From positions 1 to 64,000 of the forward strand of contig JAQGEQ010000133.1 in NCBI GenBank assembly GCA_034620365.1: DNA of 64,000 bases, read 5' to 3'. A program made the translations under genes and the position numbers. Source of the stretch: Pegea sp. RAD2-039 (taxonomy: Eukaryota; Chordata; Thaliacea; Salpida; Salpidae). The number at the start of each line of letters is the position of its first letter. The stretch's first letter is position 1. Under the pieces are notes generated by a model, which made no database searches, had not been told where the DNA came from, and worked only from the letters and a program-made list of their open reading frames with translations. This document shows, piece by piece, positions 1-64,000 of the stretch.

Positions 1-824
1 AATGGTTTATTATTTTTCTCTTTTTATTAAATAGATTTTTGTCTTGCTTGGTGACTACGCAAGAAAAATTAATATTTGTTTTAACTAAATATAAATACTT
101 ATGTCTCAGAAAGTTTTTTATTCAATTTCGAAAGTTAATTTATGGTAAACTGTATTCACTATTTAAGTAATAAAAATTACATTTGCTTTTAACTATCAAA
201 ATATACATGTTGTAAAAGTTATAATTGTTATCTGTAAACATCACCTCAAATATTTTATATAAAATTAAATGTAACTGTTATAAAATTTTATAGTTATTAT
301 ATATTAGCTTAGTTCCTTTCTTTTTTCAATTTAATGAAAAAATTAATTTTTGATTTTAATAAAAAAATCAAAATTGTTATTTTAGGTTTAGAGTAACATC
401 ATAACAATATTTTTTCAATAATAATATCAGTAAAGTATAAATAATATTTGAAGAAACCACAAAATACGAATTTTAAAACATTTTTTTTTACAACCATACA
501 TAAATATATTTTTGCAAACATTACTTCAAGTTAAAGTCAATAATTTGAAAGTTTCATTTTTTTATCTATTTTATCAAAATGTCTTGTTATATAACAAAAA
601 GAGGCAAAAAAAACAAATTTTCTAAAGTTGTTAATTTCGTCTTTCGTAAGTCTATAGTAGTAAAATTACATTTTAAAAATTACTAAAATTTTATTCTTCT
701 TAAAATCATTTTTTTTCTTATTAATCATACAAACCTAATTGTATATCTGACTTTGCAAACAAATTAAGAATAGTTTATTGTCTTCTTTGTTAATTATGCA
801 AAATAATAGAATTTAATTGTTTCT
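1..824. other. A+T-rich non-coding DNA with repeat fragments
   Basis: I see no supported gene here. The stretch is A+T-rich and contains short pieces also found elsewhere in the window: the segment around 180-300 resembles sequence near 3570-3660 and near 39900-40140. It is best read as older, fragmented members of the dispersed families described below. Confidence 0.5.
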
Positions 825-2803
825 TTAAATAAAAATAGTCTCTTTGTTGAAAAGCCAAAGGTCAAATAGTAATTTCGACATTAAAACTGATACATAATTT
901 ATTAAAAAATTAAGATGTAATCAATTTGTTATACAAACGAAATTAGTTTAAGGTTGTAAGTAGTTGAGAAATTAATCTTGTAAGAAGTTTTATTTGAGTC
1001 AGATTTAAAGTGATTTCTACATTAATGCTTCAATAGAAACTTAGTGGTCGTGCTGACAAATAAACATTAAAAGAAAATCAAGTCAGAAGCCATGTGAATT
1101 TTTTTGTTTATAAACTATTTATAACAATTATAGACTATATAATCTTTGTTTACATACTCTTCAAAGATATATTTTTAGATTATCAAATACCATACAAAGA
1201 TCAGTTTTTATAATAATAACTAATTTCAGTTGTTTAATCTATTTCCAAGATAAATAATATAATGTTTCGAAGTTATATTAAGATTGAAATATTTTTTATG
1301 TTTGATAGCACACTATAGTGGAAATGAAAACTTCAAGTAGAATTACAGTTTTTAACAAAAGTTTATCAAATTTTTGTGAAAATGTTTACAGCTGATCTCT
1401 AGCAATAATTTTAAGTATACTGTAAAGTATATTTACAGTTTTAGAAAATTAGAAGTTATTTATATATTTTATTGCAGGCACAAAACTGTTTTCACTTTAG
1501 GGTGATATTTTTGAATTCATTTCCACAAAATCAAAGTTGCTTCTAAATAAATAACTTTTTTTATTTTTATTATGAATAGCTTAGATAGTGAACAAAAATC
1601 TTTATTACTAAATTCTTAATAAAAATTTTTTTTACTCTGTGCGCCACCTAGCGGTTAGTGTATTTAGGTTACAACAACAGTATTCAGAAACATAATTAGT
1701 ATTTTATTGAACCACTTTAATGAATTGTATAAATTCTAGATTGGTGGATGTTTTGTACAACAAAGCAAAATTAATTTTTCTTTGTTTTTCTTATTGTTAA
1801 AATATAATCATTAGGCTTTTTTTGTAAATATTTTTTAAACAGAGTTAAATCGTTAAAAATAAAATTTCAAATTAGCTTATTATTTCAAAAAACATCAAAT
1901 CACTTTAAAATTTAGTTTCCATAATAAACATAATTTCTAATGTTAGCTGCAAATTTTCTTTATTTAAGTAGCACATATATCTTTAGTAATACTTTTTCAA
2001 TTGGCTTTTTCTGAGATTTCAAATTAACTAAATTTTCAAAATGCTAAATAAAACCTTAAATAAAAAATAGTTTTCATAATGAATAGAAATTCTAATGTTA
2101 ACTGCAAAAAAAATGTTGGTTAAATAACATAATTCTATTTGTTAATTACAACATTGCTTTAAATTTATTCTAATCAATAATCACAGAAACAATTTATCTG
2201 GCATTTTAAACGTGTAATTATTAATTTATTAATTATAAATATTAAGTATGCCGCTTAGTTTTCTATTTTAACTAAAATTCTGAGTAGAAATACCTAGTTT
2301 GCTCAAAAAAAAAGTTTTTATTCGTAATTATTAAATACAATTATATTAAAAGAAGTACATCAATGATATAAACCTCTAAGTATAAATTTGTTGTATGTCA
2401 ACTTTTGTACAGAATAAAAACTCAAGATATTCAACTTATTTAATAAATGAAGTTTTGTTGAAAAGTAGTTTGACTCTAAATTGTTAAGCAGCTAAAACCA
2501 AAAATACTGATTGAAATAGTTTTCACTTTTTGCTTATGTGGCAAGCGAACAAATAATTAAGATGATTTTATTGAGTTTTTTGTTGAATATTTTCCCTTGA
2601 CTTAGTATCTGTAATTACGCATAAAATTTTCAATTTCAATAGAATTGTTAGAATTTTGAAGAATGAATGAAACAACAACTAAAGCTAATTACATCATTAA
2701 TTTGATTGAGTAACTGAAATACAAACTTTTGTTATTTGTAAAAATAATTTAACTTAATTTTTATTTGTATAAAAAATTGTATTGAATTGCCGAAAATAAA
2801 AGA
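825..2803 (+). repeat. Dispersed repeat family A, copy 1
   Basis: Direct repeats of this stretch occur at about 6950-7990 (matching roughly 825-1870) and 9109-10722 (matching roughly 1027-2803). Landmarks are a GTCGTGCTGACAAATAAACA block near 1050, a TATAGTGGAAATGAAAA block near 1312, the CTCF-like core at 1641-1654, and a block ending in GAATTGCCGAAAATAAA near 2785. Parts recur inverted at about 40390-40810, 44450-45450 and 49390-49810, and directly at 58620-58800 and 59640-60010. No transposase or reverse-transcriptase motif was seen, so it is either non-autonomous or a decayed element. The copies are diverged, which implies old insertions or duplications. Confidence 0.8.
1641..1654 (-). 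promoter_or_regulatory. CTCF-like core motif inside repeat A
   Basis: The minus strand reads CCGCTAGGTGGCGC. This agrees with the published CTCF core consensus (CCASYAGRKGGCRS) at every position except the third, where G is common in the alternative CCGCG-type consensus. Related but weaker matches occur at the same place in the other direct copies: 7763-7775 (a base short and substituted) and 9728-9741. Binding is not shown by sequence alone, and similar tails are known in unrelated animal repeats. Confidence 0.4.
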
Positions 2804-3012
2804 TGAATAAAGTTTTAAAGAGAATTTCTCCTGAGAATCCTATTCGCTTGTTGCTTCACTCTGTATTTATGCAGTTATATAATATCGGCATAAAATCTGA
2901 TGTTTGTGGTATCGTTAAATGTAGCTCATTTTATAAATACATTTTTAATTTTATTGAAAATATTATTGTGATAAGGATATTATTGGTTTGCTTTAAAATC
3001 AGATATCAGTAA
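2803..3012 (+). pseudogene. Short ORF inside the inverted-repeat arm, possibly an old element-encoded fragment
   Basis: This is a 69-codon open frame starting with ATG. The inverted partner (about 44050-44420, minus strand) keeps the same reading frame across RISP and ENPI blocks. Between them the partner has an extra 117 bases, exactly 39 codons, absent here. The partner frame is broken by stop codons. I recognise no family. It could be a remnant of a protein once encoded by the repeat, or chance openness in an A+T-rich repeat. There is no evidence that it is expressed. Confidence 0.2.
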
Positions 3013-3151
3013 AATAATTATCTTACTTATCTTAGCTCATAAAAGATAATTTAAAATTATTCAAACTCTAAACTATTTGTAGTAAGCTTGTAAATGGAGA
3101 TTTTATTAAGCTAAAATAAAAAAAGTGTAATTAAAAAAATTGTTGCAAATA

Positions 3152-3705
3152 GAGAAATAAAAATTAAAAAATTAAAAAACTTTTGTTGTTGCAATAGAAA
3201 TTTCAAAACTTTGGTAAAACCACAAATTTAAAATAACAATATAGAAAATTAAATATTTTTAATCATATGATAAAAAATTTCAGATAAAACTACATTTGAA
3301 GCAGTTTTTGGTGATGCCGTAAATAATTTTTATAATTAACTGAAAGTATTAATAGGAAAGCAAATTTCCATCATAATACAAGTGACGCGTTTAAAAACGA
3401 AATAAAATTTATACTTAAAGTTCTTATGTCATTTCTCGTGAAAATTGGAAACATTTTATTTAACTGATTTATAATTAAATTTTCGTTGAAAAATTTCAAA
3501 ATTAAAATTAAAAGTATTTCAATTTAAAATAACCAGTAATTATTCGTTAGTTATTCATTATTTATTACTTTAATGCAGTAACATTTAAAATTAATATTTG
3601 TAAAAATCACTTTGAATATTTTATATATAGTTAAATATAATTTTTAATTGATATTTCTTGAAGTTAAATGTAGATTTATTTATAATAATTAATTAAATAA
3701 AAACT
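3152..3705. repeat. About 550-base interruption of the left inverted-repeat arm
   Basis: The sequence AATTGTTGC near 3145 and the AAAAAGATAG block near 3705 are adjacent in the right arm (about 43890-43915 on the opposite strand) but separated here. The interrupting DNA is A+T-rich and partly resembles 450-500 and 8600-8720, so it is probably another repeat that inserted into this arm, or a segment deleted from the other. No target-site duplication or terminal inverted repeat could be defined by eye. Confidence 0.5.
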
Positions 3706-5260
3706 AAAAAAGATAGAAAAATATAACCTAATTTTAATTACATTATGTAAACAAAAGAAATATTTTGACTAATGTTAGAAAAAAATTGCTTGAAAAGCTA
3801 AACGGTTAATTATGAAAAAGAAAATACTACTCATAATAAATAGTTTTTATTTTTACTTTTTAAAAAAATTTTCTGAAACTATTTCCAGAAATATTTTGAA
3901 GATCAAACCAACAGAATTTCTAAACCTTATAATACTCACAATTTTTAGTAAGTAAATTGTACTTAGTTTTTCAAAAACTTAAAATTGTTACAATCGCGAC
4001 AAATAAAATTCTGTTGAAGCATTAAAGTAACCTTAAATTAAATTAAACTTCGTAACAAACTTACTTTTAACCTATTTATAATCTTAACCTACTTTTGTTT
4101 ACTACAAAAATAGATTTATAATCAAATTTTCTTATCAACTTAAAAATCGATTTTTCTATTTCAGCATTATCTGTCAACAAGAAGTTTATTATTGAAACTA
4201 GAAAAATTTAATCGTTTGAACTTGATCCCATAAAAACTAGATTTCAGAAAAGTTTATAAATAATGAAAAGTACATTCAAACTGGACACTATAATTGATTT
4301 ACAATCGTTTAGAAATTTGGAGTTGAATTACTTTTCAACGAAATTATAATTAAGTATAATAACTTGAGTTTCTATTCTTTACAACAATTAACAAAAAAGT
4401 AATTTAGGTCAAAGCTTGTAAACATATAGTTACTGACAACGTGACAAAATGTTTAGCAATGTAAAACTTTTATTTCAACGAAATTAGTATTTCTACTTAT
4501 ACTCTAGAAAATAAAATTAATCAGCAAACAATATATTTTTTTGTTTTATACTATTTAACCGAAATCAATCAGTATCAGTTGGACAAATCTCTTTTTAATC
4601 TTCACAAAAGTTTAAATCAATCGACAAATATCAAGAAATTTGAACATTTTTGTTTGTAAGATGAAATATCATATATTATTTTTTCATTTACAGAATTGTA
4701 AACGTTTTAATTATTTAAGGTTAACAATCTAATTTAAAAATAGTAAGTTTTATACTAATATCAAATATCAATTTATTTTGAATTATTAACATTGACAGTT
4801 ATCTTATAGTTAATAATTTAATGAAAAATATTTTTACTTTGAAATAAGAAATTTGAGGAAAAACTAAAACTTTAAATTAGAATATCATTTTCAATTTCTA
4901 ATATTACAAGGAACCATTTAGCGTTCTATAGCCCTTATTGTAATGCTTGGAATAATGCTTTGAAGATTTTAGATGAAATTATTTAAAGTTTTTAATAAAA
5001 CGTAACCTGAAAACGTAAACATAAACCAATCTACAAATTAAACAAATCTGTAAAATAATTAAACAGAAGACTATTGAAATTTTAAATATTTGTTATTGCA
5101 CGCACCTTACAAAAAATGTTGTTTGTATATCATTTTTATTTTATATCTAAAAAACTAAAAATATTTAAAAATTTAAATTACACTTCTACGAGGACTTTGT
5201 AAACATCAAGCAATCAACAAATAAATTTAAAAGAAAATTACAATATTTGATAATCTGATA

Positions 5261-6949
5261 AATAATTTGTTTACTCATTAAAAAAATTAAAAGTTAAATC
5301 TGTTTATAAAAACTTCTTTTTAATTCTAATTTAATTATTTGTTTTTAAAAAAAATTAAAACTTTCTATCTCGTTTTCATTTCTAGTACAACAGCCAACAG
5401 ACTTATTCATTTTTACATATTCTATTTTTCATTAAATCAAAGCTAATTTACAATTAAACGACAATCATTCCAAATTTGTAAAATATTTCACTTGAAACCC
5501 TTGTTAGTTTAAACTTACTTCTTGGTAAAAATTTGTAATTTTCTTTTAATTGTAAACTTCAGTAAAACAAGTCTTATGAAACTTTATTCTAGAACATAGA
5601 AGTAATTGTTGAAAAAATTTTTCTTAATGGATGTCAGCAATCAAATACTATAAAAGCTTTCTTAAACATGTTATAAATCTATTTTTGTTTACAGACTAAT
5701 TTATACTTTGACTAGTAGCAACAAATTTGAAAGTTGCTTATTTTCGGTAGAGATTTGTGGAAGAAATTTAATGATTTGTTTAAAATTAAGTTAGTTACAA
5801 TCTTAATTAAATATCAAATTTTAATTTTGTTAAACTCTGATCTAACAATTTTTGTAAACCGAAAAAAATTTAATTTAATTTGGATTTTACTATAAAAACT
5901 AATGCAGCTTCATTATTTATCATTATATCTGATATTGAATCTTGATTTTGAAGTAAAAGTTGTAAAGTTTTTATTGATTGAAATGTTTTAAAGAAAAATC
6001 AATTGAAATTGAATTATATTTTTAAATGTTAATTTTATAAGAAGTAGTGTCCAGTATCGAAAAGTAATTTTGAATAGTTGTTTTCACATTGTAAATTGTA
6101 GTGTTAAATTTCATTACTATTATCTATGCTATTATCTCATTTTAGAGTGACTAATGTTTTTTTACGTTAAAATTAGTGAAATATCAGTAATTAAGTTATA
6201 GTAATATAATTTATAAATAATATAGTAAATTAGTAAATAATACTTCTGGATTTCTGAGAACTGTTTCTTTTCTTGTTTCATCTGCAATTTAATTGCAGAT
6301 AAATACAGAGAAAAAGTATAATTAGTTAGATAATTTAACAAAATCTAAATTAAAAGTGGCTGAATCAGGCTTTTCACTATCTAAATAAGACGATTTTCAA
6401 AAAATTGTGTTTTACTCCAGCAATTTTTTTTTATTTATAAGAAATAAGTATCAAAATACTTTACAAACAATTAAATTAAATACTCTTTTGCATAAGTTTT
6501 TTCTATTTTTGTATATATATTAATTTTTTTTTATAATATTTATTATAATTTTATAATGTGCTTCAAATCTTATTTATTCAAAATTTTTAAAGAAGTTGTA
6601 TCAAACGAGTTTATAAAGATTTTTTAAAGTAAAATTACTTAATTTTACTGAAAATGGGGTTTTGTTTTAGAAAATATTCTGTCACATTTTCAGTATCATC
6701 TTTGTAATAATGGAATAAACTTTTAACCTAATTTTTCTTTCATATAATTTTTTGCAGACAAATTATTTATTAAAAGAAGTTTCGTTGAAAAGTATTTCAA
6801 CTCCAAAATTGTATCCAAGATTTAGTACTAAATTTACATAAAGTCTGGTCATGTAAATATAATTTTCATTTTATATAACTTCATTACAACCCAGAGTTTG
6901 TGCGATCAAGTTTAAACCAATTACCCAGATTTTAGAATTTAATTTTTCT
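5261..6949. other. A+T-rich spacer between repeats
   Basis: No supported gene. The content includes a perfect 9-base-pair hairpin at 6280-6300, with stem ATCTGCAAT and its complement around TTA. It also holds one copy of the GTTGAAA-AGTA-TTTCAAC short hairpin near 6784-6801 and a diverged copy of the CTAGAGTTTGTGGGATCAAG module near 6889-6911. The rest shows nothing I can interpret. Confidence 0.5.
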
Positions 6950-7990
6950 TCCTATAAAAATAATCTTTTTGTTGACAAGAAATGTTCCAATAATAATTTG
7001 ACATTAAAACTAACACGTAAGTTATTAAAGAATATAGAGGTAACTTATTTGCTATACGAACGAAATCAGTCTAAGGTTGTAATTATTTGAGAAAATAATT
7101 TTTTTACGATGTTTTATTTCAGTCAGATTTCAAGTGATTTCTACATTGATGCTTTAATAGAAACTTGGTGGTCGTGCTGACAAATAAACATTAAAAGAAA
7201 TTCAAGTCAGAAGCCATGTGAGTTTTTTATTCTCAAACTGTTTATAACAATTATAAACTAAATAATCTTTGTTTACATACTCATCAAATATATATTTTTA
7301 GATTATCAATTACTAAAAAGTAAATTAGTTTTTATAATAACAAATAATTTCAGTTGTTTATCTTATTTTCAAGATAAATATTATAATGCTTCAAAATCAT
7401 ATTAAGATCGAAATATTTTTTATGTTTGATAGCGCACTATAGTGGAAATGAAAATTTCAAATAGAATTACAGTTTTAAAAAAAAGTTCATCAAATTTTAT
7501 TGAAAATGTTTACAGCTGATCTCTAGCATTAATTTTATGTATACTGTAAAGTATATTTACAGTTTTAGAAAATTAGAAGTTATTTATTTATTTTATTGCA
7601 TGTACAAAACTGTTTTCACTTTAGGGTGATATTTTTGAATTCAATTCTACAAAATCAAAGTTTCTTCTAAATAAATAACTTTTTATTATGACTAGCTTAG
7701 ATAGTCAACAAAAACTACTAAATATTCAATTTTTAATCAAAAACTTTTCCTTTTCATTCTTTGCGCATCTAGCAGTTATCGTGTTTTGGTTACAGCAACA
7801 AATATTATGAAACTTAATTAGTATTATATTGAACCACTTTAATGAATTGCACAAATTGTAGATTGGTTCATGTTTCTTGCTACAAAGCAAATTAATGGTT
7901 TTTTCATATTTATTGTTAAAGATTAATTGATTAAACTTTTTTTAGTAAATATTTTTTAAGCAGGGTTAAATCGTTAAAAATGAAATTTCA
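6950..7990 (+). repeat. Dispersed repeat family A, copy 2
   Basis: Aligns along its length with about 825-1870, including the GTCGTGCTGACAAATAAACA block near 7172, a TAGCGCACTATAGTGG block near 7430, and a damaged CTCF-like core (GCGCATCTAGCAG, 7763-7775). It lacks the 3' half of copy 1. The AT-rich sequence after 8000 departs from the family. Confidence 0.8.
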
Positions 7991-8969
7991 AATTAAATAA
8001 TTTGATTCAAATAGTTTTAAGTTAAAAAAATTATTAAAAATCTAAGAATTTTTAAAAGTTTACTATTTATATGAAAAGAATATGAAATGAAATTCAACAA
8101 AAAAACTATTTTGCATGCAACAAATTTGTAATAAATATTTGAAATGATGATTAAAAATTAAAATCAATTTAAGTGGGAAGATTTACCTTTACAAGGAATT
8201 TGTAAACATCAAGCAATCTGAAGAAAACGCAAAACCTTATTTCCTCTAATGAAAAATACTTGTTAGGTAAACATTCACAGATAAGTCAAACAGTTTGAAG
8301 TTTTGAAATAAACATCGTTTTGTTTTTATATTTGATAGCGCACTCTAGCGGAAATAAAAGCTGCAAAGATAAAATGAGATTTTAACAAAACTTTATTTAG
8401 TGTCTTCAGAGAATCTTACTATTGATGTTGAACAACAATTTTTTAATAATTTTAAAGTCATTAGAGTGAAATTAATTATTCTCTTATAAAAGACAATTCT
8501 ATGAAGTTTTTTTGAAATGTTTGTTTTCTATTTGATTTCTAAGAGCAAAAAGAATAACGGTTTGGACAATTTAAATTTGTAAGAACAAATTGTATAATAA
8601 ATAGACATATTAAGGAACCACGGAATAACTAGTTTAAAATTTTTGAAAAAATTTAATGAAAATTTTCAAAATTTTTGTCTCATGAGAAGTACATCTGAAG
8701 CGAAAAATCAGACTTTAATGATTGTAAATATTTTCTAATTTCTAATTTAAAAAAATGTTCTTTTACAACTTTACACTTTAAAACTTACAGTAATTGCATC
8801 AAACTTGAAATATTAATAAAAATTTATTAAAATTGAAGACTACGCAAAGTTAAATTCAAATTAATTAGAATACTTTACAAGTTGTATATTTTTGTTTTAT
8901 TTTTCTAATACTAAAACAAATTTGAAAAAGATGACATCAGTAAACGTTATGATAAATTTTGGTTTTTAG

Positions 8970-9058
8970 AGGTGAAGTCATCTGATGATGCTTTGCAGCA
9001 AGTAATCAGAAGACATTTAAAATGTTTTCTGACTAAAATTAAGAATCATAATAAATAA
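8970..9058 (+). CDS. Possible terminal coding exon, family unknown
   Basis: After a good acceptor (GGTTTTTAG, ending at 8969) one frame reads VKSSDDALQQVIRR... for 28 codons to a TAA at 9056-9058, directly overlapping an AATAAAT tract. The residue mix (Ser, Asp, Gln, Arg, Lys) is unlike the Phe/Leu/Ile/Asn/Lys noise of random A+T-rich frames. It sits in the short non-family-A gap between repeat copies 2 and 3. I do not recognise the protein and found no partner exon. A chance open frame remains possible. Confidence 0.3.
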
Positions 9059-9108
9059 TGTCCAGTAATAGATTCATTAAATTAGATTTAAACCAAGTTA
9101 ATGTAAAT

Positions 9109-10722
9109 AAACCTCAATAGAAACTTAGTAGTCGTGCTGACAAATAAACATTAAAAGAAAATCAAGTCAGAAGCCAGGTTAGTTTTTTGTTCTTAAACTG
9201 TTTATAACAATTATAGACTAGATAATCTTTGTTTACATACTTATCAAAGATTTATTTTTGATTATTAACTCCTGAAAAGTAAATCACTTTTTATAATAAT
9301 AGCTAATTTCAGTTGTTTCATCTATTTTCAAGATAAACATTATAATGTTTCGAAGTTATATTAAGATTGAAATATTTGTTATGTTTGATAACGCACTATA
9401 GTGGAAATGAAAACTTCAAATAGAATTACAATTTTTAACAAAAGTTTATCAAATTTTTTTGAAAATTTTTACAGTTGATCTCTAGCAATAATTTTATGTA
9501 TACTTTAAAGTATATTTTCAGTTTTTTGAAAATTAGAAGTTTATTTATTTATTTTATTGTATGAACAAAACTTTTTTCTCATTTTGGTGACATGTTTGAA
9601 TTCATATTCACAAAATCAAAGTTGCTTCTAAATAAATATCTTTTTTATTATGATTAGCTTAGATAGTCAACAAAAAATCTTTATTATTAAATTCTTAACA
9701 AAAAAATATTAAATTTTTTTACTCTGTGCGCTACCCAGCGGTTAGTGTATTTTGGTTACAACAACAAATATTCAGAAACATAATTAGTATTTTATTGAAC
9801 CACTTTAATGAATTGTATAAATTCTAGATTGGTAGATGTTTTGTACAACAAAGCAAAATAAATTTTTCTTTGTTTTTTTATTGTTAAAAATTAATTGATA
9901 AGGCTTTTTTTGTAAATATTTTTTAAACAGAGTTAAATCGTTTTAAATCAAATTTTAAATTAACTAAATTTTCCAAATGCCAAATGAAACCTTATTTAAA
10001 AAATAGTTTCCGAAATGAACAGAACTTCTAATGTTAGTGCAAAAATAATTTTGGTTAAATAACATAATTCTATTTGTAAATTACAACATTGCTTTAAATT
10101 TATTCTAATCAATAATCACAGAAACAATTTATCTGGCATTTTAAACGTGTAATTATTAATTTATTAATTATAAATATTAAATATGCCGCTTAGTTTTCTA
10201 TTTTAACTAAAATTCTGAGTAGAAATACTTAGTTTGCTCAAAAAAAGTTTTTATTCGTAATTATTAAATACAATTATATTAAAAGGTGTACATCAATGAA
10301 ATAAACCTCTAAGTATAAATTTGTTGTATGTCAACTTTTATACAGAATATTATTTAATAAATGAAGTTTTGTTGAAAAGTAGTTTAACTCTAAATTTTTA
10401 AGCAGCTAAAAACCAAAAATACTGATTGAAATAGTTTTCAATTTTTGCTTATATGGCAAGCCAACAATGAAGATGATTTTATTGAGTTTTTTGTTGAATA
10501 TTTTCCCTTCACGTAGTATTTGTAATTACGCATAAAATTTTCAGTTTGAATAGAATTGTTAAAATTTTGATGAATGAATGAAACAACAACTAAAGCTAAT
10601 TACATCATTAATTTGATTGAGTAACTGAAATACAAACTTTTGTTATTTGTAGAAATAATTTAACTTAATTTTTTTTTGTATAAAAAACTGTATTGAATTG
10701 ACGAAAATAAAAAATGAATAAT
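9109..10722 (+). repeat. Dispersed repeat family A, copy 3
   Basis: Matches about 1027-2803 of copy 1. It starts abruptly at AATAGAAACTTAGTAGTCG and ends at GACGAAAATAAAAAATGAATA, beyond which copies 1 and 3 share nothing. The CTCF-like core is present but changed (GCGCTACCCAGCGG, 9728-9741). Its right edge lies only about 135 bases before the MMP fragment, so this repeat may mark the breakpoint that removed the 5' end of that gene. Confidence 0.8.
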
Positions 10723-10858
10723 AGAAACTGCAGGTTTTCAAATAACCATAAATTATTTATTTATTTTATTTAATAATAACCATTATTTCTACGAGATTTT
10801 ATTATTTCTAATTCATTGGTATTTAGGGTAGCTTAATTTTTTTTCACATGATATTCAG

Positions 10859-11246
10859 ACTATCAAACTAACTGACATATTTATGCTAGGTGAGTTAGAT
10901 GATAAGACAGTTGAATTGATGACTCAACCACGTTGGGGGTTAGCGACGGCCCAGCTAACTATCAGCTGTTTGAAAATTACCCAAAGTTTAAAACAATGCC
11001 TGTTGGATACAAGTGAGATATTAACTAACTAAATTTCAGATAATCAACTTCAAAAAGTGAAAAATAATTGTAAATCAATTTACTCTTTATAGAATCGTCA
11101 ATTACAGTCCCGATATAATATGAGCCCATGTAAAATTAGAAATTTCATGAAACCAGCCTTGAAATTTTGTGAGTAAGCTGCAGAAAGAACTTTTGTTGAA
11201 AAAAGCACTGATGAACCTGCAAATATGATGATTGACTTCGGCTACA
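10859..11246 (+). pseudogene. Matrix metalloproteinase (MMP) fragment, broken
   Basis: MMPs are zinc endopeptidases held inactive by a propeptide cysteine in a PRCGVxD motif. After an acceptor (TATTCAG, ending 10858) the frame reads through GELDDKTVELMTQPR. The next codon, the cysteine-switch Cys, has only two bases (10934-10935), shifting the frame. Thereafter GVSDGPANYQLFENYPKF continues to a GTGAGA donor at 11013. A second block (about 11076-11246) reads TLYRIVNYSPD, then five extra bases at 11115-11119, then MSPCKIRNFMKPALKF, a TAA stop (11174-11176), and AAERTFVEKSTDEPANMMID, matching the start of the catalytic domain. The HExxHxxGxxH zinc site and the hemopexin repeats were not found. 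The family assignment is strong. The lesions make it a pseudogene unless the assembly is wrong at several points. Confidence 0.8.
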
Positions 11247-11321
11247 GTAATTTAATTTTGTGATGTTACCAAAGCTGGACTCTTCCTCGCCTTATAGTGA
11301 TGTTAAAGAGTAGACATAAGG

Positions 11322-12297
11322 CTAGTAATAAGATGAAAGTAGTCTTTCCTAAAAATTAGAGAGTAGTATGATTGGGAGGTTTTGGAAACTGATAATTTTA
11401 CAGAAGAGATAGTCTTAGCAACCATATCCTGCGCTATGTCAAGATCTATCATCTCAGAAACATTTTTAAGAATGTTGGAGTAGGAAAGAAAAGGATTGTT
11501 GCCATCATCGGTTATAAAACCACTATTAGATTGTTTGTTTAGCAATTAAGCTTTATTCTCAGGTTCCGTCTAAAATTGGATGTTTTTATCAAGTAAGAGA
11601 GGTACTAGTCAAATAAATGCTAAAAGTATTATTTGAAAGTGCATGATTTTTTTATCTGTAGTGCTTCTATATGCTTTTTTATTAATATCTTGCATTTTTT
11701 CTAAAACATTTAGAAAACTCCTTCAACCTTCCACTTTCTATAATTAATTTATTCATCCAATAATAGGTAAATCATTTTAGAATTTCATAAAACTGATTTT
11801 GTAACTCAAAAGTAGCTTAAACTAAGTTTTTTTTTCATATTCAATTTTACTGCTAATAAATTACTTCAAAAAACTGAAATTTATAAGTTTTTCAGACTTT
11901 ATTATTAAAACGATTGAAAATATGTTTACTAAACACCAAGTAGTCAGCAAATAGTTCGAAGCATTTAACAAACTATCGAAAACAAAACGAACTGCAAAGA
12001 TTACATAAACACATAACTATATTCTAGCCAGTTTGTTTCAAACAAAAACTCACTAAGCAGTGTTTGTTTTGATGCAAATTTTGCAGTTAACAAACTACTT
12101 GCAGAATTATTTAAACACATTACTTTCTAAACACAACTACAGCCTGAAATTACCATATCTTCGACTTTTGAGATGACAACATTGTTGTTACTGTCATGAT
12201 AAATATATAATTAATAAAAGTTAAACATTATGCTGTACATGACGTCATCGCTTCCTGATAGTAAATCATTTGATGATTCATCGCCGCCATATGACAT
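11322..12297 (-). pseudogene. Unidentified multi-exon gene with one in-frame stop
   Basis: Four exons join in phase. Exon 1 (12297-12239) runs from ATG through MSYGGDESSNDLLSGSDDV to a GTACAG donor. The intron is 48 bases. Exon 2 (12190-12154) encodes INNNVVISKVEDM, with its first codon split AT|T across the junction, and ends at a GTAATT donor. Exon 3 (11569-11402) follows CCAATTTTAG and begins TEPENKA, then a TAA codon at residue 8 of the exon, then a long coding-like run with NNPFLSYS and EMIDLDIAQDM, ending at GTAAAA. A 53-base intron leads to a short last exon (11348-11322) with TAG. The acidic N-terminus, a DLL and an NPF motif would suit an endocytic adaptor, but that is speculation. 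Exons 1-2 are the best supported. Confidence 0.5.
11571..12153. other. Intron-like A+T-rich stretch of the 11.3-12.3 kb gene
   Basis: This lies between exons 3 and 2 of the minus-strand gene. Apart from self-complementary TTTGTTTCAAACAAA sequence near 12033-12060 and AAACAAACACTGC-type repeats, I see no further exon. Confidence 0.35.
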
Positions 12298-12825
12298 TTT
12301 AGATTGAAAACCTTATATAAATAGAATCTATATATACTTTTAGTGATATAGTACATTCAATTTAAATCATCTGCTCTAATAAAATGTATATCACTTCTAA
12401 TTGTGATTTCATTTTCTTTTTTCAATTAACATTAGCGGTAAACAGCAATGACGAGTAAAACTGTCATATAAACTTAAATAACAACAGTTTTCACATGAAA
12501 TTTTGAGGCTTATTTAACTTTGTTTGCTTCTAACATAAAGCTAGTTGTACAAACTTTAAATAAACAAGAAAAGCATGAAATAGTTGTTACCAAAAATTTT
12601 CCTCTTCCTTAATATCATATTTTTTCATTTTCCTTTAATTGCTTGCAGAAAACAGATCGCTGGTTAGAGTGATCTGCTGCGAAAACTTCCCATTTATTAT
12701 TTTTATGCTAAGTGTCTTCATATCGCAATTGGATGCATTCTTAAAACGAAAAAAAGTATAAAAGCTTTTTAAATTTCTATCAATAAATTGTCATAACTTT
12801 ATAAAAGACAAAGATTTATTAAGAC

Positions 12826-12955
12826 GTTTCATTTATGTAGCCAAAAAAGAAAAACTAATTGATAAGCTGATAAAATTAAAACAAAACAAATTTTATATTA
12901 TCAGTTTTTAGATAATCTAGTTTTAATAAACTCTTAGCTACATGAAAACATTTAA
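12826..12955. repeat. Imperfect inverted repeat, possible MITE-like element
   Basis: The left half (CATTTATGTAGC near 12829, then AACTAATTGATAAGCTGATAAAAT) pairs with the right half (ATTATCAGTTTTTAGATAAT near 12897, then GCTACATGAAAA near 12937), around a short A-rich centre. The arms are roughly 55 bases with gaps. No flanking target-site duplication is obvious. It could fold as a hairpin if transcribed. Confidence 0.4.
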
Positions 12956-14590
12956 TTATTTCGATTGCTGAAGAAAATTGAAGTATAAAATCATTACCAA
13001 TATTTTTTAAGTTGTTATCCTGTTTATCAATCATCAAAATAATTACAATGATTTTGTATAATTATTGTATAATAATTAAAAATAATAAGATAAATAAATT
13101 AAATACATTCATAAAATATTAAGATAAGAAATAAAAAACTTTTATAAAACGTTTTTACATTTATTTTTTAAATCAAGTAATTTTGTTATTTGGAAAATTG
13201 GTTTAACTCTAAGAATATGTAAAGATTCAAAACAATTTGACCGAAAAAAAAGATAAAAAAATTTTATCGAAAATTCCTTAAAATAAAAAAATATATATAA
13301 AATAATAACAATATTTTCAACTAATAAATAGTTAATAGCATAAAAGAACTAGTACAGAAACAATATTTTCAGTCATAAGAATAGTTATTAATTTATTAAA
13401 ACTTGTTTATTTCTGTAAAATCATCATTTTGTAAAATATAAATATGTTGTAAAGTTGTAAGTATTAACAATGTTATAGTGTAGTAAGAAGAAAAGTCATG
13501 AAGTCAATTACTTATGACTTTAAATAATGATTTTAGAAAATAAATGGAAATTAAAGACAATTGATAAATAACTTTTGATTTTACCTTTAGTTATAGGTTT
13601 GAAACTAAGAATCATAAGCAGCAGTTACAGCAAGTTATAACTTTCTTATACGAATAGAGCTACCTTTGGAATAAATTAGCTTATATGTTTATTAGGTATT
13701 AAAAAATCTCCTTAGAAAAAAAACTAGATTTTTTTTTTTAATTTTTCATTAATAATTAATTAGCAAAGAATTAATTGATTTTTTTATTAAGAGTGTATAG
13801 ATTTAAAAAAATAACTAAAAAAATGAATTTGTAAAAAATGTTTGGAAACCCTCAATATATTTTATAAAATAACCTGCAGTGTAGGGCCATTTGATTTTAC
13901 ATCTGATAGCGACTAGTCCTGGGTGAATATCTCACAAAGGAAGTTTTTTAGAGTATAGGCCTAAATAGTTTTTGATGTCTAATTGTCTTGTTACTCTGTT
14001 TTTGGTTGGATCAAATTTTAAATTACTTTTTAGAAAATAAATTTGTTTAAATATTATCTTATTTTTTTTAAATTATATCTAAGTTATCATAGTTAATATA
14101 AATCAAAGTAAATTATTATTGATTAGTAAACTTTTATTAAAATATTTTGTTATAATTTTGTTAAAATCTTTTACTGCAAACTTTCGTTAATAAACTATTA
14201 AGTGTTAAATACTTTTCTATAATTGCTATAATTATTTATAAACGTTTTTAAAATGATTTGTTTTTTAAGACTCATTTATTTTTTGACCGTTTGAAATCAC
14301 TAGAAAATTTTGAAACCTAGATATTTAATAATATAAAAAAAAGAAAATAATTCTTAATAAATTATCTGTTGGCAGATTTGTGTAAACAAATTCTTTACTT
14401 TAACTTAAAAAACAGTTCAAGCAAAGAAAATATTTATGGCAAAAGTAGTAGTAAAAATAAATAGTGTATAATTTTTAATTAACGTTCTTCTTTTACTTTT
14501 AGTGTGACATCATTTTTGATTTGTAAATCTTATTCAAATAAATAAATTCATCAATTTTATAATAAGTTTTTCTGTACAAAATTTCATGTA
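12956..14590. other. A+T-rich spacer with one GC-richer patch
   Basis: No confident gene. At 13876-13985 base composition rises, and after an ACCTGCAG acceptor a plus-strand frame reads VGPFDFTSDSD, a TAG, then SWVNISQRKFF. This resembles a decayed extracellular-domain exon but is too short to assign. The remainder is simple A+T-rich sequence. Confidence 0.35.
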
Positions 14591-14645
14591 AATTTTTGAC
14601 AGGACTTAAGGGAATAAGCTTAGAATACTTTTTGATTTTATCATA

Positions 14646-15287
14646 ATGTGGAATTCTACAAGTGAAATCTATAAGCGACAACAAGGAGAAAAACGTCGTC
14701 AACAGGAAGAAAAACGTGTTCAACGTGAGCAAGAAAAGATGCGTCGACAAGAAGAAAAACGCCGTCAACAAGAAGAAAAACGTCGTCAACAAGAAGAAAA
14801 ACGTCGTCAACAAGAAGAAAAACGTCGTCAACAAGACGAAAATAGACTTCGTAAGCAGCAACAGCAAGAAAGACTTCAACGAGAAAGAGAAGAACAGGAG
14901 AGAATAAAGCGTCTATCTGAATATCAGCGAATGCAACAAACGTCAGCAGATTACCACCAAAGAGAAATGATGCTTCGTCAACAAGAAGAAGAAAAACGCC
15001 GCCAACAAGAAGAAAATAGACTTCGTAAGCAGGAACAGCAAGAAAGACTTCAACGAGATAGAGAAGAACAGGAGAGAATAAAGCGTCTAGCTGAATATCA
15101 GCGAATGCAACAAGCGTCAGCAAATTACCACCAAAGAGAAATGATGCTTCGTCAACAAGAACAAGAAAATCTTCGATTACAAGAAGAAAAACGCCATCAA
15201 CAAGAAGAAAAACGTCGTCAACAAGAAGAAAAACATCGTCAACAAGATGAAAAACGCCGTCAACAAGAAGAAAATCGACTTGATTAA
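14646..15287 (+). CDS. Lys/Arg/Gln/Glu-rich helical repeat protein, 213 aa
   Basis: Apart from the zinc-finger exon this is the only long intact ORF. The N-terminus (MWNSTSEIYKRQQGEK) is followed by four exact or near-exact heptads of KRRQQEE (residues about 38-65, a 21-base DNA repeat). Then come two tandem copies of a 58-residue, 174-base unit beginning at bases 14838 and 15012, containing ENRLRKQ, ERLQRE, EYQRMQQ and YHQREMMLRQQ. The C-terminus returns to KRRQQEE-type heptads and ends NRLD. The alternating charge predicts a long single alpha-helix or coiled coil, as in caldesmon- or MAP7-like helices, but no family can be assigned from composition. An in-frame TAA at 14607 sits just upstream of ATG 14646, and TTTTTGACAG ending at 14602 could be an acceptor of a 5'-UTR exon. 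Repeat C begins within about 5 bases of the stop codon, so the original C-terminus may have been cut off by an insertion. Overlapping open frames on both strands are by-products of the internal repeats. Confidence 0.6.
   Translation: MWNSTSEIYKRQQGEKRRQQEEKRVQREQEKMRRQEEKRRQQEEKRRQQEEKRRQQEEKRRQQDENRLRKQQQQERLQREREEQERIKRLSEYQRMQQTSADYHQREMMLRQQEEEKRRQQEENRLRKQEQQERLQRDREEQERIKRLAEYQRMQQASANYHQREMMLRQQEQENLRLQEEKRHQQEEKRRQQEEKHRQQDEKRRQQEENRLD
14757..15246 (+). repeat. Tandem coding repeats, 21-base and 174-base periods
   Basis: From about 14757 the unit AAACGTCGTCAACAAGAAGAA repeats with few changes, one unit per heptad KRRQQEE. GAAAATAGACTTCGTAAG occurs at 14838 and 15012, giving a 174-base period. 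Both periods are multiples of three, so changes in copy number would keep the frame. Such tracts expand and contract readily and would be expected to vary in length between individuals. Confidence 0.85.
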
Positions 15288-15291
15288 CAAA

Positions 15292-15900
15292 TCCATTTTT
15301 CTGCTGCGTTTTTTGTCGTTTAGTTCATACTTTAATGTAAGTTTAAATCAACAAAAACAAAATAGTTTAATCACAGAAAATAACTGTTCAAAAAATATGT
15401 TTCAACAAATTTATTTTTTAGTTAGAATTCTTCTTACGATAACACTTTTGATTAAATACGAAAATAAGTTTAGATTTTAACGAAATCAAAACAAGTTGTT
15501 TGCGAAATGTTTACTACCCACAAACATTAGAGTAAATATTCATGATTAGTATGATGATTCTGTTAGACCTTCCACACCAGAAATACCGCCGAAAGTCATT
15601 TACAATTTGGAGTGTTGAACATTTTTCAACATGCTGTTTACATTAGTAAAAAATTGTTATGAAAAGCAACTGCTACCGTATAGCAGTTGAAATACTTTTC
15701 AGTTATTGTTTGAATTGAATTTATTAATAGCACTAGATTTATTAATTTTATTTGCAGTAATACGTTTTTAAAATTTTACATTTCTTTTTTAACAACAAAC
15801 AATTAATATAGATCAAAAACGTTTTGTAAAATTAATCTAAATCTATTAAAACTTTTAAGTAAACTAGTTTTCTTAAAAAAAGTAAAAGTCTCGAGAGCTT
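15292..15900 (+). repeat. Dispersed repeat family C, copy 1
   Basis: Aligns with about 19274-19875. Shared landmarks are TTTTCTGCTGC, GTTTAATCACAGA, ACACTTTTGATTAAATACGAA, ACATTAGAGTAAA, CCGCC-GGCATTTACAATTTGGAGTGTTGAA and TTCAACATG. The stretch ends where the two copies drift apart around AAGTAAACTAG. No coding sequence is conserved between the copies. It starts immediately after the stop codon of the 213-aa ORF. Confidence 0.75.
15668..15688. other. Eight-base-pair hairpin in repeat C
   Basis: AACTGCTA (15668-15675) and TAGCAGTT (15681-15688) form a perfect stem with a five-base loop CCGTA. The second copy of the repeat has only a damaged version near 19661-19675, so the structure is not well conserved. 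Confidence 0.4.
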
Positions 15901-16029
15901 GAATACTACATTATTTAAAATCTTAAATGTGACTAAAATATTTATGATTAAAATGTCGACATTCAAATACAAACAATTAACTTTATTTTTGACAAGACAA
16001 TTAGAAAAAGCTTTGTATATCATAAAAGT

Positions 16030-16480
16030 TATTATGGTAGCGAAAAGTGAAAACAAAAAGGATTACTTCTTTATACTACTAGTAGCATGATGGCATCAAT
16101 ACAACGAAAAAAGAAACAATTTGTAAATATTTAAAATCTCAATCTACATATTTGCTTACTTACGACAGAATCATTCAGAGTTTAACAAGCAAAAGAAAGA
16201 CAGAAAATATGAAAGAAATATACAAGTCCACAGCATTCTTCATATCGTTATATATCGAAGATCTTTTCGGTAAATGCTACTGAAAGTATCAGTTTTCAAA
16301 TCTAAGTAAATATTAAAAGCAATAAACTCAGCAGTTTGCTAATCAGGTATAAAATTGAATGCCTTATAAGACAACTTACTTTCTTTGTGTTTGTGAGCTC
16401 ATTTCAAACACTTTAATAATGCTTTTCACACAAGTGTTAAACTATAAACATGTGTAAGACATCTTAATAAAAGATTATTT
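16030..16480 (+). repeat. Second module of repeat family C, copy 1
   Basis: Matches 18190-18625 and, in its first part, 22170-22320. The shared core is ATGATGGCATCAATACAACGAAAA followed by sequence with CATATTTGTTTACT, a GACAG-TCATT block and GAAAGAAA. In copy 1 this module follows the 15292-15900 module. At 18-20 kb the order is reversed, with 18190-18625 first and 19274-19875 second. Confidence 0.7.
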
Positions 16481-16589
16481 CTTGTTTGAAATTAATTCTT
16501 TACTTTATATATTTAAATTAGAACTTTGAAAAGAGTAAAAACAAACCTCTTGAAACTATTTACTTTATTTAAACTACTTTTGATGAATG

Positions 16590-16760
16590 ATCTTGCTTCA
16601 AAATAAGATCTGCTTTTGACAGATTATCTATGGAAGCCAACTACAAATACGCAAAGGAAATGACTTCAAATCTTCTGAATCTTATGCTAAGATAAATTTG
16701 TTATTGATTACTATAAGTCTAATTCATACAGATGATGTCATCAGCCTCTTATAGATCAAC
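16590..16760 (+). repeat. Third module of repeat family C
   Basis: GATCTTGCTTCAAAATAAGATC through GATAAATTTGTTATTGATTACTATAAGTC matches about 19895-20035, extending the family-C relationship. The distance between paired modules differs between copies, so this is not a simple tandem array. Confidence 0.6.
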
Positions 16761-16995
16761 ATGTCTTTTTGAATTATACATGAAATCGCTTATACCGTGT
16801 CACCTTTACTGAGAACCAAATCAAGAATGTTGTATTAAATATTAAATCAAAAGAGTTTAATAATTTCTCTACTAACATCTATAAGTGAAGAATAATTTAT
16901 ATCATTGATATATAGTAGCGTTAGCTTATTAAGACTAACTTCAGATATTTAACAAAAGTAAAATGAAAACAATTACACAACAAACCATTAGATTT

Positions 16996-17109
16996 ATGAA
17001 AAAGAAGTATGTTAGTCATTATTTATTTATACCAGCGTCGCTTAAAAGTGATAAGCAACTGAATAATGAAGCCAATAAACTCGGAAAACATAAATTCCTG
17101 TTATTATAA
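16996..17109 (+). CDS. Small ORF or exon candidate, 37 codons
   Basis: ATG to TAA. The frame includes FIPASLKSDKQLNNEANKLG, a mix less dominated by A+T codons than the surroundings, and TTTATACCAG near 17034 could instead be a splice acceptor. No family is recognised and nothing else supports expression. It may be chance. Confidence 0.2.
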   Translation: MKKKYVSHYLFIPASLKSDKQLNNEANKLGKHKFLLL

Positions 17110-17763
17110 ATTGCAAATGGTTTGTAGTTCATCAGTGTTAATACAATTATTCGTAATACATTATGATATTATGTCAATAAGTTGTTTCTCTAAATAAAGA
17201 TAATGGCATCAACATAACAAAAGCACAAAAGTTTAGAATTTGCAAATGATTCAATGAAGATTAAGATTATAGATGCTTGTTTACTTTTGATATTGTCTTT
17301 TAGAATTAAACAAATTTAAATGAAAAATTCTAGAAAAAGTTTTAGGACATTGGTACGTTCTATTAAATAAAAGATAGTTTTAGGATTAAACGAAATTGAC
17401 AATACCAGTTTTAAAATTTTCATGTTATCTTTTTTTTTCAATGATTCAATAAAATTTTAAAATCAGCATTTGAATTAGTACTATATTAATCTTAATTAGA
17501 ATCATTAGTACTATATTAATCACTTGTCTAATTTGTACTAAAACAGTTGAAAATTTCTTTGTTTTCTATAAACGAAAACAAATTAAGGTTAGTTTTTTTG
17601 ATCTCATAGAAATGAATTTTACAAGTGAATTTTTATCTTAGTTTATTGCTGTTTTTAAATTACTTATCAAATTGTTTGCTGCAGTAATTATTTTCTATAT
17701 TTAAGAACAGTAGTTTTGTTTTCTATTGAAAGTATTTAGTTATACTTCAATGGTCTATTAGTT

Positions 17764-17955
17764 TTGCCAAGCAGTGATGATACCTGTCTAGCAAGCAAGG
17801 GGGCGTTGTTGCGGTTGCAAATAAACACATATTACTTACTAAGAAAACTCAAAATTTACAAACAGGCTATTGATTCCTGCAAAATGACAAAATTCATAAG
17901 TTATATGTTTGTAGAGAGATTTGGTGGAAGGGTCTGCTTTAGTTTGTTTACATAG
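17764..17955 (+). pseudogene. Possible TPR-like exon fragment
   Basis: An open frame without its own ATG at the start (it begins TTG, just after GTT) reads LPSSDDTCLASKGALLRLQI and later YKQAIDSCKM, ending in a TAG at a GC-richer patch. The latter segment resembles the second helix of tetratricopeptide repeats (KYKQAI-DC-K-like), which are protein-binding helical hairpins. TTTGCCAAGCAG ending at 17774 is a candidate acceptor. With only one partial repeat the assignment is weak. Confidence 0.3.
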
Positions 17956-18189
17956 GAGACTTTTTAAATGTCGTTAATTCTTTAAATATTTGGGCAAATG
18001 CAGTTTTTTGTTGACTTTATAAAAAAATATGAAATTTTTTACTAGCTCTGTAAATGATAATAAACGGTTGACTAAATAGTATCGATGTCTTCGAAGAGTT
18101 GAAAACAGAAAACCAGTCAAGACCTGATAGAAACTTGTTTATACCATTATAATTTTCACAGAAGCAATTCCCTTTGCTTAAAGCTTTAA

Positions 18190-18625
18190 GACTTTTTTTC
18201 ATAAAAATTTTTGCTAAGTCAAATAAGATTAAGTACTTCTTTAAAGTAGTATGATGGCATCAACACAACGAAAACAGAAAAAATTATGGAAATTTTTAAA
18301 TGAATCATTATACATATTTGTTTACTGAAGACAGTGTCATTTAGAATTCACGTAACAAAAGAATGACATAACATATGAAAGAAAGGAAACAAGCTCATCG
18401 CATTCTTTTATATCATTGAATACAATAAATTTTTTTGTTAAATGCAAATGACAGTAACAGTTTTCAAAATTCTCTCTGACCATTATCTATTTTGTTGATA
18501 GACTGATATGATCGTAATAAATTAGGTGCTTTATATAACAACGTGTTTGCCTTGTTTTTGTGAGTTCATTTCAAATAGTTTCTGTATGCTTTTAACGCAA
18601 ATGTTAAATTATAAATATGTTTAAA
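18190..18625 (+). repeat. Repeat family C, second module, copy 2
   Basis: Direct match to 16030-16480. Both share the ATGATGGCATCAACACAACGAAAA core (18250) and a downstream CTTGTTTTTGTGAGTTCATTTCAAA block (matching about 16385-16410). Confidence 0.7.
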
Positions 18626-19273
18626 ACCTTTTTCACTCAAACTTGATGCTTTGAAAGTAAATATAATGTTTCATGGATTTATGTTTTAGTGCTTCTTTTG
18701 TTTTTTTCAGATTTATTTTGTTTTTGTTTCAAAAATAGTTTTATGTTTCTGAATGTAAGTTTTTAATCGTTTCAAAAGTTCAATAGTTTTGAATCAGTGA
18801 TTTTTAACTGATTGATTTTTTCACTTTTGTTAAATATTCATAATATAACATCTTAAGTTTATTTTTCAAAGCATTTTTAAAATCTTGAAACTTAACTGAT
18901 TTCAATTCTTAATAAATTTATTTTAATAAATATTTATTTAATATTTAAAGTGATAAAATTAAAAACTATAAAATGCTTACAGATTTAGATAAATCTTTAA
19001 CTAAATATTAATGTACCATAACCAATAGAATATTTTTACTCTGATTTTAATTTATTTTTATAAATTTTCTTTTTAACTTTATCATAAACAAGTTAATAAA
19101 ATTATTTTTGATTAGGAATATTTAAATTTATATTATTAAATTTGATAAAATTGTTTGAAAGAATACAAAAACGATATTTGAAATTTTTTTAATTATCTTT
19201 ATAATTAGTTTTACTTTAAAATTACACTTATTTAATAGCTGGATAACAATTTTATTAAAACATTTTTGTTAAG
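18626..19273. other. A+T-rich spacer
   Basis: I see no gene, repeat or structured element here beyond simple A+T-rich sequence. Confidence 0.5.
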
Positions 19274-20040
19274 AAGTCTATTTTCTGCTGCATTATATAT
19301 CGTTTATTAGTTCATATTTTTATGGAAGTTTAAATCAAAAAAATAAAATTGTTTAATCACAGAGATTAACTGTCGAAAAAAAATGTTTCAACAAATTTAT
19401 GTCTTAGTTAAAATTTTTCGTAGGTTAACACTTTTGATTAAATACGAAAATAAATTTAGATTTTAATAAATTCAAAACAAGTTGTCTGTGAAAACTCTAC
19501 AACCCACGAACATTAGAGTAAAAAGTCATGATTAGAATACTTATTCTGTACGACCTTTTACACCAAAGATACCGCCGTAAGGCATTTACAATTTGGAGTG
19601 TTGAAAAATTTTCAACATGGTATTTTCTGTGGCAAAAATTTGTTTTCAAATTCAACTGTTACTTTCTATCAGTTGGAATATTATTCAATTAATATTTGAA
19701 TTGTATTTATTATTAGCACTAGATTTATTTATTTTATTATTCTTATTTTAGTGATAAGTTTTTATATTTTTACAAATCTATTGTAAACACAAACAGTTAA
19801 TATATATCGAGAATTTTAAGTAAACTCAAACTAATTCTAATAAAAAATTAAAAGTTTCGAACGCAAGAATGATAAACTAGAAAAATTTCTTTTATTAAAT
19901 GATATTGCTTCCAAATAAGATCCGTTATTGGTAGGCTATGTATGAATGTCATTTACAAATTCTCTAAATTTTATTTAAAGGTAGATTTGTTATGATTTAC
20001 TGTAAGTCTGAATGATAAATAAATAACTTCACATAGCTTT
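19274..20040 (+). repeat. Repeat family C, first and third modules, copy 2
   Basis: Direct match to 15292-15900, followed by the 16590-16750 module. The imperfect palindrome GTTGAAAAATTTTCAAC (about 19599-19615) is retained here in a cleaner form than in copy 1. Confidence 0.75.
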
Positions 20041-22165
20041 TTATAACTTAAGAAACTACTTTAATTAGCAAATTTAAAATCTTTAATATTAATCTTCTAT
20101 CGTTTGCCAAGTAAATTCAAATCAATATTTTTGCTGCATTTTTTTTGAACAGTGTTTGAACATTACAAACACTAAATGTTTAAAACAGTTTTAACTGCAA
20201 CATTTATTCTATAACATTAGAACAAAACTTATTTTCCTAGAATAGAATTTAGTGAGAAATGAGATACCTAAATACTTAAATTTGAAATGAAATGTTAAGA
20301 AATTTTTATATAATGGTTCTCTTTTGTATCAATCAAAATAATCAGAAATTTTATTTTAATTATTAGAAGTACATTAAATTTTTTTGAAAATCTAGTAAAA
20401 TTAATTAATTTTATGTGAATGACAGAAAACTCGACGTAATTGAAAATAAATGCTTAAAAATTGTTCAACCCACAAGCACAAGATGAGTAGTTGGTTATAT
20501 AAAGTAACATTGTTGATTTTAACTAGCGAGCTTGCTAGCGATCATTTTATTTTTGAAACTGACGGAATCAGTTGATATCAACAAGTAGAATGCAATCATT
20601 TTTTATAAAGTTCAGATTCAACAAAATGTAACAATATGATTATTTGGATTTTTTACATAAATTTCAAGGAAAACATTTTTTTATACCAACTTCACTCATT
20701 CAACAGTTCTTTCCGTACATCTGTATTAACTTTATAACATTATTACTTTTTTCTAGTGTTTTAAAGTGTAACAAAAATACTAATTTTTTTTTAAAATGGG
20801 TACACATTAAATCTTGATACAAATCAAACATTACCTATTCGTGCGTAAAAATTTCTAACAAATTCATTGAAATTATTTTGATTGTTTATTAAAAATTATT
20901 ACAAAATTAACATTAAATTTTGATTTTTTAAATACTAAATAAATGAAAAATGTTTGTAGATTGAATGATTTGACTGGAAAATTAAGAGATTGATTTCAAA
21001 TTAACTAAATTAAATTTATTGAATTTTTTGTTTTCAATTTTAATTTTTAAATTCAAAGTTAATACAAAAGAACAAACACAATTATTCTTTAAGGATAATA
21101 AATAAAGCAATTATTAAAATGGAAAACAGAAATAAATAAATACAAACTTAAGCTTAAATTTTACTTCTTGTATGATTATAATAAACTAAATATTCAAGTA
21201 GTTTTAAATACTTATAATAGTAACTAGTTCTTAATTGTTTCATTTTCCTCTTAAATATAAATCCATTTTAAACAGTTATTTTATTATAGCTTAATTTGTT
21301 ATTTAGTTGTCATCTAATTTCAAATAATTTCACAACTATTAATCAACATAAAAATAAAAAAGATTTCAAAAACAAATAAATCACTGGTTGACGTTAAAAG
21401 GAAATTTTGTTTCTTGATTAAATTTTGATTATTTGTATTTATAAAATAAATCTTTTCGTTAATTTTTTAATTTTATTTTTATTTATTTCTCAGTAAAATT
21501 GTTTAACTAAAAAAATGTAAAATATTTTTTATAAATCTTCACCAAATTATTTTTAGAAATATATAAGCAAAGCACAAATTTGGAAATACAATAAACTTTA
21601 GTTTTCTTGTTTTATATAAATGAAGTTGTCTTATATAATTATTAACTAATATAAAAATATTCATATTATATCAGTGTTTAAATGTGAATACTAGTGCATA
21701 ACCATCAACATTTTTATTGTTTTAAATAGCTGCAATCACATAAAAAGTATAATAACAATAACAGAATGTACTATCAAATAACAACCATAACTATATTATA
21801 ATTAAAAAATTGAAAATATAAAAAAATAATTTCATATATTCTCTTTTTTATAAATAATTTTTTTCAAATAGTTTTATGCCTAAAAGGTCATCATAGTCTC
21901 ATGTGAAAAAATAAAATTTTTTAATGAAATTCTATACAGAAGATATTGTGCATCTAATATATTGTAAATTGTAAACAATAATTTCAAATAATGAAATAAG
22001 TTTGTACTATAAGTACTAAAAGTAATAAGACAGGATTGACAGAAAAATAGATTTTAACTGTTTTGTGTTTTCTTGATTTTGTAATTTATCGTTTAAAACT
22101 AAACTTTTCAAAAAAAAAATTGAATTTATTTTTAACAAAATTTGTATAAATGGATTTTGTATCAT
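20041..22165. other. Long A+T-rich stretch without recognised genes
   Basis: No exon with convincing composition was found. A short inverted motif CTAGCGAGCTTGCTAG lies near 20524-20539. The rest is poly-A/T-rich sequence with no clear repeat partner in the window. Confidence 0.45.
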
Positions 22166-22169
22166 AAAT

Positions 22170-22325
22170 TTCGTCATGTTAGCGTTAAGTGAAAAAAAAT
22201 AAGATTACGTACTTCTTTAAAATATTATAATGACATCCACACAACGAAAACTGAAAAAAAGTATATGTAAATGAATCATTCTACATATTTGTTTACTGTG
22301 AAGACAACAGTGTCATTATAAAAAT
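22170..22325 (+). repeat. Truncated repeat family C module
   Basis: ATAATGACATCCACACAACGAAAA followed by CATATTTGTTTACTGTGAAGACA-CAGTGTCATT matches the cores at 16085 and 18250. The match stops near 22325, about 70 bases before the exon candidate at 22398. Confidence 0.6.
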
Positions 22326-22397
22326 ATTAGCAAAATGTTTCGAAATATGTTTTCGAATTTCTAATCAAAGATTAATTGCTCTAATCTAGCATTGCAG

Positions 22398-22467
22398 AAA
22401 CTACCAGAATGACGCTGAATACAATAATGAACAGCCTACTCCGGCTCCAACTCCATCTTCAAATTAG
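22398..22467 (+). CDS. Candidate last coding exon, family unknown
   Basis: A branch-like CTAATC and acceptor CATTGCAG (AG at 22396-22397) precede a frame reading NYQNDAEYNNEQPTPAPTPS and ending SN-TAG at 22465-22467, entered after one base of a split codon. The Pro/Thr-rich acidic tail and raised GC content are unlike surrounding DNA. Downstream are a GC-rich hairpin (22527-22549) and AATAAATAAAG at 22566, a plausible 3' UTR and polyadenylation signal. I do not recognise the protein, and no upstream exon was found within 2 kb. Confidence 0.5.
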
Positions 22468-22526
22468 GAGTTTTGCATCTACAAATCTCGTATTAAAATG
22501 TTAATTTTGAGAATGTAGTTTAACGA

Positions 22527-22549
22527 GAGGTGCTCTTTTTAGGCACCTC
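22527..22549 (+). other. 3'-UTR hairpin
   Basis: GAGGTGC and GCACCTC form a perfect seven-pair stem around a U-rich loop (TCTTTTTAG), about 60 bases after the stop codon at 22467 and 17 bases before AATAAA. It is the most GC-rich element in its neighbourhood. It does not match the histone mRNA stem-loop consensus, which has a six-pair stem and four-base loop. Confidence 0.5.
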
Positions 22550-22565
22550 CCTTTGGATTTACTGC

Positions 22566-22575
22566 AATAAATAAA
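22566..22575 (+). promoter_or_regulatory. Candidate polyadenylation signal
   Basis: AATAAATAAA lies about 100 bases after the TAG of the 22398 exon. AATAAA is frequent by chance in this A+T-rich DNA, so the value of this call depends on the exon being real. Confidence 0.35.
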
Positions 22576-22897
22576 GAAATAAATATAATTAAAGCATCAG
22601 TTAACTAATGTATGTAAAAATGATAATAAAAATGAATTTTATACTTCTTTTTGTTACCTCATTATTTCTGCATCTTTTATTATGTATTTTTACTCCATTA
22701 TAACCTGATTTTGTTGCTACTAAATAGGGCATTTATGTCTTTATAATATTAACCACATAATTAGATATATACTTGAACAAAATATTTCCTATCTGGTTAA
22801 GCTTTCCATCTATTTCACAGTACTACTTCTTAAACATGTCATTAATATTTCTTTATCCATTAGTTATGCATATTCCAATTGAAAAAGTTTTTTTTAG

Positions 22898-22981
22898 GTC
22901 CTAACGGAGCATATGAAAAAAATCTCCAAAGCTGACGACGAATTCTTCCTATTTATAGCTTCTGTTTTATTTCCAAATTAA
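22898..22981 (+). CDS. Candidate last exon or ORF fragment, 27 codons
   Basis: A T-rich tract and acceptor (TTTTTTTTAG, ending 22897) precede VLTEHMKKISKADDEFFLFI, then ASVLFPN and TAA at 22979-22981. The frame begins in phase 0. The amphipathic composition looks protein-like. There is no recognised family, and it is on the same strand as the 22398 exon but cannot be its continuation because that exon has its own stop. Confidence 0.35.
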   Translation, partial: VLTEHMKKISKADDEFFLFIASVLFPN

Positions 22982-23268
22982 ACAATTTGAAAAGACTTTT
23001 TATTCCTCATTTACACAAAAGTTTATTTTCTTAATATGAATTATATTTTTTAGTTCATGTTTATCTAATCTAAAATATTCATTGGATTCAACTACTTCAG
23101 CTATAAACAAACTCTTATGCTTGTTAATGAATAATATTAATAATATTGTATAAATATTTCTCAAAATTTCTAAAAAATAAATATTTGTATAAACTTTTCT
23201 TTACTATAATTGAAATGATTAGAAAATTTATTTTTATATATATACAATTTTCAATAAAAAAAAACTTA

Positions 23269-23274
23269 TTTATT
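23269..23274 (-). promoter_or_regulatory. Candidate polyadenylation signal of the HP1-like gene
   Basis: AATAAA on the minus strand, about 60 bases after the TAG that ends the chromoshadow exon. The distance fits an animal 3' UTR, but the hexamer is common in this composition. Confidence 0.35.
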
Positions 23275-23334
23275 TTTAATTTAAAAAAAAAGTTCCATTT
23301 TGATGTTTAATAACAAAAGTTACAGTCAGAAACT

Positions 23335-23863
23335 CTAACCAAAACATATTCTTTCTTCATAATATTTGATGACTAAATCAGGAAAAAACAACTTTGCTTC
23401 TTTGATTGGAACTATATACAAACCATTTGATTCATTGCTGAAGATTATGTAAAAAAATTAAATTTAAAACTTGTAAAAACAATAACAAACCAAGAAAATA
23501 GCATATCAGTGATTGTATTCTTATCCCCAACCATAGATTCAATCTGCTTAACTGAAAGATTTTCAGGAAAAACTCTCCCATTTTCACCTGGTTCCTAAAC
23601 TATAAACTCAGCTTCATCAAGGACAGATTTTAGAGATCTGTAACAAGTTTAGTAAATATGATTTCATTTTATAAAAAGGAACAATGGTAGATCCATCATT
23701 TATAATCTAGAATATATTAATTATTTATAATATATTCTCAATTTTTACTTTTTATTTATGTTTTTTGTTTTTTCAGAAAGTTTGCCTGAATTAGATTCTG
23801 AGAATTTTTCTTTTTTAGCTTTTTTCAACTTCTTAGATGAATGTTCTTTTTTTGAAGTGTTAG
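23335..23863 (-). pseudogene. HP1-like chromoshadow-domain gene with an internal TAG
   Basis: HP1 (CBX1/3/5-type) proteins bind methylated H3K9 through a chromodomain and dimerise through a C-terminal chromoshadow domain. Exon A (23863-23749) encodes a Lys/Ser-rich hinge with SKKLKKAKKEK. Exon B (23637-23491) reads SLKSVLDEAEFIV, a TAG at 23595-23597, then EPGENGRVFPENLSVKQIES and MVGDKNTITDMLFS. Exon C (23437-23335) reads NESNGLYIVPIKEAKLF, FPDLVIKYYEERICFG and TAG. IVPIKEA and VIKYYEER match the LVPAKEA and VISFYEER signatures of chromoshadow domains. The introns are 111 and 53 bases, and both junctions keep the frame (AA|A and TG|C). The TAG in exon B is the only lesion seen. Skipping it by a nearer acceptor would break the phase. 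AATAAA (minus) lies at 23269-23274. The chromodomain exon was not located. Confidence 0.7.
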
Positions 23864-24481
23864 CTGCAAACTAAATGTAATATATTTAAATAATAACAAT
23901 TATATACAAAGTAAAATAAGAAACATTTAAAATTATATTTTGAAAAATATAATTCTAAAACTTATGATTTGTGAATATTTTATAATTTATTAAAAAGAAT
24001 CAAATATTATTGTTCATCTTTAAATTAATTAGACTAGAAAAATTAAAAAACTATATTAAAACAAAAGATACCCACAAAAATAAAGTCCTTAGCCTTAAGT
24101 TTCTCATAATAAATAGTTAATTTTGTAGAAAGTAACCAAACAATAAAAGCTTCATGAAAACTGTAAAGAACACTAGTTGTGACATAAATATTAAATAAAC
24201 TTAACCAACTAATACTATTTGTACAAATATGACTTTTTATTATCAAAACAAAATGCATACAAAAGGTTTTTTACAAGTTTAAATTATATGTTTATGAGTT
24301 GTAATAATGTTTATATAAACATATCAAATTTTTCACTTTACTATTTTTTTCCAAATAAAAATACTTAATTGTTAATATAGAAAAAAAAACTAATCGAATG
24401 TCAAAATTCAGAATATTTCTTCTCTTTAAACTTTTTAAACAAAACTTTAAGTTTTTTATTAAGGTAGCGAATGAATATTCT

Positions 24482-24690
24482 TTATTCCTAAATTACAAAA
24501 ATATATTTTTAGGATAATTTTGTTCTGCTGAATTTAGTATTTTCACTGCCATTCACAACATCATGATTAAATTAACCAGTAAGCCTGAAACATCTTCTTT
24601 TTATTCCATTAAAAGATCTTTCTCTTCTATGATAAATCCTGTTTTGCAAATCATTAAATCCACATTATCTTCTAGTTACATGTCTTCAGT
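24482..24690 (-). pseudogene. Possible decayed exon upstream of the HP1-like gene
   Basis: After TGTAACTAG a minus-strand frame reads DNVDLMICKTGFIIEEKDLL, ME, stop, KEDVSGLLVNLIMML, stop, MAVKILNSAEQNYPKNIF. The residues look protein-like but the frame has two stops. It lies where an N-terminal exon of the HP1-like gene might be, yet I could not align it to a chromodomain. Confidence 0.25.
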
Positions 24691-25145
24691 TATCCCTCAG
24701 ATACGTACTTTTTTGTTTTTAGTTAAGTGGAATTACTAATAATGATTATAATTATGTTATAATTATCTAATATATTGCTATAATGCTATGACTGAAAATG
24801 GTAAGTACCTTGACAATAATTTTTTTTAGTCTTAATTTTCTCATGGCTGAATTTAATTAAGTAAAAATTAACTAAACAAGAAGATAATAACGTTCCACTC
24901 TAAATATATTTCAGAACTAAATTTTAAAATCTAAATCAAAGAAATTTATATAATACAATAATTTTATAAATAATTAACACAATGTTTAAATAGTAAGTAA
25001 TAAAACATTATTTCAGTAAAACAATTTATTATTTAATAATAGTTTTTTTATTCCAAAAAAAACTTTCTTTTTAAAATAAAAAAGAGATTAATAATTCTAT
25101 TCGATATTTTATATGAAAAAATTAATTATGTAATCTTTTTATTAT

Positions 25146-25259
25146 TTAAGGTTTTAAGAAATAAACAACTTTCTGTTTATTTTTCTTTTTAGTGTTCAAA
25201 ACATCCCCTAAACCAAAATCTTCATAAGTTTTCAACATACTTGGTTTTCTTACTTTCAT
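25146..25259 (-). CDS. Small ORF, possible first exon of the HP1-like gene
   Basis: ATG to TAA, 37 codons: MKVRKPSMLKTYEDFGLGDV, then LNTKKKNKQ and a hydrophobic end. The Lys-rich, acidic mix is plausible for an HP1-type N-terminus, and the strand and position agree, but no chromodomain motif is visible. It could stand alone or be noise. Confidence 0.25.
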   Translation of the reverse strand: MKVRKPSMLKTYEDFGLGDVLNTKKKNKQKVVYFLKP

Positions 25260-26022
25260 GTTATAATTTATCTTATAGAATATTCTTTATTTTGATAAGT
25301 AAAGATTTTAATGTAAAAAAAGTTTTTATAAGATTTTTTTTATAAAATAAGGACTTTAAAAAATAAAATTTTATATATAAATGTATTTAAAAATTTTTTT
25401 ATATTTTTATTATTTTTCAAATTGTTTTAGTCATTTTTATTTCAGAAATAAATTTTTGTAAACTTTAAATTATCATTTAGATGATTTAAACATATTAAAA
25501 AAGATATTGTTTTTTTATTATTTTTGTAGTTTGAACTAGAAGCTATCACAAAATAATTTCTATCTTAAATTGTTTATGAATTTTTTTTTATTCCATCAAA
25601 GAATGTTTTGGATTTCAATGTAAAACCAATTAATTATAAAAAGAAAACTTTAAAAAGCTATTTATGATATAATAATTCCGAAATATATTAAATCATTGCA
25701 AAATTTTCATACAACTACTTATAATGAATACAAATCCATTTTTAAGAAGTTTATTAAAGATCTCTTTTTCAGAAAACTTTGATTTGTAACTTTATTCTAA
25801 ATGTTTTGATAAAGTAAGTCTTATATTCTTGAAAATTTTCATTTTTATAAGAATTGCTTTTAGGTTAAAAAAAATACTGTTTATTTTTTGTTTCATTAGA
25901 AACAAATTTTTTAACATATCAACAATTACATTGTTATAAACAAAATCATCTGATATAGTTCTCACCAATATTCGGCCTAACTAGTTAGATTAGAATAAAA
26001 ACATCTCGTTTAAAAAAATGAT

Positions 26023-26168
26023 TGTTTTATTTGGGGAAAATTAGTCGTAGTTTTAGTCTATTTGAAAGAAATCATACTGGTGAGAAGACATATGAATGTA
26101 GTATGTGGAAGAAAATTCACTAATAATTCCAATCTTTTAACTCATGAATGAACATATACAGACGATAA
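26023..26168 (+). pseudogene. Shattered C2H2 zinc-finger fragment
   Basis: The remains of two fingers are readable only by changing frame. The first begins CFIWGK, where Trp (TGG) replaces the second zinc-binding Cys. After a shift it continues RSFSLFERNHTGEKTYEC, which contains the typical HTGEK linker. The next finger has a one-base deletion after CS, then CGRKFTNNSNLLTHE followed by TGA. It lies about 3 kb from the intact zinc-finger exon on the other strand and resembles it (NSNLL, THTGEK), suggesting an old inverted duplicate. No function is expected. Confidence 0.75.
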
Positions 26169-27232
26169 TTAGGCATAATTAAAAAAGGTTATTACAAAAG
26201 AGATTAAGGGCTGAATATAAAAAGAAGGTTGATTAAGAAACGATGGAAAAACTAATAAAGCTAATAAGATGGCTATAACCTATAAAGTAAGACAAAATAT
26301 GCATCATGAAAAGAAAAACAAATATAAAAAATTTGGAAAAAAATTAATTAGGTAATGGCAAAAGTATTCACCATTATTTTCTTTACATTATTTGTTATCA
26401 GTTTATTTTTAGACTTTGTTTTCTAAATTTATAATTTACTAAACAAACTATTTCAATGAAATTTTTAAATAGGTATAAATTTTGATCGTTTTTTGTTTGA
26501 AAAGTTTAATAAACGTTAAAGAATAAAGCAAAATTTAGTAAGGAAACCTACGGATGCATTATTAAAGTATTAAATGATTGTTGTTTCTTTTGAAAATATC
26601 ATTGGCTGGAACAGCTGTAGAAAAGGATTAAAACAATTATTTTCTGGATTTTAAATAATAAAAGGTTTTTGTTAGCTTGAAAACCTAGACTTTTATCAAT
26701 ATAGTAGCTAACATTATCTGTCTAAGCTTTTGTTTCATAATAATTTCTGCATACTTTTATACTTCTTTTTATTTAATAATGTTTGAAAAAACATAAAAAT
26801 TGTTTTTTACTTTAATTGAAACTTTTCAACTAAACTTGTAATATATTTTATTCCTGTTGTAAGCTTTTGAATCTGTCATTTTTACTTCAGCATTTTGTTT
26901 CAATATGTAAGATAATAAATTCTTACTTTTTCAAAAGTGTTATAATTTTTTATGGTGCTCTTATGCAGGAAATTCTGCAGATCTTTTTAATCTGCTAAAG
27001 TTTAACAGATAATAGACAATTTATCAAATTCTGTGGAAAAATTAATCTGTGTGACTACTTGTGTCATTACAGAATGCGTTTTTGCATCAGATGATCAGAT
27101 GATGTAACATAACAATATTTTATTTGATTAAGTACTTATACTTTGAGATAAAGTTATTTCTAGTAAGTGATTTCTATATTATATATTTATTATATATTGT
27201 GGTCGGTGAAAGTAAAAATCATCTATAAAACT

Positions 27233-27493
27233 ATGGTGGATCCACATAAAACTACCAAGAACTTACGATCGAACATAAAGGAAAATTCTGACAAACAAAT
27301 TTCATCAAAGCAAGATAGCAATGGCAGTTGCCAATCTTGCAATAAAATTTTCTCTGGTGAAGATCCGGTAATAGAATACTCTAAATATATCTCCTGCTTT
27401 CATCTCAACTTTCCTGCTTTGACCATTAAATTGTTTGTAATTTGGTGCTGTCACAAAACCACTGGTTGCGTCATCATCAATATAAAATCATAA
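27233..27493 (+). pseudogene. ORF with a degraded PHD-like zinc motif
   Basis: From ATG 27233 the frame reads MVDPHKTTKNLRSNIKENSD, then CQSCNKIFSGEDPVIEYSKY, ISCFHLNFPALT and IWCCHKTTGC before TAA. PHD fingers bind two zincs with a Cys4-His-Cys3 pattern. Here CxxC, a following C, FH and a final WCC..C are in the right order, but the second pair and the Cys after His are missing or changed. PHD fingers occur in chromatin proteins and in ORF1 of some LINEs. The open frame extends 22 codons upstream without ATG. The assignment is weak. Confidence 0.3.
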
Positions 27494-27516
27494 ACGTCTA
27501 ACTCACAAACTTATCA

Positions 27517-27979
27517 TGACGTCATCAGCATCATGTAGTTAAACAATGTTGAAAGCAATAATGAAGTCGCCAGTTCAAGAGTTGATGACGTCACTAAATT
27601 TGATTATACTATGACGTCATATGATCGTTGTTTTCTGAGAAAGTCATTTATGGTAGTGAAGTCCTTCGATCTGGTGGTATTGTTACTTGTAGTGACGTCA
27701 TCAATTAGTAGTTTAGAGAAGCTAAAGAAAGAAAAATATTAAACGATTTTAGGATTATAAATAATGCTGTTAACAAATTTTACGTCGTCAGCTTTGATAG
27801 AAAAGAAGTAAAAGCAAATTTTGAATCAACAACTGATACACTGATAAACGGGTAGGATTGAGTGACGTCATCATTATCTATGTGATGATAAAGTTGATTA
27901 GGACATTCAGATAATAATAATGACGTCATCAGTTTATCTTCATATATCATTTGAAGTGATGATAGCAACGATGACGTCA
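27517..27979. promoter_or_regulatory. Cluster of seven TGACGTCA (CRE/ATF) palindromes
   Basis: Exact TGACGTCA occurs at 27517, 27586, 27612, 27693, 27863, 27921 and 27972, four of them followed by TC. TGACGTCA is the full cAMP-response element bound by CREB/ATF bZIP dimers. Seven copies of a CpG-containing octamer in 463 bases of A+T-rich DNA is far above chance. Spacing is irregular (26-170 bases) and flanks are not otherwise alike, so it is not a simple satellite. It may be an enhancer or promoter, or TGACGTCA-rich DNA typical of the genome. Single copies also occur near 12239, 41169 and 50266. Confidence 0.6.
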
Positions 27980-28181
27980 TTAATAACTAGTCATAAGTGA
28001 GTGAGTTCACTTTGAAAACTACTTGAATTAGTCTTAGTGAATTCTAATTTTCGTCATCAGTTAAACCACAACTCATTATATTTATTCTGCTTATGATAGA
28101 ATCTGAAACTTTTTTATTTTAAACTAGTTCTAAAAAAACATCGAAAAAGTTTTTTAATTTTTCATAAAAATCTTTTCATTT

Positions 28182-28197
28182 CCTGCCACCAGGCAGG
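28182..28197. other. GC-rich six-base-pair hairpin
   Basis: CCTGCC-ACCA-GGCAGG. It stands out because flanking DNA is nearly all A/T. No gene end is assigned beside it, so its role is unknown. Confidence 0.35.
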
Positions 28198-28393
28198 ACA
28201 ATTCCGTCATAATAAGACTTAAATAAGATGTTATCATCTGGCTTAAATGTTGTATAATACCAGTATCTATTTAGGTTTATTTAAACATATTTATCTAACT
28301 ATAGTGTGATTAAAAATACTGTTCTTTTATGTTATTTGAAAATTTATATTTATAAACAGTATGAAGTTATTATAAATTTTCTTATTCTCACAA

Positions 28394-28588
28394 TTGAGAT
28401 CTTTAGAGGTTAAGCTGAATCAGATGAATCTCATTAGTTTTTGGATGATATTTCTTGTGCTTCCACAACTTCTAAAAATTGTTCGTTTGCTTCTTGGTTT
28501 GAATGTTAGTTATCTTATTAAAAGGTTGCATATTTTATGCATTCTTGTTCAAAATCAAGCAACTCAAAATTTTATAAAGTATAAATGA
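28394..28588 (-). pseudogene. Possible decayed coding stretch downstream of the zinc-finger gene
   Basis: On the minus strand one frame contains HSNQEANEQFLEVVEAQEIS among several stops, with LLDFEQECIKYATF upstream. The composition is protein-like but the frame is interrupted at least four times. A plus-strand hydrophobic frame over the same bases is also open and may be its complement. It is too damaged to assign. Confidence 0.2.
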
Positions 28589-29205
28589 TTAATAAATTAT
28601 CAATTAATTAAACCTAAGATCTTTTCTCGACTTGTTCACTACGTAAAAATTTGTTACATTTCTTAAAATGTGATAGAAAATACAAGTTTAGTAATTTTGT
28701 TTTAAAATAATGTTTATTGCTGCCAGTTACATCAAAATACTCGCTTATTTGGTTTTTTAATTTTATTTTAATATAAGCCAAACTTGCAGAATCCCTTTTC
28801 TTAAAAAGAAAAACATTGCTTCATTGTAATATTTAACACTTTTTCACATTTATCTAAATTCTGCTCTGTAAATTCATTATTTAACCAAACTTTGTCTATC
28901 TATTAAAGAGATTGAAAAATGATTTACACCAATTAACTGTTTGCAAATTAAAAGTTAAAAAATTAAGAGATAAAAGCTTTCAAGTATATAGTCAATAACA
29001 CAAAAGAGTTACTATAACCATAAATAACAGTTTAAATAAACATAAACGTTTTTTGCTGAAATTAAAAGAAAAAATCAGAAATATTTAAAACAAACAAAAC
29101 TCTAAAATGTTGTTAGAAAAATAATAGAAAAAAAACAAGAAATACTAAAAACTGGAATGAGACAAAATTGATCTTTATCTGATCTTTTTTCTGATTACTT
29201 TGAAT

Positions 29206-29277
29206 CTAAATAATGTAAGTTGTTTGATGGTATGAAAGAATTGCATGATGGCCAAATTGCTTTCCACACACAATTCA
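29206..29277 (-). pseudogene. Remnant of a fifth zinc finger after the stop codons
   Basis: Directly after GEKPI, in the same frame, come TAA and TGA. TGA (29275-29277) occupies the position of the first zinc-binding Cys. The frame then continues IVCGKQFGHHAILSYHQTTY to a TAG. The second Cys, Phe, Leu and first His fall at canonical spacing, while Tyr sits where the second His belongs. The protein is thus truncated inside an ancestral finger array. Later readthrough could not restore a zinc site because two of the four ligands are gone. Confidence 0.75.
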
Positions 29278-29916
29278 TTAAATTGGTTTTTCACCAGTAT
29301 GAGTTCTTTTATGTTGTGAAAGAAGGTCATTCCGACTAAACTTTTTTCCACAAACAAAGCATTCATATGGTTTCTCACCAGTATGTGTTCTTTCGTGTCT
29401 TAAGAGGTTTGAATTTTGACTAAACTTTTTTCCACAAACAATACATTCAAATGGTTTCTCACCAGTATGTGTTCTTTCATGTGATAAGAGATTTGATTTT
29501 TTACTAAACTTTTTTCTACAAACAATACATTCATATGGTTTCTCTCCAGTATGAATTCTTTCGTGAACAATAAACTGAGATCTGCAACTAAAGCGTCTAC
29601 AACAAATCAAACATTCATATTTGTCTTTGCCATTTGAAATTTTCTTAAACAAAAGTTTGTTTTCTTCTTTTCCACTATTTTCTGCTGAAGCACTAATTTT
29701 GGTAAAAACGCTTTTCTTAGTTGTTGTATTTCCTATTTTATTGTTTGAACTGACTTCATCAAAGTTAATTCCGTGCCAGCTATCAAATTCACTAACACAT
29801 TCATTTTCATTTTTCTTGTTAGGTGTTTCACCTCTGATGTTACTTTCGTTTGATAACAACTTTCGCCTACAATCAGATTCTTTGTCGTCCATTAAATTCA
29901 GTTTCAATTTGTTGAG
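29278..29916 (-). CDS. C2H2 zinc-finger protein, terminal exon with four fingers
   Basis: A likely nuclear DNA-binding protein. The exon follows a T-rich acceptor (GTTTAATTGTAG, AG at 29917-29918) and stays open from CTC at 29916. An internal ATG lies at 29892. Numbered from TTG at 29907, residues 1-95 are a polar, non-finger region. Fingers run at 97-119, 125-147, 153-175 and 181-203, each C-x2-C-x12-H-x3-H with conserved Phe and Leu and joined by TGEKP(Y/F) linkers. Zinc ligands of finger 1 are C99, C102, H115 and H119. Finger 1 has an unusual CCRRF stretch. Translation ends at residue 209 just after a linker, where a fifth finger has decayed. The tip residues are largely Asn/Ser/Lys, so no target can be inferred. 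Whether translation starts in this exon or upstream is open. An upstream exon candidate is at 30245-30369. Confidence 0.85.
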
Positions 29917-30244
29917 CTACAATTAAACAAAACGTTTTAGTTTTTAGTTTAATAAAAAGTTAAAAAAAAATAATATATTATATACAAATCAATACGATTG
30001 TAATCTGAATTAACTTTTTGTTAATTTCTATGCAAAATAAAATTATACTTTATTCAAAAAAAGAATTAAAATTGATTCAAAAACAGTTATTCACAGTTTC
30101 TTAAAAAATAAATATATATTTTACAAGAAAATATCTTAAGTAAATTTTAAAGTGGTTTATTGCCATAGTCAATACTACAACAAAAATTTAATGAAAGTAA
30201 ACAATTCAAAATAGCCTGACAAAAGCTTTCTAATTGACAACATT

Positions 30245-30369
30245 TCACAAAAAGTCTTTTGCATTCAACGTTATCTTTAGATTTTCTATTAAACGTTTTT
30301 TAAAATCTCTTAATGCTAAGTTCTCTTCTCTTTTCTTCGAATTTTTGATGATTTGAAATAAATGTTTAC
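30245..30369 (-). CDS. Exon candidate upstream of the zinc-finger exon
   Basis: After ATATTTTTCAG (AG at 30370-30371) the frame reads KHLFQIIKNSKKREENLALR, then DFKKRLIENLKITLNAKDFL and TGA. The Lys/Arg/Glu/Leu pattern suggests an amphipathic helix, and the acceptor is good. It lies about 330 bases upstream of the zinc-finger exon on the same strand. A GTGAAA donor inside the stop region would leave a phase that does not fit the finger frame, so it may belong to another transcript or be a relic. Confidence 0.4.
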
Positions 30370-30371
30370 CT

Positions 30372-32300
30372 GAAAAATATATTATATATAAGCAGATATA
30401 TAAATAAAAAAATAAGCAAATACACTTTTATAATTACTAAGCAGTGTTTTTAAATTGATCAGTTGAAGTTTGGTGTTTAAATTTTTTTGGAAAGAAAATT
30501 AAAATATAATTTTAGATTGTTTTACCAGAAACCAATTTTCAGGAATATAAATCATAATTTTGGGAAAATAAGTTTTTTTTTAACTTGGCTTTAAAAATCA
30601 AAATATATTTTTCTTCCGAAAAGTATTATTTATCTTAGATTGACTGCAGCAAATATATATAAAGCTGTAAGGTACTACTGTCAGCAAAAAATAATCTGGA
30701 AAACAAAGAGACAAATTTGATAAACGAAAGTAAATCTAATTCACAATTTTAAGTGGAATATATCTAGAAATACCTTATTAGTTACCAGAAATATAGTTTA
30801 TAAATTTGTATAAGGTGATACAAACTATTGATTCCAAATTATTTCCAAACCAAAGTTTCAAATTAGTTTTTATGTTAATATTGTTTATCTGTATGACTAC
30901 GTCAATAGTAAACTGCTTAACATAATCGTTTGATTGCAATTGTTGTTACAAAACTGAAGTTTCTTGTGTTTACCATGATGTTACACAAACAACAATTTCT
31001 AACATTTTCTATTGTGTACTTTAAAATATAATTTTTCAATTTTTATAGACTTTATCTTATTTCTTCAGTATAAAGTTTGACATTTATAAGCCCACTAAAG
31101 TAGTGTGTAGTGAGAACAAGTTATCAAACATTTATTAAACATGTTTATTATTAGCTTGACCTTAAAATTTCAAACTTTTTTAAAAGCAGAAATAATATCA
31201 ATAATTTTATTTTAGTAAAAAAATATCAATATAAAATATTTTGTATTTAATAATTGGTAAAGCTTTTTTGTGTGAAAATAAGGTTGTTAGTAATATCTTT
31301 TATTTATTTTTATTTTAGATTTATAACAGATGCGTTGTAAATACAATTTCTGCAATACTTTTTTAAGAGATATATTTATTTATAACTAATTCTATTTCTC
31401 TATAATATAAAATTTATTTATGCGAATAAATTTCATATAAAACCAATAAATTGTAAGGTTGTTTTTTAGTTTCGCTAACTGGCGCTTAAAGTATTTTTAA
31501 AATTTGAAATTTTCTGCAATTTACAAAAATTTCATAATAAAATTTCTAAGAACAATTTTCATGTAATAACTTTCTTTGCAATATTTTTTTTAAAATCTAA
31601 AAAGCAATTATACATTTTTTATTTAAAAATAATAAGCAATCAAAGATAAAGGTTTTATAAAGAAGTTTATGAATACCAAGTGTCAATAATATAATTGCAA
31701 ACTTATTTATTTGTATATTGAATGAAAAGATTCAAGTAAAAAAATAGTATTTCTTTTGAAACTTGTTTTCTAAAATAGTAAACCACTACACATTAATAGT
31801 TAATTAAATTGTAATATTCATTATTTAAACTTGTACTTGCTAAGAAATAACTACATGTATAAAATAGCAATAGTATTTCACAGTGATTCACTAAATTCAG
31901 AATGAAAGTATTAGGATGAGATCTGTACCTAAGATGTTTAAAGAATTAAAAGTTATTTAATAAATATTACATCATCAGTATCTTTGATATTTGCACTGAT
32001 TAGTAATTTCTTTCTGATAAACAATTTAAACTGATCAAAATTAGCGGATAATGTTTTTCACTGAACTAAAAAACCTTTAAAAATGAATAATTTGTTTTCA
32101 GATTAGTTTCTTAACTATGTGAATAGTTTGAAAAAAAATTATACAACCTTCTAAGCAAGTCTATAAGACCAAAAGAGTCCTTAAGTAAACATAAACAATT
32201 TGTTAGGAAAATTAGTTAAACAACTTGTCAAGTCATTTTTCAATAAATTCTCAATAAATGGAATTTATTAAGATTATTAATTACAAAATTATTTTAGATT
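30372..32300. other. A+T-rich stretch without recognised genes
   Basis: I see no convincing exon. TTGTTTTCCAG near 30692-30702 (minus) precedes two short open frames, but neither has distinctive composition. No repeat partner elsewhere in the window was noticed. Confidence 0.45.
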
Positions 32301-32399
32301 CAGATTTATGTTATTTTAATCAAAATATTTTAACTGCTACAGAGTGTATAAAATCAAATCAAATATATTTAAATGTATTATTTAATATCTTCTGTAAAC

Positions 32400-32800
32400 T
32401 GAAAGTGATACCAAAAAAATAAATAATAATAATAAAAAAAAATAAATGATGTATTTTTGTAAGTGTTTTTTTGATAACAAACCGTCTAGCGCCAAGTAGC
32501 GGAAAAGGAAACAGTTTATTTGGTTTTTGTAGGTTTATCTTTTAGTCTTGATTTGTTTACACTATTTTGCACTATCTAGAAAATAAAGATTTAAAAATGT
32601 CACAATAACCCACGTACTATTAATTTTTAATTTTTTAAAATACTTAATTATTGAGTTGAACCAAGAAATAAAATAACTGTTTTTGATAGAAGCTCAGTTT
32701 ATTGATACTGAAATTTAAATTTAACTAATAACATCTTTATAAAAATGATATCAACAATAAATTTATTGATTGATTAAAGCCATCGAAAAAAGAAGCCCTT
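32400..32800 (+). repeat. Repeat family B, core with GTCTAGCGCCAAGTAGCGG
   Basis: The GC-richer core at 32484-32502 recurs at 41901-41919 in the same orientation, partly at 35440-35453, and degenerate at 55117-55137. Inverted copies are at 38902-38920 and 47801-47819. The flanking CAGTT-ATTTGTTTTTTGTAGGTTTATCTTTTAGTC-type sequence and a downstream ACATTGGTTA/AGTACATT block travel with it. The ends are indistinct, and no coding capacity is seen. Confidence 0.7.
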
Positions 32801-33359
32801 TAAATGACATTATTATGATTTATAAAATTTATAGGACTTTAGAAATCAAGTTAGAGGAAATCTTTTTATATTTATTTTTAATATATTTCATGTTTTTATT
32901 ATTTTACAGTAATTTCTTAAGCATATAACAACCAGTTAATTAAAACCATGAAAAGTAAAAAAATAAACAAATTAAACTTTTTTTCATTAAAAGTTTATGT
33001 CATTAAGCTAACACATAACAATCACTTACAGCAATCATCTTATATATCTGCATCTAATGAGCTTCCAGAGAATGAAAGTTGTTTTTAAAGAAGTAGTTTT
33101 AGTATTAAAATTATTATATAAAATTTAGAATGAATTTTAATGTTTGTTTTTTTTTACCAAATCCCAAATTGATAATTTTCTGATTTTATTTTATACACTC
33201 TCTAACTGTTTAAATATCTTGATTAGAATAACATAAATCTGAATCTAAAACAATTTTTTAATGAATAATCTTAATAAATTCCATTTTTGGATGTTGCTGC
33301 AGGTTTTTTGAAACAAATCTAGATAACTGTTTTTTTAGTGTATTTTTTAAAGGATAATT

Positions 33360-33800
33360 GATTACATTAGTTTTGTAAATATTTTTTAAACTGAGTTAAA
33401 CAGTTCACAATAGAGTTTCATTGTAACAAATTATTTCAAATGCCACATAAAACTTTATATAAATTATAGTGTCCATAATAAACTAAGATTTCATGTTTTT
33501 CAATTTTAATTTTATAAGAAAACAAACTAGATTTCCTACTATTTAAATAAATTTATAAAATTTCATAAAACTAATATCTGTAAATGATATATCTCTTTAA
33601 AAGTTTTTAATTAATTTAAGACAATCTGCTTTATCAAAAGCAACAGAAAGTTAACAACCTTTGGCGATTACATGAAGTTGTTTTATACACTAATTACATT
33701 TTACTTAATAAAAAAACAGCTTTAATTCGTTTAGATTTCTAGCACCACAAACAACAGACTTTAACTAATTTTATATATTCCGATTTTTCCCTTCCAGAAA
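33360..33800 (+). repeat. Fragment shared with family A and with 46635-47010 and 58620-58990
   Basis: AGTTAAA(T/C)(C/A)GTT-A followed by AATTTCAAATT-type sequence, then a block ending in TTCTAGCACCA-AA-CAACAGACTTTAA. The same order occurs at 46635-46960 and 58620-58960. The first part also matches 1840-2010 of family A copy 1. Confidence 0.65.
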
Positions 33801-34069
33801 CGTTTATTTAGTATAGACGGACGGTCAATTTAATTTAGAAACCGCTAAGTAGTGGTTGATTAATTTAAAAATGAATTGATAATTTGTTGAATACTTGTAT
33901 TTAATTGCATTTTTATTTAGAATATTTAATTTAAAAGAATAATATAGAAAAAGCTAACTAACTACCAAAATTTAAAGCTAATTTTTGTAAACTCTGTAGT
34001 GATCTAAACAAATAATTTTTTTGCTTTTACTTATTTTATAATTAACTAATTATTATTTAATAATTTTGT

Positions 34070-34790
34070 AGACCGATTTCATTGTACTTTCTTACAAAAT
34101 GTTAAGCTCGTTTAGATTTCTAGCACCATAAACAACAGACTTTAAACATTTTTAAATTTTCCGATACTAATCTTTTAGTAATATCCTGTTAACAAGTACC
34201 TTCACAATTTAAATAATGTAGCAACGAATGACCAATTTCAAAACAAATACATTTTGTAAAAAAAATACTCATTAAAAATGCGAAACCGTATTTTTAGTTT
34301 TTGAATAGCCAAAAATACTCAATTAAGAAAATAAGGAATAATAAACCCAAAAATATCTAAAGGAAATTACAAAGAAAACTACTAATAGAAAACAGATTTT
34401 AACAATTTTAAGCAATTTATAGAAAACGCTCAATCTTGATATTCTTATGAGAAATAATCTTCGTTTGTGGTAACGATAGATTTTGTGTAGAAAAACTGTT
34501 GTTCTTAAAAAATGTTGACTTAAACGAATAAATCAATGATTAAAAAGTAAAAGAAAAATGTAACTAAAAAACATTTGATAATTAGATGCAAAAGTGCATC
34601 TTCCAATATAAAACAATAATACCTTACTATTTATACCGTAACATTTCGGTTATATATTATCTTCAATCAATCTTACGTTTGTGGTATCGGTAAATTTTCG
34701 ATGGCTTTATTCAATCAACAATGTTATTGAAAATATCATTTTTAACTGAACTTCTATCTTAACGGTTATTTTATTTCTTTATTCTTCTCA
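34070..34790 (+). repeat. Repeat module M, copy 1
   Basis: Runs from ACCGATTTCATTGTACTTTCTTA to AACTTCTATCTTAACGGTTATTTTATTT. It matches 46880-47650 along its length, and 38160-38760 from the middle onward. Inverted parts are at 42170-42370 and 55420-55640. Landmarks are GATGCAAAAGTGCATCTTCC, itself an imperfect palindrome, and CTTATGTTTGTGGTATCGGTAAATT. Confidence 0.75.
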
Positions 34791-35864
34791 ATAAATTATT
34801 TTTTTGTTTTCATTTATTGTTATATAATATTAAGTTTTAATTAAAACAGAAAATTAAACAATTTTATAGTGTAAATAGTATTTCATATAATAGAAATTAA
34901 TGGTACATTGGTCAGTGTGATTCTTTAAAAAACTTTATTCTTTTAACTTTTTAGCTGCCAAGTAGCAGTTGAATGATTCAAAAACAAAATAGTTATCATT
35001 ATATTATTACAAATTATTATTATTATAAATTATTTAAATATATAAATGATTTGTTGAACAATTGTTGATAATCGAATCAAAATTTTCATTTGTAAAATCT
35101 TATTTAAAAATAATATACAAACAGTTTACTAATAACTAGAGAAAAGTTTTAATAGCGTCAAACTGTTTGAACTAATCCTAAAATAAAATTTAAAAACCAA
35201 ACTTAGTTAGAAATTTAACTCAAAAAGAGTTTAACAAAACTAATTGAGCCTAATAGTTGAGCCTAACCATCAATTTGGTAATCAACTGCATATTGACATC
35301 AGCAATTATTAGCAGTCTACAAATGGTAACCTCAACAAAACTCTCGAATAAAAATTTCAAAAAGTTGCTAAATACAATTAAAAATTTTAAAAAAGTTCTT
35401 AATGCTAATTTTAGTATTTTTTAAAAATAAACCTCTTTTGCGCCAAGTAGCGTAAAAAAAAAATTTTGAATAACTATTTTTCTAAATTCATTTCTGCTAA
35501 AATATAGAGAATAGAATGTTTTATAATTACCCAGACTGAAAAATGTGTTTAAAATGTCTGTTTTAAAATTACTAATTTCGCTACAACATTTTGTTTCATA
35601 AAAATTTGTAAACATTCGTTCATTTTATCAGTTACATGTTTTTACGTCAAAAAGTGAATGTTAAACATAAATTACTTTTATGTTGCTAATTGTAGCGAAT
35701 TGAAGCTCAAAGTAGTCTTAGTATTTATTAATCGATTTTCGTTAAAAGTAATTCAAATCCAAACAAATAATAACAGGTTGTTTACACTACAATAATTACT
35801 ACAATTTATTATAAATTGGCTACAATTTAGAGTTAGTGGGATCAATTTTAAACTAATAAATTTT

Positions 35865-36345
35865 GGTAAATTTTATATTGTTATAATTTTATACTAATTT
35901 TGTTTGTACCAATAATAAAGTTACAATAAAAATTGTTTTTCACCTTTAAGTTAAAATTTCTGTGTAAGCATTACTTGCCAACAAATAGTTTTTTATTAAA
36001 ATTAGAAAAAATATTGTATTTTAGCTTGATCCCACAAACTCTAGATTGCAACAACGTTTATAAGTAATGAAAAGTATACCTTTCAATCAATTCTTCATGA
36101 AAGAAAATTTGTTCTTTGGTACTTTTCCTTATTTATAAACTTTGCTGCAATCTAGAGTTTGTGGGATCATGCTAAAATACGATAATTTTTCTAATTATAG
36201 TAATAAACTATTTGTTGACAAATAATTCTCAAATAAACAGAAAATCTTAAACAGAAAGTTTGACTTAAAGGTGAAAAACAATTTTTATTATAAATTAATT
36301 ATTGGTAAGGACAAAATTAGCATAACAATGTAATTAGTTCATAAG
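35865..36345. repeat. Long imperfect palindrome (about 230-base arms)
   Basis: The left arm, about 35865-36085, and the right arm, about 36115-36345, are reverse complements at most positions, with a short spacer near 36100. Pairs include AATTGTTTTTCACCTTTAAGT (35931) with its complement near 36270-36290, and CCCACAAACTCTAGATTGC (36031) with GCAATCTAGAGTTTGTGGG (36147-36165). Transcribed through, it would fold into a long hairpin. It is made of two facing copies of a module that occurs singly elsewhere. Confidence 0.75.
36031..36056 (+). repeat. Recurrent 26-base motif CCCACAAACTCTAGATTGCA-ACAACG
   Basis: Close copies lie at 36585-36610, 36749-36774, 37484-37508 and 53222-53246 (+), and 36143-36165 (-). 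More diverged ones are near 4225, 41313 and 54503 (+) and near 6889, 39385, 43348 and 48378 (-). It is usually followed by GTTTATAA-AAATGAAAAGTA and then by the GTTGAAA-TACT-TTTCAAC hairpin, so it marks one conserved module. Confidence 0.75.
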
Positions 36346-36619
36346 AAAATTTCTTACGGAGTTTTGTTTATGTCAGTTTTACATCTATTTTTACTTTGAT
36401 AATTAAATTGGAAATTGATTAGTAGTTTAATAAAACTATAGTCGACATAACTTTAAAATTAAATATTTAAACTAAATAAACTAATAGATAATACAATATA
36501 ATAAATATTATCTTTCACTTATTATTTTTCTCTACGTAAAGTTTAACATATACAATTACGAAAATTTATTGGTTTAAACTTGTTCCCACAAACTCTAGAT
36601 TGCAACAACGTAATAATAA

Positions 36620-37280
36620 ATTAAACATTTTTTAAATTATACATATTTTAATAAATAAACAAATATTTGATATACATAGTTTTATTTTAAACTTGACAAA
36701 GAGAGCATTATTTATAAACAAAAATTACCATTAAAATTTTAATTTGATCCCACAAACTCTAGATTACCACAACGTTATATATAGTCAAAAGTAAATTAAT
36801 AATTTTGATTACTACTTACAGCTAAATAGACAGTTAATGTTGGAATTTTGGAGTTGAAATAGTTTTTCAACGAATCTGTTATTTAACAAAAAGTTGAGTA
36901 ACTGAGTTAAGTCACTTGAGTTACCTTTTATACAGAAAATGAAGTAAAACTAATTTAGGTAAAAAGTTTTTTTTCATTTTTTTAAAACCTTACTGATAAA
37001 TGACATATTATTTGAAAAAGTGTCTAACTTTCAAATAATTAAGTAAAATTATTTACAGAATCACTAAAAACAAAGTTTCTTAATATAAGATTTACATTTC
37101 GATAATTTTATAACAATTATTTCTTGGGGTAAACTTTAAAAAATCTTTGTTGAAATGTTCCACTTGAGTGCACAGCAAATTTGACTTTATCGAAAGTTGT
37201 TTCATTTTATTATTTTCTATCTTAATATATTTTTTATTTTATCTAAATGACATTTTTTTCTCCATTTGTTTTGACTATGG
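36620..37280 (+). repeat. Pair of modules repeated in swapped order at 52690-53420
   Basis: The block 36650-36960 (ATACATAGTTTTATTT..., then the CCCACAAACTCTAGATTACCAC motif, then TGAGTTAAGTCACTTGAGTTAC) matches 53130-53430. The block 37070-37280 (AAAGTTTCTTAATATAAGATTTACATTTCG..., TGTTCCACTTGAGTGCAC) matches 52690-52890. Here the first precedes the second. At 53 kb the order is reversed. Confidence 0.7.
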
Positions 37281-38159
37281 AGTTATCATGAAGATTCAAT
37301 TTTAATCAAAATTAGTGAAACGCTTTTGGAGTTCTAACAGCAGTTTTTCGCTATTTAATAGAGATATGCAAGCATCTTAAAAATTATTTTTCACATTTAA
37401 TTCAAATTTTCTGTATTATTTGAAGTAGTATTTGTCAACAAATAGTTTATTATTAAAATTAGAAAAAATATCGTATTTTAGATCCCACAAACTCTAGATG
37501 GCAACAACGTTTTTAATTAATGAAAAGTAAATCTTTCAATCATTTCTTCATGACAACAAATCGTTTACATAGTTTTGAGTTGAAATACTTTTCAACGAAA
37601 CTTCATTCAGTGAATCAGTAGAAAATTTTAAGTTCCTATTTTCTAAAAAAAATTGACAAAAAACTTGATTAGTTTAAAGTTATTTCTTTTTCATATCGTT
37701 TAATCAAAATAATTATATTTCTTCGACAAGCTTCATTTATCAAAGAGTTTAATATCTTCAGTATTCATTCCTTACAATAAGATTTGACTTATAAGATGGT
37801 ATCGTGAGATAACACATATATTGATATAAAAACATCTTCTGATCAAAAGATTAAGGCAATTATAAGTCATTAAGGAACTAATTTTATATTTTTGAATTAA
37901 TTGGAAGAACATTTTAATTATTTTTGACCGACACGCAGTAGTTTTAATGCAGTTCACAGATTTTAGATCTATTTATTATTATAGAGAGATTTAAGAGTTG
38001 TTGAAATTATAACTCGCATTTTCAATTATTCATTTTTGATTCAAAGAAACGATTTATGATAAAACAGTCTTTAAAAACGTTTAATTAAAGTTTTAGATGT
38101 TTCTTAATGATCATGAAGAATTTAAACAATTTTATTTTTATAAAAATTGTTTAGATAGC

Positions 38160-41100
38160 ATAAAATACCCAAAGAAGAAAGTAAGGAATTTAATAAATGA
38201 TGAATCCTAAAATATTTAAAAGAAATTAAAAAGAAAATTACTAACAGCAAACAGAATTTAAAAACCTTCGAGCAAATTAGAGAAACGCTCAATCCTGATG
38301 TTCTTATGAAAAACAATATTAGTTTGTGGCATCGATAGATTTTGGGCATAAAAAACGCTTGTTTGTTAAAAAATGTTGATTTAAATGCATAAAAAAAATT
38401 AAAAGAAAATTAACTTAGACTTGTTTAGAAAAAATATGTAGACATCAAGCAATCTCAAGATCTTATTTTTACCTTGGAAAAAACTTTCTTGATAATCAAA
38501 TGCAAAAGTGCATCTTCCAAATTAATATTGTTATCCAGACAAGTAATAAAATGATACAACTTCTTCGTAAGCCTTACGATTATATAATATCTTCATTCAT
38601 TCTTATGTTTGTGGTATCGGTAAATTTTTCGATGGCTTTATTCAATCGATAAAGTTATTGTTGATATTATTTTTATAATGATACATTAGTTCAAATTAAT
38701 TTCAAGTATCATTAAACAGAGCTTCTATCAAAAACAGTTATTTTATTTCTAGGTTTAACTCAATAATTAAGTATTTTATAAATTAAAAATTAATAGTACA
38801 TTGGTTAATAGGACTATTTAAAATCTTTATTGTTTTAAATAATATAAACAAATCAGGACTAAAAGATTAACCTACAAAAAACAAGTCGACTGTTTCCTTT
38901 TCCGCTATTTGCCGCTAGACGGTTTGTTATCAAAAAACACTTTAAAAAATACATCATTTATTATAATTATAATATTTTTTAGTATTACTTTAAGTTTAAA
39001 GAAAATATTATATAACATATTCAACCATTTTTATTGTCTTGGGAATCTGGAAAAGGTTAGTAAGTCATATAGTTCCAATTCTTAAAAATTAATTTTAAGT
39101 TTTGTAAATTGATATATCAACGGCAAAAAATTACAATTTTTAAAACTTAAGAAACAAAATAATATTATTTGATATTTCATCTCATGATAGATAAAAAACA
39201 GAATTGCCGAGCTGATATTTAATGAATTCAATTAAATAATAAACGTCTTTTTAACTAATATTAACTATAATTAACTTGTTTATTATTTAAAGTTTCGTTG
39301 TAAAGTACTTTAGCTCCAAATTAAAAAACTTTACAATCCTTTACTAAAGATTGAGTTTTATTTTACTTTTCATTTCTTATAAACGTTGTTTCAATCTGAA
39401 GTGTATGGGATCAAGCTCAAATGAAATTAATTTTATAATTTTATTGATAAGCATTTTGTTGACAAAAATGTTATAACAGAAAATTTGATTTAAAGTCGAT
39501 AAGAAAATTTATTATAAGTTTACTATTATACAAACCAAATTAGTTTAATTTTTCTTATCTAGTTGTATTTAATTAAGATTTAAAGTCATTCCTACTTGGA
39601 TGATTAAAATTAAAAACCATCAGTCGTGCTGATGATGAAAAATAAAATCAAAAGTCATGTGACTTTTTTTTTAATTGAGAGTACTATAAGACTCAGAGAT
39701 TATATTCGTTTGATCTTCAAAATGAATTACAAATTTAGAAATCATACAAATCATTAAAGTAATTTTTACAGAGAAAATCAAATTATTAGATATTTATTAA
39801 TAGCTAAAATATTATATTTTCTAGAGAACGCAAACGTTCGAAGCAAAAAGTTAAAATTAATGGGTTTTTAACTATTTTGAAAGAATTAATTTAACCTGCG
39901 TACACTATTCTTATTATCAAAATTACATTTGGTTTTAACTATTGAAAAATATATTCTTTAACTGTTAAAATTGATCTTAGTAATTATTAGCTTGAATTTT
40001 ATATATACAATTTATATTTGTTAAATTTGTGTTTATAGTTGCTGTATTACGATTTATTTAATTACGATTAACTGTTTACACTTAACTAAGAACTATTGTA
40101 TTACTCACAATTAATTTACAACTTTAACAAACTTCATGATATTTAATGGTGAAATTAAATGTAGATTATTTGCTGATGAGACTTAACTAAATTTTATTTT
40201 GTAGGAAATACAATCTCTGTATTTCTTACTTATGAAAAATATTTAGTTGATAAAAAGAGGCAAAAGTGCACCTTCCAAATATTGCACTTTTAAATGAATT
40301 TGGTATTTCAGTGAAAAAGGATTTTACTAAAAATTAAATATAAGCTGTATAACCTTATGTCTGTGGCTTCAGCGAAAATTAAGTATACTTTATTCTTTTA
40401 AAATGAAATTCAACAAAATAGTTAGAAAAATTCTTTTTAAATGTAGAAAAATTACAAAAAAAAGTTTATTCAAATCTTTTTTAACAATCAAGAATGAAAA
40501 AATATTAATTTGCTTCGTTGCAAAAACATGAACCAACCTACAAATTGTAAAATACATTAAAGTGGTTCGATAAAATACTAATTAAGTTTCATAATATTTG
40601 TTGTTGTAACCAAAATACGATAACCGCTAGGTGGCGCAAGGAGTAAGAAGAACAAAATTTAATTTTTTAATTAGGAAATAGATGATAAGAATTTTTTGGT
40701 AATTATCTAAGCTTATTTATTTTGAAGCAATTTTAATTTTGTTGATATGAATTCAAAAATGTCACTAAAAACTGAAAACAGTTTTGTACATGCAACAAAA
40801 TAAATAATTATATTAAATAACATACCATATCAAATTAAGAAACAAATTATTCATTTCAGAAAATATATCAAAGTTGTTGTCTAGGAGATGTGAAATGCAT
40901 TAATATTTAGATATTTAAAAAATTGTAAAAGGTGTCATCGACATTCAGTCGATTCGAAATTACCTTCTTTCAAAAGTTGAAATTTTATTTTATTACTTTG
41001 TAAAAATTTGTTTAATAAAATATATTTTAAAACAATTTATTTTTTAAAATACTATAAATTTGAAATCTTAAAAAGTACGAACATAACAGTTATAGCAACA

Positions 41101-41215
41101 TTCTTTTTTAAAGTATTACCAAACTTTCCTTTAAAATATTTGATGTTATAAATCTCTACAAACAATTATGACGTCAGTTATGAAGTTTTTTTTTTAATTA
41201 AATTGGTTAAATGCA
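38160..41215 (+). repeat. Large direct repeat, left copy
   Basis: About 3 kb that matches 47150-50310 in the same orientation. It includes module M, an inverted family-B core, the CATCAGTCGTGCTGATGATGAA block near 39619, the CTCF-like core at 40624-40637, and a terminal ACAATTATGACGTCAG-TATGAAGT block near 41163. A third, inverted copy of its centre is at about 53754-55640. No gene spans it. Confidence 0.8.
40624..40637 (+). promoter_or_regulatory. CTCF-like core motif
   Basis: Exact CCGCTAGGTGGCGC on the plus strand, in the inverted counterpart of family A. The orientation is opposite to the copy at 1641-1654. The same site in the 49 kb direct copy has decayed to CTGCTAGGTGACGC (49622-49635). 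Confidence 0.4.
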
Positions 41216-41799
41216 AAAAGATTGAGAATCTTAAAATCAAATTTTCAATTTGAACAATATTGGTCAGGAAAGAGCTTATCAAGAAAATTATAAAATTAAT
41301 TTCATTTGAACTTGATCCCATAAACTTCAGATTGCAACAACGTTTATAAGAAATGAAAAGTAAAATAAAACTCAATCTTTCGTACAGGTTTGCAAAGTTT
41401 TTAAATTTGTAGTTAAAGTACATTACAACGAAACTTTAAATAATAAATAAGTTTAATAACTTTTATTTTTATTTGATACAAAATATGTCTGTAAACATGT
41501 TGTTGGTATTATGACAGATGTTTTATTATTTGAAAACTTTTTATTCAACAAAGCTAGTATTTTGCTTTTTCTTATCATTTAATCGAAATCATTAAATATC
41601 AGTTCGGCAATTCTTTTTTTTTCTATCTTGAGATGAAATATCAAACAATATTATTTTGTTTCTTAAGTTTTAAAAGTTGTAATTTTTTGCTCTTGATATA
41701 TCAATTTACAAAAAGTAAAATTAATTTTTATGAATGGAAACTACCAATTACCAACCTTTTCTTGATTCTTAAAAAAACGTAAATATTTAAAATTGTCAG

Positions 41800-42250
41800 A
41801 ATATATTTTCTTTAAACTGAAAGTAATACCACAAAAATTTTAAAATTATAAAAAAATGATTAAAAAAATTTTTTAAAGTGTTTTTTGACAAAAAAAAACC
41901 GTCTAGCGCCAAGTAGCGGAAAAAGAAACAGTTGATTTGTTTTTTGTAGATTTATCTCGTAGTTCTTACTTGTTTACATTTTCTAAAACAATACAGTTTT
42001 TAAATAACCACACTGACCAATGTACTATTTATTTTAAATTTTTAAAATACTATTTACACCATAACACATTCAGTTTAAATTAAAATTTAATATTATGTAA
42101 CATTATAATTACAACTAACAATATTATTCATTGAGAAGAATAAAGAAATAAAAAAAACCGTTTAGATAGAAGTTCAGCTAAAAATGATATTATCAATAAC
42201 ATAATCGACTGAATAAAGCAATCAAAAAATTTACTGATACCACAAACATA
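41800..42250 (+). repeat. Repeat family B plus inverted part of module M
   Basis: The family-B core GCGCCAAGTAGCGG is at 41906-41919, followed by AGTTGATTTG-TTTTTGTAGATTTATCT. The stretch continues to CAATCAAAAAATTTACTGATACCACAAACATAAGATTGAATGAAG, the reverse complement of the matching part of module M. The same arrangement recurs at 55100-55550. Confidence 0.7.
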
Positions 42251-42349
42251 AGATTGAATGAAGATAATATGTAACCGTAAAGCTTACGGGGAAGTGGAAA
42301 CGATTAGCCACTGATTCTTCTTCTACCTATTTATTTGAAAGATGCACGC

Positions 42350-45300
42350 TTGCATCTAATTATCAAATATTGTAATTTTCTTTTAATTAATTTTTTTTAT
42401 TGCTTGATGTTTACATCTTCCTTGTAGAAGTGTAATTTAAATTTTTTAATATTTTTAGTTTTTTAGATCTGAAATAAAAATGGTTCATAACTTTTTTGTA
42501 AGATGCGCACAACAACAAATATTTAAACCTTCAATAGTCTTCTGTTAAATTATTTTACAGATTTGTTTAATTTGTAGATTGGTTTATGTTTACGTTTTCA
42601 GGTTACATTTTACCAAAAACTTTAAATACTTTTATCTGAAATCTTCAAAGCATTAGAATAAAGGCAATAGAACGCTAAATGGCTCCTTGTAAGATCAGCA
42701 ATTGAAAATGATAATCTAAATTTTTAGTTTTTCCTCAAATTTCTTCTTACAAAGTAAAAATATTTTTCATTAAATTACTAACTATAAGATAACTGTCAAT
42801 ATTTATAATTTAAAATAAATTGATAGTTGATATTAGTATAAAATTTATTATTTTTAAATTAGATTGTTAACCTTTAAAAATTAAAACGTTTACAATTCTG
42901 TAAACAAAAAAATAATATATGATATTTCATCTTACAAACAAGAATGTTCAAATTTCTTGATATTTGTCGATTGATTTGAACTTTTATGATTATTAAAAAG
43001 AGATTTGTCAAACTGATACTGATTGATTTCCGTTAAATGATATAAAACAAAAAAATATATTGTGCTGATTTATTTTATTTTTTAATCTAAAGTATAAGTA
43101 GAAATACTAATTTTGTTGAAATAAAAGTTTTGTATTTCTAAACATTCTATCACGTTGTCAGTATCGATGTTTACAAGAGCTTTGAACTAAATTATTTTGT
43201 TGTTGTTTGTTGTAGAGAATAGAATCTCAACTTATTCTATTTACTTAAAATTTCGTTGAAAAGTAATTCAACTCCAAATACCAAAATTTTATAAACACGT
43301 TTATAGCGTCCAGTTTCAGTGTACTTTTTATTATTTATAAACTTTTCTGAAATCTAGTGTTTGTGGGATCAAGTTCAAACGATTAAAATTTTCTAGTTTC
43401 AATAATAAACTTCTTGTTGACAGATAATGCTGAAATATAAAGATCGATTTTAAGTTGATAAGAAAACTTGACTATAAATCTATTTTTGTAGTAAACAAAA
43501 GTAGGTTAAGATTAAAAATAGATTAAAAGTAAGTTTGTTACGAAGTTTTATTTAATTTAAAGTTACTTTGATGTTTCAACCGAAATTTATTTGCCGCGAT
43601 TGTAACAAGTTGAGGTTTTTAAAAAACTAAGTAAACAGTCATGTGATCTTTTGTTTGTTTTTAAATTGTGAGTATTATAAGTCTTAGAAATTCTGTTGGT
43701 TTAATCTTCAAAATATTTCTGGAAATAGTTTTAGAAAATTTTTTTGAAAAGTAAAAATGAAAACTAATCATTACAAGTTGTTTGTTCCTTATCATAATTA
43801 ACCGTTTAGCTTTTTAAGCAATTTTTTCCAAACATTAGTCAAAATATTTCGTTTATTTACATAATGTTATAGAATTAGAATAAAATTATGTTATATTTTT
43901 CTATCTTTTGTAGCAACAATTTTTTTAATTAAACTTTTTTTATTTTAGCTTAAAAAAATCTCCATTTACAATCTTAATACAAATAGTTTAGAGTTTAAAT
44001 AATTTTAAATTAGCTTTTATGAGCTAAGAAAAGTAAGATAATTATTTGACTGATATCTGTTTCAAAAGCAAACCTATAATATCCTTATCACAATAATATT
44101 TTAAATAAAATTCAAAATGTATTTATAAAATAAGCAACATTCAACGACACCAAAACATCAGATTTTATGCCGATAATATATAAGTATATAACTGAAGAGT
44201 GAAGCAACAAGCAAATAGGATTCTCATAATTTTTAAAGTTGCATATTTGCGTCTGTTTATTAAACAAGTTTTATTCATCGGAAGAATTGACACGATTTTC
44301 ATCTTTCTTCAGATTACTCGATATTTTACAATTCCGTTTGCTAGGAGAAATTCTCTGTTAAACTTTATTCAAGTTTCTATTTTCGGCAATTCAATACAAT
44401 TTGTTATACAAATAAAAATTAAGTTAAATTATTTCTACAAATAACAAAAGTTTGTATTTCAATTACTCAATCAAATTAATGATTTAATTAGCTTTAGTTG
44501 TTGTTTCATTCATTCATCAAAATTCTAACAATTCTATTGAAACTGAAAATTTTATGCATAATTACAGATACTACGCGAAGGGAAAATATTCAACAAAAAA
44601 CTCAATAAAATCATCTTAATTATCTGTTGGCTTGCCACATAAGCAAAATGTAAAAAATTGTTCAATCAGTATTTTAGGTTTTAGCTGCTTAAAAATTTAG
44701 AGTTAAACTACTTTTCAACAAAACTTCATTTATTAAGTAAGTTGAATATCTTGAGTTTTTATTCTGTACAAAAGTTGACATACAACAAATTTATACTTAG
44801 AGGTTTATTTCATTGATGTACACCTTTTAATATAATTGTATTTAATAATTATGAATAAAAACTTTTTTTTTGAGCAAACTCGGTATTTCTACTGAGAATT
44901 CTAGTTAAAATAGAAAACTAAGCAACAAAATTAATATTTATAATTAATAAATTAATAATTACACGTTTAAAATGCCAGATAAATTGTTTCTGTGATTATT
45001 GATTAGAATAAATTTAAAGCAATCTTGTAATCTATAAATAGAATTATGTTATTTAACCAAATTTTTTTTGCAGCTATCATTAGAAAATTTGTTCACTGTG
45101 GAAACTATTTTTTAAATAAGGTTTTATGTGGCATTTCGAACAATTAATTATTTTAAATTTAATTTTTAACGATTTAACTCTGTATAAAAAATATTTACTA
45201 AAAAAGCCTTATCAATTAATTTTTAACGATAAAAAAACAAAGAAAAATTTATTTTGCTTTGTTGTACAAAACATCCACCAATCTACAAATTATATAATTC

Positions 45301-45450
45301 ATTAAAGTGCATCAATAAAATACTAATTAAGTTTCAGAATATTTGTTGTTGTAACCAAAATACTATAACCGCTAGGTGGCGCTAGGAGTAAAAAGAAAAA
45401 ATTATTATTTTCTGATTAAGAATTTAATAATGAAAATTTTTTGAAACACT
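42350..45450 (-). repeat. Right arm of the long, diverged inverted repeat
   Basis: Reverse-complement partner of about 1480-5260. It keeps a 117-base segment (about 44215-44331) that is absent from the left arm and lacks the roughly 550 bases present there at 3152-3705. Its outer end holds an intact CTCF-like core. Arm divergence is considerable, so the copies have not been kept alike by gene conversion. Confidence 0.75.
45369..45382 (+). promoter_or_regulatory. CTCF-like core motif
   Basis: Exact CCGCTAGGTGGCGC. This is the direct counterpart, across the inverted repeat, of the site at 1641-1654. Both arms have kept all 14 bases although the surrounding repeat has diverged. Confidence 0.4.
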
Positions 45451-46620
45451 TTTCTACAGAAGTTTAATTAGTAAATAAGTTGATTGAATTTTGTTTTTAT
45501 TTTGTAGAAATAAAGAAATAAAGATTATTTACATTAGAAGTTCATTACATTGTTGTAATCATGCTACCGATAAAATGCCAGAATGTTTACAAATAACATT
45601 CTTATTACAGCAAAATTAGTCAGTTGTTAATAACTAATAATTTGAATAACAAGTTGAAATGATTTATATTCTAAAGAATTTTTGGATTTTTAATTTTAGA
45701 AAAGTTTTGATAAATCGGTAGAATTTTATATGAAAACAATAAACAATTAACCAAAACAATAACACAAACCATTACACAAAGATAAAAATCTTTGAAGTAA
45801 ATTATTAGAAGACTTTTAAAGTTTTAGAATTTTTTTATTGTAAGTAAAATATTATATCCGCTAGGTGGCGTATAAAAAAACATACAAATATATTTAATTG
45901 GTTTTTGGACTAGTAATAAAAAGCTAATTTATTGTAAACTGTATAAAGTATTCGAATTATCAAAATTAATTTGTGTTTAAATATCAAAAAATGCTTGCTG
46001 TATTATTTAAAGTTTATATTACACCATATAAATATCAGTTCGTATGTTATAGATACATTTAAACTTAAATGTTTGAAAGTTTTATATTTTTGTAGATTAG
46101 CAAATCGCTTTTGATATTTACAACTTAAAATCTAAAGATTGTTTGTTTTATAAATTTCAGCAAAAAGTTCAATTTTGGTTTTGAAGTGAAAAAAATGAAA
46201 ATAGTTATTTTACTGATAAATAGATTTAGAACTGTACTAAGAATAATGTTAAAAACAGCAATATTTTTAATAATTATATCAATCAATTGATGATGTTGCT
46301 AGACTACAGACGTACGTGTTTGTATATTTTATCCATAATAAAAGTTAATTATTGCGTGGTAAAGATATCACTTAATTATCAAAATCTCTCTCTCTATATA
46401 TATATTAATATATGTGTTAATACTTTTTCCTATTTTTTTAACATCTAATATTTGGAAAAAAATCTTTAAAAATTGTTAGATTTTACTAAATTTTACTAAT
46501 TTACTTTACACCATACTTGATTTTTTAAAAGAAAACGAAAAGAATTTATTATTGTATAAAAAATAATTCAGCTATTAAAAACTGAATTTTAATTAATTCA
46601 GAATTAAAATTAATAAGTAC
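45451..46620. other. Less repetitive A+T-rich spacer
   Basis: No gene seen. It contains a further CTCF-like core (45858-45871) and a short TCTCTCTCTATATATATATTAATATATG microsatellite-like tract near 46385-46414. Confidence 0.45.
45858..45871 (+). promoter_or_regulatory. CTCF-like core motif, third plus-strand copy
   Basis: CCGCTAGGTGGCGT, one base from the 45369 copy and 489 bases from it in the same orientation. The preceding GTAAGTAAAATATTATAT resembles GTAACCAAAATACTATAA before the 45369 site, so it is a short relic of the same repeat family. Confidence 0.35.
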
Positions 46621-46879
46621 ATTAAAGCACAGATAGTTAAATCGTCAAAAATAAAATTTCAAATTAACAAATTTTTTTAAATAACATTGAAGTTTAAATA
46701 AAGTATAATTTTCATAATGAACTGAATTTTTAATGTTATCTGCAAATTTTATGTATTTAATTAACATGTATATCATTGTAACACTTCCTCAATTGGCATT
46801 GTCTGAGATTTCAAATGAACTTAAACAATTTGCTTCATTAAAAGTAAAAGAAGTTAACATGTTTTGATATTACATGCAG

Positions 46880-49800
46880 TAATTTTGTACACCGATTACT
46901 TTGTACTTTCTTAAAAAATGTTAAACTTTTCTAGCACCAAAAACAACAGACTTTAAACATTTTTAAATATTCCGATTTTAATCTATTAGTAATATCCTGC
47001 TAACAAGTACCTTCACAATTTATCTAATTTAAAAACGATTGACCAATTTCAAAACAAATATAATTGTTTAACAAAAATACTCATTACAAATGCGAAAACG
47101 TATTTTTAGTTTTTAAACAGCCAAAAATACTCAGTTAAGAAAATATGGATTAATGAACTCAAAAATATTTAAAAGAAATTACAAAGAAAACTGCTAATAG
47201 AAAACAGATTTTAACGATTTTAAGCAATTTATAGAAAACGTTCAATCTTGATATTCTTATGAGAAATAATCTTCGTTTGTGGTATCGTTAGAATTTATGC
47301 AGAAAAACTATTGTTCTTAAAAAATGTTGACTTAAATGAATAAATCAATGATTAAAAAGTAAAAGAAAACTGTAACTAAAAAATTTTGATAATCAGATAC
47401 AAAAGTGCTTCTTCCAAAATAAATCAATAAAAAGACTCTTATTTCATCACTTAAACCGGCTTTCCCCGCAACCTTTACGGTTATATATTATCTTCATTCA
47501 ATCTTATGTTTGTGATATCGGTAAATTTTTCGATTGCTTTAATCAATCAATAATGTTTTTGTTGATATTATTGTTATAAAGATACTATTAGTTCAAATTA
47601 AATTTTAGTATCATTAAACTTAGCTTCTATCAAAAACAGTTATTTTATTTCTTGGTTTAACTCCATTATTAAGTACTTTATAAATTAAAAATTATTAGTA
47701 CATTGGTTACTTGACTATTTAAATCTTTATTGTTTTAAATAATGTAAACAAATCAGGAAAAAAGATAAACCTACAAAAAACAAATCAACTGTTTACTTTT
47801 CCGCTACTTGGCGCTAGACGGTTTATTATCTAAAAAAACTATAAAAAATGCAACATTTATTATAATTATATTATTTTTTGGTATTATTTTCAGTTTAAAG
47901 AAAATATTATATAACATATTTAGACATTTTTGTTTTTTTAAGAGTCTGGAAAAAGTTAGTAATTCATGTAGTTTCCATTCTTTAAAATTAATTTTAATTT
48001 TTGTAAATTGATATATCAATGGCAAAAAATTACAACTTTAAAAAAATTATAAACAAAATAAAATTTTTTGATATTTCATCCAATGATAGAAAAAACAGAA
48101 TTGCCGAGCTGATATTTAATGATTTCGATTAAATGATAATAAAAAGCAAAATACTAGTTTTGTTGAATGAAAAGTTTTCAATTAGTAAAAAATCTGTCGT
48201 ATTACCAATAACATGTTTACAAACATATATTGTGATGAATAATAACTCAAGTTATTAAACTTATTTATTATTTAAAATTTCGTTGTAAGGTACTGTAGCT
48301 CAAAACTTGAAAACTTTGCCATCCTTTATGAAAGATTGAGTTTTTTTTTACTTCTCATTTCTTATAAACGTTGTTGCAATCTCAAGTGTATGGGATCAAG
48401 TTCAAATGAAATTAATTTTATAATTTTATTGATAAGCATTGATAATTTGTTGACAAATATTTTTCAAATAGAAAATTTGATTTAAAGTTGATGAGAAAAT
48501 TTTTTATAAGTTTACTATTATACAAATAAAATTAGTTTAATTTTTCTTATCTAGTTGTATTTAATTAAGATTTAAAGTTGTTTTTACTTTAATGATTAAA
48601 ATTAAAAGCCATCAGTCGTGCTGATGATGAAAAATTAAACCAAAAGTCATGTGACTTTTTTTAATTGAGAGTACTATAAGACTCAGAGATTATATTCGTT
48701 TGATCTTCAAAATGAATTAAAAACTTAGAAATCAAAAAAATCATTAAAGTAATTTTTCCAGAGAATATCAAAGTATTAGATATTTATTATCAGCCAAAAT
48801 ATTCTATTTTCTAGAAAACGTAAACGATAGAAACAAAAAGTTAAAATTAATGGGTTTTTAACTAATTTTAAAGATTTAATTTAGCCTGTCTACGCTATTC
48901 ATATTATCAAAGTAACATTTGGATTTAAATGTTGAAAGATATATTCTTTAACTGTTAAAATTGATCTTAGTAATTATTAGCTCGAATTTTATATATACAA
49001 TTTATATTTGTTAAATTTGTGTTTATATTTGCCTTATAACAATTTATTTAATTACGATTAACTGTTTACACTGAACTAGGAACTTTTGTATTCCTCAGAG
49101 TTAATTTACAACTTTAACAAACTTAATAATATTTAATGGTGAAATTAAATGTAGATTATTTGATGATGAGATTTAACTAAATTTTTTTTTAAAGAAAATA
49201 CAATCTCTGTATTTCTTACTTATGAAAAATACTTAGTTGATAAACAGATGCAAAAGTACATCTTCCAAATAATGCATTTATAAATACTGGATTTGGTATT
49301 TCAGTGAAAAATGATTTTTAAATGTTATATATAAGCCACATAATAACTTATGTTTGTGGTTTCATCGAAAATTAGGTATACTTTAATCTTTTAAAATGAA
49401 ATTCAACAAAATATTTACAAAAATATTTTTAAAAACGTTGAAAAAATATTTACAAAAAAATGTTTAATCAATTATTTTTTAACAATAAAAAATGGAAAAA
49501 TATTAATTTATTTTGTTGCAAAAAACATCCACCCATCTACAAATTGTACAATTCATTACAGTGGCTCAATAAAATACTAATTTAGTTTCAAATATTTGTT
49601 GTTGTAACCAAAATACGCTAACTGCTAGGTGACGCAAGGAGTAAAAAGAAAAAATTATAAGTTTTGATAAGGAAATTGATAATAAAGATTTTTTGTTGAC
49701 TATCTAAGCTTATTATTATTTACTTATTTTGAGGCACTTTTGATTTTATGGATATGAATTCAAAAATGTCACCAAAACTGAAAACAGATTTTGTACATGC

Positions 49801-50310
49801 ATCAAAATAAATAATTATATTAAAGAACATACCATATCAAATTACGAAACAAATTATTCATTTCAGAAAATATATCAAAGTTGTTGTCTCGGTGATGTGA
49901 AATGCATTAATCTTTAGATATTTAAATATTAGTAAAAGGTGTCATCGACATTTAGTCAATTTCAAATTACCTTCTTTCAAATGTTAAAATTTTATTTTAT
50001 TACTTAAATATATTATTTTAAGTAATATTTTATATTTAATTATTAATTAATATATATTATTAATTATTTATATTTAATTTAATATTTTATTTTATTTTAA
50101 AAATTTGTTTAATAAAATGTATTTCAAAACAATTTATTTTTTTAAATACTATAAATTTAAATTCGTAAAAAGTACGAACAAAACAGTTATAGCAACGTTC
50201 TTTTTTAAAGTATTACCAAACTTTCCTTTAAAATATTTGATGTTATGAAATTGTACAAACAATTATGACGTCAGCTATGAAGTCTTTTTTTCAATAAAAA
50301 TGTTTAAATG
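46880..50310 (+). repeat. Large direct repeat, right copy
   Basis: Matches 34070-34790 (first 0.7 kb) and 38160-41215 (from about 47150). It contains an inverted family-B core (47801-47819), the CATCAGTCGTGCTGATGATGAA block near 48609, a decayed CTCF-like core (49622-49635) and AATTATGACGTCAGCTATGAAG near 50262. A roughly 95-base A/T insertion at about 50004-50098 is missing from the other copy. Confidence 0.8.
50004..50098. mobile_element. Small A/T-only insertion within the large direct repeat
   Basis: At the corresponding place in the other copy (near 41001) the flanks TTTTATTACTT and AAAAATTTGTTTAATAAAAT are adjacent. Here they are separated by about 95 bases of pure A/T including the palindrome TTACTTAAAATAATATATTT-like sequence near 50000-50025 and TTAATTATTAATTAATATA. 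It could be a tiny MITE or replication slippage. TTA-rich ends prevent defining a target duplication. Confidence 0.4.
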
Positions 50311-52685
50311 CAAAAATATTCAGAATCTTTTGTAAAAAACCTTAGTCATAATTTGCAAATAAATTTATTCTAACACATTATAACAATTATTTAAAAATTT
50401 ATTTTTAGTTTTTTATCACTTTCATAACTGGTTATAAACTGGTTATAAACTATAAAAATGATCAATCGTACCGACGATGAAAAAATATATCAAAGGCCAC
50501 GTGACTTTCTGTTTTACAAATTGAGAGTACTATAAGACTCAGATATCATTTTCGTTTGATCTTCAAAATAGTTTGCAAATCATACAAACCATTAAAGTAA
50601 TTTATCCAGAGACTATTAATGTTCAAGATATTCTATTTGCTAGAGAACGCAAACGATAAAAGCAAGTTTTAACTTTTTTAAAACTACAAAAACCAAAGTA
50701 ATTATCTTACTGATACTTGATTTTAAATTGAACCAATAATATTATTATAATAATAATATTTTCATTAATGTTATAAATTGATTAAATTAAATTAAATCAA
50801 TTGATTGAAGTTCTCGTAAAACTTAACGATACAACAAATCTAAGATAATAGGTAGAAGTTGTATAACCGTATGGATAACGATAAAGCAAGCATTCATTTC
50901 TGAAATATTTTCTGATAATAAATATATGTGATTTACAAGATGTATATTTCAATCTTATGATCAGTTAATGAACTTGGGGTATTGAAGTTATAATTTGGAG
51001 TTGAAATACTTTGTATAAAAATACAATTAGTGTACAGTTTAAATAAAGTGAAATTCTATTATCTACAGATAATAAGATACAAATAATTTATGTCAAATAT
51101 TTTATTTATTTTTGTAAACATATCAATGATAATGTGATAAAATATCTGAAAAAGTTTTCTAGTTTTCAATAATTACATAAAATTTTTAAGAGTATCACTA
51201 AAAACTGTTTCATATGCAGTTTCATCTTTTTTTAGTTTTTGCAAAATGTTGAACTTTCTATTAAACAACAAAATTTTAATACTTTTTTTTACTCAATGTT
51301 TATCTGTTAGTAACAGTTTTTAAAAGTTCAGACGTTGATATTTTAAATCTTTAAGCTTAATAAATCTTCATCTACAATCGTTCTACTAATAGTTAATAAT
51401 TTACACTCTAAAATGAGTTTTTTATAGCAAAAAATAAACAATAAATACTCTTTTTCAAGAAAACCACTTTTAAATATGATTTTGATGATGTTTTTCATTT
51501 TTTTAAATAGTTTTATATTTTTTGTGCAAGATAATAAATTTTGGAAAAAGTTGATATCACAACATTTAAAATAAATATTGTAACTTAAAATAGTTTAATT
51601 AAATTAGTTTTTCTACTGTAGATTAAAAAAGGAGTAAAAATTAAAAAATCTTTATTTGTTTGTGTTAAAATTATTTTGTAAATTAAATTAATATTTAAAA
51701 AAAATTTTTCATTGTTAAAAACGAATAAAAATATTTAAAGATTATTAATTTTAAAATAAAGATTTCCATTTTATATTTATTCTTAGCAAAGTAATTTTGA
51801 TAAATTCGAAAATTAAACTTCTAAATTCACTTTGCTCATCTTCTTATTCTAGTTTGTTTTATATAATTTGATTTGATTTAGAATTGATTTTACTTTACTT
51901 TTAGAGTAGTTCTATTCTTTCTAAAAAAATTCTGAATTTTGATTTTTTTCTGTCATTCACAGATAAAATTAATTAATGAAATCAAAGACTGTTGTTGTGA
52001 GTAATAATGAAGTTTTAGCTTGATAAAATTACACTTTCAAAATACTAAAATTAAAGATTATTAATAAATGTAACAGAATCTAGCTAAAGTTAATTTACGA
52101 TTTACAGACTACCACGCTTTTAAATACTTTAAAATTTGTACAGTTTATATCGACACGTAGTCGACTTCAAATTAAGCTTTCTAGAATTATATGATTACAA
52201 GAAAAATCGAATTACTGTTGAAGTAATTGCTTAATAAAAAGTATGTTTGTTCTAGTGTTTGTGGGTTAAACACTGATTTATCACTGTAAGGAGAAACGCA
52301 CTAAGCCAGGATTCAAATTATTATTGTTTAGGTTAAAAAAAAAACACAAAAAACTCTTTCTCTATGTATTGTATTTTTATACAAACATAAAAGTTTCAAA
52401 TTTATATTAGTTTTGTCAAAAACTCGTACAAATCTCAACAGTGTTTAAAAAACAAATAACACTTATAGAACTTATAAGCTGGTAAATATAAAGACAATCA
52501 AAAATGTTGTTCCTGTAATCTTATAAGTCAATGGAATTCACTGAATTATTGAATCTAATTAGAATCAAAAATATTAAGAATAAATTGATGAAAGATACAG
52601 TGTTAATTTAATAATTATTAATAATAGTTCAACTAAAAATATACTTTCAGAAAAAAAATACTCGGAAATAAAAACTTAAAATTCG
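50311..52685. other. A+T-rich stretch with repeat remnants
   Basis: The first 350 bases hold a diverged copy of the GTACCGACGATGAAAAA...GTGACTT...GAGAGTACTATAAGACTCAGA block, also at 39619, 48609 and, inverted, 54190-54300. After about 51000 I see neither a gene nor a clear repeat partner. Confidence 0.45.
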
Positions 52686-52689
52686 TTCA

Positions 52690-53430
52690 AAAACAAAGTT
52701 TCTTAAAATAAAATTTACATTTCGATAATTTTATAACAATTATTACTCGGGGTAGACTGTAAAAACTCTTTGTTGAGATGTTCCACTTGAGTGCACACCA
52801 AATTTGACTTTTCGAAAGTTGTTTCAATTTATTCTTTTCTATCTTAATATATATTTTACTTTTAAACAAATGACATTTTTTTTCTAAGTAAAATGGTATT
52901 TTTAACATTTTTTCAGCGTTAAAAAGTAATATAAATTTTACGAAAAATTTTAGTAAAATATTTTTTATTTATAAAATAATAATGTAAAAATGGTTACAGT
53001 CTGTTAAAATCTAACCAGTTAAAAGTTTTTAAACTATTTAACAAATTAATAAATAAAATAAAATTAAAAATGATTATTAAACAATTATTAAACATTTCTT
53101 AACTTATAGATATTTAAATAAGTAATCACATTTTTGATATACATATATATAGTTTTATTTCAACTTTGGCCCAAAGAGCATTATTTAAAAACAAAAAATA
53201 CCATTGAAATTTTAATTTGATCCCACAAACTCTAGATTACCACAAAGTTATAAAGATTCAAAAGTAAAGTAAATTTGACCATATCTACTAAATGTCTTTT
53301 TTATAACTTTTTAGATAATCAAATTTGAATTTTGGAGTTGAAATACTTTTTCAACAAAACTTTTATTTATAAAAAAAGTTGAATAGATGAGTTAAGTCAC
53401 TTGAGTTACTTTTTATACAAAAAATGAAGT
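52690..53430 (+). repeat. Swapped-order partner of 36620-37280
   Basis: The two blocks described at 36620-37280 occur here in the opposite order, both in direct orientation, with about 200 bases of unrelated DNA between them. Confidence 0.65.
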
Positions 53431-53753
53431 AATAATCATTTTGATGAGAAATTTGTTTCAATTTTTTAAAACTTTACTGATAATGTGATATATTGTTTGA
53501 AAAACTTTCTAACTTTCAATAAATTGAATAAAATTATTTACGGCATCACTAAAAACAGGTTTAAATGCAGTTTCATCTGAAATTTAATTTCACAAAATAA
53601 AAATATACAATCTTTAAAAAATACTAAAAAAATAGGAATTACTAAATTGTTTTTATTTGATAAAGCTTTTTTTTAACATCTATCTATAATGGAGTTCTTT
53701 GTATTTTTTTGCAGAAAAAAAATTTGGTTAAATCTCATGATCAAAAAATCTAC

Positions 53754-55640
53754 ATTTAATTTCACCATTAAATATCATGAAGTTTGTTAAAGTTGTAAAT
53801 TAACTCTGAGGAATACAAAAGTTCCTAGTTCAGTGTAAACAGTTAATCGTAATTAAATAAATCGTTATAAGGCAACTATAAACACAAATTTAACAAATAT
53901 AAATTGTAAATATAACATTCGAGCAAATGTTTAATAAAATAAATTTTAACTTTTAAAAAATATATTTTTTAATAATCAAAACCAAATGTAATTTTGATAA
54001 AATGAATAGTGTACGCAGGTTAAATTAAATCTAATAGATTAATTAAAAACCCATTAACTTCTTATATAACTTTTTGCTTTTATCGTTTGCGTTCTTTAGC
54101 AAATAGAATATCTTGGCTAATAACAAATATCTAATACTTTAGTAGCGGCTGATTAAATTACTTTAAAGGTTTGTATGACTTTTAAGTTAATTTGAAGATC
54201 AAACGAAAATAATCTGTGAGTCTTATAAAAGTCTCATTTTTACAAACAAAAAGTCACATGGTTCTTGATTTAATTTTTCATCGTCAGTACGATTGATCAT
54301 TTTTAATTTTAATCATCGAAGTAGAATAAATTTAAATCTGAATTAAACAAAACTTCATAAGGAAAATTAAACTAATTTTGTGTGTATAACAGTAAACTTA
54401 TAAAAATTTTCTTATCAACTTGAAAATCAAATTTTCAATTAAAACAATATTTGTCAACCAATTGCTTATCAATAAAATTATGAAATTAATTTCATTTGAA
54501 CTTGATCCCATACACTTCAGATTGCAACAACGTTTATAAGAAATGAAAAGTAAAATAATACTCAACCTTTCGTAAAGGATTGCAAAGTTTTCAAGTTTTT
54601 ACAACGAAACTTTAAATTATAAATAAGTTTAATAACTTGAATAATTATTCATCACAAAATATGTTTGTAAACATGTTATTGGTAATATGTCAAATTTATT
54701 AGTAATTAAAAGCTTTTCATTCTACAAAACTAGTATTTTGCTTTTTATTATCATTCCATCGAAATCATTAAATATCAGCTAGGCAATTCTCATTTCAAAC
54801 AGTGGATAGTTTATTGCATTTGACAAATATCAAAAAGTTTACAAATTTTCTATCATGAGCTGAAATATCAGAGGATACTATTTTGTTTCTAAAATTTTAA
54901 ACATTGTAAATTTTTGCCGTTGATATATCAAATTACAAAAAGTAAAAATAACTTTTATGAATTGAATTATGTGAATTACTAACGTTTTTTGAATTACTAA
55001 AAAATAATATCTAAAATTGTTAGATAATATTTTTTGTAAGCTGAAAGTACCGCCAAGAAAATATTAAGATTATAAAACAATTGTGCATTTTTAGGTGTTT
55101 AATTTCTATGCGTAACCATCTAGCGAACAAGTAGCAGAAAAGGAAATAGTTGATTTGTTTTTGGAAATTTATCTTTTAGTCTTGATTTGTTAACATTATC
55201 CTAAAGAATAAATTTTTTTAAATAGTCAGACTGACCAACGTACTCTTAATTTCCATTGTATAAAATACTATTTATACTATAAATTTTTGTAAACATGCAG
55301 TGCTATTTAAAATCTATTATTATATAACAATAAGTAAAAACAAGAAAATAAATTATTGAGAGATATAAAGAAACAAAATAAATGTTTTGACTGAAGCTCA
55401 GTTTAATTATAATTAATTTTAAATTGAACTAATAATATCATTATGACAACAATATCATCAATAACATTATCGATTGATTAAAGCAATCAAAAAATTTACC
55501 GACACCAAAAACATAAGATTGAATAAAGATAATATATAACCGTATAGATAACGTGGAATGAGTATTATAGTATCAAATATTAGATGCGTAGTATTTAAAT
55601 TTGGGCGATGCAATTTTGCATCTTGATATCAAATAAGTTT
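53754..55640 (-). repeat. Inverted third copy of the large repeat centre
   Basis: The reverse complement of about 47390-49160. Matching blocks run from TCTACATTTAATTTCACCATTAAAT at 53754 through the inverted CATCGTCAGTACGATTGATCATTTTTAATT block at 54280 and the family-B relic at 55117 to the module-M end at 55440-55640. It makes 47-55.6 kb a second large inverted arrangement with a spacer of about 4.5 kb. Confidence 0.75.
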
Positions 55641-58600
55641 TCCATGGAAAAAATAAGGTTTCGTGATGTTATTAGATTTCTTCAAATTTATAAGCTCCTT
55701 GTACAAGCGTAATTTGATTTTTCTTAATCTGTATTTTATTCATTTAACACAACACTTTTTTAAACAAGAGTTTTTTTGTACAAAACTCATCAATACCACA
55801 AACGAAAGTTGTTTTTCAATTCTTGAAGAAACATCAAGATTTTCCGTTTTCAGAAAAATAATAAATTATATTAATAAGAAGTGATCAACAGTATGGATAA
55901 TTATGGATAACAATATGGATAATTTTCTAAATTTACAATTATCACTATTTACACATTAAACCTAACGATAACTAAGATATTGTAATAATATTTATACAAA
56001 TCATAATAAAAGTAAAGAGTTATAAATGAGCTGTACCAACTCCTATGTTTGTAGTTTCATCAAAGATTACTCATGCTTTATTCAATTGATATTGTAATTG
56101 AAAATAAAAGTTTATAATGATTATAATTTTTGCTTTAATTGATTATCTAACTATTCACATAATGATTACTTTTATTTCTTTTTTAGTGAATAATCTTTAA
56201 AAAGTGGGTTAATCACCAGAATGTTTCATAATCTGAAGTTAAGAAAAAGTATTTGAGTAAATATTTTACTTACGAGTTGTTTACAGTAGATGTAAAAGAT
56301 ATTTCGCAAGGGTAACAATTAGGATAAATCTAATATAAAAAACTTACTTTTAGGACTGGTGCAATTTTAATTCTGTAATTTTATTTTAACTTTTTTTTAT
56401 AATTTATAAATTCTGTATAAAAATGGATATTTAAAAAATTAGTCATTTGTGTCAAATGCATAATAGTATAATAATAATGTCTCATAAAAGATTATCTAAG
56501 CTGGTATTTAGATAATACCAGATACAAAAAAATACAAAATTTAATACTTAATGTTTAAAAACCAAAATAAACTTTCTGCATGGTTTTCTTTTTTCAATTC
56601 TAAAATATAAATATAAATATTAACTTTTATATAAATTTAATTGTATCTTTTCAGCATTTAATTATTTGAAAAAAAAAACTTAATCGAAATTGTTTATTGT
56701 TGATTTAGATGTATATTGAAATAAATATTTTTCTATATATTTTAGTTTTTATATCTTATATTTGACTTAAGAAATTTTTGTTTTAAAATATTATTCGATA
56801 TCAGTGGTTAGGGATTATGATCACTTTAAAATCTTTTTTCTAGTTACTATTTAAATAATGATAACAAAATCATAATCTAATAGACCTCTTTTTGCTGCTG
56901 CACCTGAAATCTCCTTAAGAAGTTTTTTTTTTACTTTTATGTATCTCCTATATCTACTTCAAAGTGCTGTATGAACTTCAAAAAGAATTCTAGTCTTAAA
57001 GTCTAGTTTATATATTGAAAATAATTTGTTTAAATATAATTCGGTTTTAATGTTAAAATCAACTTAAAGAAAATACTTATTTAACAAATTGATTTTTAAA
57101 ACATTTAATTGAGAATAAATAATGTTGTAGTCAAACTTTAAAAAATAATTTTATTAGTTTGTCTTGATTACTTAAAATAGTTTTGTAATTCATATTACTT
57201 CGTATATTCATTAGTATACTGCATATTACATTAAGTTTAACTTCCTGCAAATGAATTGTCAACTTTAGAAATTTCGAATTTTTACAATCAAGAAACGAAC
57301 TAATATTTTTGATTTTTTATCTGATGAAAAAATATTTGTAACTTTCTTGTTATTAGTCAGCTGTGTTTAGCTTTCCAGAGGATTAAAAATGGAATTGTCG
57401 AAATGATATTTAATGGTTTAATGATATAAAAAATATGGATATTTGTTAATGTTTTTTGTTTTCTTATTCTGAATTCTAAATAGAAATACAAAATAATTAA
57501 ATTCTAGGAAACTTAAAATCTTTAAATATAATCGACAATTTTCTACTTTTCATTTCTCATAAGTTTAATGCAATCTATTGTTTGTAGGATTAAGTTTAAA
57601 AGAATTATTTTTTTGTTATTTTAAGTAAAAACCTTTTGTTGACAAATAATTCACTTTTTATCAAGTTTCAATAAAAGATTCAATTTGTAAACATTCTGTA
57701 ACAATATTTACAATATGTTTATAACAGCAAAATACGTTTGTCACCTAAATTATATTTATCTTATCTTTTGCATAACTGGAAGCTCAAGTTAATGAACTTA
57801 GTTACTAATTGAATATTTTCGTTGAAAAGTATTTCAACTACAAAATGGTTCATTCAAGCTCTATGAATATTAGCGTAAAACTTTTATTTTAATATCCTTA
57901 TTTACTTCTTTGTCATAATCTACAGTTTGTGGCATCAATTTAAAACAAAAAGTTATTTTAGTTTTAATTATAACTTATTGCTGACAAAAATAAATTTAAA
58001 GTTAAATTTTAAGAGTCAAAAGAAATTGTAAAATTTCTTTCAAAAGATTAATTTACGATTGTAACTAGATATAAAAAAAGTGTTTAAAAATTTGTATTAC
58101 GTCATTTTTAAAATTACTTTTAATTTGATGTTAAAAAAGAAATAGGATTTTTTAGCTTTTGATAAAGATGTTGATAAATTAAATATTATAACGATGTGAG
58201 TTTTTGGTTCCAAATTTATGAAAAATAAAAGACTAACAAATAAAATCAATTTTATATTCAGAAAACCTCTGTTTGTATTTTGACATACAGATTTTTCAAT
58301 CTACTAAATATTTCTGAGTTTTGAATTTTATACACTATGCTCTTATGATTTCAATTAAAGTTTTTTTACATATTTTTACATTAAAACACAACTATATCAG
58401 TTTGTTGAAGTTTTCTTTAGTATCTTTTATTTGTAAAGTTAGTCTTTATAGTTTACAGTTAAGAGATATTTTACATTTTTCTACAAAGTTTACAATAAAA
58501 ATTTTTACTTTTTGATAATTTTGTAGAATATTATAAAATAATTCAAATCGGTTCTCCATTAATTTATTCTTCAAATTTTTATTTTATTTTTGTAATACAA
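55641..58600. other. A+T-rich stretch with scattered module remnants
   Basis: No confident gene. Remnants of the GTTGAAAAGTATTTCAAC hairpin (57818-57835) and of the CTACAGTTTGTGGCATCAATTT motif (57910) occur. On the minus strand at about 56855-57010 a frame reads LDFKTRILFEVHTAL, stop, SRYRRYIKVKKKLLKEISG, AAAKRGLLDYDFV, possibly a decayed exon. The plus strand is also open there, so this is uncertain. Confidence 0.35.
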
Positions 58601-58619
58601 ACACTAATTTTTGTAAATA

Positions 58620-58990
58620 TTTTTATACAGAGCTAAATCGTTAAAAATGAAATTTCAAATTAACTAATTATTTCAAATAACATCAGAATTTATATAAAAT
58701 TTAGTTTCCTTGATAAATATAATTTCTAATTTTAGCTGCAAATATTCTTTATTTAAGTAACACGTATATATTTAGTAACACTTTTTCAATTAGCATTGTC
58801 TGATATTTTAAATTAGCTTAAAACAACTTGCTTTATTAAAAGCAAAAGAATTTACCATGTTTTAGTATTACATGCAGTAATTTTGTACACCGATTACATT
58901 GTACTTTCTTAAAAAATGTTAAACTCGTTTAGATTTCTAGCACCACAAGCAACAGACTTAAACCATTTTTACATATTTCAATTTTATTCC
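58620..58990 (+). repeat. Fragment of the shared family A / 33.4 kb / 46.6 kb repeat
   Basis: Starts TTGTAAATATTTTTATACAGAGCTAAATCG and ends with TTCTAGCACCACAAGCAACAGACTTAAACC. Both ends are found in the same order at 46635-46960 and 33360-33760. Confidence 0.7.
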
Positions 58991-59639
58991 CGAAAAAATT
59001 CTGCTATCGTATGATTCATAGTAAATATAATTTATAAATTGTCAATAGCAGTTTACAAATTTGAAATAAAAATTGATGATTGGTTGAACAACTGTTGTTA
59101 ATCGAATTGTTATTTCATATAGATAATCTTATTTAAAAATAATATACAAGGATCTAACCAATTTTTAAAGCTAATTATATAAACATTTCTTTTATCTAAT
59201 CATTTTGATTTAGGGTCCTTTTTTTATGAGTTATAATTATGATTGAAATTGTATATGAAACTACTAACAATTACTCAACAAAAAAATACTGATATCAAGC
59301 TTACCTTGTTTTCAATAAAAATCAATAGCACAGATTTCTAACATAAGTTATATAGTCTTTTTTCGTATTTACAAAATCTTAATTTGAGTACAGAGGCCTT
59401 ATAACTGACATCCTTATGATTTGAGTAAGTTATACAACTGTTGAAACAAATTTTAAGAAAAAAACGTGCTCAAAGTTATTTTAAAAATATTTTCATATTT
59501 TTAAATTTTTACAGTAAGTTTTTTTCAGTAGATCACAAGCAATTTCTTTAGACCAAAAAAACTAGAAAAACTAAATCAAACTTTATTTATTTAAGAGTTT
59601 AATATCATTGAGGAATTTTGTAATTACCACTTACAGCAA

Positions 59640-60010
59640 CCTTCATTGGCTAAATAACATAAATTGTTTTGTTGATTACAAGATTACTTTCACTTTATTT
59701 TGATTAATAATTACAGAAACAAAGTATATGGTATTATTAACGTTTAAGTAGTAATTTATTATTTATAATTATTAAATTTGCTTCTTAACTCTCTATTTTA
59801 GCTAAAACTCTGATTAGAAATACTTATTTTACTCAAAGAAAGTTTTTGATTCGTAATTATCAAACACAATTATATTAATAGGTTTAAAACAATACAGATT
59901 TTGTATGTCAACTTTTATAAAGAATAAAAACTCAAGATATTCAACTTACTTAATAAATGAAGTTTTGTTAATAAGTAATTTAACTCCAAATTTATAATCA
60001 GCTAAAAACC
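59640..60010 (+). repeat. Family A fragment (matches 2120-2520)
   Basis: From AAATAACATAAATTG to AATACTGATTGAAATA, with CTCTATTTTAGCTAAAACTCTGA and TTTGTATGTCAACTTTTATA-AGAATAAAAACTCAAGATATTC matching copy 1. It is followed by a CTAGAGTTTTTGAATCA relic of the 26-base motif. Confidence 0.7.
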
Positions 60011-60019
60011 TTAAATACT

Positions 60020-61560
60020 GATTGAAATATTTCTTTACTTTTCATTTCTTATCAGTTTGTTGTAATCTAGAGTTTTTGAATCAACTTTAGGAGAATATTG
60101 TTTATAATTTTATTGAACAAACTTTTGTTGAAAAATAATTTTCTTTTTTTCAAATTTTAAATAAATTGTGTATACAAAAATAACTCATCAAAAAGAAATA
60201 AAAATACAAAATTAGTTTTAAACTTTAATTTTTTTATCAATCTGAAATATAAATAAAAACACTAATTTCACTAGCGAGAAAATCTGTTGCTTTACAAATA
60301 CAAGAAAAAGTAAATAGCTAGTTTGTTATGGTAATGAAGGTATTCTATTTATGCTATTATTGAACATAGCTAAAGTACTTATTTTCCCCTCTTCCATGTC
60401 AATTCAAAAAGTTTTTATCAGATTTATTGTTGATTAAAAAATTTGATTTATTACAAAAAAATCAATATTAAAAATACTAATTAAATTGACAAAGTAAAAT
60501 AGTAGATAATTTGATAGTTTTTTAATACATAAAAATGTATGTTAAAAAGTTTTAAGTTACTTTACAGTGAAAATAAAAAAATAATTTCCTATAAAAATTC
60601 ATTTTTTTATTGATACGAAAAGTTACAAGTTAAACTAGTTTTGTTTTCAATCTAAACTTTATTATTCATAATTTAAACAAAGTTTAAAAGTAAGCTTTAA
60701 AATTCAAGTTTTCAAATATCACTTACAAAAACATAGCCTGAAGCAATGCAAGGATTTCAAAATTATTTATATTCAGAGACGTCTAGCGTCAACTTTTTCA
60801 AATATAAAAACAAAAACTTATTTGTTGTTATGATTTTTTATAAAAAAACAATTTTACTTACACAAAAAAAACAATTTTGCTTAAATTTAATATACTGTAT
60901 AAAGTAAACTTTAATATTTTCTTAAAACTACTTAATTTAGAAAATAAATAATGAATGTTTTGGAGAAGATGATTCTATATTGTTATTTTTAATGACAGTA
61001 AAATAAAAAAAAAATATGTTGTCATTCAAGGGTAACATTGTTTGCAACATAAAAACATAAATTATATAACAAACTTATTTTGACATCGGCTATATGTTGA
61101 TAAAGAGAAACGTTAACTCAAAAAACGTCTTGAATTCAGTCACTACATAACTTGCAGCATTAAAAGATCACCTTAACGATTAGATTTTTGATTGATGACG
61201 TTGTTAAAAATATTACAATGATACTTAATTTAATAAACTTTTATAATATCCACACATAATATTTTTTTTAATTTTTTACCAAAAAATTATAATAAAATAC
61301 TACAACCATATTTTAAACACTTCCTTCGAAAACAGTTTTAGTTTTGTGGGCTAACAAAATTACCCACTGATAAAAGTTACAAAAAATACCTACTTAAATT
61401 GTTAAAAAAATCCTAAATTATCCTTTTGACAAAAATATAAGTTTTCAGCAGTTATACAAATAACTTAGTGCATAATGCAGTTTAGTTTTAAACCTTTGAA
61501 GAATTCCTTAAAAGTAAAATTATTACAAATACATTTTATATATTGCTAATTAAATGAGTT
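60020..61560. other. A+T-rich DNA, nothing recognised
   Basis: Simple A+T-rich sequence. GACGTCTAGCGTCAACTTTT near 60779 is a minor GC-richer patch resembling part of the family-B core, too short to assign. Confidence 0.45.
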
Positions 61561-61564
61561 TTAG

Positions 61565-61765
61565 TAAAACTGATGTAAACACTAAAAAAGAATGTACTTG
61601 AATCTTAATGTCACTGAGCAACATTCTTTTTTCTAGTAAACAAAAAGGTATTACTATTACAATCTCCAAAAGTATAAATATAAAACTGTTGTGGAGACAT
61701 CTTGTGAATGAAGAATTAAAAAATAAAATAAAATTTTTAACTTCTGTTAATATTAAGCTTTTTCA
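61565..61765 (+). repeat. Direct repeat family D, copy 1
   Basis: AAAACTGATGTAAACACTAAAAAAGAATG, CACTGAGCAACATTCTTTTTT and GTGGAGACATCTTGTGAATGAAG match 62500-62660 in the same order, about 925 bases away. The open frames over each copy run on different strands, so neither looks conserved as a gene. Confidence 0.65.
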
Positions 61766-62494
61766 TGAGTCGCTTAATAATTTAAAAGGGTGAAAATAAA
61801 AGTTATAAATAAGAAATTTAAAAAATAATAATTTTTTAACTCATTATTGCTAGTTTTTACTAGAATTATTTTTTGACTATTTTGGTACCCACTAAATTCA
61901 TCATTAATTTATAAAAAGAAAAGAAAATTTAAGTAAATTTCTCAAAGAATAAATGAATAAAATATTTTTAGGTAGTATTATCATAAAAATTTGTGAATGA
62001 AATCAATATCCAGTTTATTACAACAAGTTCTTCAAAATTTCAAAACTTTGATATTGACAAACTTTTGATGTCAAATTACAAATCACGCCAAGTAATTTTA
62101 TCAAATGGAACTTTTAAGCAGATTTAAATTCAAAAGTGTGATGTTATTTTTTAATTGTAATTATTGGATTAATCTACCAACAATGGTGGATATCAAAAAT
62201 AACAAGAGTTATAACTTTGTCTAATCATGAGCTAAGAACATATCTTCTTATAAAAATATATTTTCATCTAAAATTTGTCCGGAGAAAAATTAGTTTTAAA
62301 GTTTTTATTTTTCTTTAAAAGTTTGATTCATTTAAAATATTAGGACAATATATTATTTTTTTTGTCAACAATTTAATAAATAATTTATTTCCTACTTTTC
62401 AGTACATTTTAATTTAACAATTTTTAATTATTCCAAACTAAAACTATTGCAAATACTTTTTAGTAAACCCAGTAAGAACCCTTACAGTAAGTAC

Positions 62495-62670
62495 GAGATT
62501 AAACAAAACTGAAATGAATACTAAAAAATAATGTTTTGTTAGCTCAAAGTCACTGAGCAACAGTATTTCTTTAACAGATCTAAAGGTTTCATTATAATTT
62601 TTAAAAAATAAAATACAGTAAGTATAGTGACATCTTGTGGTTGAAAAATAAATAGCAAAATTACAATCAT
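62495..62670 (+). repeat. Direct repeat family D, copy 2
   Basis: AAAACTGAAATGAATACTAAAAAATAATG, CACTGAGCAACAGTATTTCTTT and AGTGACATCTTGTGGTTGAA. The last block resembles the GACATCTAGTGG-type tails seen at the ends of many animal short repeats. Confidence 0.65.
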
Positions 62671-62689
62671 ATATAAAAATATTTTTCAA

Positions 62690-63300
62690 TTTAAGTTTGA
62701 CAAATAAAAACTCCAATAAAAGTGAGACAAATTGAAAATAATAAGTTAAAGTTTTACAACAAAAATATATGATAAAAATTGTTTGAAAAAATTCTTTTTT
62801 AAAGTTTTGTGTTCTTCTAAACTTAGTTTGTTATTGTAAAAACAGTTGAATGAAATTAGTTTCTAAAATTTTTTTACGGATTACCTTTTAAAGTAACGCA
62901 TATTAAACACTATTTCATTTTTTGAAAAAGAATTATTTAGAATATAATATGAATTGTAACGATAACAATAAAATGATAAAAGTATTATTGAACTATAAAT
63001 CGGGTTTTATTATTGTTACAAAACATATAAATTTTATATTTACATCAAATGTTTTTGTATATAGCTTTTCTATATGTCTGACATAAAAACTTCTATATAT
63101 TTCTAATCTAAAGCGTAAGAAGTAAAAAAGTAAAATTAATTTAGAATTGTTGTCAAAGGAAAGCTTATATCATAGTATAAATTGAAAAGAAAACTTTGTA
63201 TGGAAAATTAAAATTCTGAATTGATTTGCGTCCGGACAAACTCTAGATCAAGAGAAGTTGTTAAGAGGAAGAAGTATTATTAATAGTTATGATTGACATT
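62690..63300. other. A+T-rich DNA, nothing recognised
   Basis: No supported gene. GCGTCCGGACAAACTCTAGATC near 63229-63250 is a diverged 26-base-type motif containing a CCGG site. Confidence 0.4.
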
Positions 63301-63541
63301 GATCCTTTTACCTCAAACATTTTGAAATCGACAACTTGTCGGTGATCTAATTATTAATTTGAAATTAGTGGGTTTAATTAACATTAAACAAAATCTTATA
63401 AAAAGTCATACCACATTTACTTCCTTATAAAATAGATTTAAAAAGGTTTTAATCAAGCATTTTCATAGAACAAGTAAACAACTTTTTTGAAAATTGAAGA
63501 TAAATATATAATTCTAATTAAAACCTATTATCCTACATCAG

Positions 63542-63686
63542 TAAATTGATATCCGCTGAATTGAAAAAATTTAAATCTGAAAAAGGCAACAATTTAACCA
63601 AAATCAACGAAAAATTTTCTAAATTGTCTATATCAATAGATGAATGTCTTTACAAACAAACCTGTCACACTAGCACTGTTAATTAG
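63542..63686 (+). CDS. Candidate terminal exon, family unknown
   Basis: After TATCCTACATCAG (AG at 63540-63541) one frame reads KLISAELKKFKSEKGNNLTK, then INEKFSKLSISIDECLYKQT, CHTSTVN and TAG, 47 codons. It is entered after one base of a split codon. Regular spacing of hydrophobic and charged residues suggests a helical segment. An upstream block, ATG at about 63290 reading MIDIDPFTSNILKSTTCR and ending at a CG|GTGATC donor, could be an earlier exon, but the phase was not confirmed. No family is recognised. Confidence 0.4.
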
Positions 63687-64000
63687 TGGGTTTTTCAGAG
63701 AAATGAGTTTTAGTCTGGCTACCAATGAACTCAGTCAGAAGATTTGATGGATTTTTAGGGAAAATGATTTTATTTCAAACTTAATTATGTATTGAAAAAA
63801 GTGGATTTACTCATTCGAAGTTTTTTTACTAGTTTTTAATTTCTTGCAATTTAATTATCAAGAATATTTTGTACAAAAAATATTATTAGCTTATCTGAAG
63901 ATAAAAGTAGTTTTTGCAGGATATACATCTTTAAAAAAGTAATTTTTAATCAGAAACTATAAAAAAAATCTTTTAAAAAATTAGACTTTAATTAGCAGTT

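What the first reader, a model, noticed from the sequence alone, without database searches (positions are those of the whole stretch)
10859..30369. Several unrelated genes broken in one 20-kb interval
The sequence shows an MMP with a frameshift and a TAA, an HP1-like gene with one TAG but intact splice phases, the 11-12 kb gene with one TAA, a zinc-finger array cut by stops and a shattered second zinc-finger copy. Single lesions in otherwise coherent exons imply recent or ongoing loss rather than ancient debris. Inference: reduced selection, as on a sex-limited chromosome, a B or germline-restricted chromosome, or a pericentromeric duplication. Alternatively the assembly has base errors.
Basis: partly seen in the sequence, partly recalled or inferred. 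Interest (0 to 1): 0.75.

Follow-up and report, generated by a model that had tools for sequence, protein, structure and literature searches.

The report
Copied gene patchwork with old fossils
What looked like a stretch of freshly broken genes is one copy of a patchwork that this animal, probably a sea-squirt relative, has copied many times; one of the "broken" genes is whole, most of the real damage checked is old and shared with other copies, and one lesion was found in this copy alone.

Summary
The window starts contig C267 of a 105.7-Mb, AT-rich animal genome, probably a tunicate. The flagged interval is one copy of a segmental-duplication mosaic; pieces over 1 kb recur at 88-98% identity, the listed matches falling on 12 contigs (1.95 Mb). 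Comparing copies sorts the five claimed breaks. (1) The zinc-finger gene (29281-29892, minus) is whole: 204 codons, four fingers, with a TAATGA end that 7 of 9 sequences read reach in frame; 21 of 21 full-length close matches, window included, are stop-free over 114 codons. (2) The HP1-like gene has a TAG (23595-23597) seen only here; its chromoshadow exons are open in 16 of 16 other copies. (3) The MMP piece is an old gelatinase fragment; its three lesions are in all four amplicon copies found and missing from every C80 copy covering them. (4) The 11.3-11.5 kb "gene" is a fragment of a dispersed repeat ORF. (5) The second zinc-finger piece shares its frameshift with four other copies. The pattern is old fossils beside open multi-copy genes, not recent regional decay. 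Whether these contigs are sex-limited, B, germline-restricted or pericentromeric cannot be told.

The parts
12213..32237 (.). Mosaic of duplicated blocks (breakpoints near 12213, 22315, 26128-26362, 29565, 32237)
   Evidence: matches over 1 kb at 88-98% on C261, C267 (elsewhere), C273, C274, C275, C286, C287, C64, C98, C104, C136; C109 matches other window parts
10832..11267 (+). MMP (gelatinase-type) pseudogene fragment: end of prodomain and first catalytic exon; 1-bp deletion, 5-bp insertion, in-frame TAA; HExxH, fibronectin-II and hemopexin exons not seen here
11306..11545 (-). 80-aa open piece of a dispersed repeat; relatives elsewhere have ORFs of up to about 1024 aa (transposon-like, inferred)
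14646..15287 (+). Intact ORF, 213 aa, Gln/Glu/Arg-rich repeats (21-bp and 174-bp units); relatives on other contigs include ORFs of 398-671 aa
23335..23437 (-). HP1-like exon D (second half of the chromoshadow domain, with the normal end)
   Evidence: PF01393
23491..23637 (-). HP1-like exon C; TAG at 23595-23597 in this copy only
   Evidence: 16 of 16 other copies have a Tyr codon there
23749..23863 (-). HP1-like exon B (lysine-rich), in phase with exon C
   Evidence: window and two other copies
25146..25259 (-). Candidate 5' exon of the HP1-like gene, resembling the start of a chromodomain by eye only (no Pfam chromodomain hit)
24556..24705 (-). Piece between the candidate 5' exon and the chromoshadow exons; at least two in-frame stops in every close match
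   Evidence: (13 of 13, window included)
26014..26160 (+). Shattered C2H2 finger remnant; its frameshift recurs in the other copies read
   Evidence: 4 of 4 other copies; two of these reads cover only part
29275..29892 (-). Intact multi-copy C2H2 zinc-finger gene: 204 aa, 4 fingers, TAATGA end; degenerate finger beyond the stop
27517..27979 (.). Seven TGACGTCA palindromes in 463 bp between the dead and the open zinc-finger genes; role unknown
   Evidence: 10 in the window, about 0.23 expected

Best explanation
The interval is one unit of a large ampliconic (segmentally duplicated) compartment. Copying has spread blocks that contain both fossils and open genes. The fossils (MMP fragment, second zinc-finger piece, the 24.6-kb remnant beside the HP1-like gene, and a dispersed-repeat fragment) were mostly broken before the blocks spread and were carried as passengers, so their lesions recur in the other copies. 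The open cargo is a multi-copy C2H2 zinc-finger gene with 4-6 fingers and, less surely, a Q/E/R-rich repeat protein. A third family, HP1-like with a chromoshadow domain, is open over its 3' exons but has an unresolved 5' end; its window copy has one private stop, the ordinary loss of one member of a redundant family. Likely mechanism (inferred): unequal exchange and insertion spread the blocks; gain and loss of whole 84-bp units changes finger number; weak purifying selection keeps most zinc-finger and chromoshadow copies open.
For: Multi-copy: 58, 103 and 120 listed matches. MMP: three lesions in 4 of 4 amplicon copies; insertion and TAA in 0 of 5 C80 copies, deletion in 0 of 4 that cover it. 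HP1-like: 16 of 16 other copies open in exons C and D. Zinc finger: 21 of 21 full-length close matches, window included, stop-free over 114 aa; 7 of 9 sequences run in frame to the TAATGA with 4, 4, 5, 5, 6, 6, 6 fingers. Q/E/R gene: 6 of 8 start-bearing sequences complete. Neutral simulation, 400 runs each: zinc-finger N/S ratio 0.446 against null 0.885 (P 0.025), 0 of 9 with stops against null mean 4.5 (P 0.02); chromoshadow exons of 17 copies, ratio 0.435 against 0.99 (P 0.0075). Second zinc-finger piece: frameshift in 4 of 4 other copies.
Against: Selection signals are modest. For the 15 close chromoshadow copies alone P is 0.09 (ratio) and 0.395 (stops); for all 17 the stop-count P is 0.0775. 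For the Q/E/R gene no constraint was shown: over 20 codons, 0-2 synonymous and 0-3 amino-acid-changing codon differences per pair. The 21 of 21 count is of full-length matches; broken copies would show as partial or weaker ones, and C275 has four such matches, three of them with stops. The HP1-like 5' end is unresolved: the acceptor of one candidate exon is lost in both other copies read, and no chromodomain was found by Pfam, so this family could be 5'-truncated relics. No transcript evidence. Some copies are 99.5-100% identical over the stretch compared and may be haplotigs, so copy counts are upper bounds for loci.
Confidence: 0.75

Rival explanations
1. The contigs belong to a low-recombination chromosome (sex-limited, B or germline-restricted) on which genes are decaying now, and amplification is part of that biology.
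For: The listed matches of window segments fall on 12 contigs under 500 kb; one private HP1-like stop; 2 of 9 zinc-finger sequences broken.
Against: The lesions compared are mostly shared and old; zinc-finger copies are kept open; most tunicates are hermaphrodites (recalled). The contig lists are capped, so confinement is not proven. No coverage data.
Confidence: 0.2
2. Plain heterochromatic (pericentromeric or subtelomeric) segmental duplications in which nothing is functional; open frames persist because copies are young.
For: High identity, mosaic breakpoints, transposon-like fragments; weak selection signal within the closest chromoshadow copies; no constraint shown in the Q/E/R gene.
Against: Zinc-finger open frames exceed the neutral expectation (P 0.02) and the N/S ratio is low (P 0.025); 17-copy chromoshadow ratio P 0.0075; finger arrays change in whole units in the intact copies.
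Confidence: 0.3
3. Base errors in the assembly created the stops.
For: The HP1-like TAG is a single-base difference in one copy.
Against: MMP and second zinc-finger lesions recur in separately assembled copies, and the zinc-finger end is common to the copies read.
Confidence: 0.04

Closest known systems
Ampliconic multi-copy gene regions (e.g. mammalian Y and X ampliconic genes; recalled)
   Same: Many similar copies, a mix of intact genes and pseudogenes
   Different: No sign that this is a sex chromosome; cargo is zinc-finger, Q/E/R and HP1-like genes; palindromes and gene conversion not tested
Partial (single-domain) HP1 genes of Drosophila (PMC3380853, passages seen)
   Same: Chromoshadow domain with no detectable chromodomain
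   Different: [quoted passage not shown] here 17 related copies were found, if they are partial HP1s
Clustered C2H2 zinc-finger expansions (KRAB-ZNF of tetrapods, ZAD-ZNF of insects; recalled, and listings)
   Same: Many related genes, arrays changing by whole fingers, HTGEKP linkers, a shared N-terminal region
   Different: No KRAB or ZAD among the 25 of 34 Pfam families shown; N-terminus unassigned
Gelatinases MMP-2 and MMP-9
   Same: A C80 relative (L053) carries fibronectin-II repeats; an 86-aa piece of it hits human MMP-9 at 6e-66
   Different: The window piece lacks the HExxH and hemopexin parts and is a pseudogene

Membership tests
HP1 | Chromoshadow domain | tested here: met
   PF01393 E 7.4e-8 on joined window exons C+D, 3.5e-6 on the C273 copy; best PDB chains are HP1-beta/CBX1 entries, 7e-4 to 1e-3
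HP1 | Chromodomain | tested here: not met
   no PF00385 hit on the candidate pieces; the central piece has at least 2 stops in 13 of 13 close matches
HP1 | Complete coding gene with a start | tested here: inconclusive
   5' exons unresolved; candidate acceptor lost in 2 of 2 other copies read
C2H2 zinc-finger proteins | Tandem C2H2 fingers with HTGEKP linkers in an open frame | tested here: met
KRAB-ZNF | KRAB domain | tested here: not met
   not among the 25 of 34 Pfam families shown for the window protein
Matrix metalloproteinase | Prodomain cysteine switch and HExxH catalytic exon | tested here: not met
   switch frameshifted; no HExxH in the three + frames of 10800-12100
Ampliconic region | Multiple copies at high identity with intact gene families | tested here: met
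Sex-limited, B or germline-restricted chromosome | Depth or presence differing by sex, individual or tissue | not testable with these tools
   no reads
Tunicate genome | Glycosyl hydrolase 6, and MMP with fibronectin-II repeats (markers recalled) | tested here: met
   one partial GH6 exon on C14, Pfam 1.4e-8; MMP-9-like with FN2. No rRNA check; COX1 not found

The most novel reading that the evidence does not exclude
A selfish or dispensable chromosome (B or germline-restricted) in a tunicate that co-amplifies a DNA-binding zinc-finger gene and an HP1-like chromoshadow gene, so that it carries both target recognition and interference with heterochromatin, as expected of a drive or silencing arms race.
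Probability: 0.08. Interest if true: 0.8.

Novelty: new member of a known kind. Interest (0 to 1): 0.42.

Why it matters
It shows how comparing copies separates old passenger lesions, a false lesion and a new one, and it points to a compartment in a probable tunicate where zinc-finger and HP1-like genes have been copied near each other. If expressed in the germline, these would be candidates for genome-defence or drive genes (inference).

Tried and rejected
Rejected: regional recent decay (shared lesions); the chromodomain reading of 24556-24705 (no Pfam hit, stops in 13 of 13 close matches, and diverged DNA relatives on C1 and C25); 24072-24160 as a sure exon (its acceptor is lost in both other copies read); an intact MMP. 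No result: Rfam at gathering cut-offs (0 hits); COX1 for organism identity (0 hits). Paper searches on a very AT-rich tunicate genome, on tunicate DNA elimination or B chromosomes, on ampliconic HP1 and zinc-finger genes and on tunicate zinc-finger expansion: I saw listings only and recognised no match in the rows listed. Of papers, I saw passages of PMC13326754, PMC8704543 (tunicates have low G+C, lowest in molgulids) and PMC3380853. A last-finger N/S ratio (0.889) is not used because L077 entered it out of register. L097 was dropped from the chromoshadow counts as a non-member (score 74).
Full report
Setting. The window is G000:C267:1-64000, contig length 245 kb, in a 105.7-Mb assembly of 387 contigs; window G+C is 19-28% in 2-kb steps. 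The assembly has an MMP with fibronectin type II repeats inside the catalytic domain, a piece of which hits human MMP-9 best among solved structures, and one partial glycosyl hydrolase 6 exon. From recall, these together point to a tunicate. The species was not identified; COX1 was not found.

Duplication. DNA searches with 9000-19000, 19001-31000 and 31001-50000 gave 58, 103 and 120 matches. All listed places lie on C261, C267, C273, C274, C275, C286, C287, C64, C98, C104, C109 and C136, together 1948 kb. Matches over 1 kb are 88-98% identical; one search also has diverged ones. Only the best candidates are scored: a separate search with 11000-12000 found further copies that one search did not list, at 89-91% on C166, C128 and C36, 87-88% partial ones on C80, and 77-80% partial ones on other contigs, large ones included. 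So confinement to 12 contigs is an impression, not a proof. Among pairs of fetched copies compared, identity runs from about 91% to 100%; some (99.5% over 7.4 kb; 100% over 971 bases) may be haplotigs. Around the 17 HP1-like copies, the Q/E/R gene lies 8.2-9.8 kb to one side, on the opposite strand, in 6; the zinc-finger gene 6.2-7.3 kb to the other side, on the same strand, in 5; both in 2, the window and C261:48371. This is a mosaic, not one fixed unit.

MMP. The window shares with L002, L003 and L004 (98-99% copies; L017 is the same locus as L004) a 1-base deletion in the cysteine-switch motif, a 5-base insertion and a TAA. None of five C80 copies has the last two; the switch region is covered in four of the five and is intact there. 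After about 11267 the resemblance to C80 stops. On C128 the two flanking parts lie about 3.8 kb apart, so a deletion probably joined them here (inference).

11.3-11.55 kb. The 80-aa minus ORF is open in the window. Of the 150 matches scored, 14 are close copies (83-100%, 3 of 14 without a stop inside, the window among them); the other 136 are 53-64% identical, many of them parts of ORFs of up to about 1024 aa on many contigs, large ones included. I read it as a transposon-like fragment; its class was not determined.

HP1-like gene. PF01393 gives 22 hits; 17 belong to this family (15 on the contigs above, 2 on C73) and 5 do not (C81, C4, C3, C257, C265). Exons B, C and D splice in phase with GT and AG ends in the window and in two other copies. 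The window alone has TAG at 23595-23597; 16 of 16 other copies have Tyr. N/S ratio (proportions) is 0.49 within the 15 close copies and 0.41 between these and C73; significance is mixed. Exon and intron divergence among the 15 close copies is the same, 2.6%, which is no sign of constraint. The 5' end is not solved. The piece 24556-24705 has at least two stops in 13 of 13 close matches, window included, so it was lost before the copying or was never an exon.

Zinc-finger gene. The window ORF is 204 aa with four fingers. Seven of nine sequences read, the window included, run in frame to TAATGA (4-6 fingers, lengths differing by whole fingers); L071 is frameshifted and L077 has a TGA, though both keep the same end further on. 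Two of the nine (L075, L076) are identical. Genome-wide, 21 of 21 full-length matches at 87-100% identity, window included, have no stop over the 114-aa query. The other 120 matches are 26-77% identical; four lie on C275, three of these with stops. Many of the rest, on C254, C255, C60, C266, C95, C91 and C89, lie in ORFs of up to 643 aa; many are weak (to E 1e-3), so only the strongest, on C91, C266 and C95, are sure relatives. N/S is 0.58 for the N-terminal 90 codons and 0.19 for the first finger. Neutral simulation on 354 bases: ratio P 0.025, stops P 0.02. It uses a UPGMA tree and a substitution spectrum from three HP1-like copies, so the P values are rough.

Of 8 sequences with the start, 6 are complete (window 213, others 206, 213, 213, 213, 127 aa), one is frameshifted and one runs off its contig. 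Three further copies lack the start (L014-L016). Relatives on C36, C128, C23, C238, C271, C178, C171, C278 and C31 include ORFs of 398-671 aa. No Pfam family was assigned; selection was not shown.

Second zinc-finger piece. The remnant at 26.0-26.16 kb is split between two frames in the window and in 4 of 4 other copies read; L102 has fewer stops, and the reads of L103 and L104 cover only part.

Conclusion. The finding is real in part: there are true pseudogene pieces and one private stop. But the cluster of breaks is mostly a result of old passengers in a copied mosaic, one repeat fragment and one misread natural end. The bold reading, a dispensable or germline chromosome with co-amplified zinc-finger and HP1-like genes, is not excluded but has no direct support.

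Noticed in passing
window 27517-27979 (also 12240, 41169, 50266): Ten TGACGTCA palindromes in the window against about 0.23 expected; seven within 463 bp.
   Followed up: partly
C254, C255, C60, C266, C95, C91, C89: Clusters of mostly open C2H2 zinc-finger ORFs, distantly related to the window gene, up to 643 aa.
   Followed up: partly
L079 (C4:1156480-1157300): Single-exon HP1-like ORF with two chromodomain stretches and a chromoshadow domain.
   Followed up: no
C80:623-660 kb: Array of five MMP genes, gelatinase-type in the one copy displayed.
   Followed up: partly
many contigs: A dispersed repeat with dozens of copies lying in open frames of up to about 1024 aa, so possibly recently active.
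   Followed up: no
window 27233-27493 (+): Open frame with a CxxC-rich, PHD-like look by eye; Pfam gave only a weak hit (ForC_N, 0.013).
   Followed up: no
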